Below are positions 1-64,000 of a DNA stretch of 64,000 nucleotides, piece by piece. Both the position numbers and the translations under genes were made by a program. The notes under the pieces are model-generated. The model was not told the DNA's origin, did not search any database, and saw nothing but the letters and a program-made list of their open reading frames with translations. The stretch spans positions 2,108,001 through 2,172,000 of the forward strand of contig OY987247.1 in NCBI GenBank assembly GCA_963920765.1, written 5' to 3'. The stretch is from Ulota crispa (taxonomy: Eukaryota > Streptophyta > Bryopsida > Orthotrichales > Orthotrichaceae). Within the stretch, counting starts at the first letter, position 1. Every line of letters begins with the position of its first letter.

Positions 1-169
1 GTTTGTTTTGCAGAGTGAGTAGAACTAAGAATAGGTTCTTGACACTTCTACATTTGTACATTACATAGATATCTGAATATTTGCATGTAGAAAACATTAT
101 TTTGTTTCACTTTGTGCCTCTTCATGATCTACTTAATAGGAGGTTTCATATATGTTGTTCAAAGGCAAT

Positions 170-417
170 AACACCATATTAGAAAAATTGGGAAAAAGGG
201 TATAATTTGGGACTTTTAGAGTCGCTTTCAAAGTTTGAGGTGATCTCCTCAATTTGATCTCTAGTGCACACGTGTCCTTACCTGAGAGGAGGGACTTGCG
301 AGGGAAATTTTTTTAGTGGCCCAGACTAAATCCAATACTTTGAATCTAGCTTTTTGGGTTTGGGAGGAGTAACAAAATGGGACACCCTTTTTTTCCCAAT
401 TAACCTAATATGGTGTT
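170..417. mobile_element. MITE, termini AACACCATATTAG
   Basis: The left end AACACCATATTAG and the following AAATTGGGAAAAAGGGT reappear inverted at the right end, ending TGGTGTT. CAAT flanks both sides, a possible 4-bp target duplication. It lies inside duplication copy 1 and is absent from copy 2, so it inserted after the duplication. No coding capacity. Confidence 0.6.
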
Positions 418-1013
418 CAATTTCGTTCACATGAATGAAATTGGTGAACAAGTTAGTCAAGCTACCGTTCATGTCCTTGCAATCACCCATTCAAATATCC
501 GAATTGTAGTGAACTACTCATCATCTTTCAACTCTGCTCACAATCACTAATTCCATACGGATCCCTTGAACTCCACCATTGTTGCTTCTAATCTAGAACC
601 CTTTGTCTCCACAATTGTCCGCTTCTAATCAAGATCTCTTTAGCTCCACCATTGTCACTTCTCGCGCATCGCAATTCCTTGAATGACCTTGACTTGGCAA
701 TCAACTCTGCATCCAAACTGTCTAGAGGCGCGAAGCGAGAGCCAGAGGCCCGGAGCAAGAGCTGAGAGGCAAGCAACAACACAACTGGGCACGAGCACGG
801 GCACGGGAGCAACAGCAACAAGAACACAATCAAAGCTAGCCAAAGAGGCAAGGAGGGAGAGGCTTCATGTCGTTCACGCGTGAACGAGCCATGAGGACCT
901 CTTGGAGATCCTCAAGGATCGTTTATTTTTGTGACCTCACATTCACCATGAACAAAAACTCATTCACTACCATTAGTTCACCGTTTTTTTGAGATATCAG
1001 AAACCCCTAATTA
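418..1013. other. Unassigned insert in duplication copy 1
   Basis: This stretch has no counterpart in duplication copy 2. It has a GC-richer patch near 700-900 with short open frames on both strands and no recognisable product. I see no gene or repeat that I can support. Confidence 0.4.
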
Positions 1014-1636
1014 CAGAATCAGGACCTCAAGTACATACGGGAGATTCACCACCCTAAAAACTACTACAAACACTGATGCGCTTTCGAAAAAGTTGATGGA
1101 GTACACAAGCAAAGTACAAGTACAAGGGCGATGGCATAATTAGGGCACCCCAAATTGACCCCTTGGAGTCTTGGACCTCCGGAAAGGATTTTTAACTTGT
1201 CTACACTACTGAGTCCAGATTTCTTATTTTTAGAGGAAATTTGAATGTGCAAGTTGATGGTGTATTTTTCTTAAGTTCTCCTTATGTTATGATATTCATT
1301 TAGGAACTACTCCTTCCATATTCAAGACTATCTTGAGTTTTTTCCATACCATACAAATTATCAGAACCCAAATGTCCTAATCCAGACTATTTTGGACTCG
1401 TCATTTGTAATGTCTCTACAATATTAAATATTAAATTTTTGGTACTTGACTATATGTGCACCTAGATACAAGTATATGTGCATGTTCTTGCCACTTAAAA
1501 AGTAAAATTGCATTTATTTGATGTTCCTCATTGGGTGTGGAAAACCCACATAAAATTGTTGTTAAAAGAATGTACAACTACTAATTTTAATAATAATTTA
1601 TAGACTAATACACTTTAAATTTATATATTATAGATT

Positions 1637-1897
1637 CTATAATATTAAGTAAATTGGGAAAAATAGAGGGATCATTTTGTACTCCACCTTAATCTTACAC
1701 ACAATTAATGTATGCATAGCTATAGCTCAAAGTTGTAATTATTTGAAATTCTTGTAGGTAATTACTAAGACTTCACTATTATACAAGAAAGTGCACGCTT
1801 ATTTTTTTGTAATATGCTAAATTGTACACAATGAAAGAAATAGTGAAAGTCCCAAAATGTACTATTTTTCCCAATTTACCTAACATGGTGTCGAAAG
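1637..1897. mobile_element. Degenerate MITE of the 170-417 family
   Basis: The left part AAATTGGGAAAAATAGAGGG is mirrored by a right part reading TACTATTTTTCCCAATTTAC and then an ATGGTGT end. The extreme left terminus has decayed. Like the 170-417 element it is missing from duplication copy 2. Confidence 0.45.
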
Positions 1898-2475
1898 TTT
1901 GCACAACTATAATCCCGTTTTTCTTAAACCTATCAAGCAAATTTGTAGTCCAAATGAGTCCTTTATTTAATTTTTATAAAATGAGACAATTCCAAAATTT
2001 CTCACAAAAACTCTCATTTTGACATGATAACATTCCTCATCTTTTTTTTTAAATTATCTACAAGTACATGTTATTTTCAAAACGCCAACGTTACAACACC
2101 ATCCATTAAGACTTCATAAATAGGAGAAGTATCATAGGTAAGGCCAAATCCCAGCTAAACTGTCCTTTTGTGGTACCCTGATAAGGGGCTACTTGGTGCT
2201 TCTCCAAAGTGAAGGAAACTAAGGTTACACATATCAGATACTGTACTACTGTTTACTTAATAAATTATAGTCGAGCAGAACCATTACACAATTATACAAA
2301 CATCTGCAGATGTGATACTTCTATTTCAAACAACATCTTGCTGGTACTTGCAATGAATCTTTCGTAAAATTGACGGACATGAGAACAGAAAGAGTTCCTT
2401 GGTGCTTTAGGTTGTCCCAAACGGAAGAAATAGATGCATTCTAGTATCCAAACAGTTGGGTCAGGAGGGACTCAC

Positions 2476-3455
2476 CAGTAGCAAAATACAAATTGCAGAG
2501 GAAATCACGCTCCGGGCGACTAATCGTAAGGACTGTAACCGGAATGGCAAAGAATCCTCCAATGCGACAGAGGAAACCCAAGCGTGAAAAGGAGGAGGAA
2601 AATGAGGACTACGACAGTATACGGGGCAGTATACCACCGACAATGCTCCTTCTTTGGCTCGTCCTCACCTTTTCCCAGTTGCATAAAAACAAAAGCTTTC
2701 CCACTCTTCGTGGTGATGCGCCTCTGCGAACCGCGACCTGGTTCAACCTCAGCCAAATCAAAGTCAGCCCACCGGAAATGAGAAATCTGGCACACAACTA
2801 GACAATCCTGACATCGACACACCAGTCACGGAGGACGTCTCGATCCTCAGGGTTTTGGAAGCGCCTTCCAAGGAGCAAAGGGACTGGAGTTTGAAATTCA
2901 CCGAGCACAATTCGGGAAATGGTCGAGAACGAAAAGAGAGCTGAAACCCGCAAGAGAGAACACGGAACAGACCTGCAAGGAGCTCTGTTCGCTGGAGATG
3001 GTCGTCTGGAGCGACGAGATCTGCCACAGCTTCTACGCGACGCCAGCGATGGTCACTGCGCTGGCCAGTACCGACAGACCGATGGGGCTCCACCAATTGT
3101 TGCTGAGTGCAAGAGGTTGCTCTGCGCCACGGCCATGAGCACCACCCCCTGGAAGACGCTAAAGAAGCAGATCAACTGGTACACCTCGTTCTTCAAGTTG
3201 CCCACCTTCGTGGACAAGCGGTCTCCTTGCGCTCCCACTCCTCCAGGCTCCTCTCGATCAACACTAGGTTCTTGATCTCGGTGTAGCAGGACTCGTTGTT
3301 GTCCGCGTCTAGGTAGTCGAGCGGGAGGTGCCCTGGCTGCTAGTCCGCGTCTGGGCATTGGGGACACGGGCGGAGCCCTGTCTGCTGGCATTCGTCGAGC
3401 TTGCAGCCTCTTCACCTTCTGCCGGGCTTGCTGCGTCTCCACGTCCTGCACACGG
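2476..3455 (-). pseudogene. Broken copy of the two-membrane-span protein gene at 9101-9925
   Basis: Read on the minus strand, this is the counterpart of the gene in duplication copy 2. It keeps the first membrane segment (NEVYQLICFFSVFQGVVL, from the frame running 3451 to 3053) and the downstream parts near 2850 and 2480-2620. The frame shifts just after QSNLLH, near 3108: copy 1 reads GTTGCTGAGTGCAAG where copy 2 reads GTTGCAGTGCAAG, two bases fewer. The 5' coding part has been shortened and is cut off at 3455 by a MITE, so no full-length protein can be made. Host pseudogene; family unrecognised. Confidence 0.65.
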
Positions 3456-3460
3456 AGCTC

Positions 3461-4287
3461 AGGGCATCTTCAATAGGGGGCTTCAAACATGAAATCTGGC
3501 CCTCGAACTTCTCATCTCACATGATGATCTCACATGATCTCCGGCACTAGTGAATTGTTTTTGTTCCCTTGCATGTGCAAAGTCTGATATACCTGTGAGT
3601 TTGCAGAAATTTCTACAAGAGAAATTTTGGGGTTTGCAAATGCTCGTGAATGAGCCGCAAGAAGCCACAAAAATGAGTTTCTGAAATTCACACCTCACGT
3701 GAATCACGTTAGGAGTGAAGTCCAAAGGTGAGTCACAGCAAGGTTCATGAGTGAATTCACAAACGTGAATTCTAACGTGAGTCACCTAAAAACGTTGATG
3801 TTTGAAACCCCCTAATGCATTCACTAGGAATGGGGTGGGGCTGGGGACAGGGAAACACTGCTATTTTTTGACTAGTGTATAATTAGAATATGAGATTACT
3901 ATCATTGGAAGCGTATACAAAAACTCATCAAACAAATAAAATGACATATGGTATTGGAAATTGGACAATCAAACTAATGTTCATTGAAAAAATAGCTAAA
4001 GGACAAACAACACAGCAAACCATGTTCAAAATTTGAAGTGCCATTATCTAATTATTCTTTCTTAGGCATGGTTTGCCGTGTTGTTTATCCTTTAGCTATT
4101 TTTTCAATGGACATTAGTTTGAATGACCAATTTTCAATACCATATGTCATTTTATTTGTTTGACAAATTTTTGTATACGCTTCCAATGATAGTAATCTCA
4201 TATTCTAATTATACACTAGCCAAAAAATAGCAGTGTTTCCCGTCCCCGGCCCCACCCCATTCCCAGTGAATGCATTGAAGATGCCCT
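3461..4287. mobile_element. Foldback MITE, termini AGGGCATCTTCAAT, with nested insert
   Basis: The left end AGGGCATCTTCAAT is matched inverted by ATTGAAGATGCCCT at 4274-4287. The inner arms (from 3814 and to 4276) run about 215 bp each and are nearly complementary, including the GGAATGGGGTGGGG block and a long AT-rich part, so the element is a large hairpin. A second element (3475-3813) splits the left arm. It truncates the pseudogene of duplication copy 1. Confidence 0.75.
3475..3813. mobile_element. Nested MITE, termini AGGGGGCTTCAAACAT
   Basis: Inverted ends AGGGGGCTTCAAACAT and ATGTTTGAAACCCCCT enclose about 340 bp. AAT stands on both sides (3472-3474 and 3814-3816). The flanking arms of the outer foldback element join cleanly if this segment is left out, which supports insertion into it. 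Confidence 0.65.
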
Positions 4288-4534
4288 CAAATGAGTCCCC
4301 GTTATCACAGTCCGGGGATTTTCTTTATGGAACTCGGTGAACTTCCGTTTCTCTGTGAGTTCACTCGGTTTCTTTTCTGTAATTGGGTATGTCAGAGATG
4401 TGTCCTTCTAGGTCGGTTACAGTGTTCGGGAAATTTATAAAGCACCTCCAGCTGATTTCCTCCTTCCATGGAAATAACGGTCGGTTGTTTCTAAGCAGGC
4501 ACCGGTTGCATATTCATAATTACAAACACAAGTT

Positions 4535-4850
4535 AGGGCATCTTCACCGGTGGTTCAAACACGCTCAAAGTGGATGGAAAGTGTTGAGGCCCCTCTCAAA
4601 ACCCTTTCAAGACACTTTGTCTTACAATATCTAGTAAGGGCCCTTCAAGCCACTATTCATTCACTATTCACCTTAAGTTTAGTGAACTTAATTCTCTACT
4701 TTTCTTAATAAGTGGTCAATTGCTTATTTATTGAACTTGTTGGAATGTAAGGCCACCTTTTTGAAAAGCATGAGTGGAAATCAAGGAGCTTGAGGATAGG
4801 CCAAAATAGATGGAAAACTTTAAAAGAGCCTGAACCGGTAGAGATGCTCT
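4535..4850. mobile_element. MITE, termini AGGGCATCTTCACCGGTGGTTCA
   Basis: The left end AGGGCATCTTCACCGG and the right end CCGGTAGAGATGCTCT are inverted near-copies. The outermost bases are shared with the 3461-4287 element, so they are probably related. No coding capacity. The flanks 4288-4534 and 4851-5044 hold nothing I recognise. Confidence 0.55.
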
Positions 4851-5044
4851 TAACCTATAAAGGTCTGACCCCATTGTACTTTTGCTGATTTGGATCTCCA
4901 CAAGTGACACACTATGGAGAAGTGTCACAGCAGCCTAGCCAACGAAGGCTCTGGGGATGGTGACCTCCCGAGGCATTGTTTTTTCATAGCACGCTTGTTA
5001 CTATTCTTTCGAGGGTGTGCAGAGCTGATGTTGGGAGAGAGTGT

Positions 5045-5197
5045 TAAGGTAGGACCACCCATTCCCAATCAGTCCCCAATTCCAACCCTTGATGTACTTG
5101 CTGTGTACATTTCAATCTTGAAATGTACTCCTTGTAAACAGAAGATTGGAATTGATGACAGGTTCTTAAAGGGTTGGGAATGGGTGGTCTTACCTTA
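5045..5197. mobile_element. Short MITE of the TAAGGTAG family
   Basis: Inverted termini of about 24 bp, starting TAAGGTAGGACCACCCATTC and closing with its near-complement to CTTACCTTA, around a 100-bp core that also folds back. Related copies are at 7251, 29680, 41157, 42465 and 50880. Confidence 0.7.
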
Positions 5198-5274
5198 TTC
5201 TTAGTAGTGGTCAGAGGAGCTTGAGTAAGTTGTCTTGGATCCATGTGCTTGCATGGCAACCCTTAAATTGCCCC

Positions 5275-5643
5275 TTAACCCCTAAAGGTCAAAGAGGACA
5301 ATTATTGTCTTTTTGGTGCAAGAAAAATAGACTAAGGGTTGGAAAAAAGCTTTTTTTATTCAATTTTTTTTCAAAATTGGTCATTGCAAGGTTTTTCACC
5401 ACAAAGTGCCAAAATTGGATTGATTGAAAGTCCTCATGTCTTCAAAATTGAAATTTGTGAAAACATTCACAACCATGGTTGATAAGTTCCCTCCTACCCT
5501 TCTTACAAATTTCATGTGGGCAGCATGCACTATTGACTTTTCCCACTTTTTGAAGCAATATTATAAGTTGGGCACAACTTAAGTATTGTAGCTGTACAGT
5601 ACAAGGCAAGCCACAACTATGGGCCCCAGCATTTAAGGGTTAA
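5275..5643. mobile_element. TTAA-flanked piggyBac-like MITE (copy 1 in window)
   Basis: TTAA at 5275-5278 is followed by CCCCTAAAGGTC; the right end reads GCATTTAAGGG followed by TTAA at 5640-5643. The two termini agree as CCC(C/T)TAAA. They are less similar than in other copies, so this may be a composite or an old copy. Confidence 0.5.
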
Positions 5644-6796
5644 ATGTGTTCAGTCTAGCATAGAGTGCACGTGTTTGAAGTTTCGAACATTCAATCAAAA
5701 CCTACACCGCCTCCAGATACAGATACAAGCAAAGCGAGTTCTTCGCGAAAGGAAAAGAAAATTACTAGTATCAAAGTAAAAAGACTCTGAAAGTATGAAT
5801 TGTAGTAAATGGACAAATTGGACATACTCACAACCAACGAGCACTGACTTCCGCCCTCACTGTTGGCATACTTCAAGAATTCAAATGTACACAAATTGGT
5901 CCATTAGAATGGACTTATTTAGATGGGTGGTATACAACCTTATAGCAAACACCCTAAACATCAGACAATGGGTACATACGGAGTCTAAGGATGGACAATA
6001 CCCTTCCATAAATTTTCATCACTTTCCTGTATAGTTCAAAAATAGATATTTCTTTGAGAAAATCAAAATTTGCTATTTGATTCCTACATTGTGACTAAGT
6101 TTGTACCTTTTAACAAGATGTTACATTTCCTTGGTGAAAATCTAATTAAAATTTAAAAATATCTATTTTACAAAATTTGGGCATACCAAAGGTCTCATTG
6201 AAATTTTTGTAGATCAAATTTTTGTTACTCAAGGGAGTTCTTTTTAGCATAGAAGATGTGCATATGGATGTTTCCTACATACTCATGCAATCACATCTCA
6301 AAAATTCATCACCAATATTTTTCAATCAATTATTGTGTAAAACCATGAACTTAATACAAAATAATCCACCAAAAATAAAGTTTTGATTTTTGAGAATTGA
6401 AATTTGGTATGCTTGATTGGGATTGCATAAAATCCAACATATAAGATTCAAATTAACAAAATACTAACTATACTCCATGCAATACAGATTCCTTCAAACT
6501 ACATAGGAAAGTGACTAAAATTTATGGGCGGGTACTGTCTAAACCTCTGATCTAAGACATAATCTATGATCACAATATAAACTTGCAACTCTCACAATGC
6601 TGCATACCACATCCGGATATCCGGATATCATACTCAGTGGTGCATCCGAACACCCTTTGCTTGACTTTGCTAACAAGAACTATACATAAACATTTGAGCA
6701 TAAAAATAACAATAACGACACTCAAGGTGCTGGTTTTAGGTTTCCTAGAAACGGAAGAAGGAAAAGCCGACACTTGAGCACAGCAAAACTTCACAA
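5644..6796. other. Intergenic, no feature recognised
   Basis: AT-rich sequence with only short open frames on either strand and no inverted-repeat ends that I could pair. It is the 3' flank of the minus-strand gene at 6797-7183. Confidence 0.5.
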
Positions 6797-7183
6797 TCAA
6801 GACTTCAAAAATAACCGTTGTAACAATGTCGCAACTCTCCCTTGTCTGTTGGCCTGTAGCGCTTCACCAGTCGCAGCTTCACCAGTCGCAGGAGGACGGG
6901 CAACCCGCCTGGGCGTCCCTCTCCAGTCGTAGGTAACGCCGTCTTTGAAGACGATGATCTCCTTATACTCCTGGAATAAGTCGGTTGACAGCAGCGGCAG
7001 CTCCTTCTTGCTGGCATTGATGAGGACGAACTCGCGGTACGTGGCGTTGGGGTCGCAGCGCAGGGTGTGGGTCTGTCCCGGAGTCAGCACGGCGAGATGC
7101 TTGAAGACGCCGGCGTTGCCTTCTTTCACGCTCACATTCTCCCCCTTCAAGTCGTTCCGCAGTTCGAGTTTATGCGAAGACAT
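6797..7183 (-). CDS. Small uncharacterised protein, 128 aa
   Basis: An intact minus-strand frame. I take the second in-frame methionine (MSSHKLELRND) as the start, because the 11 residues upstream look like leader translated by chance. Residues 1-95 alternate hydrophobic and polar residues as a compact beta-rich domain would (KLELRND, VSVKEG, THTLRCDPNATYREFVLIN, YKEIIVFKDGVTYDW). The last 30 residues are low-complexity, basic and Ala/Thr/Gly-rich. No signal peptide or membrane span. A 15-bp direct repeat (6861-6875 and 6876-6890) encodes a duplicated ATGEA in the tail. Base composition is GC-rich against AT-rich flanks, which supports coding. It resembles small plant proteins of unknown function, but I cannot name the family with confidence. 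Confidence 0.65.
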   Translation of the reverse strand: MSSHKLELRNDLKGENVSVKEGNAGVFKHLAVLTPGQTHTLRCDPNATYREFVLINASKKELPLLSTDLFQEYKEIIVFKDGVTYDWRGTPRRVARPPATGEAATGEALQANRQGRVATLLQRLFLKS

Positions 7184-7250
7184 TCTCGCAAATGTACTTG
7201 CTATTTCAAAGAACAATCACTACAAAAAGGTCAATTATTCCACACTTTAC

Positions 7251-7661
7251 TAAGGTAGACATACCCATTCCCAAGCGGCACACAATTTCGCATTCTATTT
7301 TGAGGTGTTCACTGTCCATTCTTGGATCAAAAGTGGAACAGTTGAACACTGCTTGCACAAGTAAAATTTGCCACATGTTAATTGTTAGGTTGTTTTGGGA
7401 GGGTTGGGATTGGAACTGTCAAATGTCATTATAGGAACACATCCAAGCAATTTCAAGGTTAATTTAAAGTTACTTTTGGGACCTGTGAGTTCCGCCTTTG
7501 CCCTTTAATATAAAAATTCTACAATACTTTTTCCACAAAAATGACGTTTTGTTTCATGATAGCTTGCTGAAAGGCTAACCCTAGAAATTATTTTCATGAA
7601 TTTTTTGAAACCTTGAGGTACCCCAAGCCCTTAAACGGTCGGGTATGGGTTTGTCTACCTT
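7251..7661. mobile_element. MITE of the TAAGGTAG family, 411 bp
   Basis: Left terminus TAAGGTAGACATACCCATTC and right terminus GGGTATGGGTTTGTCTACCTT are inverted copies. The interior matches 42690-42892 in inverted orientation. It starts 68 bp upstream of the start codon of the minus-strand gene 6797-7183, so it may overlap that gene's promoter. Confidence 0.75.
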
Positions 7662-8199
7662 GTGCATTAACAATCTACTAACCCCTCAATCACGCCATGC
7701 AATTGGAAACAGTTTTTGATATTTCTATTTATTAGAACAGATACAAAAACCCCTTTCAAGTCGTAGGCTTGGTTCACACAAGCAACTAGATAAAATTATT
7801 TCAAACCTCATTGATTGATATATCTATTTTATCCACTAAAGTGTTTGTACGTAGAGTTTGTTTAGTACTTCAACTTGCCATATCACCAGCAAACACAACC
7901 ACGTCAGTAAACAAGATAGTGAAATTTTGGGTCTTGCTATAAGGGTGGGTTTCAAACTTGTCCAGTAGATGGACACTCCTACTTTGTAACAACTTTTTTC
8001 TCCAACTCTATTGAATGACACAGAAGTGCTCTGGAAGATGAAAGATTATAAGGGGTGCTACTTTTTGTGTTTCGTCATGTGGCTAGGTTTAACCAGGCCT
8101 TATCTTTTTTATGTTTCAGTCCTTTTTTTTTGATGGGCTTCTTACATACTAAAGCGTGTATTATTTGGATATTACATGAAAAAGACCTAAATTTTCAAA
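7662..8199. other. Intergenic, no feature recognised
   Basis: AT-rich DNA between a MITE and duplication copy 2. No paired inverted repeats and no convincing coding frame. Confidence 0.45.
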
Positions 8200-9745
8200 G
8201 TTTGATTTGCAGAGTGAGTAAAACTGGGAACAGGTTTTTGACACTTCTACATTTGTAAGTTACTTAGATGTTTGAATTTCTACTTGTAGAAAACATTTGT
8301 TTCACTTTGTGTCTCTTTATGTCTACTAACAAAATCAGGACCTCATGTGGATACGGGAGATGCACCACCCTACAAACTATTACAAAGACTGACACGCTGT
8401 TGAAAAAGCTGATGGAGTACACAAGCAAAGTACAAATCAGGTGCACACATCCAAAAGGGACTAATCGGCACTTCTCCAAAGTGAAGGAAACTAGGAAAGG
8501 CTACACATTTACTTAGTAAATTATAGTTGAGCAGAGCCATTACACAATTATACAAACATCTGCAGACATGATACTCCTATTTCAAATTACATCTTGTTGG
8601 TACTTGAGTCTTTTGTAGAATTGAAGTACATAAGAACAAAACGAGTTCCTTGGTACTTTAGGTCCTCTCAAAGGGAAGAAATAGATGCGTTCCAGTACCT
8701 AAACAGAGTTGGGTCAGGAGGAACTCACCAATAGCAAAATACAAGTTGCAGAGGAAATCACGCTCCGGGCGACTAACCGGAAGGACAGTGACCGGAATGG
8801 CAAAGAATCCTCCAATGCGACAGAGGAAACCCAAGCATGAAAAGGAGGAGGAAAACGAGGACTACGACATAATACAGGGTAGTATACCACCGACAATGCT
8901 CCTTCTTTGGCCCGTCCGCACCTTCTTCCAGTTGCATAAAAACAAAAGCTTTCCCAGCTCTTCGTAGTGATGCGCCTCTGCGAACCGCGACCTGGTTCAA
9001 CCTCAGCCAAATCAAAGTCAGCACATCAGAAATGCGCAATCTAGCACACAACTAGACAATCCTGACATCGACACACCAGTCACGGAGGACGTCTCGATCC
9101 TCAGGGTTTTGGAAGCGCCTTCCAAGGAGCAAAGGGACTGGAGTTGAAATTTACCCAGCACACTCTGGAAATGGTCGGGAAATGGTCGAGAACAAAAAGA
9201 GAACTGAAACCCGCAAGAGAGAACACGGAACAGACCTGCAAGGAGCTCTGTTCGCTGGAGATGGTCGTCTGGAGCGACGAGATCTGCCACAGCTTCTGCC
9301 CGATGCCAGCGATGGTCACCAGGCTGGCCAGTACCGACAGACCGATGGGGCTCCACCTATTGTTGCAGTGCAAGAGGTTGCTCTGCGCCACGGCCGTGAG
9401 CACCACCCCCTGGAAGACGCTAAAGAAGCCGATCAACTGGTACACCTCGTTCTTCAAGTTGCCCACTTTCTTGGACTTACGGTCCACGCGCGACGTGAAC
9501 AGCTTCTCCTTGCGATCCCACTCCTCCAGCGCCTTGCGATGGATCAGGCTCTTCTCGATCAGCACCAGGTTCTTGATCTCCTTGTAGGAATACTCCTCGT
9601 AGTCCGCGTCTGGGCAGTCGGGGGGGAGGAGCCCTAGCTGCTGGCCCTCACCCTGGGCTTGCAGCGTAGTCCCGCGCCGGTTTGCAGTTGCCCGGGCTTG
9701 CCGCGCCGTCGCTTCCGCCCGGTACCTATTCTCCAGCTCCCGCTC
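8200..9745. repeat. Segmental duplication, copy 2 (less disturbed)
   Basis: Collinear with 1-3455 without the inserts that interrupt copy 1. The similarity covers non-coding DNA (8200-8700) as well as the gene, so this is a DNA-level duplication and not a retrocopy. The copies start about 8.2 kb apart, in the same orientation. Confidence 0.85.
8729..8880 (-). CDS. Candidate downstream exon of the two-membrane-span gene
   Basis: A minus-strand stretch ending at a GTGAGT-type donor (8724-8728). One frame reads a hydrophobic segment, GFLCRIGGFFAIPVTVLPVS, then RPERDFLCNLYFAI. Against copy 1 (donor at 2471-2475), three of the six substitutions in this part are synonymous third-position changes in that frame, which favours it as the coding frame. 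The acceptor and left limit are not resolved. Confidence 0.35.
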
Positions 9746-9925
9746 ATGCGCGTCGTACAATGCGAGGGAAGCTTCGGTAGGGAGATACACTTCCTCGTTG
9801 AATCTATGGAGGAGTGGTTGCTGCGGAGTGGAGCCCGAGTGAAGAGCGTCCGTTTCTTCGACGATGCCGTTCTCTACGTCGGGCAATGTTGGCCCTTGTG
9901 CTGGCCCGGTACTACTTTGCGCCAT
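9101..9925 (-). CDS. Two-membrane-span plant protein of unknown function, 5' exon
   Basis: An open frame of 274 residues starting MAQSSTGPAQGP. Residues 1-50 are low complexity. Residues 51-152 are charged and probably helical or coiled-coil (RELENRYRAEATARQARATA; YSYKEIKNLVLIEKSLIHRK). Two hydrophobic segments follow, about 161-181 (VYQLIGFFSVFQGVVLTAVAQ) and 193-209 (PIGLSVLASLVTIAGIG), linked by a short polar loop. The frame probably splices after residue 230 (SSEQSSLQ): CAG|GTCTG puts the exon end at 9236, so the last 44 residues as read would be intron. I recall uncharacterised plant proteins with a similar NEVYQL...FSVFQGV segment, but cannot name a family. The 3' exons are uncertain. 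Its duplicate at 2476-3455 is broken. Confidence 0.65.
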   Translation of the reverse strand: MAQSSTGPAQGPTLPDVENGIVEETDALHSGSTPQQPLLHRFNEEVYLPTEASLALYDAHERELENRYRAEATARQARATANRRGTTLQAQGEGQQLGLLPPDCPDADYEEYSYKEIKNLVLIEKSLIHRKALEEWDRKEKLFTSRVDRKSKKVGNLKNEVYQLIGFFSVFQGVVLTAVAQSNLLHCNNRWSPIGLSVLASLVTIAGIGQKLWQISSLQTTISSEQSSLQVCSVFSLAGFSSLFVLDHFPTISRVCWVNFNSSPFAPWKALPKP

Positions 9926-10365
9926 GGCTGCAAGGATCTGGCAGCCTCAAGGAAGGTGATCGCTGCCGCCCCGACCGACTGCAAGGCATCCTCGATGCTC
10001 GTACAGACACATCTTCGGAGAACCAGTAAGCGCTCCGACATCTGGATCGCTACCGATTCGGTGATCCCAATTATGACTTTTTGACTTTTAGCTCAAGTGG
10101 CTGACAGGCCGGCTAAAAACACTGCTCAAAAGGTAATTTTTAAAAATTTAACTTTGTAGAGTTCGCGTGCTCTTTCGCTGTATAACAATTTTGGTAGAAT
10201 TCCTGCGAAATTTAGCTGATCGCTGCTACCGAGGAAAGGGCTGATGCGTCATGCCTGGAATCGCGGATTCAGCGCTGCTCGGGGAGGTTTTTGAAAGGGA
10301 AAATATCGAAAATAGGCCTGCACAATTGGCCGTATTTTGAAAACAGACCTGATAATTAAAAAATT
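9926..10365. other. Upstream flank of the two-membrane-span gene
   Basis: This is the promoter side of the minus-strand gene. It is GC-richer to about 10.1 kb and then AT-rich. No motif that I can support. Confidence 0.4.
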
Positions 10366-10837
10366 GGGGAAATTACAAAATGAGTAACAAAAACAAAAGA
10401 AATTACAGTTTGGGTAACAATTTGAAAGTAATTATAATTTGGGTAACAAAATCCAATAATCTCAATGGATTTTGTAATTGTTGAAAGCGCAAGCCGTTGA
10501 AGCTCGCATCAACGTCATTGCCAGCTCGTCGTTGGTCATGATTTTTGTTCTCTCCATTGTAATCAAATTGTTGAAGCCAACATTGACGCCATTGCCAACT
10601 TGTCATTGGTCATGATCCTTGTTCTCTAAGTTGCCACTAATCACAACTTAGAGAACAAGGATCCTAACCAATGACAAGTTGACAATGGCGTCAATGCTAG
10701 CTGCAACGGCTTCCGCCTTCAATAATTGCAAAATCCATTGAGGTTATCAAATTTTGTTACCCAAACTGTAATTACTTTCAAACTGTTACCCAAACTGTAA
10801 TTTCTTTTATTTTCATTACTCATTTTGTAATTTCCCC
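10366..10837. mobile_element. Palindromic MITE, termini GGGGAAATTACAAAATGAGT
   Basis: The left end GGGGAAATTACAAAATGAGT returns inverted at 10815-10837. The two halves are complementary almost throughout, including TTAGAGAACAAGGATC around the centre near 10630. A relative is at 11772-12557. Confidence 0.8.
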
Positions 10838-11765
10838 TTAACCCCTAAAGGACCAACTATCTGTTCAACAAACAAGTGGGATTTTGGGCATGTACCTATG
10901 GCCAAACTACTTTGCATGATTTTTTGAATCTTTATTGAATATGGGGTCTTCAAAGATCTGCATGGGCATCTAATTTTTATTCCAAATGATGCCAGGGAGC
11001 AAAAGTTATTCCCAAATAAGCACTAATTTGGGGACTCTGAGCAGTAAAAAAAATTCTTCTAAAAACTTGAAAAAAAAATTAATTTTTTTTTTCATAGATT
11101 ATATCTTTGTCTACATCTGAAGCTTTGATTCATTCCATTTGGACTAGTTATGAGAAAGTTATGGACAATTTTGTTTTTTGGGCAATTCAAGCATCTTCTT
11201 GAAAAAATAAATTATAAACTTCATTTTTGAATGCAATTTTAACATTTTTTCAAAAAAAATTGTTGGAGAGGGTGAAGTTTGCTTTCTAGAATAATCTCAC
11301 CATTGGGATCATTGCATTTCAATTCCATTGCAAGGTTATTAGCAATTTAAGTTTCTATTCAATCTCATACCTACTTCTGCCTAATGTTTTTTTTAAGAAT
11401 GAAAATTAATTATTTTTTGTTTTTGTTTTTTTTCTAAGATTACCAACTCAACTTCCCACCATGCAAAAATAGAACACCAAACTCTATGGTGCAAAAATTT
11501 TAAGTGAAAAAATTTCAAAATTAAATAATCTAGTCATGCAAGGTGCAAAAAAAGCTGTTTTTTACTTTTTAAATGCAAATATCTTCCAACCTATATGGTC
11601 AAAGTTCTTGAGTTTTGTATGACACATTCTTATAGTAGTCTAGTATAAGATCCTATGGTTAGATATGCAAAAAGATTGATTTTCAAACTTTTTTACTCTT
11701 TACCATAGAGGTGGCAATTTTGAGTGTCTTTAGACACATAAAGGCCATGGTCCTTTAGGGGTTAA
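10838..11765. mobile_element. TTAA-flanked piggyBac-like MITE, 928 bp
   Basis: TTAA then CCCCTAAAGGACC at the left; GGTCCTTTAGGGG then TTAA at the right, a perfect 13-bp terminal inverted repeat with a TTAA on each side. The AT-rich interior shares blocks with the copies at 17601, 53040 and 57676, for example CTTCAAAGATCTGCATGGG. No open frame of transposase size. TTAA target sites with CCC...GGG termini are typical of piggyBac elements (family knowledge); assignment is inferred. Confidence 0.75.
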
Positions 11766-11771
11766 AATATT

Positions 11772-12557
11772 GGGGAAATTACAAAATGACTAACAAAAAC
11801 AAAAGAAATTACAATTTGGGTAACGATTTGAAAGTAATTACAATTTGGGTAACAAAATTTGATAACCTCAATGGATTTTGTAATTGTTGAGGGCACAAGT
11901 CTTTGAAGCCAACACTGATGCCATTGCCAACTTGTCATTGGTCATGATTCTTGTTCTCTCAGTGGCATGCGATTAGTTGTGACCCTTGCTTGCACTTAGC
12001 AACCAATTTTTGCCAAATAATTGTAGATCGCACACTATCAAGGAACAATCACTTATCTTTTGCTCACAAGTACCACTTCAAAACTTCAACCTCACACACT
12101 CACTTGTTGCATCTCAATCATGGACGTGCATTGCGCACCGTTTCATTGATATTCCGATCCACTGCTACTTATGAATCAACTAGGCAGACGATGTGCAATG
12201 CACGTCCATGAGTGAGACGCAACAAGTGAGTGTGTGAGGTTGAAGTTTTGAAGTGGTACTTGTGAGCAAAAGATAAGTGATTGTTCCTTGATAGTGTGCG
12301 ATCTACAATTATTTGGCAAAAATTGGTTGCTAAGTGCAAGCAAGGGTCACGACTAATCGCATGCCACTGAGAGAACAAGAATCATGACCAATGACAAGTT
12401 GGCAATGGCATCAGTGCTGGCTTCAAAGACTTGCGCCCTCAACAATTACAAAATCCATTGAGGTTATCAAATTTTGTTACCCAAATTGTAATTACTTTCA
12501 AATTGTTACCCAAATTGTAATTTCTTTTGTTTTTGTTACTCATTTTATAATTTCTCC
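11772..12557. mobile_element. Near-perfect 786-bp palindrome, MITE
   Basis: Ends GGGGAAATTACAAAATGA and TTTTATAATTTCTCC. The arms are about 370 bp (to 12141 and from 12187) with a loop of about 45 bp. They are so alike that both strands carry the same chance open frame starting MFSQWHAIS. High arm identity implies recent formation. Transcription would give a long double-stranded hairpin RNA. Confidence 0.8.
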
Positions 12558-12574
12558 TAAAAAATATGAAAAGT

Positions 12575-14010
12575 AGGCCTCATCAGAGTCTCGAAAATAT
12601 TTGAGTTTTTTTTGGTGATTTCCTTCAATTCCCAAACGGCTTTATCAAGGAAATTTTTTGGTTATAATGTCATATTCATTAATTCAGGAAAATAATGGGT
12701 ACCACTTTGTACCTCACCTTAATCCTTGAACAACCACAAGGACAAAAATTGTCTATTGAAATCTGAGAAAATACACTAGATTGCAACCCAGCCCACGGGG
12801 ACTAGTCCGGTCTTTAAGGGATAATTCAATTAAGGAGGTCACCTTAAACCTAGTTAATGAATTTATGTCCAAAATTTGAGAAGTTACTGAAATTTTGGTC
12901 CAAAAATTAAAAGTTAATGAACTTTCTGTCCAAAAAGAGCATATGTATTTCTAGAAGATATATATCTCATTTCATTGGAGAGCAATCAACGGACTCTCAA
13001 TTCAATGAATATGGTGTTTTTTGGAAAAAAAAAGCAAGAAGTCCCATTGTATGCTTTTTCCCAAATCAACAAATATGACGTTTTATATTCTCTATAACAT
13101 ACTATAAACATTAAAAAATTAGATTTTAATCGGTTTTTTCTGCCAATGTATACACATTGCAATTGGTTTTTTTTCATTTCAATTGGCTAGCTTTGAACTA
13201 GCTGCCGGTTCTTCCCGGACTTTAGGTGTCATTATACATAAAAAAATAGGCCTTGCAACTGAGGTGACCAAAATTGTGTGCATGTTTATTTATGGGAACT
13301 TATATGAGCACACCCGAGTGTTGATATATGTACACCAAGGGAGGGGTAAATTTCAAATATTTATCTTCAAAAAGCTAAATTTGGGAAATTTGAACTTAGA
13401 TTTGGATTTATACGTCTTGAGTTAGTCTAGAGCCATAATGGAGCAGTTACAATTGAACAATGCCCAATGGAAAAGTTTAGCTAGGGGCCAAATTATTACT
13501 TTACCCTTGTTTGTAAAAAAGTTAAGCTCTTCCATTGGGCATTGTTCAATTGTAACTGCTCCATTATGGCTCTAGACTAACTCAAGGTGTCTAAATCCAA
13601 ATCTAAATTCAAATTTTCCAAATTCAGCTTTTTGAAGATAAATATTTGAAATTTACCCCTCCCTTGGTGTACATATATCAACACCCACGTGTGCTCATAT
13701 AAATTCCCATAAATAAACATGCACAAAATTTTGATCACCTTAATTGCAAGGCCTATTTTTTATGTATGATGACGCCCAAGGTCCGGGAAGAACTGGCATC
13801 TAGTTCAAAGCTAACGGTTGAAGTGAGAAAAAACCAGTTGCAATTTGTAAACATTAGCTGAAAATCTGATTGAAAATCTGATTGAAAATCTATTTTTCTA
13901 AATTAGTATGTTATAGAGAATATAACCAAAAAAATTCAAAATCACCCAAAAAACTCAAGTATTTCCGAGACTCTAATGAGGCCTATTTTTTTACATTTTT
14001 AAATTGTCAC
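12575..14010. repeat. Large foldback structure built from CCGGGAA-type MITE sequence
   Basis: Outer arms near 12575-12680 and 13890-14005 share GCCTCAT and CGAGACTC blocks in inverted order. Inner arms near 13160-13486 and 13525-13850 are about 330 bp and closely complementary, with GGTCCGGGAAGAAC-type sequence. The left arm holds an extra segment of about 400 bp (12682-13083) absent from the right, so it probably inserted later. The 62524-62711 MITE has the same end motifs. Confidence 0.7.
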
Positions 14011-14144
14011 TTGTCAGGCATGTTTTAGAAATATGACCAATTGTCAAGTCTATTTTCAATTCTCCAGAATTATCCTTTCATTTGGCATTTTTCCAACCAA
14101 TCTTTCCTTTCACATAGTGATTCAAAATATCATTCAGCTTGGTT

Positions 14145-14433
14145 GGAAATTCCGGCTCGGTTTAGTGCACATACGTTGATGTGGGGCCAGGGTGGAAAAG
14201 CACTAGTTTTTCCACCCACCATAAAATGTGAAAATTTATATATTTACCATTGGGAGATTCAGTTTGGAATTTTGAATTCATATTTGGATTCAAAGACCTT
14301 GCACAAAGAAACAATTGAACAACAAATAAATTGGGGGCAAATTATTACTATTACCCATGTTTGAAAAAACACATGAGTTTTTCTACCTTGGCCTCACATT
14401 GACATATGTGCAGTAAGCTGAGCCGGAAGTTCC
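14145..14433. mobile_element. MITE, termini GGAAATTCCGGCTCGG
   Basis: The left end GGAAATTCCGGCTC and the right end GAGCCGGAAGTTCC are inverted. The arms continue through GTGCACATACGTTGATGTGG and its complement for about 60 bp. The interior resembles the loop region of the foldback structure just to the left. Confidence 0.65.
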
Positions 14434-15740
14434 CTACACTAAAGGTCTCTTTACACTAATGAGAGCATTCCCAATCTAGTAGGTATATTGACTTTGTAAA
14501 GACACTCTAGGGGTGGGTCCTAGTTTGAGGACTGCAAACGTGGTCCAATGCATCTTGCATGTCAAACACGTGGGACGTGATCTTGAAGGGGACAACAAAA
14601 CCTAGCCCACACTTGGTAATTTCAACAACCCTCAAGAGTTCTTCAAATTGCTTTTATATTGTTGTCAAAAAATAATGACTATTTTGCAAGTCAAAAATAG
14701 AGATCCTATCAAAAAAGCTTGACAAAAACAAAGTTACATTCCTCTCTACCGATGTGCATTGGGTTGGAGGAGCCTATGTGTTGCCCGCTTTGCTCAAGGC
14801 AACGCAACAAAGCTTTGTGATTGTCTTTGCTGAGCCATGATGCAGGGTCTACATTGAAGATGCCCTGACCAAGTATAGTGACCATGACAATTCAAATGAT
14901 TTGATTGGAGAAGAAAAGCCAGCCAATCCTACTCCCTTTTATATTAGTTAAAAAAAGGGAAATGAACATGGGCAAAATTGAATGAGGAAGTGACATGGAA
15001 TCTTTCATGTCATAAAATGGATAAGATTTCATAGTCACCTAGATTTTGTGTTGATAGACTCTCAAGAGGTTCTTTAGATGGATTTATAAGGTGACCAACA
15101 CATTCCAAACAAAATTATTGGTTTATTGTTGTCAATATTTGCTATCAAATATGTTGATCTACTACTACTATGAACACAATTTTTATTGTTGTGAATACAA
15201 TTTTTAATATTGATAAGTTATTTTACTATAAGCAATGCATTTTGGTTGTAATAATTTTGATTTTATTGCAATAATTAAAACTAAATGAAGTGTTTTGTTG
15301 TAACAAATGTATTTGTTTAATATCATGTTTTCTTATAGTTAATTCCATTGTAAAAACACACCAAAATAATTTTATTGTAAAAACACATTATTTTGAACAA
15401 TGACATAACCATGTATGTTGGATTTTCCACTCTGTACTACTAACTAAAGTTTTGATAGTAAAACTTTGTAGTTTTTTGGTTGCCTCTTACCAAGTCTCTT
15501 CATTTGGTTCTTGGCATCTCAATTTATGAAATTTTATTAAGAGATCTAAAGAAAAGAAAGAGGAGAGTAAAAAATAAGAAAGGAAAAAGTAGAATGGCCA
15601 AATCTCCAAAGGGACCAATTTAAGTTCACTTTACATTATTGGAAGTGACCAATGAATGAGAAATCTTGGTCAATAATCTTGACCAAGAGCCATGACCAAT
15701 AGATAAACATGGACTGGCTCTTGGTCATTATATTGATTAT
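14434..15740. other. AT-rich intergenic DNA, possibly one old MITE
   Basis: GAGAGCATTCCCAATCTAGT near 14460 is a weak inverted match to ACATTGAAGATGCCCT near 14868, resembling the 3461 and 4535 families. The rest, to 15740, shows no gene or repeat boundary. Confidence 0.35.
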
Positions 15741-16038
15741 TGTGTATAGGTTGCTCCACACTAATTTCTTGACATTTTACACTATATAAATACTTACTGT
15801 AGCAACAATAATTTTCAGCAAAAACTACTGCAATAAACAATATTTGAAGGACAAGGCAACAACAACAAAGCTATAGAAAAGCAAACTATAGGCATCCAAG
15901 TAGTAAACCATGTGAAATCCAAGTGTTTAGAGAGTTGCATGTGCCTCCAAGTGACCAAATGATGAGTCATGAGATACTTTACCACAATAAGGCAACCTAT
16001 TTGTCTAAGGCAACCTAAATGCAATATTCAATGTTGTG
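15741..16038. mobile_element. MITE of the GTGCATTTAGGTTGCC family, degenerate
   Basis: Left end GTGTATAGGTTGCTCCACAC and right end GGCAACCTAAATGCAATATT are inverted relatives of the cleaner copies at 31228-31537 and 51223-51539. Confidence 0.45.
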
Positions 16039-16149
16039 TAAAGAGGCCCTAAAACTAAAATTCTCACACTACAATTTTACAATGCCAAGTATTTTGCTAA
16101 TATCAAATGAACCAATTTCTCACACTAAATATATACTTGTAAAAAAATT

Positions 16150-16285
16150 ACATTCCTAAAAATTACAATAGTTGACAAATAGTGTACATGTTGATATTTA
16201 GTGTTGACAACATTAAGAGGACCATTGACATTTAGTGTTGGGGTTTGTAATTAGTATTGCCAACACTAAATACCATTATTAGTGT
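16150..16285. mobile_element. Fragment of the ACACTAAATACCATTATT family
   Basis: The right end AACACTAAATACCATTATTA followed by GTGT matches the terminus of the 51813-52335 element. The left end could not be found, so this is a partial copy. Confidence 0.5.
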
Positions 16286-16380
16286 AGCATCAAGGTTTGC
16301 AAAGACCAACAAGTGATGATTTACATTGAAAAGAAGAGTGGGCCCTATTTATTTGTTCACCAATGATTTGATGTAAAATA

Positions 16381-17246
16381 CTAACCCCTAAGCACCTAGG
16401 CTGTTTTCACCAAATTTAAGGTTTTGGAAGGCCAACAACTTTGATGCATTGTATCTCAGTCAATCAGATGATCCACAAAATGTGACCATTGAAAATAGCA
16501 AAAAACCTACTTAGAAAATGAGTTGCAAATTTTGGGAACAATTGATCGTGGGAGATGGGAGGTTATAACATTTGATCAAACAAAATGTGATGACAAAATC
16601 TCATTTTTTGGTAGGTAGTTTCTATTTCATGATTTTTACAAAATTCTATAAGTCCTTGTTTCATCTCATATTTTGTGAGCAGCAAGATTGGATGTGAATG
16701 CGCACATTTATAATTATTGAAGATTACAAATCTTTTATGTCAGGTTTAGAGCTTCAAATTGCTAGTCCACAGACAACAATGACTGGCATAGTTGGTGAGG
16801 GTTGCCATAGTAAGGATCTAGAACAAGCTTGAACCCTTGCTAACAAATTTCCCACTACAGTAGAACTCCTCTAAACTAATATACTTGGGAACACAGGTTT
16901 GTAGAGGTTTCGGGTGGGTAGTATTGGAACATGTGAGATATTAGTTTAGAGGAGTTCTACTATACCACAAAGGACACACAATGAAGCTTGCAAGGGATAT
17001 TAACCAATTGCAACTTGTAAAATGCTGCATGCCACCATGCCTTGTATGGCATTTCACCCAATCAAATCTCTTGCATCAGTTATACAATATTTAGCTTTCC
17101 TTGCCATTACTCCTTTGGCATGGAAAACTTGAATGCCTTCAAAATTGCAGTTTATAACAAGATCAAAAAGTTAGATCCACTACCTCAAACAAGCCTTTGA
17201 AATCTGTAGCGACCAAAATCTGGTGGTTGGGACGCTCAGGCTTTAA
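16381..17246. mobile_element. Old TTAA-type element, copy A
   Basis: Begins (C)TAACCCCTAAGCACC and ends GACGCTCAGGCTTTAA, decayed forms of the TTAA-CCCCT...AGGGG-TTAA ends. The interior matches 43058-43735 in inverted orientation over several blocks, including the segment around TTGGGAACAATTGATCG. A Lemi1/Emigrant-like MITE at 16858-16962 is inserted in it and absent from the other copy. Confidence 0.55.
16858..16962. mobile_element. Emigrant/Lemi1-like (pogo-type) MITE, 105 bp
   Basis: Terminal repeats AGTAGAACTCCTCTAAACTA and TAGTTTAGAGGAGTTCTACT, flanked by TA on both sides (16856-16857 and 16963-16964). The ends resemble the CAGTAAAACCTCTATAAATT terminus of the Emigrant/Lemi1 pogo-like MITEs of flowering plants, as I recall it. 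The clear TA duplication supports a Tc1/mariner-type element. Confidence 0.75.
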
Positions 17247-17366
17247 GAACTTGTAAAATATGAAGAACTCCAAATTTTCATTACAATGATGCTTAGAGAG
17301 CTTAGAGAAATTCAACCTTTGTAAGAAAAACATTTGGATATTGTCAAGGTTTTTGTGTTTCAACCC

Positions 17367-17604
17367 TTAACCCCTGAGAGCCATATTGGTCGCTCAATTT
17401 TGAAAAATGTCCATGTTTGACTCTTATCCTCTTCTTAATGGTAAAGTTAAAGGACTTGTACTTTTTCATGTACCTTCAGGCATGTGTCTACTACCACTCA
17501 AAAAAAATTCAAGCTATTTGACTCTACTTAGGCAATACTTTTATTGGACTAAGTACACAAGAGTATGGATTTGAGTGAATATGGCCTGGGCGCTCAGGGG
17601 TTAA
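17367..17604. mobile_element. TTAA-flanked piggyBac-like MITE, 238 bp
   Basis: TTAA-CCCCTGAGAGCC at the left and GGCGCTCAGGGG-TTAA at the right. The right TTAA (17601-17604) is also the left TTAA of the next element, so one has inserted at the other's target site. Confidence 0.7.
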
Positions 17605-18519
17605 CCCTAAAGGACCAAGCCCTTTTTTTGTGAAAGTTACTGAAAACTGCCACTTTTTGGGGAATGAGTACAAAGGTAGGAAAAAAGTTTTTTTTGGAAA
17701 TCCAATTGTAAGATCTTGCCCTAGAATATGGGAGGTACTTGTGGGAAAAAAATCAGCTCATTCTAGAATGTAGAGGAGTGACATACTAACATCTGAAGTG
17801 CAAAAAAAAGTTTTTTTTCCTACTGCCCAAACATTTGAAGAGCCTTTGATTGCTTCTAAATCAAAAGAATTGCTTTATGCAAAGTTGAGGTTTATCTTTT
17901 CCATGTAGAAGACCAAGTTAGGTAAGCTATAGAGAATTTTCAAATGAATTGGAGGTGTCAACCATACTTTGTAAAATCTTGCAATGCCGTTAGGCCATGA
18001 AATTTGCACGTAAAATTGGAGGATTTATGTAAAATCCAAAAATATGAATTGCTTTGATCCAAATGGTGAAAACCAAGGAATCTTAGTCCACTACAACTTG
18101 GAAAAAAATGAAGTCAAAAAACAAATTCACAAAGAGCTCAAAAAAGTAAAGCACCAAAGGCAAAAGGAATGGAGGTATGGGACTCCCATACTTGCCCGCA
18201 AACTAAAACTTTTCACTCTTAAATTGAAATTGAATGATTCTAAGTTCTTACATATGTATAGATCTAAAGAACCAATTTCAGATTTTTATTTTTTAAAAAT
18301 GAAATTTTTAAAAAAGTTTTTGGCTACTTGCCCTCCCTTGTTTTTCAAAAATTAATGCATAACTTCTTCAATAAATATTGGAATGAAGGAAAAATTAGAT
18401 GCCCATGTAGATCTTTGAATTCCCCATTTTCCAAAAATCACGCAATTTAGTTTAGCCATAGGTACGAGCTCAAAATCTCATTTGTACCCTTTAGGGATAA
18501 TGGTCCTTTAGGGGGTTAA
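17601..18519. mobile_element. TTAA-flanked piggyBac-like MITE, 919 bp
   Basis: TTAA-CCCTAAAGGACC at the left and GGTCCTTTAGGGGG-TTAA at the right. The interior is similar to the 57676 copy. A chance open frame at 18044-18355 lies within it and has no recognisable domain. Confidence 0.75.
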
Positions 18520-18896
18520 ATGCCAAGGAAGACATTGTCCTCTTGTTCCAAAAAAAGATTCTATACTACAAAAAAATTGTTTTTCATTTGCTCTATTTTT
18601 TAGAAGTGATCATAAACACGTGATCCATCATGGAAGGCAAAAAATAGTCTCATTAGATGCACTCATATTTTTAAATAACCCAAATTGTGAGGAGGTTCAA
18701 AGACACAACTTTAGGTCCAAAGCTGCCCTTCTTGCAATTTTCATGAAGGCACCATGTGCTGTTGGAAGGCAAAGCACTATTGACTTTTACAGCATCAGGA
18801 AATAATATTGTAATTGTATAATATTATAATTGTTGGACACTTGCTGCTATTGCTATTGTAGAGAGTACTGTGACCAGCCCGACGTTTGAGGGTTAA
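18516..18896. mobile_element. Partial TTAA-type element (ATGCCAAGG subfamily)
   Basis: Starts TTAAATGCCAAGGAAGACA, which matches the inverted right end of the 29759-30897 element, and ends GTTTGAGGG-TTAA at 18893-18896. The interior block CATCATGGAAGGCAAAAA is shared with that element. Its outermost CCC at the left seems to have been separated by the neighbouring insertion at the TTAA inside its terminus. Confidence 0.55.
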
Positions 18897-19643
18897 GCCC
18901 AATTAAATAGAGTGTTTATGTGATAGACCTTATCCAAAAATCCTTGTACAATAGTTTGTTTCCAATGACGGGTACCATGTCACTTCCAAGAGTGGCAAAA
19001 TGTAGAATGTAAAGTGGAGCATAAGTTCCTACCAAGTTCACTATATCTTGTACAGTACATCTACCAATGAAACAAATTTTTGACTCATGCTTAAACCTTC
19101 AATTATGCACAATTGCCTTTAGCATTGCATGCACAACTGAAAATAAAGATGAAATGTGAAAAAGGCAACATTTGCACCAAATAGGATGCCAAAACCAAAA
19201 CTCATGCAAATAAACCATGCATGACTCAAGATCATTCACTCCCCTTTCCTCCTATATAGTAGCCACTTGCACATCTACACCAACAAGAAAACTTGATCTT
19301 TGCCAATGCAACTTATATGGCAAGGGCATTAGTTGCACGAAGCTTACTGAGAAGAATTCCACTCCAGGTTGGTCATGTCTGCGGGACAAAGGGAAAATTC
19401 AATAGGAACCTCACTACATGGAAGACATACAACCACATTCGAACAAAAAAACAAAGAAGCTGAAGAAAATGACGAGAAGTTTTGTTCACAACATTGAGTG
19501 GCTATAACTAGTCTGAGTGACGCAAAAAAAAGATACGCTCACATGGCAACACTTTGAATTGTTGGTCTTTACTCCAAAAGCATCTGTAGCTATTTACAAA
19601 TCTTCTCGTTGGTCACGGGGGAGAACACTAGCATAACGAAGCT
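18897..19643. other. 3' flank of NOT3
   Basis: Lies downstream of the minus-strand NOT3 stop codon, so it holds that gene's 3' untranslated region and terminator. No other gene or repeat is apparent. Confidence 0.5.
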
Positions 19644-22600
19644 TCAAACTACAAGTTCATCCTCAAGATAACAATACTCAAACGTAAACTCTGTCTTGAT
19701 CCGTTGACACCTGCACAGTATCAATTCCAAGGTTAGGGAATAAAGCCTGGCCTAACAAGAACATGATCTTCAAAATACGTAGAGGCAGGCTAATTTGATT
19801 CTTCGCCATGTAAACTGACATTGTGTTCGTGCAATTTATGCGAGAAGTACTGAAAAATGACAAGTTAGAGGAACAGCAAACACACCAGCCTTGTTGGTAG
19901 TCATTGTGGACAACGTGGAAGTCAAAATACACATAAGTTCCCGTTTCGTACTCATCCGTCGTGATCTTCGGCTCTTCGTGACGTTGGAACCAGGTATTGT
20001 ATTTTTTATGATAACGCCATGACTGTTTCTTCAATTCCCGAGCAGCCAAGTATTGCTGGTATGTTCCCTGAGATCAAATCCACACGATAAATGAAACCTG
20101 CGACGTTGCATGATACGCAACTAATACGGCAGCACCTCCATGAAGGAAAAGAAGAAAGATGAACACTAAATGGTTCCCCAGGATAAGCTGTCATTGAAAG
20201 ATCATTTACCTGCTGATAATAGAAGGCATAGAACAGCACATCCTTGTCCAGTCGTTCCCAAAGAGCTGGATTGTCGATGATCGGGGCTTGCACTTGCGGA
20301 TATGAAGCAGGAGTAATAGTTGGATACCTCTGCAAAACGATACCAGATTGGTATGTGAAAACGTGCATAGCATCCCACATCCAGAAGAATAGAACACAAA
20401 GAGAGTCTCTACAAAGAATCTGATACTATAGAAGTAAGTATAGAAGACATCATGCCCTGCATTATTGAAAAACAGAAATCATATTTGAAAGTTGCAAGTG
20501 TTGCATACTAAAGTTTCGGGAGTTGATTTTCTGCTTCTTAGACTGGCATTTGAGAGCTAAACAATCAAAAGAGTAGACAGATCAAGGGTGACGAGCATAA
20601 GCTAAGCGATAGTCGTTATTACCGGAGTATAACTCTTAGGCCTTTCCGAGTCCTTTGGAAGTGGTAGGTTCCTGTATGCATGTTCCAGAGCCTCGTGTTG
20701 AGCCACAAAATGTTCCCGTCCCAAAGCTGGTGATAAATTATCGCCAATGGCGCCCAAGTCTGTCACACTCCGTCGTCCAATAATACCCGGATTCATGGAA
20801 GACTGTAAATGGAGACTCTGTTGCCCTGGTGCAAGATCAGCCTCTCGAGATTGCTGACTGTAGTCCGCAAGAGTGCCCGGAGTCCCGACCTGCAGGGTAG
20901 ATTTGCCAGACCAACTGTCACCTTCTTTGCGCCCCTGCATCACACAACAGAGGATTTTCGTTTCTTTGTTGGCTCAAATTCATTTATATTCTTGGGAGTC
21001 TCCTCCCCTATCACCATGTAAAGATTTACTTGCATTCATGCTAAACTTGCCAAAGATACAACCTTCCGAATTCCCTGAAAATTCCGATCTTCTCAAGGAT
21101 AGAAGTTCAAGTACCAGCCACGTAATGAGTTCACTTATAGACTTTTGCCCATACTTTTGCTTAATCTTTTCAAGCTCTTTGATCATTGTTCATTAGTCAA
21201 TTAGTTCCTTAAGAAAAGAATATTAACTGATCCCTAGCCTTGGTTTGAATTCTTTGTGGCCTCTCTATAGTAGTACTCCACTATCTAGTCCAGGTCATCT
21301 GCAAAATCAACGAGGATATCACTAGCATTCGCACTAGTTGAGATTAACAAGTGAATCTTAGGATAATTGACTATCATAGCTAGCTGTATTGGGAACTGTT
21401 AAGTTGGAATACTTCAAAGCCAAGCTCATGATGACTGAAATTCAAAACTCATTATATTATGCATTCCTCATTACTCTCATTATTCCTGGATGACTGTGTG
21501 CCCTAACTAATGTTACTCACTAATCCCCATTCCAAATAGGAAACTGCTTCAAAAGAAGCAGCAACAAACAAAATTGACTACATTGCCTGTACGAAAACAT
21601 CACGAAACATCACTAATATTGCCCAGTTAAGAAAAAAACAAACAAACAAACAAACAAACATCACAGCAAGAAAGGAAAGAAGCATTACGGAGACATCAAA
21701 AGTGTCCGAATTTTTCAGATCATCGTCGCTGAATGTCATGCCACGACTGAAGGCGGAACCCAGAGAGGTCACCTCAGCAGGAGGATCGTCTGTCGATTTT
21801 AGCAGTTGCGGAGGTATCTGTTGCTGTGCTGATTCCAATCTTCTATTGCTTGAATCTACTGACCATAAAATCAAACACCCGACGGTCATCAGATGATTTC
21901 ATGCAGCGATTAGATAACAAATTGCACGCTCCTGTTCAAATAGTAAGAATGAAATACAAGCATACATCTGGCAAACATGAACTCGGACACAGACACAACT
22001 CTCAAAAGAAACGTCGCTATACTACTAGTAAACCGAATTCAATGTCGTCGAAAACAAAAACAAAAAACAAAGAACAAACATCCTACTCCGGCGTAAATGC
22101 TAGAAAACTTTCCGAAGTCAAACAGAAAAAGATCGTACTAACCATGCTCAGTTGGAGAAGTAGCAGAGGATAAAGACAACTGCGCTAATTGTTGTGCGGA
22201 AGATACAGACAATCCCTGCGCTTGGTTTGTTGGAACAGGTGTGGATGAAGGAGAAGGCGGCTGGGGGCTTGTAACCAAACCAAGAGACGTTTGTCTCTGC
22301 ATAGATGTATTTTGAGATCCTCCCAGCATCGGATTTTGCAAATTCTGCTGCTGCTGCTGCTGCTGTTGCTGTAGTATATGAAGCTGGGCCTGCAATAAAG
22401 CGAGCAGCAATTTCTATACATTGTAAACAAAGAAAATAAACAAAAACATACAATACGGTAGAACATTGAACAATAGGTGCTCCTTGTGCATCAGTTTCAG
22501 CAAAGGTTGCTACGTCGTACTCCACAAGAATATGAGGACTCCGTGATATACCAAGTAGATTTTCCAAAAATTAGAAAAAAGATAAGATAAACGTGGAAGT

Positions 22601-25600
22601 ACTCGAGAAGCTAAAGCACCTGCTGAAGAAGATTTGGCTGTGGGGCAGAAAGACCAGGAGGTTGCTTCAGCGAGGAGCTCGAAAGCTGGGAAATTTGTGA
22701 CCCGCCTGTTAGGAGGGAGGCAGCGGAGTGACCTTGCTGAGTTTGCTGGTGGTACCGTTGTAAGAACTTCTGCTTCTGGTCCGGCATTATTTCAGAGCGA
22801 TGGTATGGTCCCTACGGAGAGAAAATGAAAAGAACACAGAGAGGCTATAAAAAAGAAATTTATATTTTTCATGCAAAACATGTCTGCATCAAGAAAAGAA
22901 AAATTAAGCAGTAACAACCAAAGCAAACTCATATCATGATGTACAGTAAACCAGTCCAAATTTCTGAAGCCAACCATGCTAAACTATAAATCCATACGAG
23001 TCTAAACCAAAACAGTGTCTTCAAAGGATTTATGCCAAGAATAAGTCGTACATAATTCAAGTAATATATCTCACCGTTTCTTGTGTGTTTGCAGAATGTG
23101 GCCGCCATTGCCCACCTGCGACACTTGGCATATTCCCACCTGCAATATGAACACATATGATTTAGCAAGTGAGCACCCCCATGCGGTATCTTAATTGGAA
23201 AACAATAATTTATAGCAGAACAGAGGCATACACATAGATGAGAATGGATGTTCACAGTTTACTTAGAATGCCAACCTGTAAACAAACGAGTGCCCGGAAG
23301 TCCAGTATCTGATCCCCCTAAGCCACTGTCACTCAAGCCTCCGGATCCATATACCCGGCTTCCACTTCCTAAAAAAAAGAATGTATTTTTCTGAGCACAA
23401 ATACAGTGTGCACTTGCAAGAAAGATGAAAATGATGATGCATCTCATACAGTGAGAGCTAAGTAGAATCATGACTCTCTCAAACAAAGAATACAGTTCAG
23501 ATTAAAAACGATCAGATACACAAAATACATAAGTAATGTAAGACATGACGTACCTAATGTTCCAGCAAACTGCTGAGACAAACCGCCACCTGTTGGAGGT
23601 CTCTCATCACCACCAGAAAGGACAAGTCTCTTGCTCAACTCCATCACAGCAGGCACTAAGGGGCTTCCATTAAGAGGTATTGTGGCAGGAGGAGGAGACT
23701 GTCCCCTAATGGAATTTTCACCCAATCCCGGTCCTACCCGCCGTCCTGTTAGCGCACTTGTATCTTCCTCTTTCGTTCTGCCCTGTAAAAGAGTAGGTTG
23801 CAGGGCAGCAGGTGTAGGTAATGATTTGACTGCCACAGGCCTTGCAGGTGAGATGCCAGTTGGAGTACCTAAAGTACACAAAGCCAAACGTAATTAGAAG
23901 CATGAAAGGAAAAGCACAATCATTGAGCATGGCAATATATTGAATCCATCAGCAAATTGGAAGAGAATCATGGCTTGTGTTTTCAACATGCATCGATCAA
24001 TTACAATTTGCAAAGCTTCATGCACGGACTGCTATTCACTATGGCTTACCTGCAGCGCTTATATTTCCAAGTTGGCGCGACAAGGATCCCGCTCCAGTTG
24101 AAGGTGAAGGAACCCCTGCACTTGCCACTGGGCTAACACTGAGTACAACTGCCGGAGAGCTTGAGTTTGGAATACTACTTGTGGGAGAGATCGGTAACAT
24201 AGATGCACCTCGTGTCCGGCCTCCAGGAGATTCAGCAGATGATTCTGAAGAAGGCACAGTGTCATCAGTCGCAAGTGGTTGTGATGATGGAGAGACAAGA
24301 GGGGATATTCCAAGCGACGAAGCTGTGACCTGCATGAAATTTCATTGATCAATTTCAAGTAATTCTATGAATAATTGTGAGGAACAAGCTCAAAATCAAA
24401 GAGTTCAGACTTCCAGACGTTCATAGACAAACAAGTTGGTAATATCTTCCTCCAGGCACAGTGAAGAAAAGCATGCTCCACTCCAGAACTAACTCCTTAA
24501 GAGAAGAACGAGGAAAGACCCTACCGATTTAAAGTCAATTTCCATCCAGAATGAGCATGATTTCTCATATAAACAATCACAAGCAACCTCTACAAGATTC
24601 AGGCAACAGAAGGAACCATGCAATGGTCACGAATAACCTAGAAAGTACGTACTTGAACTAAAGTATTTCTCAGGCTGAACCAATATAAATACACGAAGCA
24701 AAAAGATAGCTTCTCAAAGAACTAACTTAAGAACAGATATCGAAAGTTTCTTCTTACACGTACCAACACTTATAAATAATGGATGCTGTGGCACTCAACT
24801 AAAGTACTGTGAAAAAAACCAGATATTGGAGGTGACCGTAAGATGAAGGAAGCCCACTTACAGCTTGCACAACAGGTAGAGAAATGGTTGGTTTCAAAAC
24901 AGAACCAACAGGGGACACACCAACTCCAGCGGCTGTAGCAAGTGCGGCCTGGTTGTCACCAAAAAAATCACTTGCTTTACAACTATACACATCCTTCAGA
25001 CAACCAAAGTATCCTTGTTTTGACTTGTTCGGGGAGGTGAGACAGCGTAAGCAGGTTCTTAACTAAGCCTAGATGATCTAATGCCAACCTCTCCTGAATG
25101 ACTTCAACAGCCTCGTGTCCACCCCAGTCTCATCAGCACTTAGAGTGGGTCGAATAAACATTGCACTGTTATTTTGTTATATAAGTTAAAACCACGAAGT
25201 AAATACATAAATTTAAAAGTACATACACGTTTAATTCTATGTAATATGGGCCCACATTATTGGGAGCTACATTATTTGAGAATATATCTATTAACGTGAG
25301 ATTTTCAATAAATAAGCCCACATCATACAAGCTACTTCAGACATCCACATTAAAAATAGACCTTTGTAAGTCAATCAACAATAAACGAAATGAAGCGAGC
25401 CTACAGTTATTAAAGGATTAGAATTAAATTATCATGGGATCCTACAATTAAACATCACATTGTTTGACAATCCACACAGTACCTCAGCAAAACTGTAGCC
25501 CACGAAAAGAAAACCCCAAAATCTCATAATAAACCCTTAAGTACAGCAAGGCGATGTCCAAGGCTGGCTTGTTAGGATACCCTTCCTTCCTGCCGTGTTA

Positions 25601-28542
25601 TTTGACTATTTTCAAGTAACGTGAGATGGCAAAAATACTCCAAAATTCAAGAGTTCCGGCCCCAGGGGACGACCACTTTGAGCTCTTGGCCTCATCCTAG
25701 GCTTTACAAGAGTACCTTGTGTGCCTCCGATGCCAAATTCCGACTACTTTTCTCGTTTTCTAAAATTTCCAATGGATATTTAATGAAAAAATACTCTAGA
25801 ATTCTATTTCATGCCCGATCAGTTCAAATCCCATGAATCGCTCCATGTGAATTCAAAGGTTTTCTGACAGGACAAAGAACACCATCATGGACCCCAGGGT
25901 CCAGGAGATCTATGGAGTAAAGCAAACAATTCTGCAGGCGACGCTATTTCTGATCCCGTCAACGCATTAACAAGTGGAAGAGATACAAAAGACAAGTCAT
26001 TTCGCATATCTCCGATAATCGAATAATTTTCTAGGAACTATCATCGCTGGTATTTTCAAAGATAAAACCAAAGGGCGCGTAACGTTGACACGAGACTACC
26101 CCTTAACTGGACATCTGTGAAGCATAAGCGTCAACTCCCATTTGGTTAAATCAAATAACTCTTTCATTTTCTATGGTTATTTTTGAGAAGTTATGACAGT
26201 ATTGGAGACTACGTGATTCCTTTCAGTTCTATATCTAGGTGTTGCATTTCAGATGTTAACTTTCAGGTCTACTTAAACAAGTCGTAAACAAAACAAAACA
26301 TTGAGGACCTTCATTTTTGGAGAACGTCGTTGAGAACATGACCCAGACATACTAACCTTCTCTTTGACGACAATGGAAGGAGCAATATTCGGTATAGCCT
26401 CCAGATTTTCCAATGCTTCAATTTTATCAAGAGGTAGAGATTGATAAGTGTCGTCCACATCCTCAAAAGAATCAAAGTCGTCCTGTTACAACGAAGCACC
26501 CAATCACACCGTTACTATCGACAATGTGGATGACAAACCGTTAAGGATATGTTGAGGAGAGCTGTCAACTTTCTACATGCCAATGTTTCACAAACTCTTC
26601 GGATAGAACTGTAAGAATAGTTCACAAATCCAACAGCGAAGAACACATCGTCACTGTCTGCCTCATAAGTGGAGAAAACGTCAACTTCACAGCCGTGATG
26701 ATGAGTGGAATGAAAAACACAAACCTATTTTTTTTGTCATTAAAGTAGTTCATGCCACAAAAACACAAATCTACAGCAAAACGATACATATGTACGAACG
26801 AAGCGCAAGCAAAACACACCTGATTACGTTCTACATAGTCCTCAACCAGATCTTTCACATCCAACACTTCATCAGGAGAGAGTTCATCATTGTCCAATAG
26901 ACGCAATATTAACTCCAACTTTATGATGTGCAGTTTATGCCGATTGATTGACTCCTCAAGGTGGGTCTGTTCACAATAAAGGTGCAAAACAAAAGTAAGT
27001 CAAAAATTGCATAAGTTTAGAGAATTCCAGTCAACACAGTGATAAATATCAAAAAGTGCATCCTAATAACCAATATTGTAAAAAACTCTTTCTTAATTGG
27101 AATACATCCTACATCCAGCTTGGGGAGAATAGACAAATTACCAGACGTGCAGGCCGAGCCTTTCCCTTTTTTACTTGAAGTCCCTCCATCTCTGCTTCAT
27201 AAGAATCGATTTGAGATTCCAATTCAGTAACCTGCCAACACAAAAATCGATAATCAAGATGCATCACAGCTATAGAAAGACGCCAAACAACAGAAATTGC
27301 GAAGGACAAGAAGAGGTGAAACATCAACTTCGAACGAATCGGATAGAAATTCCTCGCACCAATACACACAAAGTCTGACGAAACGAAAATGGAGGAATTT
27401 AACAGACCATATTGTTAAGCCAATCTCGGGACTCTCCTTTTGCTTTATCTCGTGGATCCTGCTAACAAGCAAACAAATCCATCAACACCTTAGTTAGAGC
27501 ATTGAGCTGACAACAGTGAGCCATTGTACCTTCAAAAATCCAATCTAAGCTAACGTCAAACCAGAGTACATCAGATAATCCCACTACAAATGTATTCCCA
27601 TCATGACTTCGTATAATCATGTCTCACCGTCAAATGAAGCAACATATTGGATATTGAGACATGGGACGCTATGAACATCAAGAGCACAAAGGTTGTAAAA
27701 GTATAACACAAAGTAGGGACAAACCGTTTTGGGTTGCTGGCCCAAGCCTTCTTTAGAAAAGGCTTTCGTTTTAGTCTCTTTCTCACACACTTTAAATCGT
27801 TCCATTTCTCGCTCTATCTGCTTTCGAGCTTCAAGGAGAGCCTGTAACGCAAAACCAAACACGAGGACTACTTTCAACCACATAGCACCTCAATACTCCA
27901 GCAACTACATATGTATATGATCGTGTTAGAACCTTATCATGAATAGCGACAATAGCTATGATCAGTACTAACCGCATTCAGCAAGGAAAATATCTCGACA
28001 GTCCAGTGTGGATGTTTTAATACCTTTTTGTCCTTGATCTCACTCGATTGGATCCACATCTTGATTTGGTCACGATAACGCTGTAGCTTCTTTATTTCCT
28101 TCTTTAAATCTGCCTCGAATTTCTCCTTCTGGTTTGCATTTTCAGTGTCGTACACCTGCAATGCCAAAAAAAAATTACGAACCACATCCACCGGCAAGAG
28201 GCTTGTGAAAGTCAGAATCACAAGAATCAGAGTCAACATTCAATTTCCTCTGATAAACTTGTGTCACGACTTATTAGAGGAAACACTTAATGTGGCCCGC
28301 TGTAGTAGACCATGGAAAAAGAGGAAAACTCCGCCTTCGCCGAATTCTTGCTTGCCTAAGAAAAACCGGAGTAAAAAAAAGCAAATAGAAGTTTTCCAAT
28401 AAAAAATACAATCTCAATTATTATGAGGAGAGTGATTAGGCTCATGCACCTTGTTCCAGATGCTGTCAAAAACATCAACACCTTCCTGAACTTTCTTCAG
28501 CACTTTGTCGATTTCTCCTTGGAGTTTGCGTGTGGCACCCAT
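19644..28542 (-). CDS. NOT3: CCR4-NOT complex subunit 3 (NOT3), 19 coding exons, 961 aa
   Basis: Complete gene for NOT3, a scaffold subunit of the CCR4-NOT deadenylase complex (mRNA turnover, cytoplasm and nucleus). Exons in order: 28542-28450, 28155-28024, 27841-27725, 27458-27408, 27231-27142, 26966-26820, 26482-26357, 24948-24862, 24329-24050, 23868-23554, 23368-23276, 23139-23075, 22811-22620, 22389-22143, 21858-21689, 20934-20623, 20329-20210, 20067-19886, 19710-19644. All introns are GT-AG and phases match; the sum is 2886 nt. The N-terminus [20 protein letters not shown] and about 240 residues of coiled coil are the Not3 N domain. The middle is Ser/Pro/Gln-rich disorder with a poly-Gln run in exon 14. 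The C-terminal NOT box includes [28 protein letters not shown] and [18 protein letters not shown]. The last exon, 67 nt, completes a split Trp codon (TG|G). Confidence 0.96.
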
Positions 28543-29480
28543 TATGTATCTCCAGGATTGCGACAAGATGACCACGTGTGTTATGCAATGTGCTCAAAAT
28601 GATCGGTAATTTTAACTACGAAAGCCGTAACCGCCTGGTCACCTGTCGTTTATATTGAATAATTTTAGGTTGGTCCTGTACAATCAAAGTGCAGCGAATT
28701 AAAAAAAAAAACTCAATCAAAACCGATAACGGCCAATAAATAGGTGATGCTGCACAATGGCTGAATCTCCCTATTGAAACGCCATTAAAAAGTAGGTTTA
28801 CACAAAGGATGCACTCGGGCAGGGAAGCCAATATTCTTCGATTAAAATTATATTAAGATCCTGCAGTCCAGTATGACATGCTATGTGCTCATTAACTGCA
28901 GAGGCAAACCGCAGCGAATGATAAACACGAGACAAAACTCAAGTAGCCGCAACAAAACGCTCATCGCCATTTGCATGTGCCAAAATGCATAAAACGAAAC
29001 TCAATGTATCCAGAAATTACAAAGTGTGCTTCAACAAAATTTTAAAAACTCAATAAATAAATAAAATCTACGACGTATCTTCAATCCGCAATTCCGCAGA
29101 GCATCATCAATCCACGACTCAAGGGATTAAAAAATCTTACAAACGATCCGACAAAACGGAAAAATACTACATTAATCTAAAGCGATAGAAAATCTGCACA
29201 AAGAAGACCGTAACATCAAAAAAAGAACGCATTACAGCCGTGAAACGAAACGAAACGCACGCGATGCATCACCTTCAGGAGGAAATTAGGGTTTGACATA
29301 AACGCCAATAATCCATGCGGCAATGAACCGATTCGAGCGCGGAAGGGATCGCCAGACTGCTCGCGATGCACCGAAGAGATTGCGGATAAAATAATCGATC
29401 GAGGAATCCAAGCCCGACGCGCAATCGGGTCGCGATGATGCGTCGACGCTCCAAGCGGGTGGATGATTATTTTTTTCTCA
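28543..29480 (-). promoter_or_regulatory. NOT3 leader and promoter region
   Basis: Upstream of the NOT3 ATG. A GC-rich block at about 29210-29460 contains AAACCCTAATTTCC (minus strand) and ends CTGAAG|GTGATG near 29265, a good splice donor. This suggests a non-coding first exon and a leader intron of roughly 0.7 kb, with an acceptor shortly before the ATG. The leader block has upstream ATGs. From 29480 to 29679 nothing else is recognised. The transcription start is inferred, not seen. Confidence 0.5.
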
Positions 29481-29758
29481 AACTCGGTTGTTACGGTTTC
29501 AGTGTCTTCGTCTCTCCCACTTTGACAAGTGCGTTCCTTTCCGTCACTTCTGGTTCCCTCGCTCATATGCGATGGGAACTTCTTATGGGAACGATTCGTG
29601 ATTGCCCTTGTTTTCAATTTTGTCCTCATTAGTCGGTCAAACCCAGATAATTCTGATGAGTCATCTACAGTACACCAAATAAGGTATGAGCACTCATAAG
29701 CGTGAAACTAAGGGTTTGGGGTAGGAAAATCAGTTGATGAACGTTGAAAAAATTAATG

Positions 29759-30897
29759 TTAACCCTTAACCCTTCAATTCTCAAGGCACCATATTATGGT
29801 GTTGACCATATTTTGAATTTCTATAGAACCTATCTAAGTTGCTATTTTTAGTAGATTTTATTTTATAATTTTTTTTTGTTGAAGTTTAGTTTTAATATCA
29901 AAAAATTGATTTTGTAAATGATTGACTATAATTTTTCTTTTCAAGGTTTTGTGCAAGGGTGCCCATTGCCAAAGTTTTTTCTACTGGCAACCATAAGGAG
30001 ATTTTGTGCAATCAAAAAAAGTCCCTCCAATTAAAAACCATTCAAATGCAACCAGATGAGCATTCGGTCGCCAATAGAAGAAGCCATGCCCATTGCAATC
30101 TTGACTTTTTTAGTGTTGAGAGCTCTTAGAAATGAGCCTCAAATACACTAGACCTTGGAGAAAAAATTACACTAGAAATTCATTTGAAATAATTGTAGAG
30201 ATTTTGAAAAGCCATAAATTGATTGGAGTTATGTATGTTATGCCCTTTAACCCCATATTTTTCATGTGACCATTCTTTTAGATTTGACATGTGAAAAGAG
30301 GATTGAAAGACTTCAAGTCACTTTCACAGTTTTAACACCCTCTTGATTGAACATTATGATCTTTCAATCCATACTTGATATTGTTGTGTTTTCTTTTCCT
30401 ATGTGATCTCTACACATGTAGTTTGATTTTGTACAGTTACAATTTAAAACATATAAAACAACTTATCAAAAAATTTAGGTTTTTGTTCAAGTTAAAACAA
30501 GTTCCTAGAAGCTCAAAAATTGCCTTGGGCATTTAGGGATTAAGCGCATGGCGGGTGACCGCAGCCTGTCCTCATTGTAGCTTCTACAATGTTTTTAGAG
30601 GTGGGCACTAGTAGTGTTGTTTCTCAAGGTTGCAAAATAGTGCTTGCTAACCTCATGAAAATTGTAGTAAGGGCAACTTGGGACCTAACACTGTAACTCT
30701 TAATTTTCTCACAATTTTGGGTTATCTAAAATAATGAGTGCATCAAATGAGATAAATTTTTGCCTTCCATGATGGACCATGTGTTTATGCTCACTTCTAG
30801 AAAAAGAAATCAAATGAAAAATGGCTTTTCATGTCACGCAAAATGTTTTTTCCAAAGCCACAAGACATTTGTTTTCCTCCTTGGCATTTAAGGGTTA
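29759..30897. mobile_element. TTAA-type element inserted in the 29680 MITE
   Basis: Left end TTAA-CCCTTAA, right end TTAAGGG-TTA(C), a TTAA site with one changed base on the right. The right subterminal CTTGGCATTTAAGGG identifies it with the 18516-18896 element. It is itself interrupted by 29766-30543. Confidence 0.6.
29766..30543. mobile_element. TTAA-flanked element nested inside 29759-30897
   Basis: TTAA at 29766-29769, then CCCTTCAATTCTCAAGGC; the right end is GCCTTGGGCATTTAGGGA, then TTAA at 30540-30543. It sits in the TTAA that forms part of the outer element's own terminal repeat (CCCTTAA). Confidence 0.6.
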
Positions 30898-31227
30898 CAT
30901 TAGGATGAGAAAATACAAAATACTGGCATCACTTTGAAAGTTCCAATTGCAAGCTTTAATTCACAAAGATTTTTCAAAATCCCAAATCATTAAAAATGTA
31001 TAGTTGTATGTAGGAGATGTCTTTAGTGTGCTCATACGCTCATGATACCAACTTGAGGAGTTTCTTAAATAGTGAGATGGGGCACTCAAAACTTTCATGT
31101 CAATCACCCAAAACCATCACTTTGTCACTCCTAACCAAATTTTTTTTTTCAATTGTCAGTCACTGACATCACTTGCACAAGTAGGTATTGGGGATGTGAA
31201 CATTAACAATGAGGGGTGCTCCTACCT

Positions 31228-31537
31228 TAGTGCATTTTAGTTGCCTTGACAATTAGGTTGCTTTAAATTGACAAACTTACTTCATGTCTCACTCTTGGCC
31301 ACTTGGAGGGCATGCAATTCTCTTCATGCTATTGTAATTCTTGGTTTTATCTAAAGCTATAGTTTTTGTACTCCCTAACTTTGGTGCTTGTTACTATGCC
31401 CAACCTTTGCTTATATCCTCTGTTGTTTATCAAGATAATTATTGGCAAACTTTACTGTAATCTTGGTAAATATTTGAATAGTGTGAAATGGAATTAAGAA
31501 ATTAGTATGGGGCAACCTAAATGCACTATTTAGTGTA
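31228..31537. mobile_element. MITE of the GTGCATTTAGGTTGCC family
   Basis: Left TAGTGCATTTTAGTTGCC and right GGCAACCTAAATGCACTATT followed by TAGTGTA are inverted. The interior matches 51223-51539 in inverted orientation. It abuts the 29680-31229 MITE. Confidence 0.6.
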
Positions 31538-31638
31538 GGTCATAAAATAACTTACCTCAAGTTTGTTATCTAGCCTGTTAAGACATTCCCCACAATAAAT
31601 GGCTAAAAGTAAAATATGTGTTTGATTGGTTATGTTTT

Positions 31639-31962
31639 AAGGGAAAATTTCATGTATACCCTTGAAGTTTGCCATATTTACACAAATGTCCTAGGTTTTT
31701 CATAAATTACAAAAATACCCTTGGTTTATAATTTTCAAGCGTTTGTTTTGTTATGCATGCTACTTCTTTCATGACTAATGTTAAAACAAGGAGTGTAATA
31801 CAACAAAAAAGAAGCAATGTGCAAACTAGGGAAAAAGAAGTAACATGCAAAGTATAGCAAATGCTTAAAAATTATGGATCAAGGGTATTTTTGTAATTTA
31901 TGAAAAACCAAGGACATTTGTGTAAATATGGCAAACTTGAAGGGTATCCATGAAATTTTTCC
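31639..31962. mobile_element. Hairpin MITE with 7-bp target duplication, 324 bp
   Basis: Arms of about 130 bp, starting GGGAAAATTTCATGTATACC and closing with its complement. ATGTTTT flanks both ends (31632-31638 and 31963-31969). Duplication length and termini would fit an hAT- or Mutator-type MITE. The arms are well preserved, so it is fairly young. Confidence 0.8.
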
Positions 31963-32876
31963 ATGTTTTCATTCTAACCACAATAACTAATATAATTGTT
32001 GATTCTTGTATAGATGGGTTAGTGCAAGTAATTACTGCAAAAAAAATTCATAATAAGTTTGTATTTTTGGTACATAAGTTATATAAATTAGTGTAGGATT
32101 TAGAATAGTGCAAGGTTCCTTTATATTTTAGGTGAATTGTGAGTAATTAGTGTGAAGGTGCCGCGAGCACCTAATCCTAGGATTTTCAAATAGAGTTTTA
32201 ATTACAACATTTTGCTGCCACTCAAATAGCAAATTAGTGTCAAAAATTGTGATACATCATTTCTCACACCCTTTTTAGCTAACCTATGTGTTAACAAAAT
32301 CTCTTTTAAATTATGTTCACTTAAGTCACACTATTTGAGGTAGCACTAAATAATGTGTAGCTCAAAATATACTAAATTAACTTGTATTGTTGTGAACTTT
32401 TTTATTAGTGCCCCTTGCAGATTTAACTATTTTTTAAATTATTGCAAGTCAGTGCCATCAGTGTAGGGCACCATAATTGAAGTAAATTGAGTAGTCACAA
32501 TGTACATTGATAATTTGCAAAAAAAAAAATCAACAAACTTTTTTCACGTAATTTTGTTTTCCTCCTTGAATTTCTCATGGATTCATTGCAAATTTTATAT
32601 ATTTGTCTAAACTTGGAAATTTTCAATCCAAAAAGGAACGGTTGGTTAGATTTAACTTAGCTTCAATGTTCACCATAATAACCTCACATGCTTAAAAGGC
32701 TTTTTAAAATTGTGGTATTTCAATCGTTAAGGGCCTACATACACAAAGCACATGTGTAATAGCAATAATTCCAAATTTGGTGTTTCTATGTATATATTGA
32801 AAAAGGTGATAAGAACATGACAGTGAATGCAATGATCGATGTCTAGAATTTCAAAATGGAAGGTACATTCTTTTTA
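31963..32876. other. AT-rich intergenic, no feature recognised
   Basis: No paired termini and no convincing coding frame. GTGTAGG-type motifs near 32090 and 32460 may be worn MITE ends. Confidence 0.4.
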
Positions 32877-33790
32877 TTAAACCCTTAAAGGATTTTGACT
32901 ATGTTTTCACTCAAACTATTACAAAACTGTCATTTCTATTGCAAGTATCAAACTTTAGAAGAAGAAAAAACTAGACACATGTAACAATAAAATCTTATAG
33001 TACACTAGTTTTGGAAGACGTGAAAAAAAATTCAAAAAATTCCACCATGTAGATTGTTAGATATTTGATTTTGAATTGACAAAAAGTCATTTTTTTGTCC
33101 CTCTCAAAATCTAGGTAGCTTGATTTTACAAGGTCACATTTGTATAAAAAAAATCCAAAATGGTTGCAACTCTTTGAATTTGTTCTTCAAGGCAAGTAGG
33201 ACACATAGTTGAATTTTTTTCAGATCATTTGGAATTGTACAACACATGGGAAAAAATAGTAAGTAAAAAAAATAGAGAATTATTCAAAACTCTAAATTGT
33301 TAAGAATTTAATTATGAAAATGAAAAATGCCAATCCCAACAATGGTAATGTTGCAAAAAACAATGTACACCCTTGGGGTTCTTTCTTTTCCAAAATGTTG
33401 AAAATTGAGTAAAACTAAAGGACTTCAAAAATTCTTTTAGACTAAAGAATCCATAACTACTCACAAACAAAAACTCATAACTTTTATCTAATTGATCAAA
33501 ATGGAATGATTCATAGCATTCAATATATGCGTGAATCTAGAAAACCAATTTCAAATTTTTATTTCTTAATAAAATTACTTTTTAGGAGTTGCATAAGCTG
33601 CCCAAAGTTTAAAGAAAACTTCATATCATGCAAATACTTTTGAATTAAGTTGTCAAAATTTATGAAAATTGTTGAGCCTTAAAGGTACTCCATGGACACA
33701 TCATATGTGAAAATTTCAAAGAAAAAAGGTGAAAACTCCATTTGTAGTGAGCTGTCCAAAATTGCTATGTTGACAAAAAATGTTTGGTGT
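32877..33790. mobile_element. Decayed TTAA-type element, right end lost
   Basis: Starts TTAA-ACCCTTAAAGG. A long block from ACAACACATGGGAAAAA (33240) through the segment around 33400 matches the interior of the 57676-58611 element. The right terminus was not found, so the end coordinate is approximate. Confidence 0.5.
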
Positions 33791-34401
33791 TAAAAATCCA
33801 CATTCTAATTAGACATCAAGTGTTATCAATAGATTTGAGTGCATCACGTGACAGTTTATTTTTAACCATTATATTTGTTTTTATAAAATTTCATGTCATT
33901 CTTTTCATTAGTTAAAATTAAATGAAATGTGAATCCATTTAAATTGTATGTTTAACAATTTGGTAAATGAATTTGGAACTAAACATTTTCTAAAGATATT
34001 GTGGCTAATTTTTCCAAAATGGAAGGAAAACTTTTTGATCAAACACTATTACGATAGTTAGATTTAATTAAAATCCTTTCTATTAATGTGACTTCCAAAC
34101 CTTCTACCTTATTAGTTTGGTTCTAAGGTTTCACACTTAGGTTTGTAGTGAAGGCAAATGTATTGGAAGGCAAATGTATTGGATAATTTACACTAGTTGC
34201 AAGATTACTAATAGGTAAGTATTTATTTTCCTTCTTCATTAATGTCGTGTTGAACTTTGTTGATTGTGATTTGTCAAATTTTCATTCAATAGAAAAAATC
34301 TAATATTTATGATACTTAAAGAGTTCAATTTATGCTATTAAAACTATTCTATTATAGTTTTTACAAGTTCAAATAGAATATGTATGTATATTTGTATATA
34401 A

Positions 34402-34451
<50 letters not shown>

Positions 34452-34894
34452 GTATGTTTATATGTGTATATAAAATAAAATATGGTGTGTGTTTTATGAT
34501 GTAATGATGTGCCACAAAACCAAGCTACCAAAGCAAGCAGTTTTTCAACAAAAAAAATTACCACTTGTATCATGTAAGATTGTAATTAAATGATCAAAAC
34601 ACCAAAATAATGCACCTCCATATTGACTTCTCCAGATATGCACATGATAGTCAAGTTTTTGTGAAGTTGCAAGTATAGCTCCAACATGTTAATTTCTTTA
34701 AAGCTTTAAAATATTACTCCCTCTGTTTCACAAAAAAAAACCCGTGTTTGAAAAATTTATGAGGAGTCAAGAAATATTACCAATAAATTGTAATTGGAAG
34801 TTAACTCATTAAAGTTTTACATAACAATAGTGATTTATTTGGCCAAGGCCTCCATGAATTGCACTTTTGCAAAGACATGGTCATCTTTGATAAA
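33791..34894. other. AT-rich intergenic with a (TA)n run
   Basis: Contains a pure TA microsatellite at 34403-34445. Otherwise it is the 3' flank of the Dof-like pseudogene. No other feature is recognised. Confidence 0.5.
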
Positions 34895-35801
34895 TTAGGT
34901 GCAAGGGTCCTTAAAAAAATTATCTTCTAAAAATGCCATATAATTACTCCATTCACTTTCCTCATTGGTATCTACTAGCATGTCCACAAAACTATGGCCA
35001 TCTTTTGTAAACTCCATAGGAGTAAGCTTATTTTGAACAAGCTCATTCTCAAAGAAAGGTGCAAAAGTGCCAAAATCATTATCTTTGGTAAACTCCGTGA
35101 GAGGATTTTGAGCAAGTTTTTTCTCAAGGAAAGTTCCAAAGTGCCAAAACCACCACCTTCATGTGTACTTTGTTGTGCACGGCTTTCTTCAAGAGTAGCG
35201 TTTGCAAGTTGGTTGAAGGAAGTTTGCATATTTTGTTGAGCATGGCTTTTTTCATGATTGGTGCTTGCAAGTTGGTTGAAGGAAGGTTGCATTTGCTTAG
35301 GCCAAAATTGAAATTGAAAGCCACAACTATGGCAAAAAAAATGAGGTTGCCCAATCATTGTGTTGTGGTTGTTGTAATACAAAAAAATTGCATTGTTTAG
35401 TACACTGCATTTTGGATTTGTGCATGATCTACCAATGCCTTGCCATTCTGGAGTATCCACATGCTTTTTCTTTTTATACTTCCTTCTTTGATGCTGCCCA
35501 TTGGTCCCCTTTCTTGGATTAACATGCATGTGGAGATTCTTGCAACTTTGGCATTGGTACCAAGGTTGATTGACACTCGACTATTGTTTAGAAACTTGAA
35601 CCTACAATCATTGGAGCCACAATATGGGCAAGTCTTGAGTTGATTGACATACTCTATTGGTTCAATAGCACAACTTGCATGAGGCCTCTTGGCCTTTCTC
35701 TCACGAGGTTCCAAAATAGATGCCAAAAATGCAATGTTGAAAGATTGCTCAATAAGAATTATGGATAAAAAATAAATAGAGATGTGGACAAAAAGATCCA
35801 T
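34895..35801 (-). pseudogene. Decayed gene for a protein with two Dof-like zinc fingers
   Basis: The upstream frame (to 35801) reads ...NQLKTCPYCGSNDCRFKFLNN. Near 35560 the similarity moves to another frame, QPWYQCQSCKNLH..., as if two bases were extra. Read across, the spacing is C-x2-C-x21-C-x2-C, the Dof zinc-finger spacing. A basic stretch (HQRRKYKKKKH) follows. A second finger comes next: CTNPKC, then NAIFLYYNNHN, then QPHFFCHSC, very like the Dof core KFCYYNNYN..QPRHFC. After a Gln/Asn-rich repeat (SFNQLASTN, SFNQLANAT) a second frame change near 35130 leads to an acidic tail (TEFTKDNDFGTF, FVDMLVDTNEESEW) ending at the stop at 34895. Dof proteins are plant transcription factors; two fingers in tandem are unusual. 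The true start codon is uncertain. Confidence 0.6.
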
Positions 35802-36885
35802 TCCTCACTCAGACCCTTTCCATATAATTAATTCTTCACCAAATCTAAAACCAATTGCATATTTTAAAAGCCTACAAAAGGGGAAAATATGCATTAAAAT
35901 TTGAAAAGTAGAGTCTTCCAACTCCATGCTTATAACCCCATGTCAAGTGCAATTTCACACTATCAAATATGCCATATTCATCAACTTTTAGTTTTCCACC
36001 AAAAAATTTCTTAGCTTTTAACCACCTTGTAGAGCTTGAAATTGCCTCAACTCAAGCAAGCCTCTTGTAGATAGAAAGAAGGACACAATGCACTAAAATT
36101 TGACATGAATCAAATTAGGAGAAGTGTTAATAAAAAATCATTTAGAAAAGCATCAAAGCATGATTAAAATGCTTTTAAAATCATTACAAGTCCACCATCA
36201 GTCTAATACCAATACATTTGCACCCCATTATTAGAGCTTTCAACATATATAATTTTGGATTTTAGATTTAGTGAAGTTTTGTTTGTGTGGAAGGAATGTG
36301 ATTGAAGAATGGATATTTGTGTCTCCATCTCTAAAAGAAGTATATTTATGTTTGTGGGTAAATGAGTGGAGTGTATTGTGGTATGAATTGGAGCAAAAAG
36401 AGAATAATTGTGGTAAAGAATGGAAAGAGATACAAAAAAGTGATATAATAATGCAAAAAAATGGCTAAGGAAAGAATGGCTTGAGAGAGGATGGTTTGGA
36501 AGAGTAGAAATGAATGATATAAATATGGGTACTTATACAATCTCAAGAAGTATGTAGAAGTTTAACACATTCCTTGAATCAATGTAAAGTGCTTGGATAA
36601 TTATAAATTACAACCATGATGCAAAGTAAAAATATTGGTATCTAATCTCATCTAATATATATAAAAGAGCCCCAATTTGGATAAAAAGTAAAATAGAGTA
36701 AAGTACAAGTTTAACAAAATTTATAAATGGAGTAAAGTAAAATTTGGGGGGCATAAGGATAGGGGGTGATGTGGCATAAAGTTGATGCATCATCCTATCA
36801 ACCCGTTGGTACAACGGATACATGAACTAACATATATATATACATATATATATATACATATATATATATACATATATATATATAC

Positions 36886-36932
<47 letters not shown>

Positions 36933-37384
36933 CATATATATATACATATATAAATATCTACATATACATACACATATGTAGGGAATTACTAAACGACACC
37001 CTAAATCGCTAACGGGGTACCACCTTTGAGCATTAAATTTGATAATGTAGTGCTATTTTTAATTTATTAAGTGGTCCATCATTCATTCAATCAAAACATT
37101 ACCACCTCCTTCAAAAAAAAACACGACAAATACAAATTTTTGTTGAAATATTATTGCAGCAATACTATTTTTTGATGTATTTTTGCTTTAAGTAACTCAA
37201 AAGTCTTGTATCTTTAGTTTGAAATTTAAACACACTTTTTTTTTAGTGTGGCCTTAGAATGATAAAAGTGAAACAAATCTTTTGATCTAAATTAAAAAAA
37301 TCAGCAAAATCAACATTAAAAATCACATTTTCATGCTCATAGGGGATGTCCCATTAGCAATTTAGAGTGTCGTTGTAGTGATTC

Positions 37385-37454
<70 letters not shown>

Positions 37455-40400
37455 TAAAAATAAGACACATGTCATCACATTCAATTATATATATTCATAT
37501 ATATGAACAAAATATTTAGACTTAGGACTTTTTTTGTTAAATTAAACACATTCCACATTGGCTTTCTATACAAAAAATAGGAACAAATAGAAAAAAATGT
37601 GACTTAAAAGTATGCATTCTTTATGCAAATTTCAAAGTATGTGATACTTACACATTATACTTTGTAAATTTTTATTTGTTTTTTATAATTATACAATATT
37701 ATAATAATATAATGTTCAGCTCTTTCAAGGCCATTGCCTAACATGTGCACAATGGATGATTTTGAATTGAATTTTTTTATTCAATGTTGATGATTTTTGT
37801 TCATGTATTTTATTATAGCTTCATGAACTTCATCACCAAAATTTATACTTTTGCTATTTGAAATAAACTATTATATGTATTTTAAAAACATTTGTATTAA
37901 TTGTGTCATGTTTCATAGTTGTTTTAGGAAAGGCAACCTCATACATGTTTTTTGCAATAAGAATGATTAAGTTGTATAAACTATACTATAATTTGCTAAA
38001 CAAAATTTAAAAAAATTTGGGTTTCCCTTTAGAATTTAAAAAGTGCACCTAATTAAAAACGTATATATTTTTTTTATGGATATTCAACCTTACAGATGTG
38101 ACTTACACAATTTAAAAAACCTCTCTCCCATATCCCATTGATGCATATTATTTACAAAATATTTCAAAAAAGAGAGAATTACTAAAACAATCTGTAATTC
38201 ATGTTGTTTACTTAAATGTTTCATTGAATTCTTGTAGAGTTGTGTCTAAACTTTTATAAATACATTTTGTTATTCCATCTTTGTCAATATAATTAGCACA
38301 AAGTTTTATATGTTTAGAAAAGCATTATGCTTTTGTTATGAAAATTGAGCATTAGCTGCACATGCAATTTGCCTTGGATGTGATGAAGATGTAATTACAT
38401 TGTAGTAACAAATCAAAATTGCTACAAGAAGCAATTTGTAGGAATGGAGTGTGAGCAATGGATGTGGATAGATAGGGGTAAGTTATTGAGCTCCACGCAA
38501 AATTCTTCTCGAGAGATTGCAATGCCTTTGATATTATCACCATCTCCAAAGTCATAAGCATAAGCAAGCTAAAAGCTCCCTATCTAGATGTTTGCAATTT
38601 ACTTGGCAAGATGTCTCAAAAGTGTTTAGCTATCAAAAGTCACACCAAGTCCATCAGATTTACATTCTAAGGTGGTTTGAAAACCTATGGCAATTGAGAA
38701 TTAGTCAAGGATAACAAAATTGCGGTTTGTCATATTAAGATGCCAAAGTGATTATTAAATAGTGCAGATTGGAAAAACACAAATTTTTTTGTTGATAATA
38801 TTCTATCACAAAATACACACCTAATTGCAACTGACCCTTCAAAAATCTTTCCAAAACTAAAAAGTTTTTGGTACATGGGATATTAGCATTTGAATTTTGG
38901 TACGCCTATTCTCAACACATAAAATAAATACATTGTTAATAGTTCTTTTTACTCACCACATTTGGCTTGGCACAAATGACATGAATGAAAAGATTAACTA
39001 CATTTGTGAAGCCCAAATGGCAAAAATGAGTTACATGTACGTTGTCAATGCAATAAAACGCAAGTCATAAAGAGACATGCACCAAGTTCTCATGCATATC
39101 ATAGGAAACATTGAATCAGATAATGTCCTTGGACTATATGTATATTGAAATAAACACAATAATGACAATTGAAATTACAAAATAGGCATACAACAAATAT
39201 TTGAAAGGAACAATATGTTGAGAAAAGAAGGCTATGTACTATAATAAATAAAATTAATACTCCAAAAAAAAACATATTAATATGCAATTTAGTAAGCTTC
39301 ACTTACAAAGTTAGTTCTTGAATATGCAAACTTTCCAATGTTGTTGTATCATCATAAATTCTAAATGCAAATGCATGATTTTAAAGCAAACAATTTCTTT
39401 AATTGATTTTCAAGAAATTCAAAATTTTTCTTCTGATGCACTAGTCATATGTTGAACTTCTTTTTTCTTAGCAAGCAATTTTGCTCTTGCATTTCTTGCA
39501 TTTCCCATACAAATTCTTAGATGAATTTTATATTATTTTATATTTTGTCTTTACTACTAGTTGAAATTACTTGCATGTTGCATTTGTTCATATACTTGAA
39601 ATGTATCTATGAATTCAAAAATCTCACGGAATGATGAGATTGAAACATCATGTTTCATTATGCAATGTTGAATAAATTACAATCAAATTTTAATTTACAA
39701 GAAATTGTTATTTATGTTCCAAAAAAAATTATGATATATTATCTATTACAAATATGATTTTTGGTATGTAGTACAAATTCAAATAGCATGCATTTTTAGC
39801 ATTGGAAATGGCTTTTATGCTTTTGATAGCTTAAAAAATGTTTATATATATTATGAGAGGGTGCCTCTTCATACAAACAAGCCTACACTTCTACATGCAA
39901 ATTCATTGATCATTATAAAAGAGATGTAAAGGGAGAACCTTATCTTGAATGATGATAATTCCCAATTTTTCATCATTTGAAGTTAATTTCTCATTTATGT
40001 ATTGCAAATAGGTTAATGTTTCTTTAGATTTCTACTTTGCATACCTCATTTTATTCATTACTTATTTAAGGCTTTACTCTATGTTCAATTAGTCAAGAAA
40101 GTTAAAAATTAAAAAAACTAATGCTTTTTGGTGAGATCAAAGGGCCTTGAGGAATGAGGATCCATTTGAGCTTCTAACTTTGGCGCGGTTTTGTTCTTGA
40201 TAATTTCTAGGCAACACCAACCACTCAAACAATTAAGCTTCAATTGCATTGGTCCATGCCACATACAAATGCTTATGCAGAATTTATCAATGATAATATA
40301 CCAACTTTAAGAGAATGGAAGGAACTTATCATGTCAAATGTAAGGAATGTCATTGAAAGACTTTGAGCTTGCTAGCACAGTTGCTTCCATCATGTGCCTT

Positions 40401-40480
40401 GCAAAGACAAATGTTGTTATGCTAAAGACCTCATGAAACTGACCAAATTCACTTGCAAAAGTATATATAAAACTACACAA
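35802..40480. other. Long AT-rich intergenic region with microsatellites
   Basis: No gene supported. Microsatellites of TA and TATACA type lie at about 36829-36975 and 37388-37450. Short open frames across these runs are chance. A region near 39840-40440 has no repeat ends that I could pair. Confidence 0.5.
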
Positions 40481-41806
40481 TTAACCCCTAAAGGACCAAG
40501 TGGTTGCTCAATAGCCACTTGAAAACTCTGGTAGGGTCGTATGGAGTTAATTTTTATTGAATGTTCTCAAAATTGTTACACAAGGTGCAAAGATGTTTTT
40601 CCCAAATGGAAATGTAAATTTTCCCCAATTAGATGCTTGGTTCAAAAGTTACATTGCCCACAAGAAATTAGGCAGCTCGAGTAGTTTTGGCATCTTTGGA
40701 GAATCTTATGCTAAAATTCTCATCAACTTTTGAAATTTGACAAGTATCTAACTAAAAAAACATGATGTACAATTGTCAAAAAAAAATTGAGCTCTCACAT
40801 CACAATTTGAAGGGAGTCAAACTTTGTTAACCATGTTTTGGCAGTTTCAAGAAAAAAAAAACTCTTCTAACTTTAGGTCCTATTATCTTTCAATTTATAA
40901 ATCCAAAGCTCTGAAAATTTATTTTCACATATTTCAAATGTTTGCCTCTAACTTTCCACCTTTTAGATTTCAAATAAAAGACTTCCTCATTGCACAAGAA
41001 ATCACAAAAGAATGACTTGTGTATTGCCAATTCACTAAACCTCCTTGCATTGCAGGGTGTTTTAAAATAAGCTAGATTCTATATTTATATCTAAAAATTT
41101 TCATGAGTGAACCTAACATCATATAATTGTGCATGGTCATGAACCTCATTTTTGTGTAAGGTAGGTGCACCCATAACCGTGGAAATAAGGCTTTTGGAGT
41201 AGGTAAAATAATTGAACAACTTTGAAAAAAATACTATAAGTTAGGAAATGGAAACCAAAAATATTGGCATCAATTTCAGGGTTCCAATTGCAAGCATTTG
41301 TTCACAAAGATTTTTCAAAGTCCAAAATCACTGAAATTGTAAGGACCATGTGTAAGAGATGCTAAAAACAAGGCTTGCTAGTTCTCAAATAGTGAGATGG
41401 GTACTCAAAACCATCATGGAGTCACCCACAACCATCACTTTGTCACCCATAAATATCACTTAAGTATCCATAAGCACCTTGACATTGTCAGTGACCCCCA
41501 CGGGGACTTCACACCCATGGGTGCGGCTACCTTATAGCAAAGAATTTACTCTAGGAAGGCTCAAAGTCTGCTGACCTTGTTTTGCAGGCATGAAAAAAAG
41601 TAGTTTTTCTCACTTCAAAAGTTATAATCTTACAATACGCGTGTCAAATGGGCAGGATTTTTGTTTCCATGTTAATTTATATACTTTACACACTTTTATA
41701 TGGTTGAAATTGAGAAAAAAAGTTTTTATTTTCAATTTTGGGCAATGCACTAAAGTTGACAGTTTTTGAGATTTTTTCTCAAAAAACACCCTTGGTCCTT
41801 TAGGGG
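40481..41806. mobile_element. TTAA-type piggyBac-like MITE with a nested MITE
   Basis: TTAA-CCCCTAAAGGACC at the left; GGTCCTTTAGGGG at the right followed by TCGT, so the right TTAA has changed. Subtracting the nested 41157-41534 element leaves about 950 bp, close to the 928-bp copy at 10838. Confidence 0.7.
41157..41534. mobile_element. MITE of the TAAGGTAG family, 378 bp
   Basis: Left TAAGGTAGGTGCACCCATAA, right CATGGGTGCGGCTACCTTA. It is the uninterrupted counterpart of 29680-31229 and is inserted within the TTAA-type element 40481-41806. Confidence 0.75.
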
Positions 41807-42464
41807 TCGTGTAAATTTAAAGAAACCAAGAATGTAATAGTTGACATTAAAACTAGGTTTCACATTTCTAGCTTACAATTGCAAAATAAAGAAATTATAA
41901 AATTTCAAAATCAAAAGACCATATTCAATTTTCTTATCATAAACCTTCAATGGATCTTTAAGTGTTCACTTATATTTAGAAATTGATATGTGAAAGTGGG
42001 TGAGCACAAATTTAAAACTGATGTTTCATGTGCGGACTTTTGCAATTCAAAGTTAGTTCTACAAGAATCAAACAAATTACGAATTACACACTTCAAAATT
42101 TCTAAAAGCGATGGAAATTTACCTCCAAAAGAACAAAAATTGTAAGCTTAGATTTCAACACCTGAAAGACCAAACATTCTTAATTTTCATATAACCAGTT
42201 CAATGGATCACAATGCAAGAAACAAAAATCATGTGAAATCAAATTTCATGTGGTCAAAATAGAGGCAATTTTTTTAAAATGTCAGATAAAAGAAAAACAA
42301 AACGTTACAAATCAACAATGTGGTTCTTTGCACCATAGTCCTAGTAAAACACACAACTGCAACACATTATGTATTCAAGAATACAATTTTATTTCAAAAT
42401 ACTAATTCATTATTTTGAAATGAACCATGGAATAATCATAGTATAGAAAATACAGCATAAAACC
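41807..42464. other. AT-rich intergenic, no feature recognised
   Basis: No paired repeats and no coding frame that I can support. Confidence 0.4.
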
Positions 42465-42892
42465 TTTTTCCCCTCTTCAAAACAAAATTTTGAACTTGTG
42501 GTGTTAATAGAGGAGTTTGAACTTGTGGTGATTAATAGAAAATTTTGAGGAAAAAAATCTGTACTATTAGCCTTTCAACAAGCTATTATGGAATGTCACT
42601 TTTGTGGATGAAAACATTATAGAATATTTTATATTAAAGGGCAAAGTTGCAGTTCATAAGAATCTAAAAGCAATTGTAAACTAATCTTGAAATTGCTTGG
42701 TTGTGTTCCTATACATGTACTTGATGGTCCCAATCCCAACCCTCCAAAACTAGCTCCTAAGCTGACATGTGGCAAGATTTGCTTGTACAAGTGGCATTCA
42801 TTGCTCCACTTTGGGTTCAAGAGTGTGTGACGAACACCTCAAATGTAGAGTATGGCATTGGGAATGGGTCAGATATGGGTGCACCTACCTTA
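42465..42892. mobile_element. MITE related to 7251-7661, inverted
   Basis: From about 42720 to the right end GGGTGCACCTACCTTA it matches the left half of 7251-7661 in inverted orientation (CCAATCCCAACCCTCC, ACATGTGGCAA, CTTGTACAAG blocks). The left terminus is worn, so the start is approximate. Confidence 0.55.
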
Positions 42893-43057
42893 GTGTTGAT
42901 AGAGAAGTTTGAATATTGGTTGACAAACAAGACCACGCTTTATAGTATAGATGTACTTGAACTTTTTATTATTTAGATCATGTTTAACACCTCCCTTGCT
43001 GGGTATCACAAAATACACATGACAATAGGCATGTTTTGTTAGTTGCCTAACAAGACT

Positions 43058-43735
43058 TTAACCCCTAAAAGCCCTAGATTGAGGACCAAAAGTGTCCTCA
43101 CATAATTTCAAAGGCTTGTTTGAGGCACAAGATCTAACTTTTTGATCTTGCTATAAATTGCAATTATGAAAGCATTCAAGTTGTCCATTTCAATGGAGTA
43201 ATGATAAGGAAAGCTAAATGTTGTACACGTGCCACAAGAGATTTGATTGGGTGAAACACCATACAAGGCGAGGTGGCAAGTAGCGTTTTACAAACTGCAA
43301 CCAGCCAATATCTTTCCTTGTGTGTGCTTTGATGATAATGGCAACCCTCACCAGTCGTGCCGGTTATTGTTTTCAATGCAATAGCAATTTGAAGCCTTAA
43401 GACTTGACATAAAAGAAATGCAATCTTCAATAATTATAAGTGTATGCATTCACATCTAAACTTGCTACACACAATAATTGAAATGAATCATGGGTTTATA
43501 AAACTTTGTAAAAATCATCAAATAGCGGCTACCTACCAAAAAATGAGATTTGTCATCACATGTTGTTTTGATCAAATGTTATAACCTCTCATCTCCCACG
43601 GTCAATTGTTCCCAAAATTTGCAAATCATTTTCTAAGTAGGTGTTCCACTATTTTCAATGGTCACTTTTTGTGGATCATCCAATTGATTGAGATACAGTA
43701 CATCAAAATTGTAGGTCTCCCAGGTTCACTCCGGG
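43058..43735. mobile_element. Old TTAA-type element, copy B
   Basis: Starts TTAA-CCCCTAAAAGCCC. The interior matches 16381-17246 inverted over nearly the whole length, including AGATCTAACTTTTTGATCTTG. It lacks the Lemi1-like insert. The right terminus has decayed near GGTTCACTCCGGGG. The open frame at 43176-43430 has no recognised domain. Confidence 0.6.
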
Positions 43736-43854
43736 GGACACAGATTCATGCTGAGGGTAGAAGTCCAAGGACATCCAATCACATGTTCATGCAATCTGGT
43801 AAACTTAACAAACTCACAACCAGTGAATACTAAATGCACATAATTCAAGTAAAA

Positions 43855-44678
43855 TCAGTACTTCAGTTGATACGTGTTGATATATAGGTGATACTCGTGT
43901 AAGATACCCGAGTCATTCTCAGGCAGCTGCAATGTAATTAATGCCTTCAGACTCCTTGTGAGTAGAGCTTCATCATGAGGTACCGCAGCCTTCCAGCAAG
44001 TTCACCAGAAAGCATTTCTCAACACATGTGGTGAAATATTGTATACTTGTTTTCCAAAGAAAAGATTTGTAAGTGATAATCTTGTGTTTTTTGAAAACAT
44101 TAGGTGAGTAGTGACCATAGAAAAGACACGCGCGGCCATGGATGTCTGGTGACTAAAGAAGGAGAGCAGGAGAGCGGGAGTGAAAGATGAGTACCGTAGT
44201 TACTACTATTTTAATTATAAAACTGTATCTTTTTGTAAGCATGTAAAGTTAGAATTGGACCCCAACACAAACTTCCATGATTAACAAAATCCCCGAAACT
44301 TACTTACCAGAAATGAGAGGACATGTCTAGATAGAGCCATATCTCAAAGAGCGGAGCAATATGAAGATACCTGCCCAGAGGTATTTCGTTTAAAATGTCA
44401 GCCATTTGAAACTCGGTTATTCCGGAAATATGAACTGGGTTGAACCACAATGTCTGCAGAACGAAAACCTGTTGAAAATCCCATAAATTTCTCATCTCTG
44501 GCAATTCTTTTGTCCACTCGGAGGATTTCCGTGACCCTGAATCAACCAAGGCTCAACTGCTCATTGTTGACATTCTGGATTAAATTAAGGTGCTGCAGGG
44601 GGAAACATTACGCATTTACGCCAATGAAGGGTTAGAAACTTACAGTACAGTTAATGAAGCCATAACTAATCTAAGGCT
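43855..44678 (-). pseudogene. Possible leucine-rich-repeat gene remnant
   Basis: Three exon-like pieces on the minus strand: 44678-44644 (after TTGTTTCAG, ends ACT|GTAAGT), 44453-44308 (after TTCTGCAG, ends CTG|GTAAGTAAG) and about 43989-43855 (to a stop). The middle piece reads LQTLWFNPVHISGI and later IWLYLDMSSHF, which resemble the LxxLxLxxNxxSG and LxYLDMSSN patterns of plant LRR proteins. The last piece has TLQLPENDSGI. Frames do not join cleanly between the first two pieces. The splice signals are good, but the protein is not recognised. It may be a remnant, or a real gene I have mis-spliced. Confidence 0.25.
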
Positions 44679-44858
44679 CTGAAACAACAATTGTTCAATA
44701 TGGCTTACTTCTGACTCGCAGTTGACGGCGCACGGCACCGAATTACTCTTCAGCCGCCACCATAATCAAGAAGCTGCTTAAGTTAACACTCAATGGCAGG
44801 TGCATTTCTGATGCAATAAAATCCTGACTGCCCTCCACAAAAGGCTCTGAACCGATGT

Positions 44859-44865
44859 TATAAAG
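44859..44865 (+). promoter_or_regulatory. TATA box of the LTP gene
   Basis: TATAAAG, 125 bp upstream of the LTP start codon, in GC-richer surroundings. It would place transcription start near 44890 and give a leader of about 100 nt. Confidence 0.6.
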
Positions 44866-44989
44866 CCCCTGCCAGCTTCCTTCAACCCACATCTTTACCA
44901 GCAGTCACTAGCGTTGCAAGCATCCACTCACCTCTCGATATTTAGTCCATTGCTTGCTACGACTCAGCTCAGACACGTTCTGCAGCACC

Positions 44990-45564
44990 ATGAAGCTCCA
45001 AGTAGCTGCGGCCTTGTGCCTGCTCATGCTTGTGGCTTCGGAGATGGCGGCGACATCGGAGGCAGCGGGGTGCGAAATATTGCAGCTGGCGCCGTGTGTG
45101 GCAGCGAGCAAGAACGCCCAGGTGATGCCCTCTAGGCAGTGTTGCAACAACATCGCCACCATGGGCCAGGGACCTACGGGAGCTCAGTGCCTGTGCTCTC
45201 TCGTGAGCCAACCTCTGGCCAAGTCGCAAGGAGTGGTTGTGCCCATCGCTCTTGGCATCCCCCAGAAGTGCGGCATTGCAGTCCCCAGAGGATACGTTTG
45301 CCAAGGTACTCTTCTTTCCACATCCTCCATTCTGTGACTTGTGTTCCACTTGTGAAATTCACCCCACGGATGCAAGGATACATTACTGGTAATCGACCGA
45401 AACATTTCACGTGAACGCGTTGTAGCAGATCCTCCACGGGGCTGTGATGTATCGGGGAGTTGCATGATTCGTTTATGAAGAAGTCCATGTCATGTTACAC
45501 TTCCAATTCTTGCTGACATTCCTTTCCTGGACGCTCTGCAGGAATCCGCGTCCCTGGGAGCTAA
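44990..45564 (+). CDS. Non-specific lipid transfer protein (8-cysteine), 112 aa
   Basis: Two exons, 44990-45305 and 45542-45564, joined by a GT-AG phase-1 intron of 236 bp. The second exon is only 23 nt and adds GIRVPGS and the stop. Start at MKLQVAAALCLLMLVASEMA, a secretory signal peptide of about 24-28 residues. The mature part has the eight-cysteine motif: C-x7-C-x14-CC-x14-CLC-x24-C-x9-C. These cysteines form four disulfides around a hydrophobic lipid-binding cavity. It acts outside the plasma membrane, binding or moving lipids in cuticle or wall. The VPIALGIPQKCGI segment and the YVCQG tail fit the plant nsLTP family. An upstream in-frame ATG at 44954 would bury the signal peptide, so I prefer 44990. 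No GPI-anchor tail. Confidence 0.9.
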
Positions 45565-47361
45565 GCGAATTTCATCCTCGGTACTGCAGAGCATCGGCCA
45601 ACGAGTTGTTAGACCAAGTTTTATCAGAAATGCCAGTTAGAGAGTATTACAGTACCATCTAGGGGGTATACCAGGGTGTAGAAAATGTGTTTGTGTCTTC
45701 AACTGACGAGGTAATCTTTATGGTAATAATCGCTATGAAAGTATTTCCTTCTGATATAACCTCGCTTCAATTGCTCAATCTGTTCGGACTACCGTCTACC
45801 TACTTTGTATGTTCTCTGTGAAGGCAGCACACCTCATGCATGCAGCTCGTTGATTTCGATGACTTTCAGCCTTCAATAAGCTCGTTGCTGCACCTTGCAA
45901 ACACTGAGCAAATTTGGACAGCGTTTATCCTTTTTGCACCAGTTCTACAAGCGTTCGATATATCCCCAATCAAAAAGTCGTTGTCGCACAAAGTGCGGGT
46001 TGCCCGTTTACTTCTCTGGACCGTCAACGAACCTTTGAGTTGTTGATGGTTACAAAAGGTGTAACAGAAAGTCACTGGCGCAGGAGTAGCTCGTTACCAC
46101 ATGATCAATCTGTGACGCATACCCGGAAAGACATTTAGCAACGAGATACAGGCAGCAAAACAGTAGACAAGGCGATGCATTAGTGTATTCAGCTGCCGTG
46201 ATATTGGCAAAAAATGTGCTTAATTACCCTGCTTTCCATAATCAGTAATATCTCGCTGATCTGAGTGTGACCCGTCGTCGGTTAAACGAAGTACCGGCAC
46301 TTTGTGCACTTGAAATCAATCTTTTTCAAGCTTTCACGTTGTTGAAAACTTACTTGCTGGATTATGCTCGGATAGGGGTGACGAGGTCGCCGGTATCCGT
46401 ATCAATATTTTGTTGCGGTGTCTCCTTCCGTAGCTGTGGGTGGAGGACTTACCTGCACCCAAACTTCATTAATACCACCACCTGAGGACCCACCTTCTTC
46501 ACCATAACATACTTAGAATGTGTGACAATTGCAATACAGTGCAACGTCATATTTTGCTAGTGTGTACTCCTGAATGTCATTCTAGAGAAGGTTGTAACAA
46601 ATTGGTGTCAATGCACTGTCAGTTCAGTATGCGGTAATACGCTTCAGAATCTGACTATCCTGCGCGAGTTAACGGTATCTCTAGCTGGAATCTGAGTACA
46701 ACACCCCCCAAAAAACGTTTTGCCAAAAAACTGGCTTGTGCTGACCCCGTGAGACCCGCCTCGTGTAATGCTGGTACGTCCTTTCGCACATGTGGATCAT
46801 GAAACAATCGGCACTGAATCAGTCATGTCTCTTGGAATCTGCACTGCCGATAGCTCATTTCTATCAAAATAATGCAGGCATGGTGTGGTGGTGGAATGAG
46901 CGCTAACAAATCAATCGCTCACTTAACCAAAATACCTCGACTGGTGGGAGAAATTCCCATTCACGGAAGTGCCGAACGAACAGTGTTTGTTCACCAACAG
47001 GCATCTGGTTCATGTCACTTCATTTTGCAGACGCTGCTCGGTTGCTCAAGCTTTCTTCTTTCTTAAAGTATTCCGACTCCCAGTCTGAGCCGACCATGCC
47101 ACATATGAGTCCTGGAGACTTGATGCTTATGGCTGCCAACCATCGACCACATGCTTGCAAATTCCGAGTACATATTCTGCTTCCTTGGCTCGACATTCTG
47201 TAGGATTTTACCAGCTGAAAGTTTTGTTTAGCTGAATCTATAACCAATTTGAAGCAAGCCCAGCTGAAGTAAGTACCGCAAAGCTTTTTTCCGACATTCA
47301 AAAGCAGCAGCAGCATTTAGACATAGTTGAGAACTCATAGCCGAGAAGAGTAGGTGTAATC
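45565..47361. other. Unique-sequence flank between the LTP and the 286-aa gene
   Basis: GC-richer than the repeat regions and free of MITE ends. It probably holds the LTP 3' region and the promoter of the gene at 47362. Short open frames such as 46267-46485 have no features that make them credible genes. Confidence 0.45.
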
Positions 47362-48222
47362 ATGAAGGACTGCCCAGGAGAGGACGTAGAAGGTCCAATC
47401 GAAGATGCCTTTATTGCCGCGGAAGAGGAGCGGCTCAAGGAGCGTCCATACTTGCACAGAGTGATGGCGCTCATAGTAGATCGGGAAAAGATTGAGAGTC
47501 AAACACTCCGAGACCTCGGCAACAAAATCTACCCGCACCCGCCAATCAAGCCATGGAACATTCGAGTCCTCTCTCCGAAGGAGCGAGAACGCAGCATCGG
47601 CGAGCCCACCGAGATGGAGAAGTTCAAGAAGGACATGGCGGCGAAGTTGAAGCCGCGGCACAAGCGAGTCATGTCGGAGTGCGGCAGAATTGTGCCGCCG
47701 AAGCCCAAGCCTCGACGATGCTCTCAGAAACCGAAGACGGACAATTGGTTGGGAAGAAGACGCTCCAGAGCTCGTGCAGTCACGTTGGTCCGCCGCGCAT
47801 CCGACGGCGGTGCCCTCCGGGGCTCCACGCTCCTGCAGCGCGGCTCTGTGTTCCTGGATCACAAGAGAGAGTCGATCCGGCGAGCCACGGTGCGCAGGCA
47901 AACCATGCTGGCGCAGCAAACAGGGGCAGCGGTGTCGAAGCTGGAAGCTGTCAAAACACTCACAGGAGTGAACATGGACAATGTGGTGGACATGTCTGTT
48001 GCTGTCCAGAATGTCACGGATTCCTTCGGCAACCTGAATGCGGAGCACCTTCACAAGGAGGCCTGGGGCAGGATAAGTCCCACTGACTGGACGAGTATGC
48101 CTCACTACGACTGGAAGATCTACAAGTCCGACATGCCTTACACCAAGTTTGGCAGGACAGAGGATTACCTCCAAAGCAATCTGAGTAGCCACAAAGCTGC
48201 TCTACACGGCCTGCCTATTTGA
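47362..48222 (+). CDS. Uncharacterised basic protein, 286 aa, single exon
   Basis: An uninterrupted frame from MKDCPGEDVEGPIEDAFIAA to GLPI-stop, clearly GC-rich at third positions against its flanks, which supports real coding. The N-terminal 80 residues are charged and helical (EEERLKERPYLHRVMALIVD). The middle, about 85-185, is strongly basic with Arg/Lys clusters (KLKPRHKRVM, PPKPKPRR, RRRSRARAVTLVRR) and a duplicated RxS/T pattern. The C-terminal 70 residues are more ordered (WGRISPTDWTSMPHYDWKIY). No signal peptide and no membrane span. The opposite strand is also open over almost the same range, a common side effect of GC-rich coding. I do not recognise a family. It converges on the gene at 48862-49623. 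Confidence 0.65.
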   Translation: MKDCPGEDVEGPIEDAFIAAEEERLKERPYLHRVMALIVDREKIESQTLRDLGNKIYPHPPIKPWNIRVLSPKERERSIGEPTEMEKFKKDMAAKLKPRHKRVMSECGRIVPPKPKPRRCSQKPKTDNWLGRRRSRARAVTLVRRASDGGALRGSTLLQRGSVFLDHKRESIRRATVRRQTMLAQQTGAAVSKLEAVKTLTGVNMDNVVDMSVAVQNVTDSFGNLNAEHLHKEAWGRISPTDWTSMPHYDWKIYKSDMPYTKFGRTEDYLQSNLSSHKAALHGLPI

Positions 48223-48861
48223 GACGAGCAACTCAATAGCACGCACAGCTCGTCCAATCTGCGTTCCCTTCCCCGCTACATAGCTCTTTTATCCATTGGA
48301 TTCATTGTCGGTGATCAATGCATCTAACGCATGAGTCAGGACGTGCTATGCTTAAAGAATTCATGTGCCAAGTCCTGCTAAAAATCGGAAGCACTCTCGA
48401 CCACGGTATAGATAATCATCTACAAGTCGCAGTTCATACCGTATGAGGATCACAATGATGTAGCGCCCTGACCATGATCTCTCAAGACACCAAGAAATTT
48501 CACATGAAGAAAAGACCGAATCGATTCCGATATGAAAACTGCGAAAGAGTTGAAGCGAACAGCGTTGTCGGATGACCACTGAGCCGTCAACCTCCTAATG
48601 AAACCTTTGCACATAGAAACATAGTGCTCACCATGAGACATCTTTACCCTAAAACAGAACAGAGGGCAGAGTTTTTATGGTCTTAAAATGTCCCTAATAT
48701 GTGCTGAGAAGATTATTTGTTGATGAGCCCGAAGAAGGTCTACATCGGAACATGCCTCGACTCGTGCCTGGAGAAATGCTTCGACTATAGAATTTTCCAC
48801 GAGTGCCTGAATATGGTCGGATCAACCGAGGAATAATAGTACCAAGACTGCAATGTTGTTG
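48223..48861. other. Convergent intergenic gap
   Basis: Shared 3' flank between the plus-strand 286-aa gene and the minus-strand 253-aa gene. It would hold both terminators. No repeat seen. Confidence 0.45.
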
Positions 48862-49623
48862 TCAAAACGGCTTCAGGATGTTGGCTGCAAGCCGACGCTC
48901 TCGCAATTGATACGTTACGTCCTGAAGCAGAGTAGCAAATTGAGTCCCCACGCAATTGTGACGCCTGGAGATCCCTCCTCCTCCTTGCAAGCGAACTGGA
49001 TCGCGGGAGTCTTGGAAGCATTCTGGTTTGGAGTCTCTGTAAGTGCTGGTGGTGTCGCGACGGCAACGTTGAGGTCGACGTGCAGTCGGTGTAGGTTCAG
49101 GTGAGTCGAAGGTGATGTTGACACAGGTTGAATCTCTTTGTCCACTCCTCCCACTGGAATCACTCGTGTCACTCATGTCACTCCTGGTGCCCCTCTCGCA
49201 CGGATACTGCTGCGCTTTATTGTATGGCCTCTCACAGCCATTTGACGCCTTCCGCTGTGGCCTTAAAGGCGCTCTTTGCTGTATTTGACCTAACCGGTTC
49301 GCTTCATGGACAGTCATTGACCGCAGCGACCTTGATGGCGGAACAGAAGCGCTTGGATACGCATTGCTGCATCCAGAATTTCGTGGAGCAGGACGGTTAC
49401 GTACGTTAGAGCCATTGCACGGAGTTGCATGCGTGCGGGGAGGTTTTTGGGGGACGCTATAGCCACCATAGAGACGACCTTCACCAGGTTTCACCTGGTA
49501 CATGAGCTGAACCAGCTGGTTGCGAGCTTTTGTCAAGTCACGAGTCAATGCCGAGATCACTTCACAAAATTCTCCCCCTGAAAACCTCTGGTCTAGTGAC
49601 CGTCTCGATAAGTAGCTTTGCAT
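48862..49623 (-). CDS. Uncharacterised Arg/Ser-rich protein, 253 aa
   Basis: An intact frame from MQSYLSRRSLDQRFSGGEFC to NILKPF-stop. An N-terminal amphipathic helix (EVISALTRDLTKARNQLVQL) is followed by about 150 disordered residues rich in Arg, Ser, Pro and Asn, then a short ordered C-terminus (GTQFATLLQDVTYQLRERRL). No signal peptide or membrane segment. A TATA box lies 41-50 bp upstream of the ATG, so a single-exon gene with a very short leader is plausible. It could instead be the last exon of a longer gene, since TTTCAG|GGGGAG lies just inside the frame. No family recognised. Confidence 0.55.
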   Translation of the reverse strand: MQSYLSRRSLDQRFSGGEFCEVISALTRDLTKARNQLVQLMYQVKPGEGRLYGGYSVPQKPPRTHATPCNGSNVRNRPAPRNSGCSNAYPSASVPPSRSLRSMTVHEANRLGQIQQRAPLRPQRKASNGCERPYNKAQQYPCERGTRSDMSDTSDSSGRSGQRDSTCVNITFDSPEPTPTARRPQRCRRDTTSTYRDSKPECFQDSRDPVRLQGGGGISRRHNCVGTQFATLLQDVTYQLRERRLAANILKPF

Positions 49624-49663
49624 TCAATCGGTTGCGATTAATGTGCACGAGCACCTTGCCTTC

Positions 49664-49673
49664 ATATATTTAT
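49664..49673 (-). promoter_or_regulatory. TATA-like box of the 253-aa gene
   Basis: Minus strand ATAAATATAT, 41-50 bp upstream of the ATG at 49623. Confidence 0.4.
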
Positions 49674-50061
49674 CGAGTCCTCTCTTCAGCTTCAGCCTTT
49701 ATAAGTTCACATATCCCAAACCTACTAACAATCATATAACAGCGGTTCTTCAAAAACCTAATGTAGGCACCGCTCCTACCAAATCCTGTCGCTCCCCGCT
49801 CTTAAGTCTTCGACAGCAACCTACAAAATGCCATTTCTTAACAAATGAAAACCACAGGTCATCCGCCTTAGCCTCCGCCACATTGCCAATTCGCAACTCA
49901 CAACGACAGTTGCTCATCCTAAACACTTCAGCGATCTCCACGCAATTGAATAAGAAATCCCGTCGACGTTCACCAAAACTTAATATCAATTCAAATATAG
50001 TTTCCTTACACAAGGATCGCCAAAAAGGAAGTGGCGCTCACCAAGGACAACAACTCAAGCA

Positions 50062-50429
50062 ACGGCGCCGAAGGCATTCTCCAACAACGTCGATAACAAC
50101 CGAACTCCTTGAAAATCAAGAAACCTCAAAGCGAAATAATGATCCAAACACTCCGCCTCTTCTCTTTGTCTTCGATATACAAAAAACTGATAACCTAAAG
50201 GGAAAAGGCACGTGTCAACCGAAGAACTAATCTGCAAATAACGGCAGGCTACGGCGCTGAAGACATTCTCCAACAACGTCGATAACAACAGAACTCTCTG
50301 AAAATCAAGAAAATTTAAAGCGATATAATGATCCAAACACTCCGCCTCTTCTCCTATCTTCGATATACAAAAAATTGATAACCCTAACGGGAGAAGGCAC
50401 ATGTCATCCGAAGCACTAATCTACAAATA
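50062..50429. repeat. 189-bp tandem duplication
   Basis: ACGGCGC(C/T)GAAG starts at 50062 and again at 50251. The two units align over their length (for example TTCTCCAACAACGTCGATAA and ATGATCCAAACACTCCGCCT), with substitutions and a shorter second unit of about 179 bp. ACGGCGG at 50430 looks like the start of a third. No coding role is clear on either strand. The flank 50430-50879 has one minus-strand frame (50452-50664) that looks mildly protein-like, but nothing that I can name. Confidence 0.8.
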
Positions 50430-50879
50430 ACGGCGGACACAACTGTGTATCTTAAAATTCTAAAGCCATTGCAATTGCATCAAACATCAAAGCATTCACG
50501 TTTGGATCTTTGCGTAATTGGCAGTAGTGAAGAGAGTTGCACATGGATTTTGGAGAAAGCAAGGGCTGTCGCGAGTTAGTTATGGCGATTGGATGGAGAA
50601 GTTGATGAGACTGCAGCGTGCGTCTCGAGGCCAAGCAGTCCTGGAAGTTACGAAGCTTTCTCATGAAGCTCCATCTTCGTCTCTCTCGATGAGGAGCAGG
50701 GGATGCCGTGGACGCTTCAATCGAACAGTGTGAACAGGTCTATTGAACACATCTATTATATGCCTCAAATCTGATATTATGTAGTGGTAGTGTACATTCT
50801 AGATTCTAGAACACAAGAATATAATGCTGGTACATGAGGGTGGAATTGTTATACGGATGGTAATAAATGTGTTCAATTT

Positions 50880-51198
50880 TAAGGTACGAGCACTCATAAG
50901 CGTCAAACTAAGGGTTTTGAACATGATGATTATTAACAAACATCTAATAAATTATAAGATCCTATTAGGAACAGAAAAAATATTGAGTTTGCATTTTTGA
51001 ATGTATTATTTGGATATCATGAGAATAAGTTGTGAATTTGTAAAGAGCATATTGTCATTGCACCTATAACCACTTTCAAGGTTTCATGTTCACATGTTGT
51101 ACATTCTTGTAATTACATCTATTCATTTCCACAGATTTTTCAAGATTTCAAAGGTGACGATTATGGGGACAATGATGCTTATGGGTGTTCCTACCTTA
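50880..51198. mobile_element. MITE of the TAAGGTAG family, 319 bp
   Basis: Left TAAGGTACGAGCACTCATAA and right TTATGGGTGTTCCTACCTTA are inverted. Closest in its ends to 29680-31229. Confidence 0.7.
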
Positions 51199-51222
51199 TA
51201 TGAAGATGGAAGTGGAAAGAAC

Positions 51223-51539
51223 ACACCAAATAGTGCATTTAGGTTGCCCCATACTAATTTCTTGACATTTCACACTATTAAAATGATTACCAAGATCACA
51301 ATAATTTTTGTCATTAATTACTATGATAAACACTGAAGGAAGCAAGCAAAGGGTTGGGTGCAATAACATGCACTAAAGTCAATGAGTAGGGAAGTTAGAA
51401 CTCTAGATAAAATTAGGAATTACTTTAGCATAAAGAGAGTTGCATGCGCCTCTAGGTGTGACATGGTGAGGCACAAGGTAAGTTTGCCAAGGTAAGGCAG
51501 CCTAATTGTTGAGGCATCCTAAATGCACTATTTGGTGTA
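51223..51539. mobile_element. MITE, termini ACACCAAATAGTGCATTTAG
   Basis: Perfect inverted ends ACACCAAATAGTGCATTTAG and CTAAATGCACTATTTGGTGT around about 275 bp. The cleanest of three copies in the window. Confidence 0.8.
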
Positions 51540-51812
51540 GCTACCAATACTAAGTCAACCAATTCAAATGGCTATAAAACCAATTGAAATTGGAAACTAC
51601 TAGCACAAAATGAACATTTTATCCCAAAAAAGTACAATTATCTTAAATTATCATGAAATGCCTTGGAAAAATCAATTGAAATTGTAAAATACTAGATTGT
51701 AGCTCAAAAATCTCCTAGACATTGGATGGATAACAATCTTTCTTTAGAGGCTTATAAAAAAGCACAATATCATTTTGCGTCATTTTGTTTAAAATTCCAC
51801 AATCAAAACACT

Positions 51813-52335
51813 ACACTAATAATGGTATTTCGTGTTGGCAACACTAATTACAAACCCCAACACTAAATGTCAACAATCACCTTAATGTTACCAACACTAA
51901 ATGTTAACCTATACACTATTTGTCAACTATTGTCATTTTTGGGAGTAAATTTTTTTTACAAGTTTACATTTAGTGTTAGAAAATGGTTCATTTTTAATCC
52001 AAAAAAATCCAAAAAAATTCAAAAATCAATTAATCCAAAAATTTAAAACAACAACAAAAAATGTTATAATTTCTTATGTCATAACTTTTTTTTCTTAAAA
52101 AAAAAGTTAAATTTTTATTTAATGTTATAATCTAATGTTCCCAAAGTCCCCAATGAAGTTTCCAAAGTTCCCATATGATGTTCCCAAAGTTCCCATAGTT
52201 TGGAGGAGGTAACAAAGAGTGGCGTGCACAAAAAGAAGGCAACTCTATATGCAAACTAGTTGAGATTTAGAGTGAGTGAAGTTAAAGTGCAGGTAACACT
52301 ATTGGTACCATAACACTAAATACCATTATCAGTGT
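51813..52335. mobile_element. MITE, termini ACACTAATAATGGTATTT
   Basis: Left ACACTAATAATGGTATTTCG and right ACTAAATACCATTATCAGTG followed by T are inverted. Internal repeats of CAACACTAAATGT lie near the left end. A fragment of the same family is at 16150-16285. Confidence 0.7.
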
Positions 52336-53039
52336 AGTTTGGACAAATGATTTGAATTTTGAGATTAAGAGTGTCTTTTCAATAAAAATATGTTGTCCTC
52401 TATGTTCAATTTTAATCACTACATTGAAGATTCATAATTCTCAAAGTAACTATTTTTGAAGTACCTAAATTGTTTGATGACCAATAAACAATCAAGCAAT
52501 AGTTGTGGATATTAGATTTTAACATGTAAAAATAAAGAGAGATTGAAAATTTAAAATATGGCAACCTTTGTTGGTAAGGAAACTTTGAAAACATTGAGTG
52601 GTGATTACTGTGTTATATACTACAATGGTGCTTGGATAAGGTCAACACTTCGGGCTAGAAAAAAGTGTTGGCCTAAGCCAAGCATTGATCATAAACAAAC
52701 ACTCCATTTGCATTGCCTTCCCTAGTTCTAGTAGTTGCAACTTTAGAGGTGCTTTCCCACTCATGTTTTTGATACACTAACCAGAAGCCTTTCAAACTAA
52801 TGAGTCAAAATGGGCATTGAGGAAAAGCAAACATTGACCATATGCAAGCACTTGACCTTAACCAAGCTCATAATACATGCTTTCAGCAAAAGGGGAGTGG
52901 GAGTGTGATCTTATCCAATCATTTATGTTACAAAGGTTGACGTTTACCAATCACCACTATAATGATTTTTAGAATAGTTGCTTCCATCATTAGAGGTTCT
53001 CATTATTGATCAAGACTTGTCAGATGATGTCCTTATGTT
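52336..53039. other. AT-rich intergenic, no feature recognised
   Basis: No paired termini or coding frame that I can support. Confidence 0.4.
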
Positions 53040-53766
53040 TTAACCCCTAAAGGCTTAAAGGCCCTTTTGGGGGACAAATGGAATTTTGGGCATGTACGTA
53101 TGGCTAAACTACTTTGCATGATTTTCTGAAACTTTTATTGAAGGTGAGGAATTCAAAGATCTACGTGGGAATATAAAAAAATCTTCATTCCAACATTCAT
53201 TGAAGAAGTTAAAAATGAATAATTGAAAAATTGGGGACTCCGGGCAGCCCAAATACTTCCGTAAAAATTGCGTTTTTTTCAAATAGAAATTTGAGATAGA
53301 TTCTTTAGACTTATATGGACGTGGGGAGCTTTGAATCATTCAATTCTGATAGATGAGATGAAAGTTATGAGAAGTTTTAGTTTGCGGATAGGTGTGATTT
53401 TGCTTGAAACCACAACTACCCAAAAACTAAAACTTCTCATAACTTTCATCTCATTTATCAAAATTGAATGATTCAAAGCTCCCCACATCTACATAAGTCT
53501 AAAGAATCTATCTCAGAATTTTTTTTGAAAAAAACGCAATTTTTACAGAAGTTTTTGGGCTGCCCAAAGTCTCCAATTTTTCAATTATTCATTTTTGACT
53601 TCTTCAATAAATGTCGGAATGAAGAAAAAATTACATTCCCATGTAGATTTTTGAATTCCTCACTTTCAATAAAAATTTCAGAAAATCACGCAAAGTAGTT
53701 TAGCCATAGGTATATGCACAAAACTCCATTTGTCCCCCAAAGGGACAATGGGCCTTTAGGGGTTAA
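53040..53766. mobile_element. TTAA-flanked piggyBac-like MITE forming a long hairpin
   Basis: TTAA-CCCCTAAAGG at the left and CCTTTAGGGG-TTAA at the right. The inverted arms extend far inward, about 340 bp each, nearly complementary (GCATGATTTTCTGAAA and TTTCAGAAAATCACGC). The two chance open frames at 53109-53339 and 53468-53698 are the same sequence on opposite strands. Confidence 0.8.
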
Positions 53767-54064
53767 ATAGTTTTTCCAACATTGGTAACTAAGATGCCAA
53801 TAAATAATTTTCACTGTTTGAAACCTCAAATTTTATTTTTTGTGATTGGAGATTCATCCAACTTTTAGCTATGGAGAGATCTGTACTTCTAAGTGAAATT
53901 TGAGAGAAGATGGGATTATAAAATTTATTATCATTCTTGGTCCTTTTTGTTAGTACTCTCAATGTAAAAACATAAGCACTTAAATGGTGAACAATTTTCT
54001 TTAAAAAAATTCATTAACAATTAACAAGAATATTAGCTAATGCTTGCAAGCAAGGTGAAACCAA

Positions 54065-54304
54065 GGTTTGGGGAGAACCGGCGGTTAGTGTAGTGGCAAC
54101 TGGTTGAAATTGCAAAAAATCCGTTGAAACTTGAAACCATCAACAAAAAATTGGTCCATTTTCCAAAAAATCTAAATATAGTACTTTTACAATAGAAATT
54201 TAGCAGTTTTACAAAAAATATCTGGTCCATGTTAGTGAAAATCCGGTTGAAACTAGACACTGCCCGATTTCAACCGCTGGAGCTAAAATTTCTCCCCAAA
54301 CCCT
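54065..54304. mobile_element. MITE with 12-bp target duplication, termini GGTTTGGGGAGAA
   Basis: Ends GGTTTGGGGAGAACC and TTTCTCCCCAAACCCT. The 12-bp AGGTGAAACCAA occurs perfectly at 54053-54064 and 54305-54316. A larger relative is at 60551-61881. Confidence 0.8.
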
Positions 54305-54342
54305 AGGTGAAACCAACATCCATCAATTCAAGACAATGACAT

Positions 54343-54704
54343 TAGGGGTAGTCATGGCACTTCCAATATGGGATCTGAAGAATGAGAATGAGGGTGTGGC
54401 AGGCTTTGCGCAACTGGCGGGGGTCCCATTCTCAACGAATTGTGAAGAATTCTTATTCACTTCTGAGGGTGAAGAACAGAGGCTGCGAAGTTTCTCGCAT
54501 TATGGATTCACTACCGGCTGCCTAGTTTCCCCCTACTATTGCCTGGTTTTATCTGGCGCCGTAAGTCACACCCATTCCGAATTGGTCTAGGAAAAAAATT
54601 ATCTGTCATTCTCCAAACCACACAAATGGGGTGTCACAGCATCTTCACAAAAACTAGCTCTTATTGGCTCCTCCTTTCCCACGACAATGCCGTGACTACC
54701 CCTA
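54343..54704. mobile_element. MITE, termini TAGGGGTAGTCATGGCA
   Basis: TAGGGGTAGTCATGGCA and TGCCGTGACTACCCCTA are inverted ends around about 330 bp. The 84-residue open frame starting at 54336 lies mostly inside the element and is not considered a gene. Confidence 0.7.
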
Positions 54705-56004
54705 TTATTTAGGTGGAAAAGACAGAAACAAGTTAAATTTGGACAACCGTATGTAAATCTTCATTTGACATAGAAACCTTTGCTGTAAATTGTAACTAAG
54801 TCCAGTTAATTACTACAACTTTTCATATAGTATCTAAAACATCTCTTGGATTCAAATCAATTTGCAAGTTCAAAATATGCAAAAATATTAAATGCATCTA
54901 AAGTGATTTTGTGAGTGAAGTGCTATTGCAAGTTGTATTTGATAAGTGTAGCAAAGACCATTTATCGTGAAAATTACAGTTTGGATCACAGTTGATAACC
55001 ACATTGGAGATGCCATGGATTTTCCAGTTGCAGCATCATCAAAAAGTACCATACTTGAGCGAAGAAGATGATATTATTAATTACACTCCATGATTCTATA
55101 CGACGGGTAACTCTTTGGAGAGGGAAGAATAATACAAACAATTTGGCAACATACAAAATAAAGTATAGGAAACACAAGGTGCAACACCTGTTGGAGAACC
55201 ACGACATTCACAAAGTGAAGACCTCAAAAACGAATCAAAGGCAAGACTAGCAACAAGATGGAAAAGATTCTTGAGCATGCACCCAAAATAAACTAGGAAA
55301 GGGCTTTCATTTAAATATTTTCTGTTCACTCTACTGACACCCCAGATCAGCAACTGAACAATGTAGGGAATATTTGCAACCTATGGGGATAAAAAAATGA
55401 AGTACTACAAATTTGACAACCCCACTAAAATAAAAATGATAACCTTCATTATGAAAGGCAAACTCCACCTTCAATTTTTAACAGATTGGATCCCCTTCGA
55501 CTTCCCTGATTCCTGTGATTCCCCGCATGTTTTGGTTGGCGTTGAACGTTCTCAAGTACTGTGTTTCTCCAGACGGGTGAACTAAAAATGACGACACCAC
55601 CACTCAAATTCATCAGCAGCAATTCTCCAAGAGTCCACTGAAACACCGATAAATAACCACCTATGCAATCCAATAACGCACAGCTATCTTTTGATAACAA
55701 GAAAAGTAGTGATTACAACACCAAATCAGATCGAACGAAGGAGAACAAACCAACGTGGGATCTTTACATGCTAGAAGGTACTTGTCCATGGAGCAACAGC
55801 ACCCTTGATATATGCAGACTTATCCCACTATAATCGATATTACGTGAAAGAAAAAAGAACAAGCGAAAACAAAAATTGACGCAAGAGATATTCTTTGCAC
55901 TGCACTTTCAGAACGTTACAGGATTTGCCGGTAGCCAGCATTAGCAGCACAACTGCTGTATGCGGCTGTTCTAATTCTATCCAGAAACCATCTCTGAAGA
56001 AAAC
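54705..56004. other. Unique-sequence flank downstream of eS7
   Basis: It holds the 3' region of the minus-strand eS7 gene near 55.9-56.0 kb. The rest has no gene or MITE that I can support. The minus-strand open frame 55449-55700 lacks recognisable features. Confidence 0.45.
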
Positions 56005-57107
56005 TTAAGCGGCAACAGCCTCCTGAATTGGATACTCGAAAGTGACTTCTTTGCCAGTCAGCTTCTTGTATACTCCCGCATACGTCTCCAACTTGTACTC
56101 CGTGCTGTTACGTTCCTTGGGGTCCAAGTACACACGCATGATGCGAGACCCATCCAAACGATAGCGCACCCTCTTGCCTACAATCTCTGAGGGGTAGACC
56201 ATATCCTCGAGAATAGCCTCGTGAACAGAGGTCAGAGTCCTGCTCCTCGGCCTGTTGACGGCTGAGCCCTTCTTAGGGGGTCTCAAGATGCGCCTGGTGG
56301 AAATAACAACAACATCCTGCAAACAGAAAAAAGCAAATCAATTCAGATTCATTATGAAAGGAATGAATCTCCGTAGTCACAAGCTGAAGATAATCCAACT
56401 CAGAAGTACTCTATAGCTGACCTAGCTCCATCCATATACTAAAAACCTACGTGTTAATACACGTAACCTCACCAACTCTTAGACATAAATCCAGTGCACC
56501 AAACCCTAATTGAACATTCTCATCAACACTATCAACTGATTGCCCTGGCAATGGAATGGAAATGAACGTCATAAAGCGCCAAAGCGATGTACGAAAAAAG
56601 GCAAACACAAAGCTGTTACTTCCAGAATCTATACTCGCTTCAAACTTGTAGATTGGTGGCGTTAAGAAAGAAATGGCGGCAGAAACCCTAATTAGGTCAA
56701 ACCCTAGTTCAATGTGCTAGCATCGAAAACATAGAGGACCATAGCACAGCAGCAGTACTAAAACGCAAACGCGATAACTGCAGGATGAAAACACATGGAA
56801 AACCCTAAGGCCAACACAGACACACACACACCTTGCCGCTGAACTTCTTCTCAAGCTCCCTGACGAGGCGAGCGTGGATCTTCTGGAAAGCCTTGCGCAG
56901 GCGGTAAGGCACATGGATGATGACGGCCTTGCGGTTGCCAGAAATATCGACTTCCTTGGCAGAGTTGATGAAGAGGTCGCGGAGCTCGCTCTTGAGCTCG
57001 GAGTTGGTGGACTCCAGGTCGAAGAGAGCCTGGGCTACGGACTCCTCGAACTCATCGGGCTCCTGCCCCTTCTCCTTCTGGATCTTCCTGCGCGCGGTGA
57101 ATGACAT
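56005..57107 (-). CDS. RPS7: Small ribosomal subunit protein eS7 (RPS7), 195 aa, two exons
   Basis: Exon 1 is 57107-56832 (92 aa, starts [20 protein letters not shown]) and exon 2 is 56316-56005 (103 aa, ends YPIQEAVAA). They are joined by a 515-bp GT-AG intron in phase 0. The whole chain matches the eS7 family: the acidic N-terminal helix, the core [20 protein letters not shown], the RRILRPP loop, and [20 protein letters not shown]. Length is as usual for plants (about 190). It is a structural protein of the 40S subunit, in the cytosol, also required for 18S rRNA maturation. No damage seen. The donor lies in a (GT)n run. Confidence 0.98.
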
Positions 57108-57295
57108 GGCTGCGAAAGGAGGTTGCCTCAGGGAGAGGACGGGGTTGATGCACCGGAGCCACTGCCTGCAGCAAGGGGTGCGAGTGAAAGAGGGATTTCT
57201 GTGGAGGCGCTGGGGTGTCTTTGTCCCAGGCGAGCGAGACGGACTCCGAACCCTTCGGCCGCTGCCTCGCGTCCGCGGTCGCGGCCGTCCGAACA

Positions 57296-57304
57296 TTAGG
57301 GTTT
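57296..57304 (-). promoter_or_regulatory. Telo-box AAACCCTAA upstream of eS7
   Basis: AAACCCTAA on the minus strand, 189 bp upstream of the eS7 start. Telo-boxes are common near the transcription start of plant ribosomal protein genes (established knowledge). Between it and the ATG the minus strand is pyrimidine-rich in places, as in ribosomal-protein leaders. Confidence 0.6.
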
Positions 57305-57675
57305 CGTCTGCATTCCTCGTCCGACGGGTTTGAAGCTTCGTTAAGTCCCTAAAGGACTTGATCCATTCTGAAATGGTCAAACTTCACGTCTAAGCTTGAA
57401 TTTGCCTTTTAAAGTGTGTTCAAAACAACAATTTTATATTTTATTTATTGAAACTCTATGAAAGATATATCACTGCAAGAAATTTCAATTTGTTTCACGT
57501 TAAAATAGCAAAAGAAGTCCAAATTCCTTGTAATTTTTTTGAGGGGTACAAGTAACTTTAAAGATTAGTGTGAAAAAATTTCAATTGGTTATTTTATTTT
57601 GTACACCCCAAACAACCACAACAAAGAGTTTAAAATCAAATTTGACTATCAAACCAAATTCATCCTTATATTTAA
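57305..57675. other. Upstream flank of eS7
   Basis: Turns AT-rich after about 57.4 kb. Nothing else is recognised before the TTAA-type element at 57676. Confidence 0.4.
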
Positions 57676-58611
57676 TTAACCCCTACAGGATTGAATCATT
57701 TTTTTAGTGAAAATCACTCAAAACTGTCACTTTTGGGGGGTTAGTAAGAAGGTAATTTTTTTTGAAAATTTGGCAAATCTAACCACAAGATTTTGCCCTA
57801 GATTAGATTAGGTACTTGTGCAAAAAAAATTAGGTCATTCCAGATGGACATGAGTGAGATATTTACTTCTAATGTGAAAAGAAATTTTTTTTTCATGCTG
57901 CCCAAAAATTTCAGAAGCCTTTGACCATTCTTACATGAAAATAATTGCTCTACGCAACTTTGCGCTTTATTTTTTCCATGTAGGAGATCAAGTTAGCTAT
58001 GTGTGGGAGAACTTTCAAATCAATTGGAACTACACAACACATGGGAAAAACCAATAAGTAAAAAGAAGTAGAGAATGAGTCAAATCACTAAATTGTTAAG
58101 AATTTAATTATTAAAATGAAAAATGCAAATCCCAATGGTCATAATGTTGTGATAAACAATCTACATCCTTTGATTTTGTTTGTTTTCCAAAATAATGAAA
58201 ATTGAGTAAAATAAAGAACTTCAAAGTTTATTTTAGAGTAGAGATTCCATAATTGCCCGCAAACAAAAACTCCTCATAACTTTCATGTCAGTGATTGAAA
58301 TTGAATGATTCAAAGCTTCTCACCTATAAAAAAATCTAAAGAACCAATTTCAATTTTTGATTTAAAATTTTTTAATTTTTAAAAAAGTTTTTGGGCTGCT
58401 CAGGTGGGCAATCCTCACTTGCTTTTCAGATTTTCATGCATAACTTCTTCAATAGTTGTCGGAATGAGGAAAAAATTAGATGCCTGCGTAGATCTTTGAA
58501 TTCCCCGCCTTCAATAAAAGTTTCAGAAAATCACACAAAGTAGCTTATCCAAAGGTACATGCCCAAACTCCCACTTGTCCACCAAAGGGACAACAGTCCT
58601 TTAGGGGTTAA
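57676..58611. mobile_element. TTAA-flanked piggyBac-like MITE, 936 bp
   Basis: TTAA-CCCCTACAGGATT at the left and AGTCCTTTAGGGG-TTAA at the right, TTAA intact on both sides. The interior is shared with 17601-18519 (left part) and 32877-33790 (middle). Confidence 0.75.
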
Positions 58612-59310
58612 TTTGTAAAATTTTGATCTTTTTTACCAAAAGACACATTCATTTTCTATTTATATTGATTTTTTCAATAAATTTGATGGGAATTTTGAGT
58701 TATTCTGATTTTTAAAAAATAAATGTGAAAAAAAAAAAATCTATTAGAATATGTATTAAAAAAGCTATAATTTCTACCATAAATGAATGGTAGAATGAGA
58801 AATATATTTTTGAAATTTTTATTTAAAATGAATTTAAAGAGTAGAAAATATGAATGAAAAACAGACCATATTGTGTTATTTGGATTCTTATACTTGGAGC
58901 TTTTAATGGCAATAACTCTCTCCATTTTTGACATTTTTCAAAAAAAAAGAAATGCAATAAAAAGGAAACTTGTCAAGCTTCATTTTCTTAATTTGAACTA
59001 TGTACCAAAAATTGATATTTTGAAAGTCACAATTAGGGTTGATCAAGGCTCAACCACTTTTTGGATGCACGGACCTTCAAGGGTTAACAAAGAGGTCAAC
59101 ATAAGAATTATTAATAAAGTAGGAGGTAGGAGGCTCGTAAATGGAGCATCTAATGGCTAGTATTGAATTTTGGGTTGGTGAAACTTCTTGAGATATTTTT
59201 CAATAAATTTTCCTTGAAAGACAAGAAGAGTTCGCATCTAAACCAAGTTGTTTCATATTTTTTGGAGCTTTGTGGAATTAGTTATGAATTTTGAAGTGGA
59301 AAGGCCATAG
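58612..59310. other. AT-rich intergenic with one isolated TTAA-type terminus
   Basis: GGACCTTCAAGGGTTAA at about 59072-59088 resembles a right terminus of the TTAA family, but no partner was found. Otherwise featureless. Confidence 0.4.
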
Positions 59311-59424
59311 GGCTCTAAAATGGAGCACCTCCTCAAGTGTACATCAGTTCTACATTATTGAAAGGCTATGAAAAACAACATGCACAAATGGAGTACATTT
59401 GAGGAGGTGCTCCATTTTAGAGCC
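59311..59424. mobile_element. 114-bp MITE with 26-bp perfect inverted ends
   Basis: Begins GGCTCTAAAATGGAGCACCT and continues CCTCAA; the right end is its exact complement ending AGAGCC. A worn relative of the terminus is near 59127-59155 (GGAGGCTCGTAAATGGAGCA). Confidence 0.8.
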
Positions 59425-59426
59425 TG

Positions 59427-59575
59427 CACTACAAGAAATTGTGTCCTAATTGATATGTTCAAAATGACCAAATGTGTCCAAATTGACAAAATTGTCAAAT
59501 TGGGCAATTTTGGTAGATTTAGACATGTTGATTTGGACATATTTTTTGTCATTTTGGACAAATTCCCTTGTAGTC
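59427..59575. mobile_element. CACTA-like MITE, 149 bp
   Basis: Left CACTACAAGAAATTG, right CCCTTGTAGTC. The interior repeats variants of AATTGACAAAATTG and TTTGGACAT. Ends of the CACTACAAGAAA type are characteristic of CACTA (En/Spm) elements. No 3-bp target duplication is clear. Confidence 0.6.
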
Positions 59576-59712
59576 TTGCTGCAAATCAGAGCTTCCTACC
59601 TTAGGTGATGACAGTTTTTTTAAATTACCAGATAGTTAATTACTTGATAGGTCACCTAACAAAGTTATCACTTTGTACTCTATTCCCACATTCTACCTTA
59701 TTGAACTATTAA

Positions 59713-59863
59713 CACTACAAGAAAATGTTGACAATTTGGTCATTTTTTGTAGATTTGAACATGTCAATTTGGACATTTTTTTATCAATTCGGACACTTTT
59801 TATCAATTTGGACAAGTTTAGTCAATTCAAACATGTCAATTTGGACACTATTTTCTTGTAGTG
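59713..59863. mobile_element. CACTA-like MITE, 151 bp
   Basis: CACTACAAGAAAAT at the left and ATTTTCTTGTAGTG at the right, a perfect 14-bp inverted repeat. The interior resembles the 59427-59575 element. Flanking triplets TAA and ATT do not match, so the target duplication is lost or the ends are shifted. Confidence 0.7.
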
Positions 59864-60064
59864 ATTAGATTTAAATTCATGTTTCTTTACGTTTTTATTG
59901 GCTTTTTACCCATCAAAATTAGGAAAAAGTCATAATTTTTTTGAATTTCAAAAAGTAATTAGGTAAAAATTAACAATCTACAAAGAGGTTCAAAATTTTA
60001 ATTGATGAAAACGATAAGTTTAAATTCTAATTTTTTCATTCATTTATAATGAACTTTCTTATTT

Positions 60065-60142
60065 TTAACCCTTAAATGCCCATGGTCCCATATTTCAATG
60101 TTAAAAACACCACATTCTTGTGTCATGGGCATTTAGAGTTAA
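60065..60142. mobile_element. Minimal TTAA-flanked element, 78 bp
   Basis: TTAA-CCCTTAAATGCCCATG at the left and CATGGGCATTTAGAG-TTAA at the right with about 40 bp between. The smallest member of the TTAA family in the window, with intact TTAA on both sides. Confidence 0.65.
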
Positions 60143-60550
60143 TTCCATTTCCATTTTTTGGAATTGAAAAAATCCTTGGCCTTTTAGCGGTGAAGGGGCT
60201 ATGCCATGTTCAATTCTACCAAGGATAATTGTAAACAAACTTTTTTTCACATAGACATATTTTGGCCCGTTTATATATCAGGAAAAAAGACTTCGGCCAA
60301 TTGAAAAATGATGTAGGAAGAGAATGACCGGAAAGGATTAAGAAACTAGAACTAAAAGCAGCCAATGTCTTAAATATTTGATTGAAGGCACCAAAACAAC
60401 AGAAACTAGCCAGCGAAGCAGACTTTTCTCCTCAAACATGGCATGTAGCCTATCCCGTAAGCGTTTTTTTTTTTGTTTTCTCTATTAATGGGAAACACTT
60501 GCATATATTTGTGTTCTTCAAGAATTCTATCTTTTTTCTAAACTTGACCA

Positions 60551-61881
60551 ATGTTTGGGGAGAATCAGCATTTAGTGTATTGTCAACCAATCAGTTCAAA
60601 TTGTGAAAAAGCTGGTTGAATTTGAGACAATCAGTTAAAAACAAGTCAAATTCTAAAATAAATAACTGTAGTAAATTATGAAATATACTAGCAGTTGGTG
60701 CTTGGGTTGGCACTTGCTACAATATGCATTCATCATTAAAAAATGATTAAGATTTATTGATGTTAGATAAAATGTAAAGTAGAAAAATTCAATAAGTTTT
60801 CAAATTGTACCTATGTAATAATATCCCAGAGACCAGAGATGGGATATTAGAAAGGTCAAGATGCAATATTACAAAAATCAATGTCATTGTATCTATAATA
60901 TTGTAGAGACCAAAGATGTGATATTATAGAGGTCAATATGTGGTTATGTAAAGGGCCTTGTGGTTGGCACTTGCTACACTACAAATTCACCATTAGGATT
61001 TTATTAGAATTTTATATGTTACATAGAATGCAAACTAACATTTTTAGCTATATGATACTATTATATAGACTAGAAATGTGAAATTATAGAAGTCAAGATG
61101 TGATTTGAGTGAGGGACTTGTGATTTTAGTAGTATGACTAGCAGTTGGCACTTGCTATGCTACGCATTCACCATTAGCATTTTATTAGGATTTTCATATG
61201 TTAAGTCAATTACGAAGTAAAAAAATTTGTAAGTTTTTGAATTGTATCTTTGTAATAATATCACAAAGAGTGAAGACATGATATTACAAAGGGGTAATGC
61301 TATTTCATGAGCAGGGATTTGTGAGCCGTGAGTTGGGATTTTTAGTAAAAATAAGTTGGGATTTTCACTCAAAATAATGAATTCTACCTATAATTGTGTA
61401 CATAGGATCCTATAATTGTGCATTTTAAACTATCATCTCTAGAAAAACTTGTTGTTTTTTAGTTATTCCATGGATTTTGAGTTAAAGATTCCTTTCTTGC
61501 TTGCAAAATCTTGAATCCCCACTCATGGCTCACCATTTTACGCTCACCAAATAGGGTCATCCTATTACAAAGATCAAAATGTGATATTACAAAGGTCCCT
61601 GTGATTGTATCCATTCTATTACATAGTGAAGATGTGATATTAAGGAGGTTAGTGTGTGATATTACAAAGGTCAAGATGTGACATTATAAAGGTCATTGTG
61701 ATTGTATCTATAATATCACAAAGAATGGATATGTGAGATTAAAGAGGTTAGGATGTAATATTAGAGAGATAATTGTGGTTTTAGTAGTATGATAAATATA
61801 AGAAACATACCTGGTGTAATTTAGTGAAAAATTGGTTGAAAATGAGAAATTCCAGATTTTAGCTTTCTCCCCAAACGCTGA
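60551..61881. mobile_element. Long AT-rich relative of the GTTTGGGGAGAA element
   Basis: Left ATGTTTGGGGAGAATCAG and right TTTCTCCCCAAACGCTG are inverted ends like those of 54065-54304. The interior holds many imperfect repeats of GATATTACAAAGGTCAAGATGTG type and no open frame of note. Confidence 0.6.
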
Positions 61882-62521
61882 TTTCTAGCGCTCGCTATTT
61901 TCTTGTGGATCTGCTCTGCACAAGATTTTTTTTTTCATTTCTTAAGATTGCAATAGTAGCAATTTAAAGTATTATAGTGATGCTCCAAATTTCAACATTC
62001 ATCCACATATTGGATAGAAAAATATCACATTAATACATATTCCATGTCTATAATTTGGTTGTCATCCACAATTAGATAATTTCATCCAATTAAATTTTTT
62101 TGAAGCCTTTTGACAATTTCATCCAAGTTTTTTAGCATTTTTTGGCATTTTTTAGGCAGACTTTTTTTTTTTGGGTGCAATCTGGCACCAGAAAGCAAAA
62201 AAAAAGCGCTGCAAAGCAGCAGAGTGCGAGATTACGGACCTGCCTAAAGTTCCTCGCCACGTCGAAATTCGAGCACGATGAACAATTGCCATGCGTATTG
62301 CTGTTGTGACAGGCATGATGCCGCAAATCCAGAAACCCCGCCAACAAAGAACTTCGAGGGACCTATGAGGTGCATCGGAGTGTAACTTAACCTTGACACA
62401 CGATAAAGGCGATCCAATCAGATCACAAAGGTTACAATGCAACCGGAAATGCTCAATTCTCGTGTCGATCCTCGCTGTTTTGTCATTTGTGCGGGCAATT
62501 GAACTGAAGAGAAGGTGTGGT
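61882..62521. other. Flank upstream of FKBP17-2
   Basis: AT-rich to about 62160, then a GC-richer unique block (62160-62515) that may be the original promoter of FKBP17-2, displaced by the MITE at 62524-62711. The minus-strand open frame 62152-62442 has no recognisable features. Confidence 0.4.
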
Positions 62522-62523
62522 CA

Positions 62524-62711
62524 AGGTCCGGGAAATATTTGAAATTTTTGGTTGATTTCCTTCAATTTCTGTATTGAACCGATTTATCAAGGAACTCTTT
62601 TGATTATTTTCTCTATTTCATACTACTACAAGTAATTTTTTTTTTAAGATTTTAAACCGATTTTTAGCAACCGGCTAGCTTTGAACTAGAGGTCGGTTCT
62701 TCCCGGACCTT
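62524..62711. mobile_element. MITE immediately upstream of FKBP17-2, termini AAGGTCCGGGAA
   Basis: Perfect 12-bp inverted ends AAGGTCCGGGAA and TTCCCGGACCTT. GGTGTGG occurs directly before the left end (62514-62520) and after the right end (62712-62718), a likely target duplication of 7-9 bp. It ends 33 bp before the FKBP17-2 start codon. Related sequence forms the foldback at 12575-14010. Confidence 0.8.
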
Positions 62712-62744
62712 GGTGTGGGGATTCAGATTTTGCTAAGCTGAGCT

Positions 62745-63184
62745 ATGGCGATGGCCGTCTCCTCAGCTCCCCTGTCCTTTGCCACCTTCCAAAATCGCCA
62801 TGCAGCAATCGTGTCCGCTGCCAATGTTTCTCCCGACTTGGCAGTTCGGAGCGGCTCGAGAATCTCGCTGCGAGTGTGTCGTTGCGCAGCGACGTCGGAG
62901 GATGGCGAGGCGTCCACGAATGGTGGCGGGATTGTGAATGAGAGCAGTGCTGTGCGGGAGACAGAAGGCGAAGAAGTGTCTGAGAGTGGCATTCCGGCTG
63001 CGAGGCCGCGGAAGAGAGGCGACGCTCCTCGCACGGCGGATTCCACGGACTGGATCTCGTCGAACTTGACGCGGAGGTTCGGGCTAGGGGCGGGGTTGGC
63101 GTGGGTGGGAGTGCTGGCGTTCGGAGTGATTTCGGAGCAGGTCAAGACTCGGAACGAAGTGTTTCGCGAGGAGCAAGACACCAG
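62745..63184 (+). CDS. FKBP17-2: FKBP17-2-type plastid peptidyl-prolyl isomerase, first exon
   Basis: Exon 1 codes 146 residues and ends in phase 2 at CACCAG|GTATGC. Residues 1 to about 50 are a Ser/Ala/Arg-rich chloroplast transit peptide. Residues 51-100 are an acidic, variable linker. Residues 101-147 (STDWISSNLTRRFGLGAGLA, then WVGVLAFGVISEQVKTR) closely match the segment that precedes the FKBP domain in plant FKBP17-2 (TTDWVASSLTRRFGIGAGLA), as I recall it. The paired Arg followed by a hydrophobic stretch (112-130) may be a thylakoid twin-arginine signal or a membrane anchor. The FKBP domain itself is not in the window; its exon must lie beyond 64000. FKBPs catalyse cis-trans isomerisation of prolyl bonds; this subfamily's activity is not established. 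Confidence 0.88.
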
Positions 63185-64000
63185 GTATGCATTTTGGAGC
63201 TTTGTCTCTCCCGCTCGATTCCAATTAGCTGCCTTAAAGCATCCGTACCCTTGCATGTTAAACAGGCCCTCAATAGCACTTGCCTTGGCCACTCAGCTTG
63301 GCGCCCCCGCAACCGCCAACCGCCGTATGCTAAGGCTCGCTCAATTGTAGCTTGAACATTGAAACGTTCAAGGTTTGATGATTCTTTAGAGCATCCAAAT
63401 CTAAGATAATGGAAACTTATTGATTGGTCAACACACAAGAGGTCCACAATTGACGCTTGACACATGTCTTCAGCGATTCAGCTATTCAGCCATACGTGTT
63501 CAGTGTTTGTTGCTTGTACCTGGTTGAGTGCAAGGGTGGGGCATTGGAGATTTGAGCCAGTTGGTGTGATTGGGAATGCATCCTGAATACCTGCTTTTTA
63601 GAGCTCCAGGTTGCGTGGGTGCGTAAGCTCTTAGCATCCAATTTCCCCGACTTCGTCATGTTTCCTTTTAACTCATGATTCAAAATGCCAGATTAGCTTT
63701 TGCATTATTACCTTTTCATGGATGCTCTGAGAGGCATTTGAGCAAACCCTAACCGAGCTGTTGCCTTGAATTCACCCGCTCCAGATCTTGAATGCTCTTT
63801 ATTTAGGGTTTGAGATTTGGAGTTTAACGACATACGAAAGGTAGCATTCTTGAAGGATACAACAACAGTCACTTGAGTTAGGGTTTAGACAATGCTTAGC
63901 TGGAAATATCGGCATCTTCTAATCTGACTGCAAGCTCAATTGGTGTCACGGAGGCTCTGGTTTGATACATGTGCTAATCTCGGAAACTTTGTGGTGACAG
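63185..64000 (+). other. FKBP17-2 intron 1 (5' part)
   Basis: Begins with GTATGC and runs at least to the window end, which reads GTGACAG, a possible acceptor exactly at the edge. No sequence coding for the expected DVEEEKEIVLPNG-type continuation was found in it. Several telo-box-like AACCCTAA or TTAGGGTTT motifs lie at 63740-63890. Confidence 0.6.

What the first reader, a model, noticed from the sequence alone, without database searches (positions are those of the whole stretch)
5275..60142. A family of TTAA-flanked, CCC-terminated elements: piggyBac-like MITEs in a land plant
At least ten elements (5275-5643, 10838-11765, 17367-17604, 17601-18519, 18516-18896, 29766-30543, 40481-41806, 53040-53766, 57676-58611, 60065-60142) start CCC(C/T)TAAA or a close variant, end with the reverse complement, and have TTAA next to both or one end. 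Seen directly: the ends and the TTAAs. Known: strict TTAA duplication with CCC...GGG ends is the piggyBac hallmark. Inference: these are non-autonomous piggyBac-type elements, a superfamily I believe is rarely described in land plants.
Basis: partly seen in the sequence, partly recalled or inferred. Interest (0 to 1): 0.8.

Follow-up and report, generated by a model that had tools for sequence, protein, structure and literature searches.

The report
piggyBac-type miniature transposons in a moss
The moss genome that this window comes from is full of short mobile DNA pieces with the hallmarks of piggyBac, a kind of jumping gene best known from insects and other animals and little described in land plants.

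Summary
The assembly matches the moss Ulota crispa (two scaffold lengths match to the base). Eight of the ten claimed elements recur in the genome or in held loci; four were queried with flanks, and in most listed copies homology stops at or within some bases of the stated ends. 17367-17604 is plausible; 18516-18896 is not a bounded element. TTAACCCCTAAAGGACCA occurs 18,030 times with at most one mismatch (reversed control 0). Of 8,876 exact CCCCTAAAGGACCA sites, 7,555 follow TTAA. Two insertions compared with 20 related uninterrupted copies show 2-4 bases there (one is TTAA), where the filled site has TTAA on both sides. The genome has at least 120 DDE_Tnp_1_7 (piggyBac) transposase matches. 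One 5,027-bp transposase-bearing element with TTAA/CCC ends has a second copy. Nine of 27 elements share about 350-530 bp, from the terminal TTAA inwards, with the 3' end of a transposase locus. So these are piggyBac-type MITEs: a known kind, in a little-described host, at striking abundance. A complete parent and current mobility are not shown.

The parts
5275..5643 (.). 369-bp piggyBac-type MITE, ends TTAACCCCTAAAGG / TTAACCCTTAAATG
   Evidence: 36 of 39 long genome matches bounded near the two ends
10838..11765 (.). 928-bp MITE, TTAACCCCTAAAGGACCA at both ends; sits in a TTAA between two copies of a foldback repeat
   Evidence: (86% full-length to L011 and L027)
17367..17604 (.). 238-bp plausible element, TTAACCCCTGAG at both ends; shares its right TTAA with the next element
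   Evidence: only one mirrored pair of weak matches
17601..18519 (.). 919-bp MITE; left arm homologous to the 3' end of transposase locus L065
   Evidence: (35 of 40 long matches bounded near its ends)
18516..18896 (.). claimed element; left end lacks CCC; not supported as a bounded element
29766..30543 (.). 778-bp MITE carrying a nested insertion of about 117 bases (about 29970-30086)
40481..41806 (.). 1326-bp copy of an about 950-bp MITE family, carrying an about 375-base insert flanked by TA; right TTAA absent
53040..53766 (.). 727-bp palindromic MITE; both arms of one type (the arm opposite to the L065-like one in asymmetric MITEs)
57676..58611 (.). 936-bp MITE; left arm homologous to the 3' end of L065
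   Evidence: (39 of 39 other long matches 90-92%, essentially full length)
60065..60142 (.). 78-bp miniature element
   Evidence: 39 other listed copies bounded near its ends

Best explanation
The elements are non-autonomous piggyBac-superfamily transposons (MITEs) in a moss. A piggyBac transposase made by larger relatives elsewhere in the genome recognises the CCC(C/T)T...CCA-type ends, cuts the element out at the flanking TTAA and pastes it into another TTAA, leaving one TTAA on each side. The long asymmetric MITEs (about 920-960 bp) look like internal-deletion derivatives that keep the two outer parts of a transposase-bearing element; a palindromic class (about 730-750 bp) carries two copies of one arm. 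Shown: ends, TTAA flanks, four-base target duplication at two sites, boundaries, abundance, transposases with the same type of ends, homology of one arm to transposase loci. Inferred: mobilisation in trans, the cutting chemistry (by analogy with piggyBac), and the internal-deletion origin.
For: ends, chance; genome counts, TTAA fraction; boundaries; full-length copies; filled versus uninterrupted sites; at least 120 PF13843 matches, 0 of 14 control genomes; 5,027-bp transposase-bearing element with inverted TTAACCC(C/T)TCAT(C/T)GCC ends; a second copy 90% identical, homology stopping at its ends; end-oriented TTAACCC downstream of 12 of 20 transposases, opposite orientation in 3 of 20; arm homology to the 3' ends of L065 and L066 from the terminal TTAA inwards, at nearly the same distance from the transposase in both loci; 31 (IDEMM, DNFF/DNYF and GVDVA(D/S)Q blocks, and a Cys-rich tail); 45 (one transposase frame matches piggyBat and piggyBac among solved structures); 46 (three frames match PF13843).
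Against: No transposase copy with TTAACCCCTAAAGGACCA and both MITE arms was found. L065 and L066 match one arm only (about 72-80%), and their 5' ends were not located; 11 of 27 elements tested show no such arm match to L065 and 7 only a short one. 8 of 20 transposases showed no TTAACCC end in the stretch read, and L040, L042 and L043 showed one end only, L041 none. Only 1 of 20 fetched uninterrupted relatives has TTAA itself. By my count 110 of 120 transposase matches contain stop codons (introns are read through, so not every stop is damage), including the two copies of the 5,027-bp element. No movement was observed.
Confidence: 0.95

Rival explanations
1. The elements belong to another TIR superfamily with TA or TTA/TAA targets (Tc1/mariner or PIF/Harbinger), and TTAA is only a preferred context.
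For: TTAA contains TA, and a TA-flanked insert does occur in the window.
Against: The linked transposases are DDE_Tnp_1_7. 85% of exact ends keep all four TTAA bases, and the duplicated unit in the two dissected insertions is four bases. A TTA/TAA direct repeat does not fit GGGGTTAA on the right side.
Confidence: 0.03
2. The CCCTAAA ends are scattered plant telomere-like repeats, not transposon ends.
For: CCCTAAA is the plant telomere unit (recalled).
Against: Homology extends over whole 78-960 bp units with sharp boundaries and one arm of nine elements matches a transposase locus.
Confidence: 0.01
3. A refinement, not an alternative: several piggyBac transposase lineages are at work, each following its own end variant (CCCCTAAAGG, CCCCTAAATGCCC, CCCTTCAA, CCCCTGAG and others).
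For: Transposase loci have different ends: TTAACCCCTCATCGCC, TTAACCCTTCACCGCC, TTAACCCTTTAGCGACC, TTAACCCCTAAGCGCC and others; the 8 top loci share little DNA similarity.
Against: Which transposase moves which end was not tested.
Confidence: 0.6

Closest known systems
piggyBac superfamily (T. ni piggyBac, bat piggyBat)
   Same: TTAA target with duplication, CCC-start inverted ends, DDE_Tnp_1_7 transposase; one moss frame matches piggyBat (9c0f, E 2.5e-20) and piggyBac (6x67, E 7.2e-19).
   Different: Host is a moss; the one transposase-bearing element found with both ends is 5,027 bp, against 2,472 bp for piggyBac IFP2 (length as printed in the abstract of PMC10803768, listing).
piggyBac-type MITEs of animals (for example the coral MITEs of PMC2872659; only the listing was seen, with 57 mentions of piggyBac; details recalled)
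   Same: Short non-autonomous elements with piggyBac-like ends at TTAA (recalled).
   Different: Land plant host; thousands of ends of one variant; palindromic and asymmetric classes built from shared arms.
Stowaway and Tourist MITEs of plants
   Same: Small, high-copy, non-coding, inverted ends.
   Different: TA (Stowaway) or TAA/TTA (Tourist) targets and other transposases (Tourist TSD as in the passage of PMC10004981; the rest recalled).

Membership tests
piggyBac superfamily | TTAA on both sides of the element | tested here: met
   both sides in 8 of 10 window elements with CCC-like starts; 7,555 of 8,876 exact ends genome-wide
piggyBac superfamily | one TTAA before insertion, two after | tested here: met
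   two insertions: the filled site gives a 4-base overlap, TTAA; of 20 fetched related copies 18 have 3-4 bases and 2 have 2 at that point, one being TTAA. Related repeat copies, not orthologous sites
piggyBac superfamily | inverted ends beginning CCC | tested here: met
piggyBac superfamily | DDE_Tnp_1_7 transposase in elements with the same ends | tested here: met
   arm homology. One transposase copy with both ends of the main MITE family: not found
piggyBac superfamily | conserved catalytic acidic residues | tested here: inconclusive
   blocks IDEMM, DNFF/DNYF, GVDVA(D/S)Q seen in three read-through translations (L066 has S in the last); their assignment to the piggyBac residues is recalled, no formal alignment of these three was made
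piggyBac superfamily | C-terminal Cys-rich zinc finger | tested here: inconclusive
   of two tails, one hits zf-Tnp_2 (E 0.0013, 19.7 bits, below the cut-off of 24), the other does not
piggyBac superfamily | footprint-free excision through TTAA hairpins | not testable with these tools
   needs an assay
MITE | short, high copy number, sharply bounded | tested here: met
   78-960 bp units
MITE | derived from an autonomous element | tested here: inconclusive
   one arm of 9 of 27 elements shared with the 3' end of transposase locus L065; the other arm not found on a transposase locus

The most novel reading that the evidence does not exclude
piggyBac is a dominant DNA transposon of this moss, and perhaps of mosses generally, overlooked because plant annotation schemes sort MITEs into five superfamilies without piggyBac; many transposase lineages with distinct end variants coexist and have spread palindromic and asymmetric short derivatives over the genome.
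Probability: 0.4. Interest if true: 0.65.

Novelty: new member of a known kind. Interest (0 to 1): 0.5.

Why it matters
piggyBac is a major genetic tool and a source of domesticated genes in animals, but its natural history in land plants is thin. A moss with at least 120 transposase matches and about 18,000 recognisable ends of one variant gives material to ask when and how the superfamily entered or persisted in plants. It also suggests that plant MITE catalogues without a piggyBac class may mislabel such elements. The genome note of this assembly has no word beginning 'transpos' or 'repeat' in its main text.

Tried and rejected
Considered and rejected: Tc1/mariner or Harbinger origin (linked transposase, four-base target); telomere-like repeats (sharp whole-element boundaries); chance (shuffles).

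Led nowhere: the 5' ends of L065 and L066 could not be placed: their mutual homology begins about 0.9-1 kb before the transposase block, without a TTAACCC end. The first eight transposase loci held no TTAACCCCTAAAGGACCA-like end (up to 4 mismatches) within their 1.5-kb flanks. L064 has long homology to the w40481/L009 family, but this lies between two TTAACCC ends upstream of the transposase and is most simply a MITE copy sitting beside it, so I do not count it as a link. Mirrored hit pairs looked like large palindromes; the two that I fetched are 99.9% inverted copies near a 200-N gap, probably assembly artefacts. The paper with DOI 10.1093/gbe/evw292 is not held.

Rows dropped: the 30 loci are the first places listed on contig C1, not a random sample; 11 of the 30 had no facing partner end and were left out of the 27-element set, as were window elements 18516-18896 and 60065-60142. 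An earlier count gave 39 + 39 spanning copies and 13 of 20 ends; the calls bear 38 + 38 and, for TTAACCC, 12 of 20.

Full report
What the window is. The window is G000:C6:2108001-2172000 of an assembly of 274.8 Mb in 157 contigs. The LEAFY DNA-binding domain is present, and its residues MRDYVHC and GAWCQACY are those that I recall as the moss type. So the host is a land plant, very probably Ulota crispa.

The observation. One search read all ten claimed elements. Eight have TTAA plus a CCC-like start at both ends; 40481-41806 lacks TTAA on the right; 18516-18896 lacks CCC on the left. TTAACCCYTNA occurs 15 times in the window, against a mean of 0.45 and a maximum of 4 in 100 dinucleotide shuffles.

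Boundaries. I queried the genome with several elements plus flanks; each list holds only about 40 best-scored copies. For 5275-5643, 36 of 39 long matches outside the window start within 4 and end within 9 bases of the stated ends. For 17601-18519, 35 of 40 long matches (83-85% identity) start within 4 and end within 7 bases. For 29766-30543 most copies come as two pieces that begin near the left end and stop near the right end, around a nested insert of about 117 bases. The 78-bp element 60065-60142 is a repeat of its own: 39 other listed copies start at 68-83 and 38 of them end at 148-165 of a query in which the element is 81-158. The 936-bp element 57676-58611, queried without flanks, has 39 of 39 other long matches at 90-92% identity over essentially its whole length. 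10838-11765, 40481-41806 and 53040-53766 have full-length relatives among held loci. 17367-17604 has only a mirrored pair of weak matches and 18516-18896 only two short partial ones.

Abundance. TTAACCCCTAAAGGACCA with at most one mismatch occurs 9,071 + 8,959 = 18,030 times; the pattern read backwards occurs 0 times. At about 0.93 kb per pair of ends this would be roughly 8 Mb, or 3% of the genome, for this end variant alone (inference; not every end has a partner: 11 of the first 30 loci had none within reach). Exact CCCCTAAAGGACCA occurs 8,876 times, and 7,555 of these (85%) follow exact TTAA.

Target site. Of 30 joined-flank sets, three (L021, L027, L037) had related uninterrupted copies among the DNA then held. 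I searched two of them in the genome. The filled locus gives two pieces, 1-164 and 161-324, a four-base overlap; the other 38 long matches listed for each query run through the insertion point. I fetched the 10 best-scored for each. At the insertion point the ten L037-site copies have four bases: TTGG in 7, TTAG, TTGA and TTAA in one each. The ten L021-site copies have four bases in 2, three in 6 (TC-A in 5) and two in 2. So 1 of 20 is TTAA itself. I read this as insertion into repeat copies that had TTAA at that point, with duplication of those four bases; these are related repeat copies, not orthologous sites. For L027 a window relative at 41261-41476 shows a single TTAA, though the alignment ends 15 bases beyond it. 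In the window, removing 10838-11765 with one TTAA leaves TTAAAATATT between two foldback repeats, 9 of 10 bases equal to TTAAAAAATT at the left edge of the first.

The transposase. The genome has at least 120 matches to PF13843, DDE_Tnp_1_7, the piggyBac transposase family (best E 1.3e-73; 0 of 14 control genomes). By my count 10 of the 120 rows are without stop codons; some of these are partial and some are two pieces of one locus. In L039 the transposase lies between TTAACCCCTCATCGCCAA and the inverted TTAACCCTTCATTGCCAA, 5,027 bp apart. A second copy on C10 is 90% identical over 5,029 bp, and the homology begins and ends at those ends, though the second copy's left end reads TTCA; both transposases are interrupted. 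L040, L042 and L043 each show one end of the TTAACCC type, and L041 none. In a further set of 20 transposases, read downstream only (6 of them among the first 8 loci), 12 have an end-oriented TTAACCC within about 2 kb of the domain, against 3 with the opposite orientation. The uninterrupted 365-aa frame of L041 matches piggyBat (E 2.5e-20) and piggyBac (E 7.2e-19) among solved structures.

The link to the MITEs. One arm of nine of the 27 elements tested aligns over about 350-530 bases, from base 1 of the TTAA inwards, at 74-80% with the 3' end of transposase locus L065 (w17601, w57676, L012, L017, L020, L024, L030, L033, L035); 7 more show 22-132 bases and 11 none. L066 gives up to about 450 bases with some of the same elements. 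L065 and L066 are alike in the transposase (65%) and the 3' end (71%), at nearly the same distance from each other, so a MITE that landed beside a transposase by chance is unlikely. The opposite arm recurs at both ends of the palindromic elements w53040, L013 and L036, and, shorter on one side, L029. I read these as internal-deletion derivatives plus arm-duplicated derivatives. The 5' ends of L065 and L066 were not found, so the complete parent is not shown. w40481, L009, L014, L021 and L037 form a further family without long homology to L065; their homology to L064 lies beside its transposase and looks like a MITE copy.

Comparison with what is known. piggyBac-like elements are said in passing to occur in plants (passages of PMC8086355), PiggyBac is listed among the DNA transposon superfamilies in a plant review (passage of PMC10794571) and among angiosperm MITE superfamilies in another (passage of PMC10004981). 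Repeat tables give 1,230 copies (122 kb) in the fern Ceratopteris (passage) and 1 in Stipa (passage). A survey of MITEs in 207 plant genomes, four of them bryophytes, uses five superfamilies and has no 'piggybac' in its main text (passages); a 2025 review of plant MITEs has none. In the listings of the searches for piggyBac with bryophyte, moss, Physcomitrella, Viridiplantae and mosses I saw no paper on piggyBac MITEs in a moss; most subscription papers and all preprints are outside that library.

Verdict. These are piggyBac-type MITEs in a moss: a known kind, in a host group where it is little described, at striking abundance. Activity today, the complete parent element and the spread among mosses remain open.

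Noticed in passing
window 10366-10837 and 11772-12557: Two copies of a foldback repeat with GGGGAAATTAC ends, separated by element 10838-11765 and flanked by near-identical 10-base TTAAAAAATT/TTAAAATATT; looks like a Mutator-type foldback element with a 9-10 base target duplication (my reading).
   Followed up: partly
window about 41157-41533, also 30920-31230 and near 50880: An about 375-base insert in element 40481-41806 with inverted AGGTAGGTGCACCC-like ends and TA at both sides; related pieces elsewhere in the window and in L027, L030, L033, L042: probably a second MITE family with a TA target.
   Followed up: partly
window about 29970-30086: A nested insertion of about 117 bases in element 29766-30543, flanked by the direct repeat GCCCATTGC.
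   Followed up: no
L090 and L091 (C4:13987800-13995100, C10:8622700-8627400): Mirrored hit pairs with equal or nearly equal scores (six pairs, three). The two fetched are 99.9% inverted duplicates near a 200-N gap, probably assembly artefacts at foldback repeats, which may inflate copy counts a little.
   Followed up: partly
L041 (C2:34591900-34599000): A transposase frame without stop codons and with no TTAACCCCTAAA-like end (up to 3 mismatches) in the 7.1 kb read: possibly a host gene derived from a piggyBac transposase.
   Followed up: no
window 50062-50434: Two tandem copies of a 189-base unit, 89% matching.
   Followed up: no
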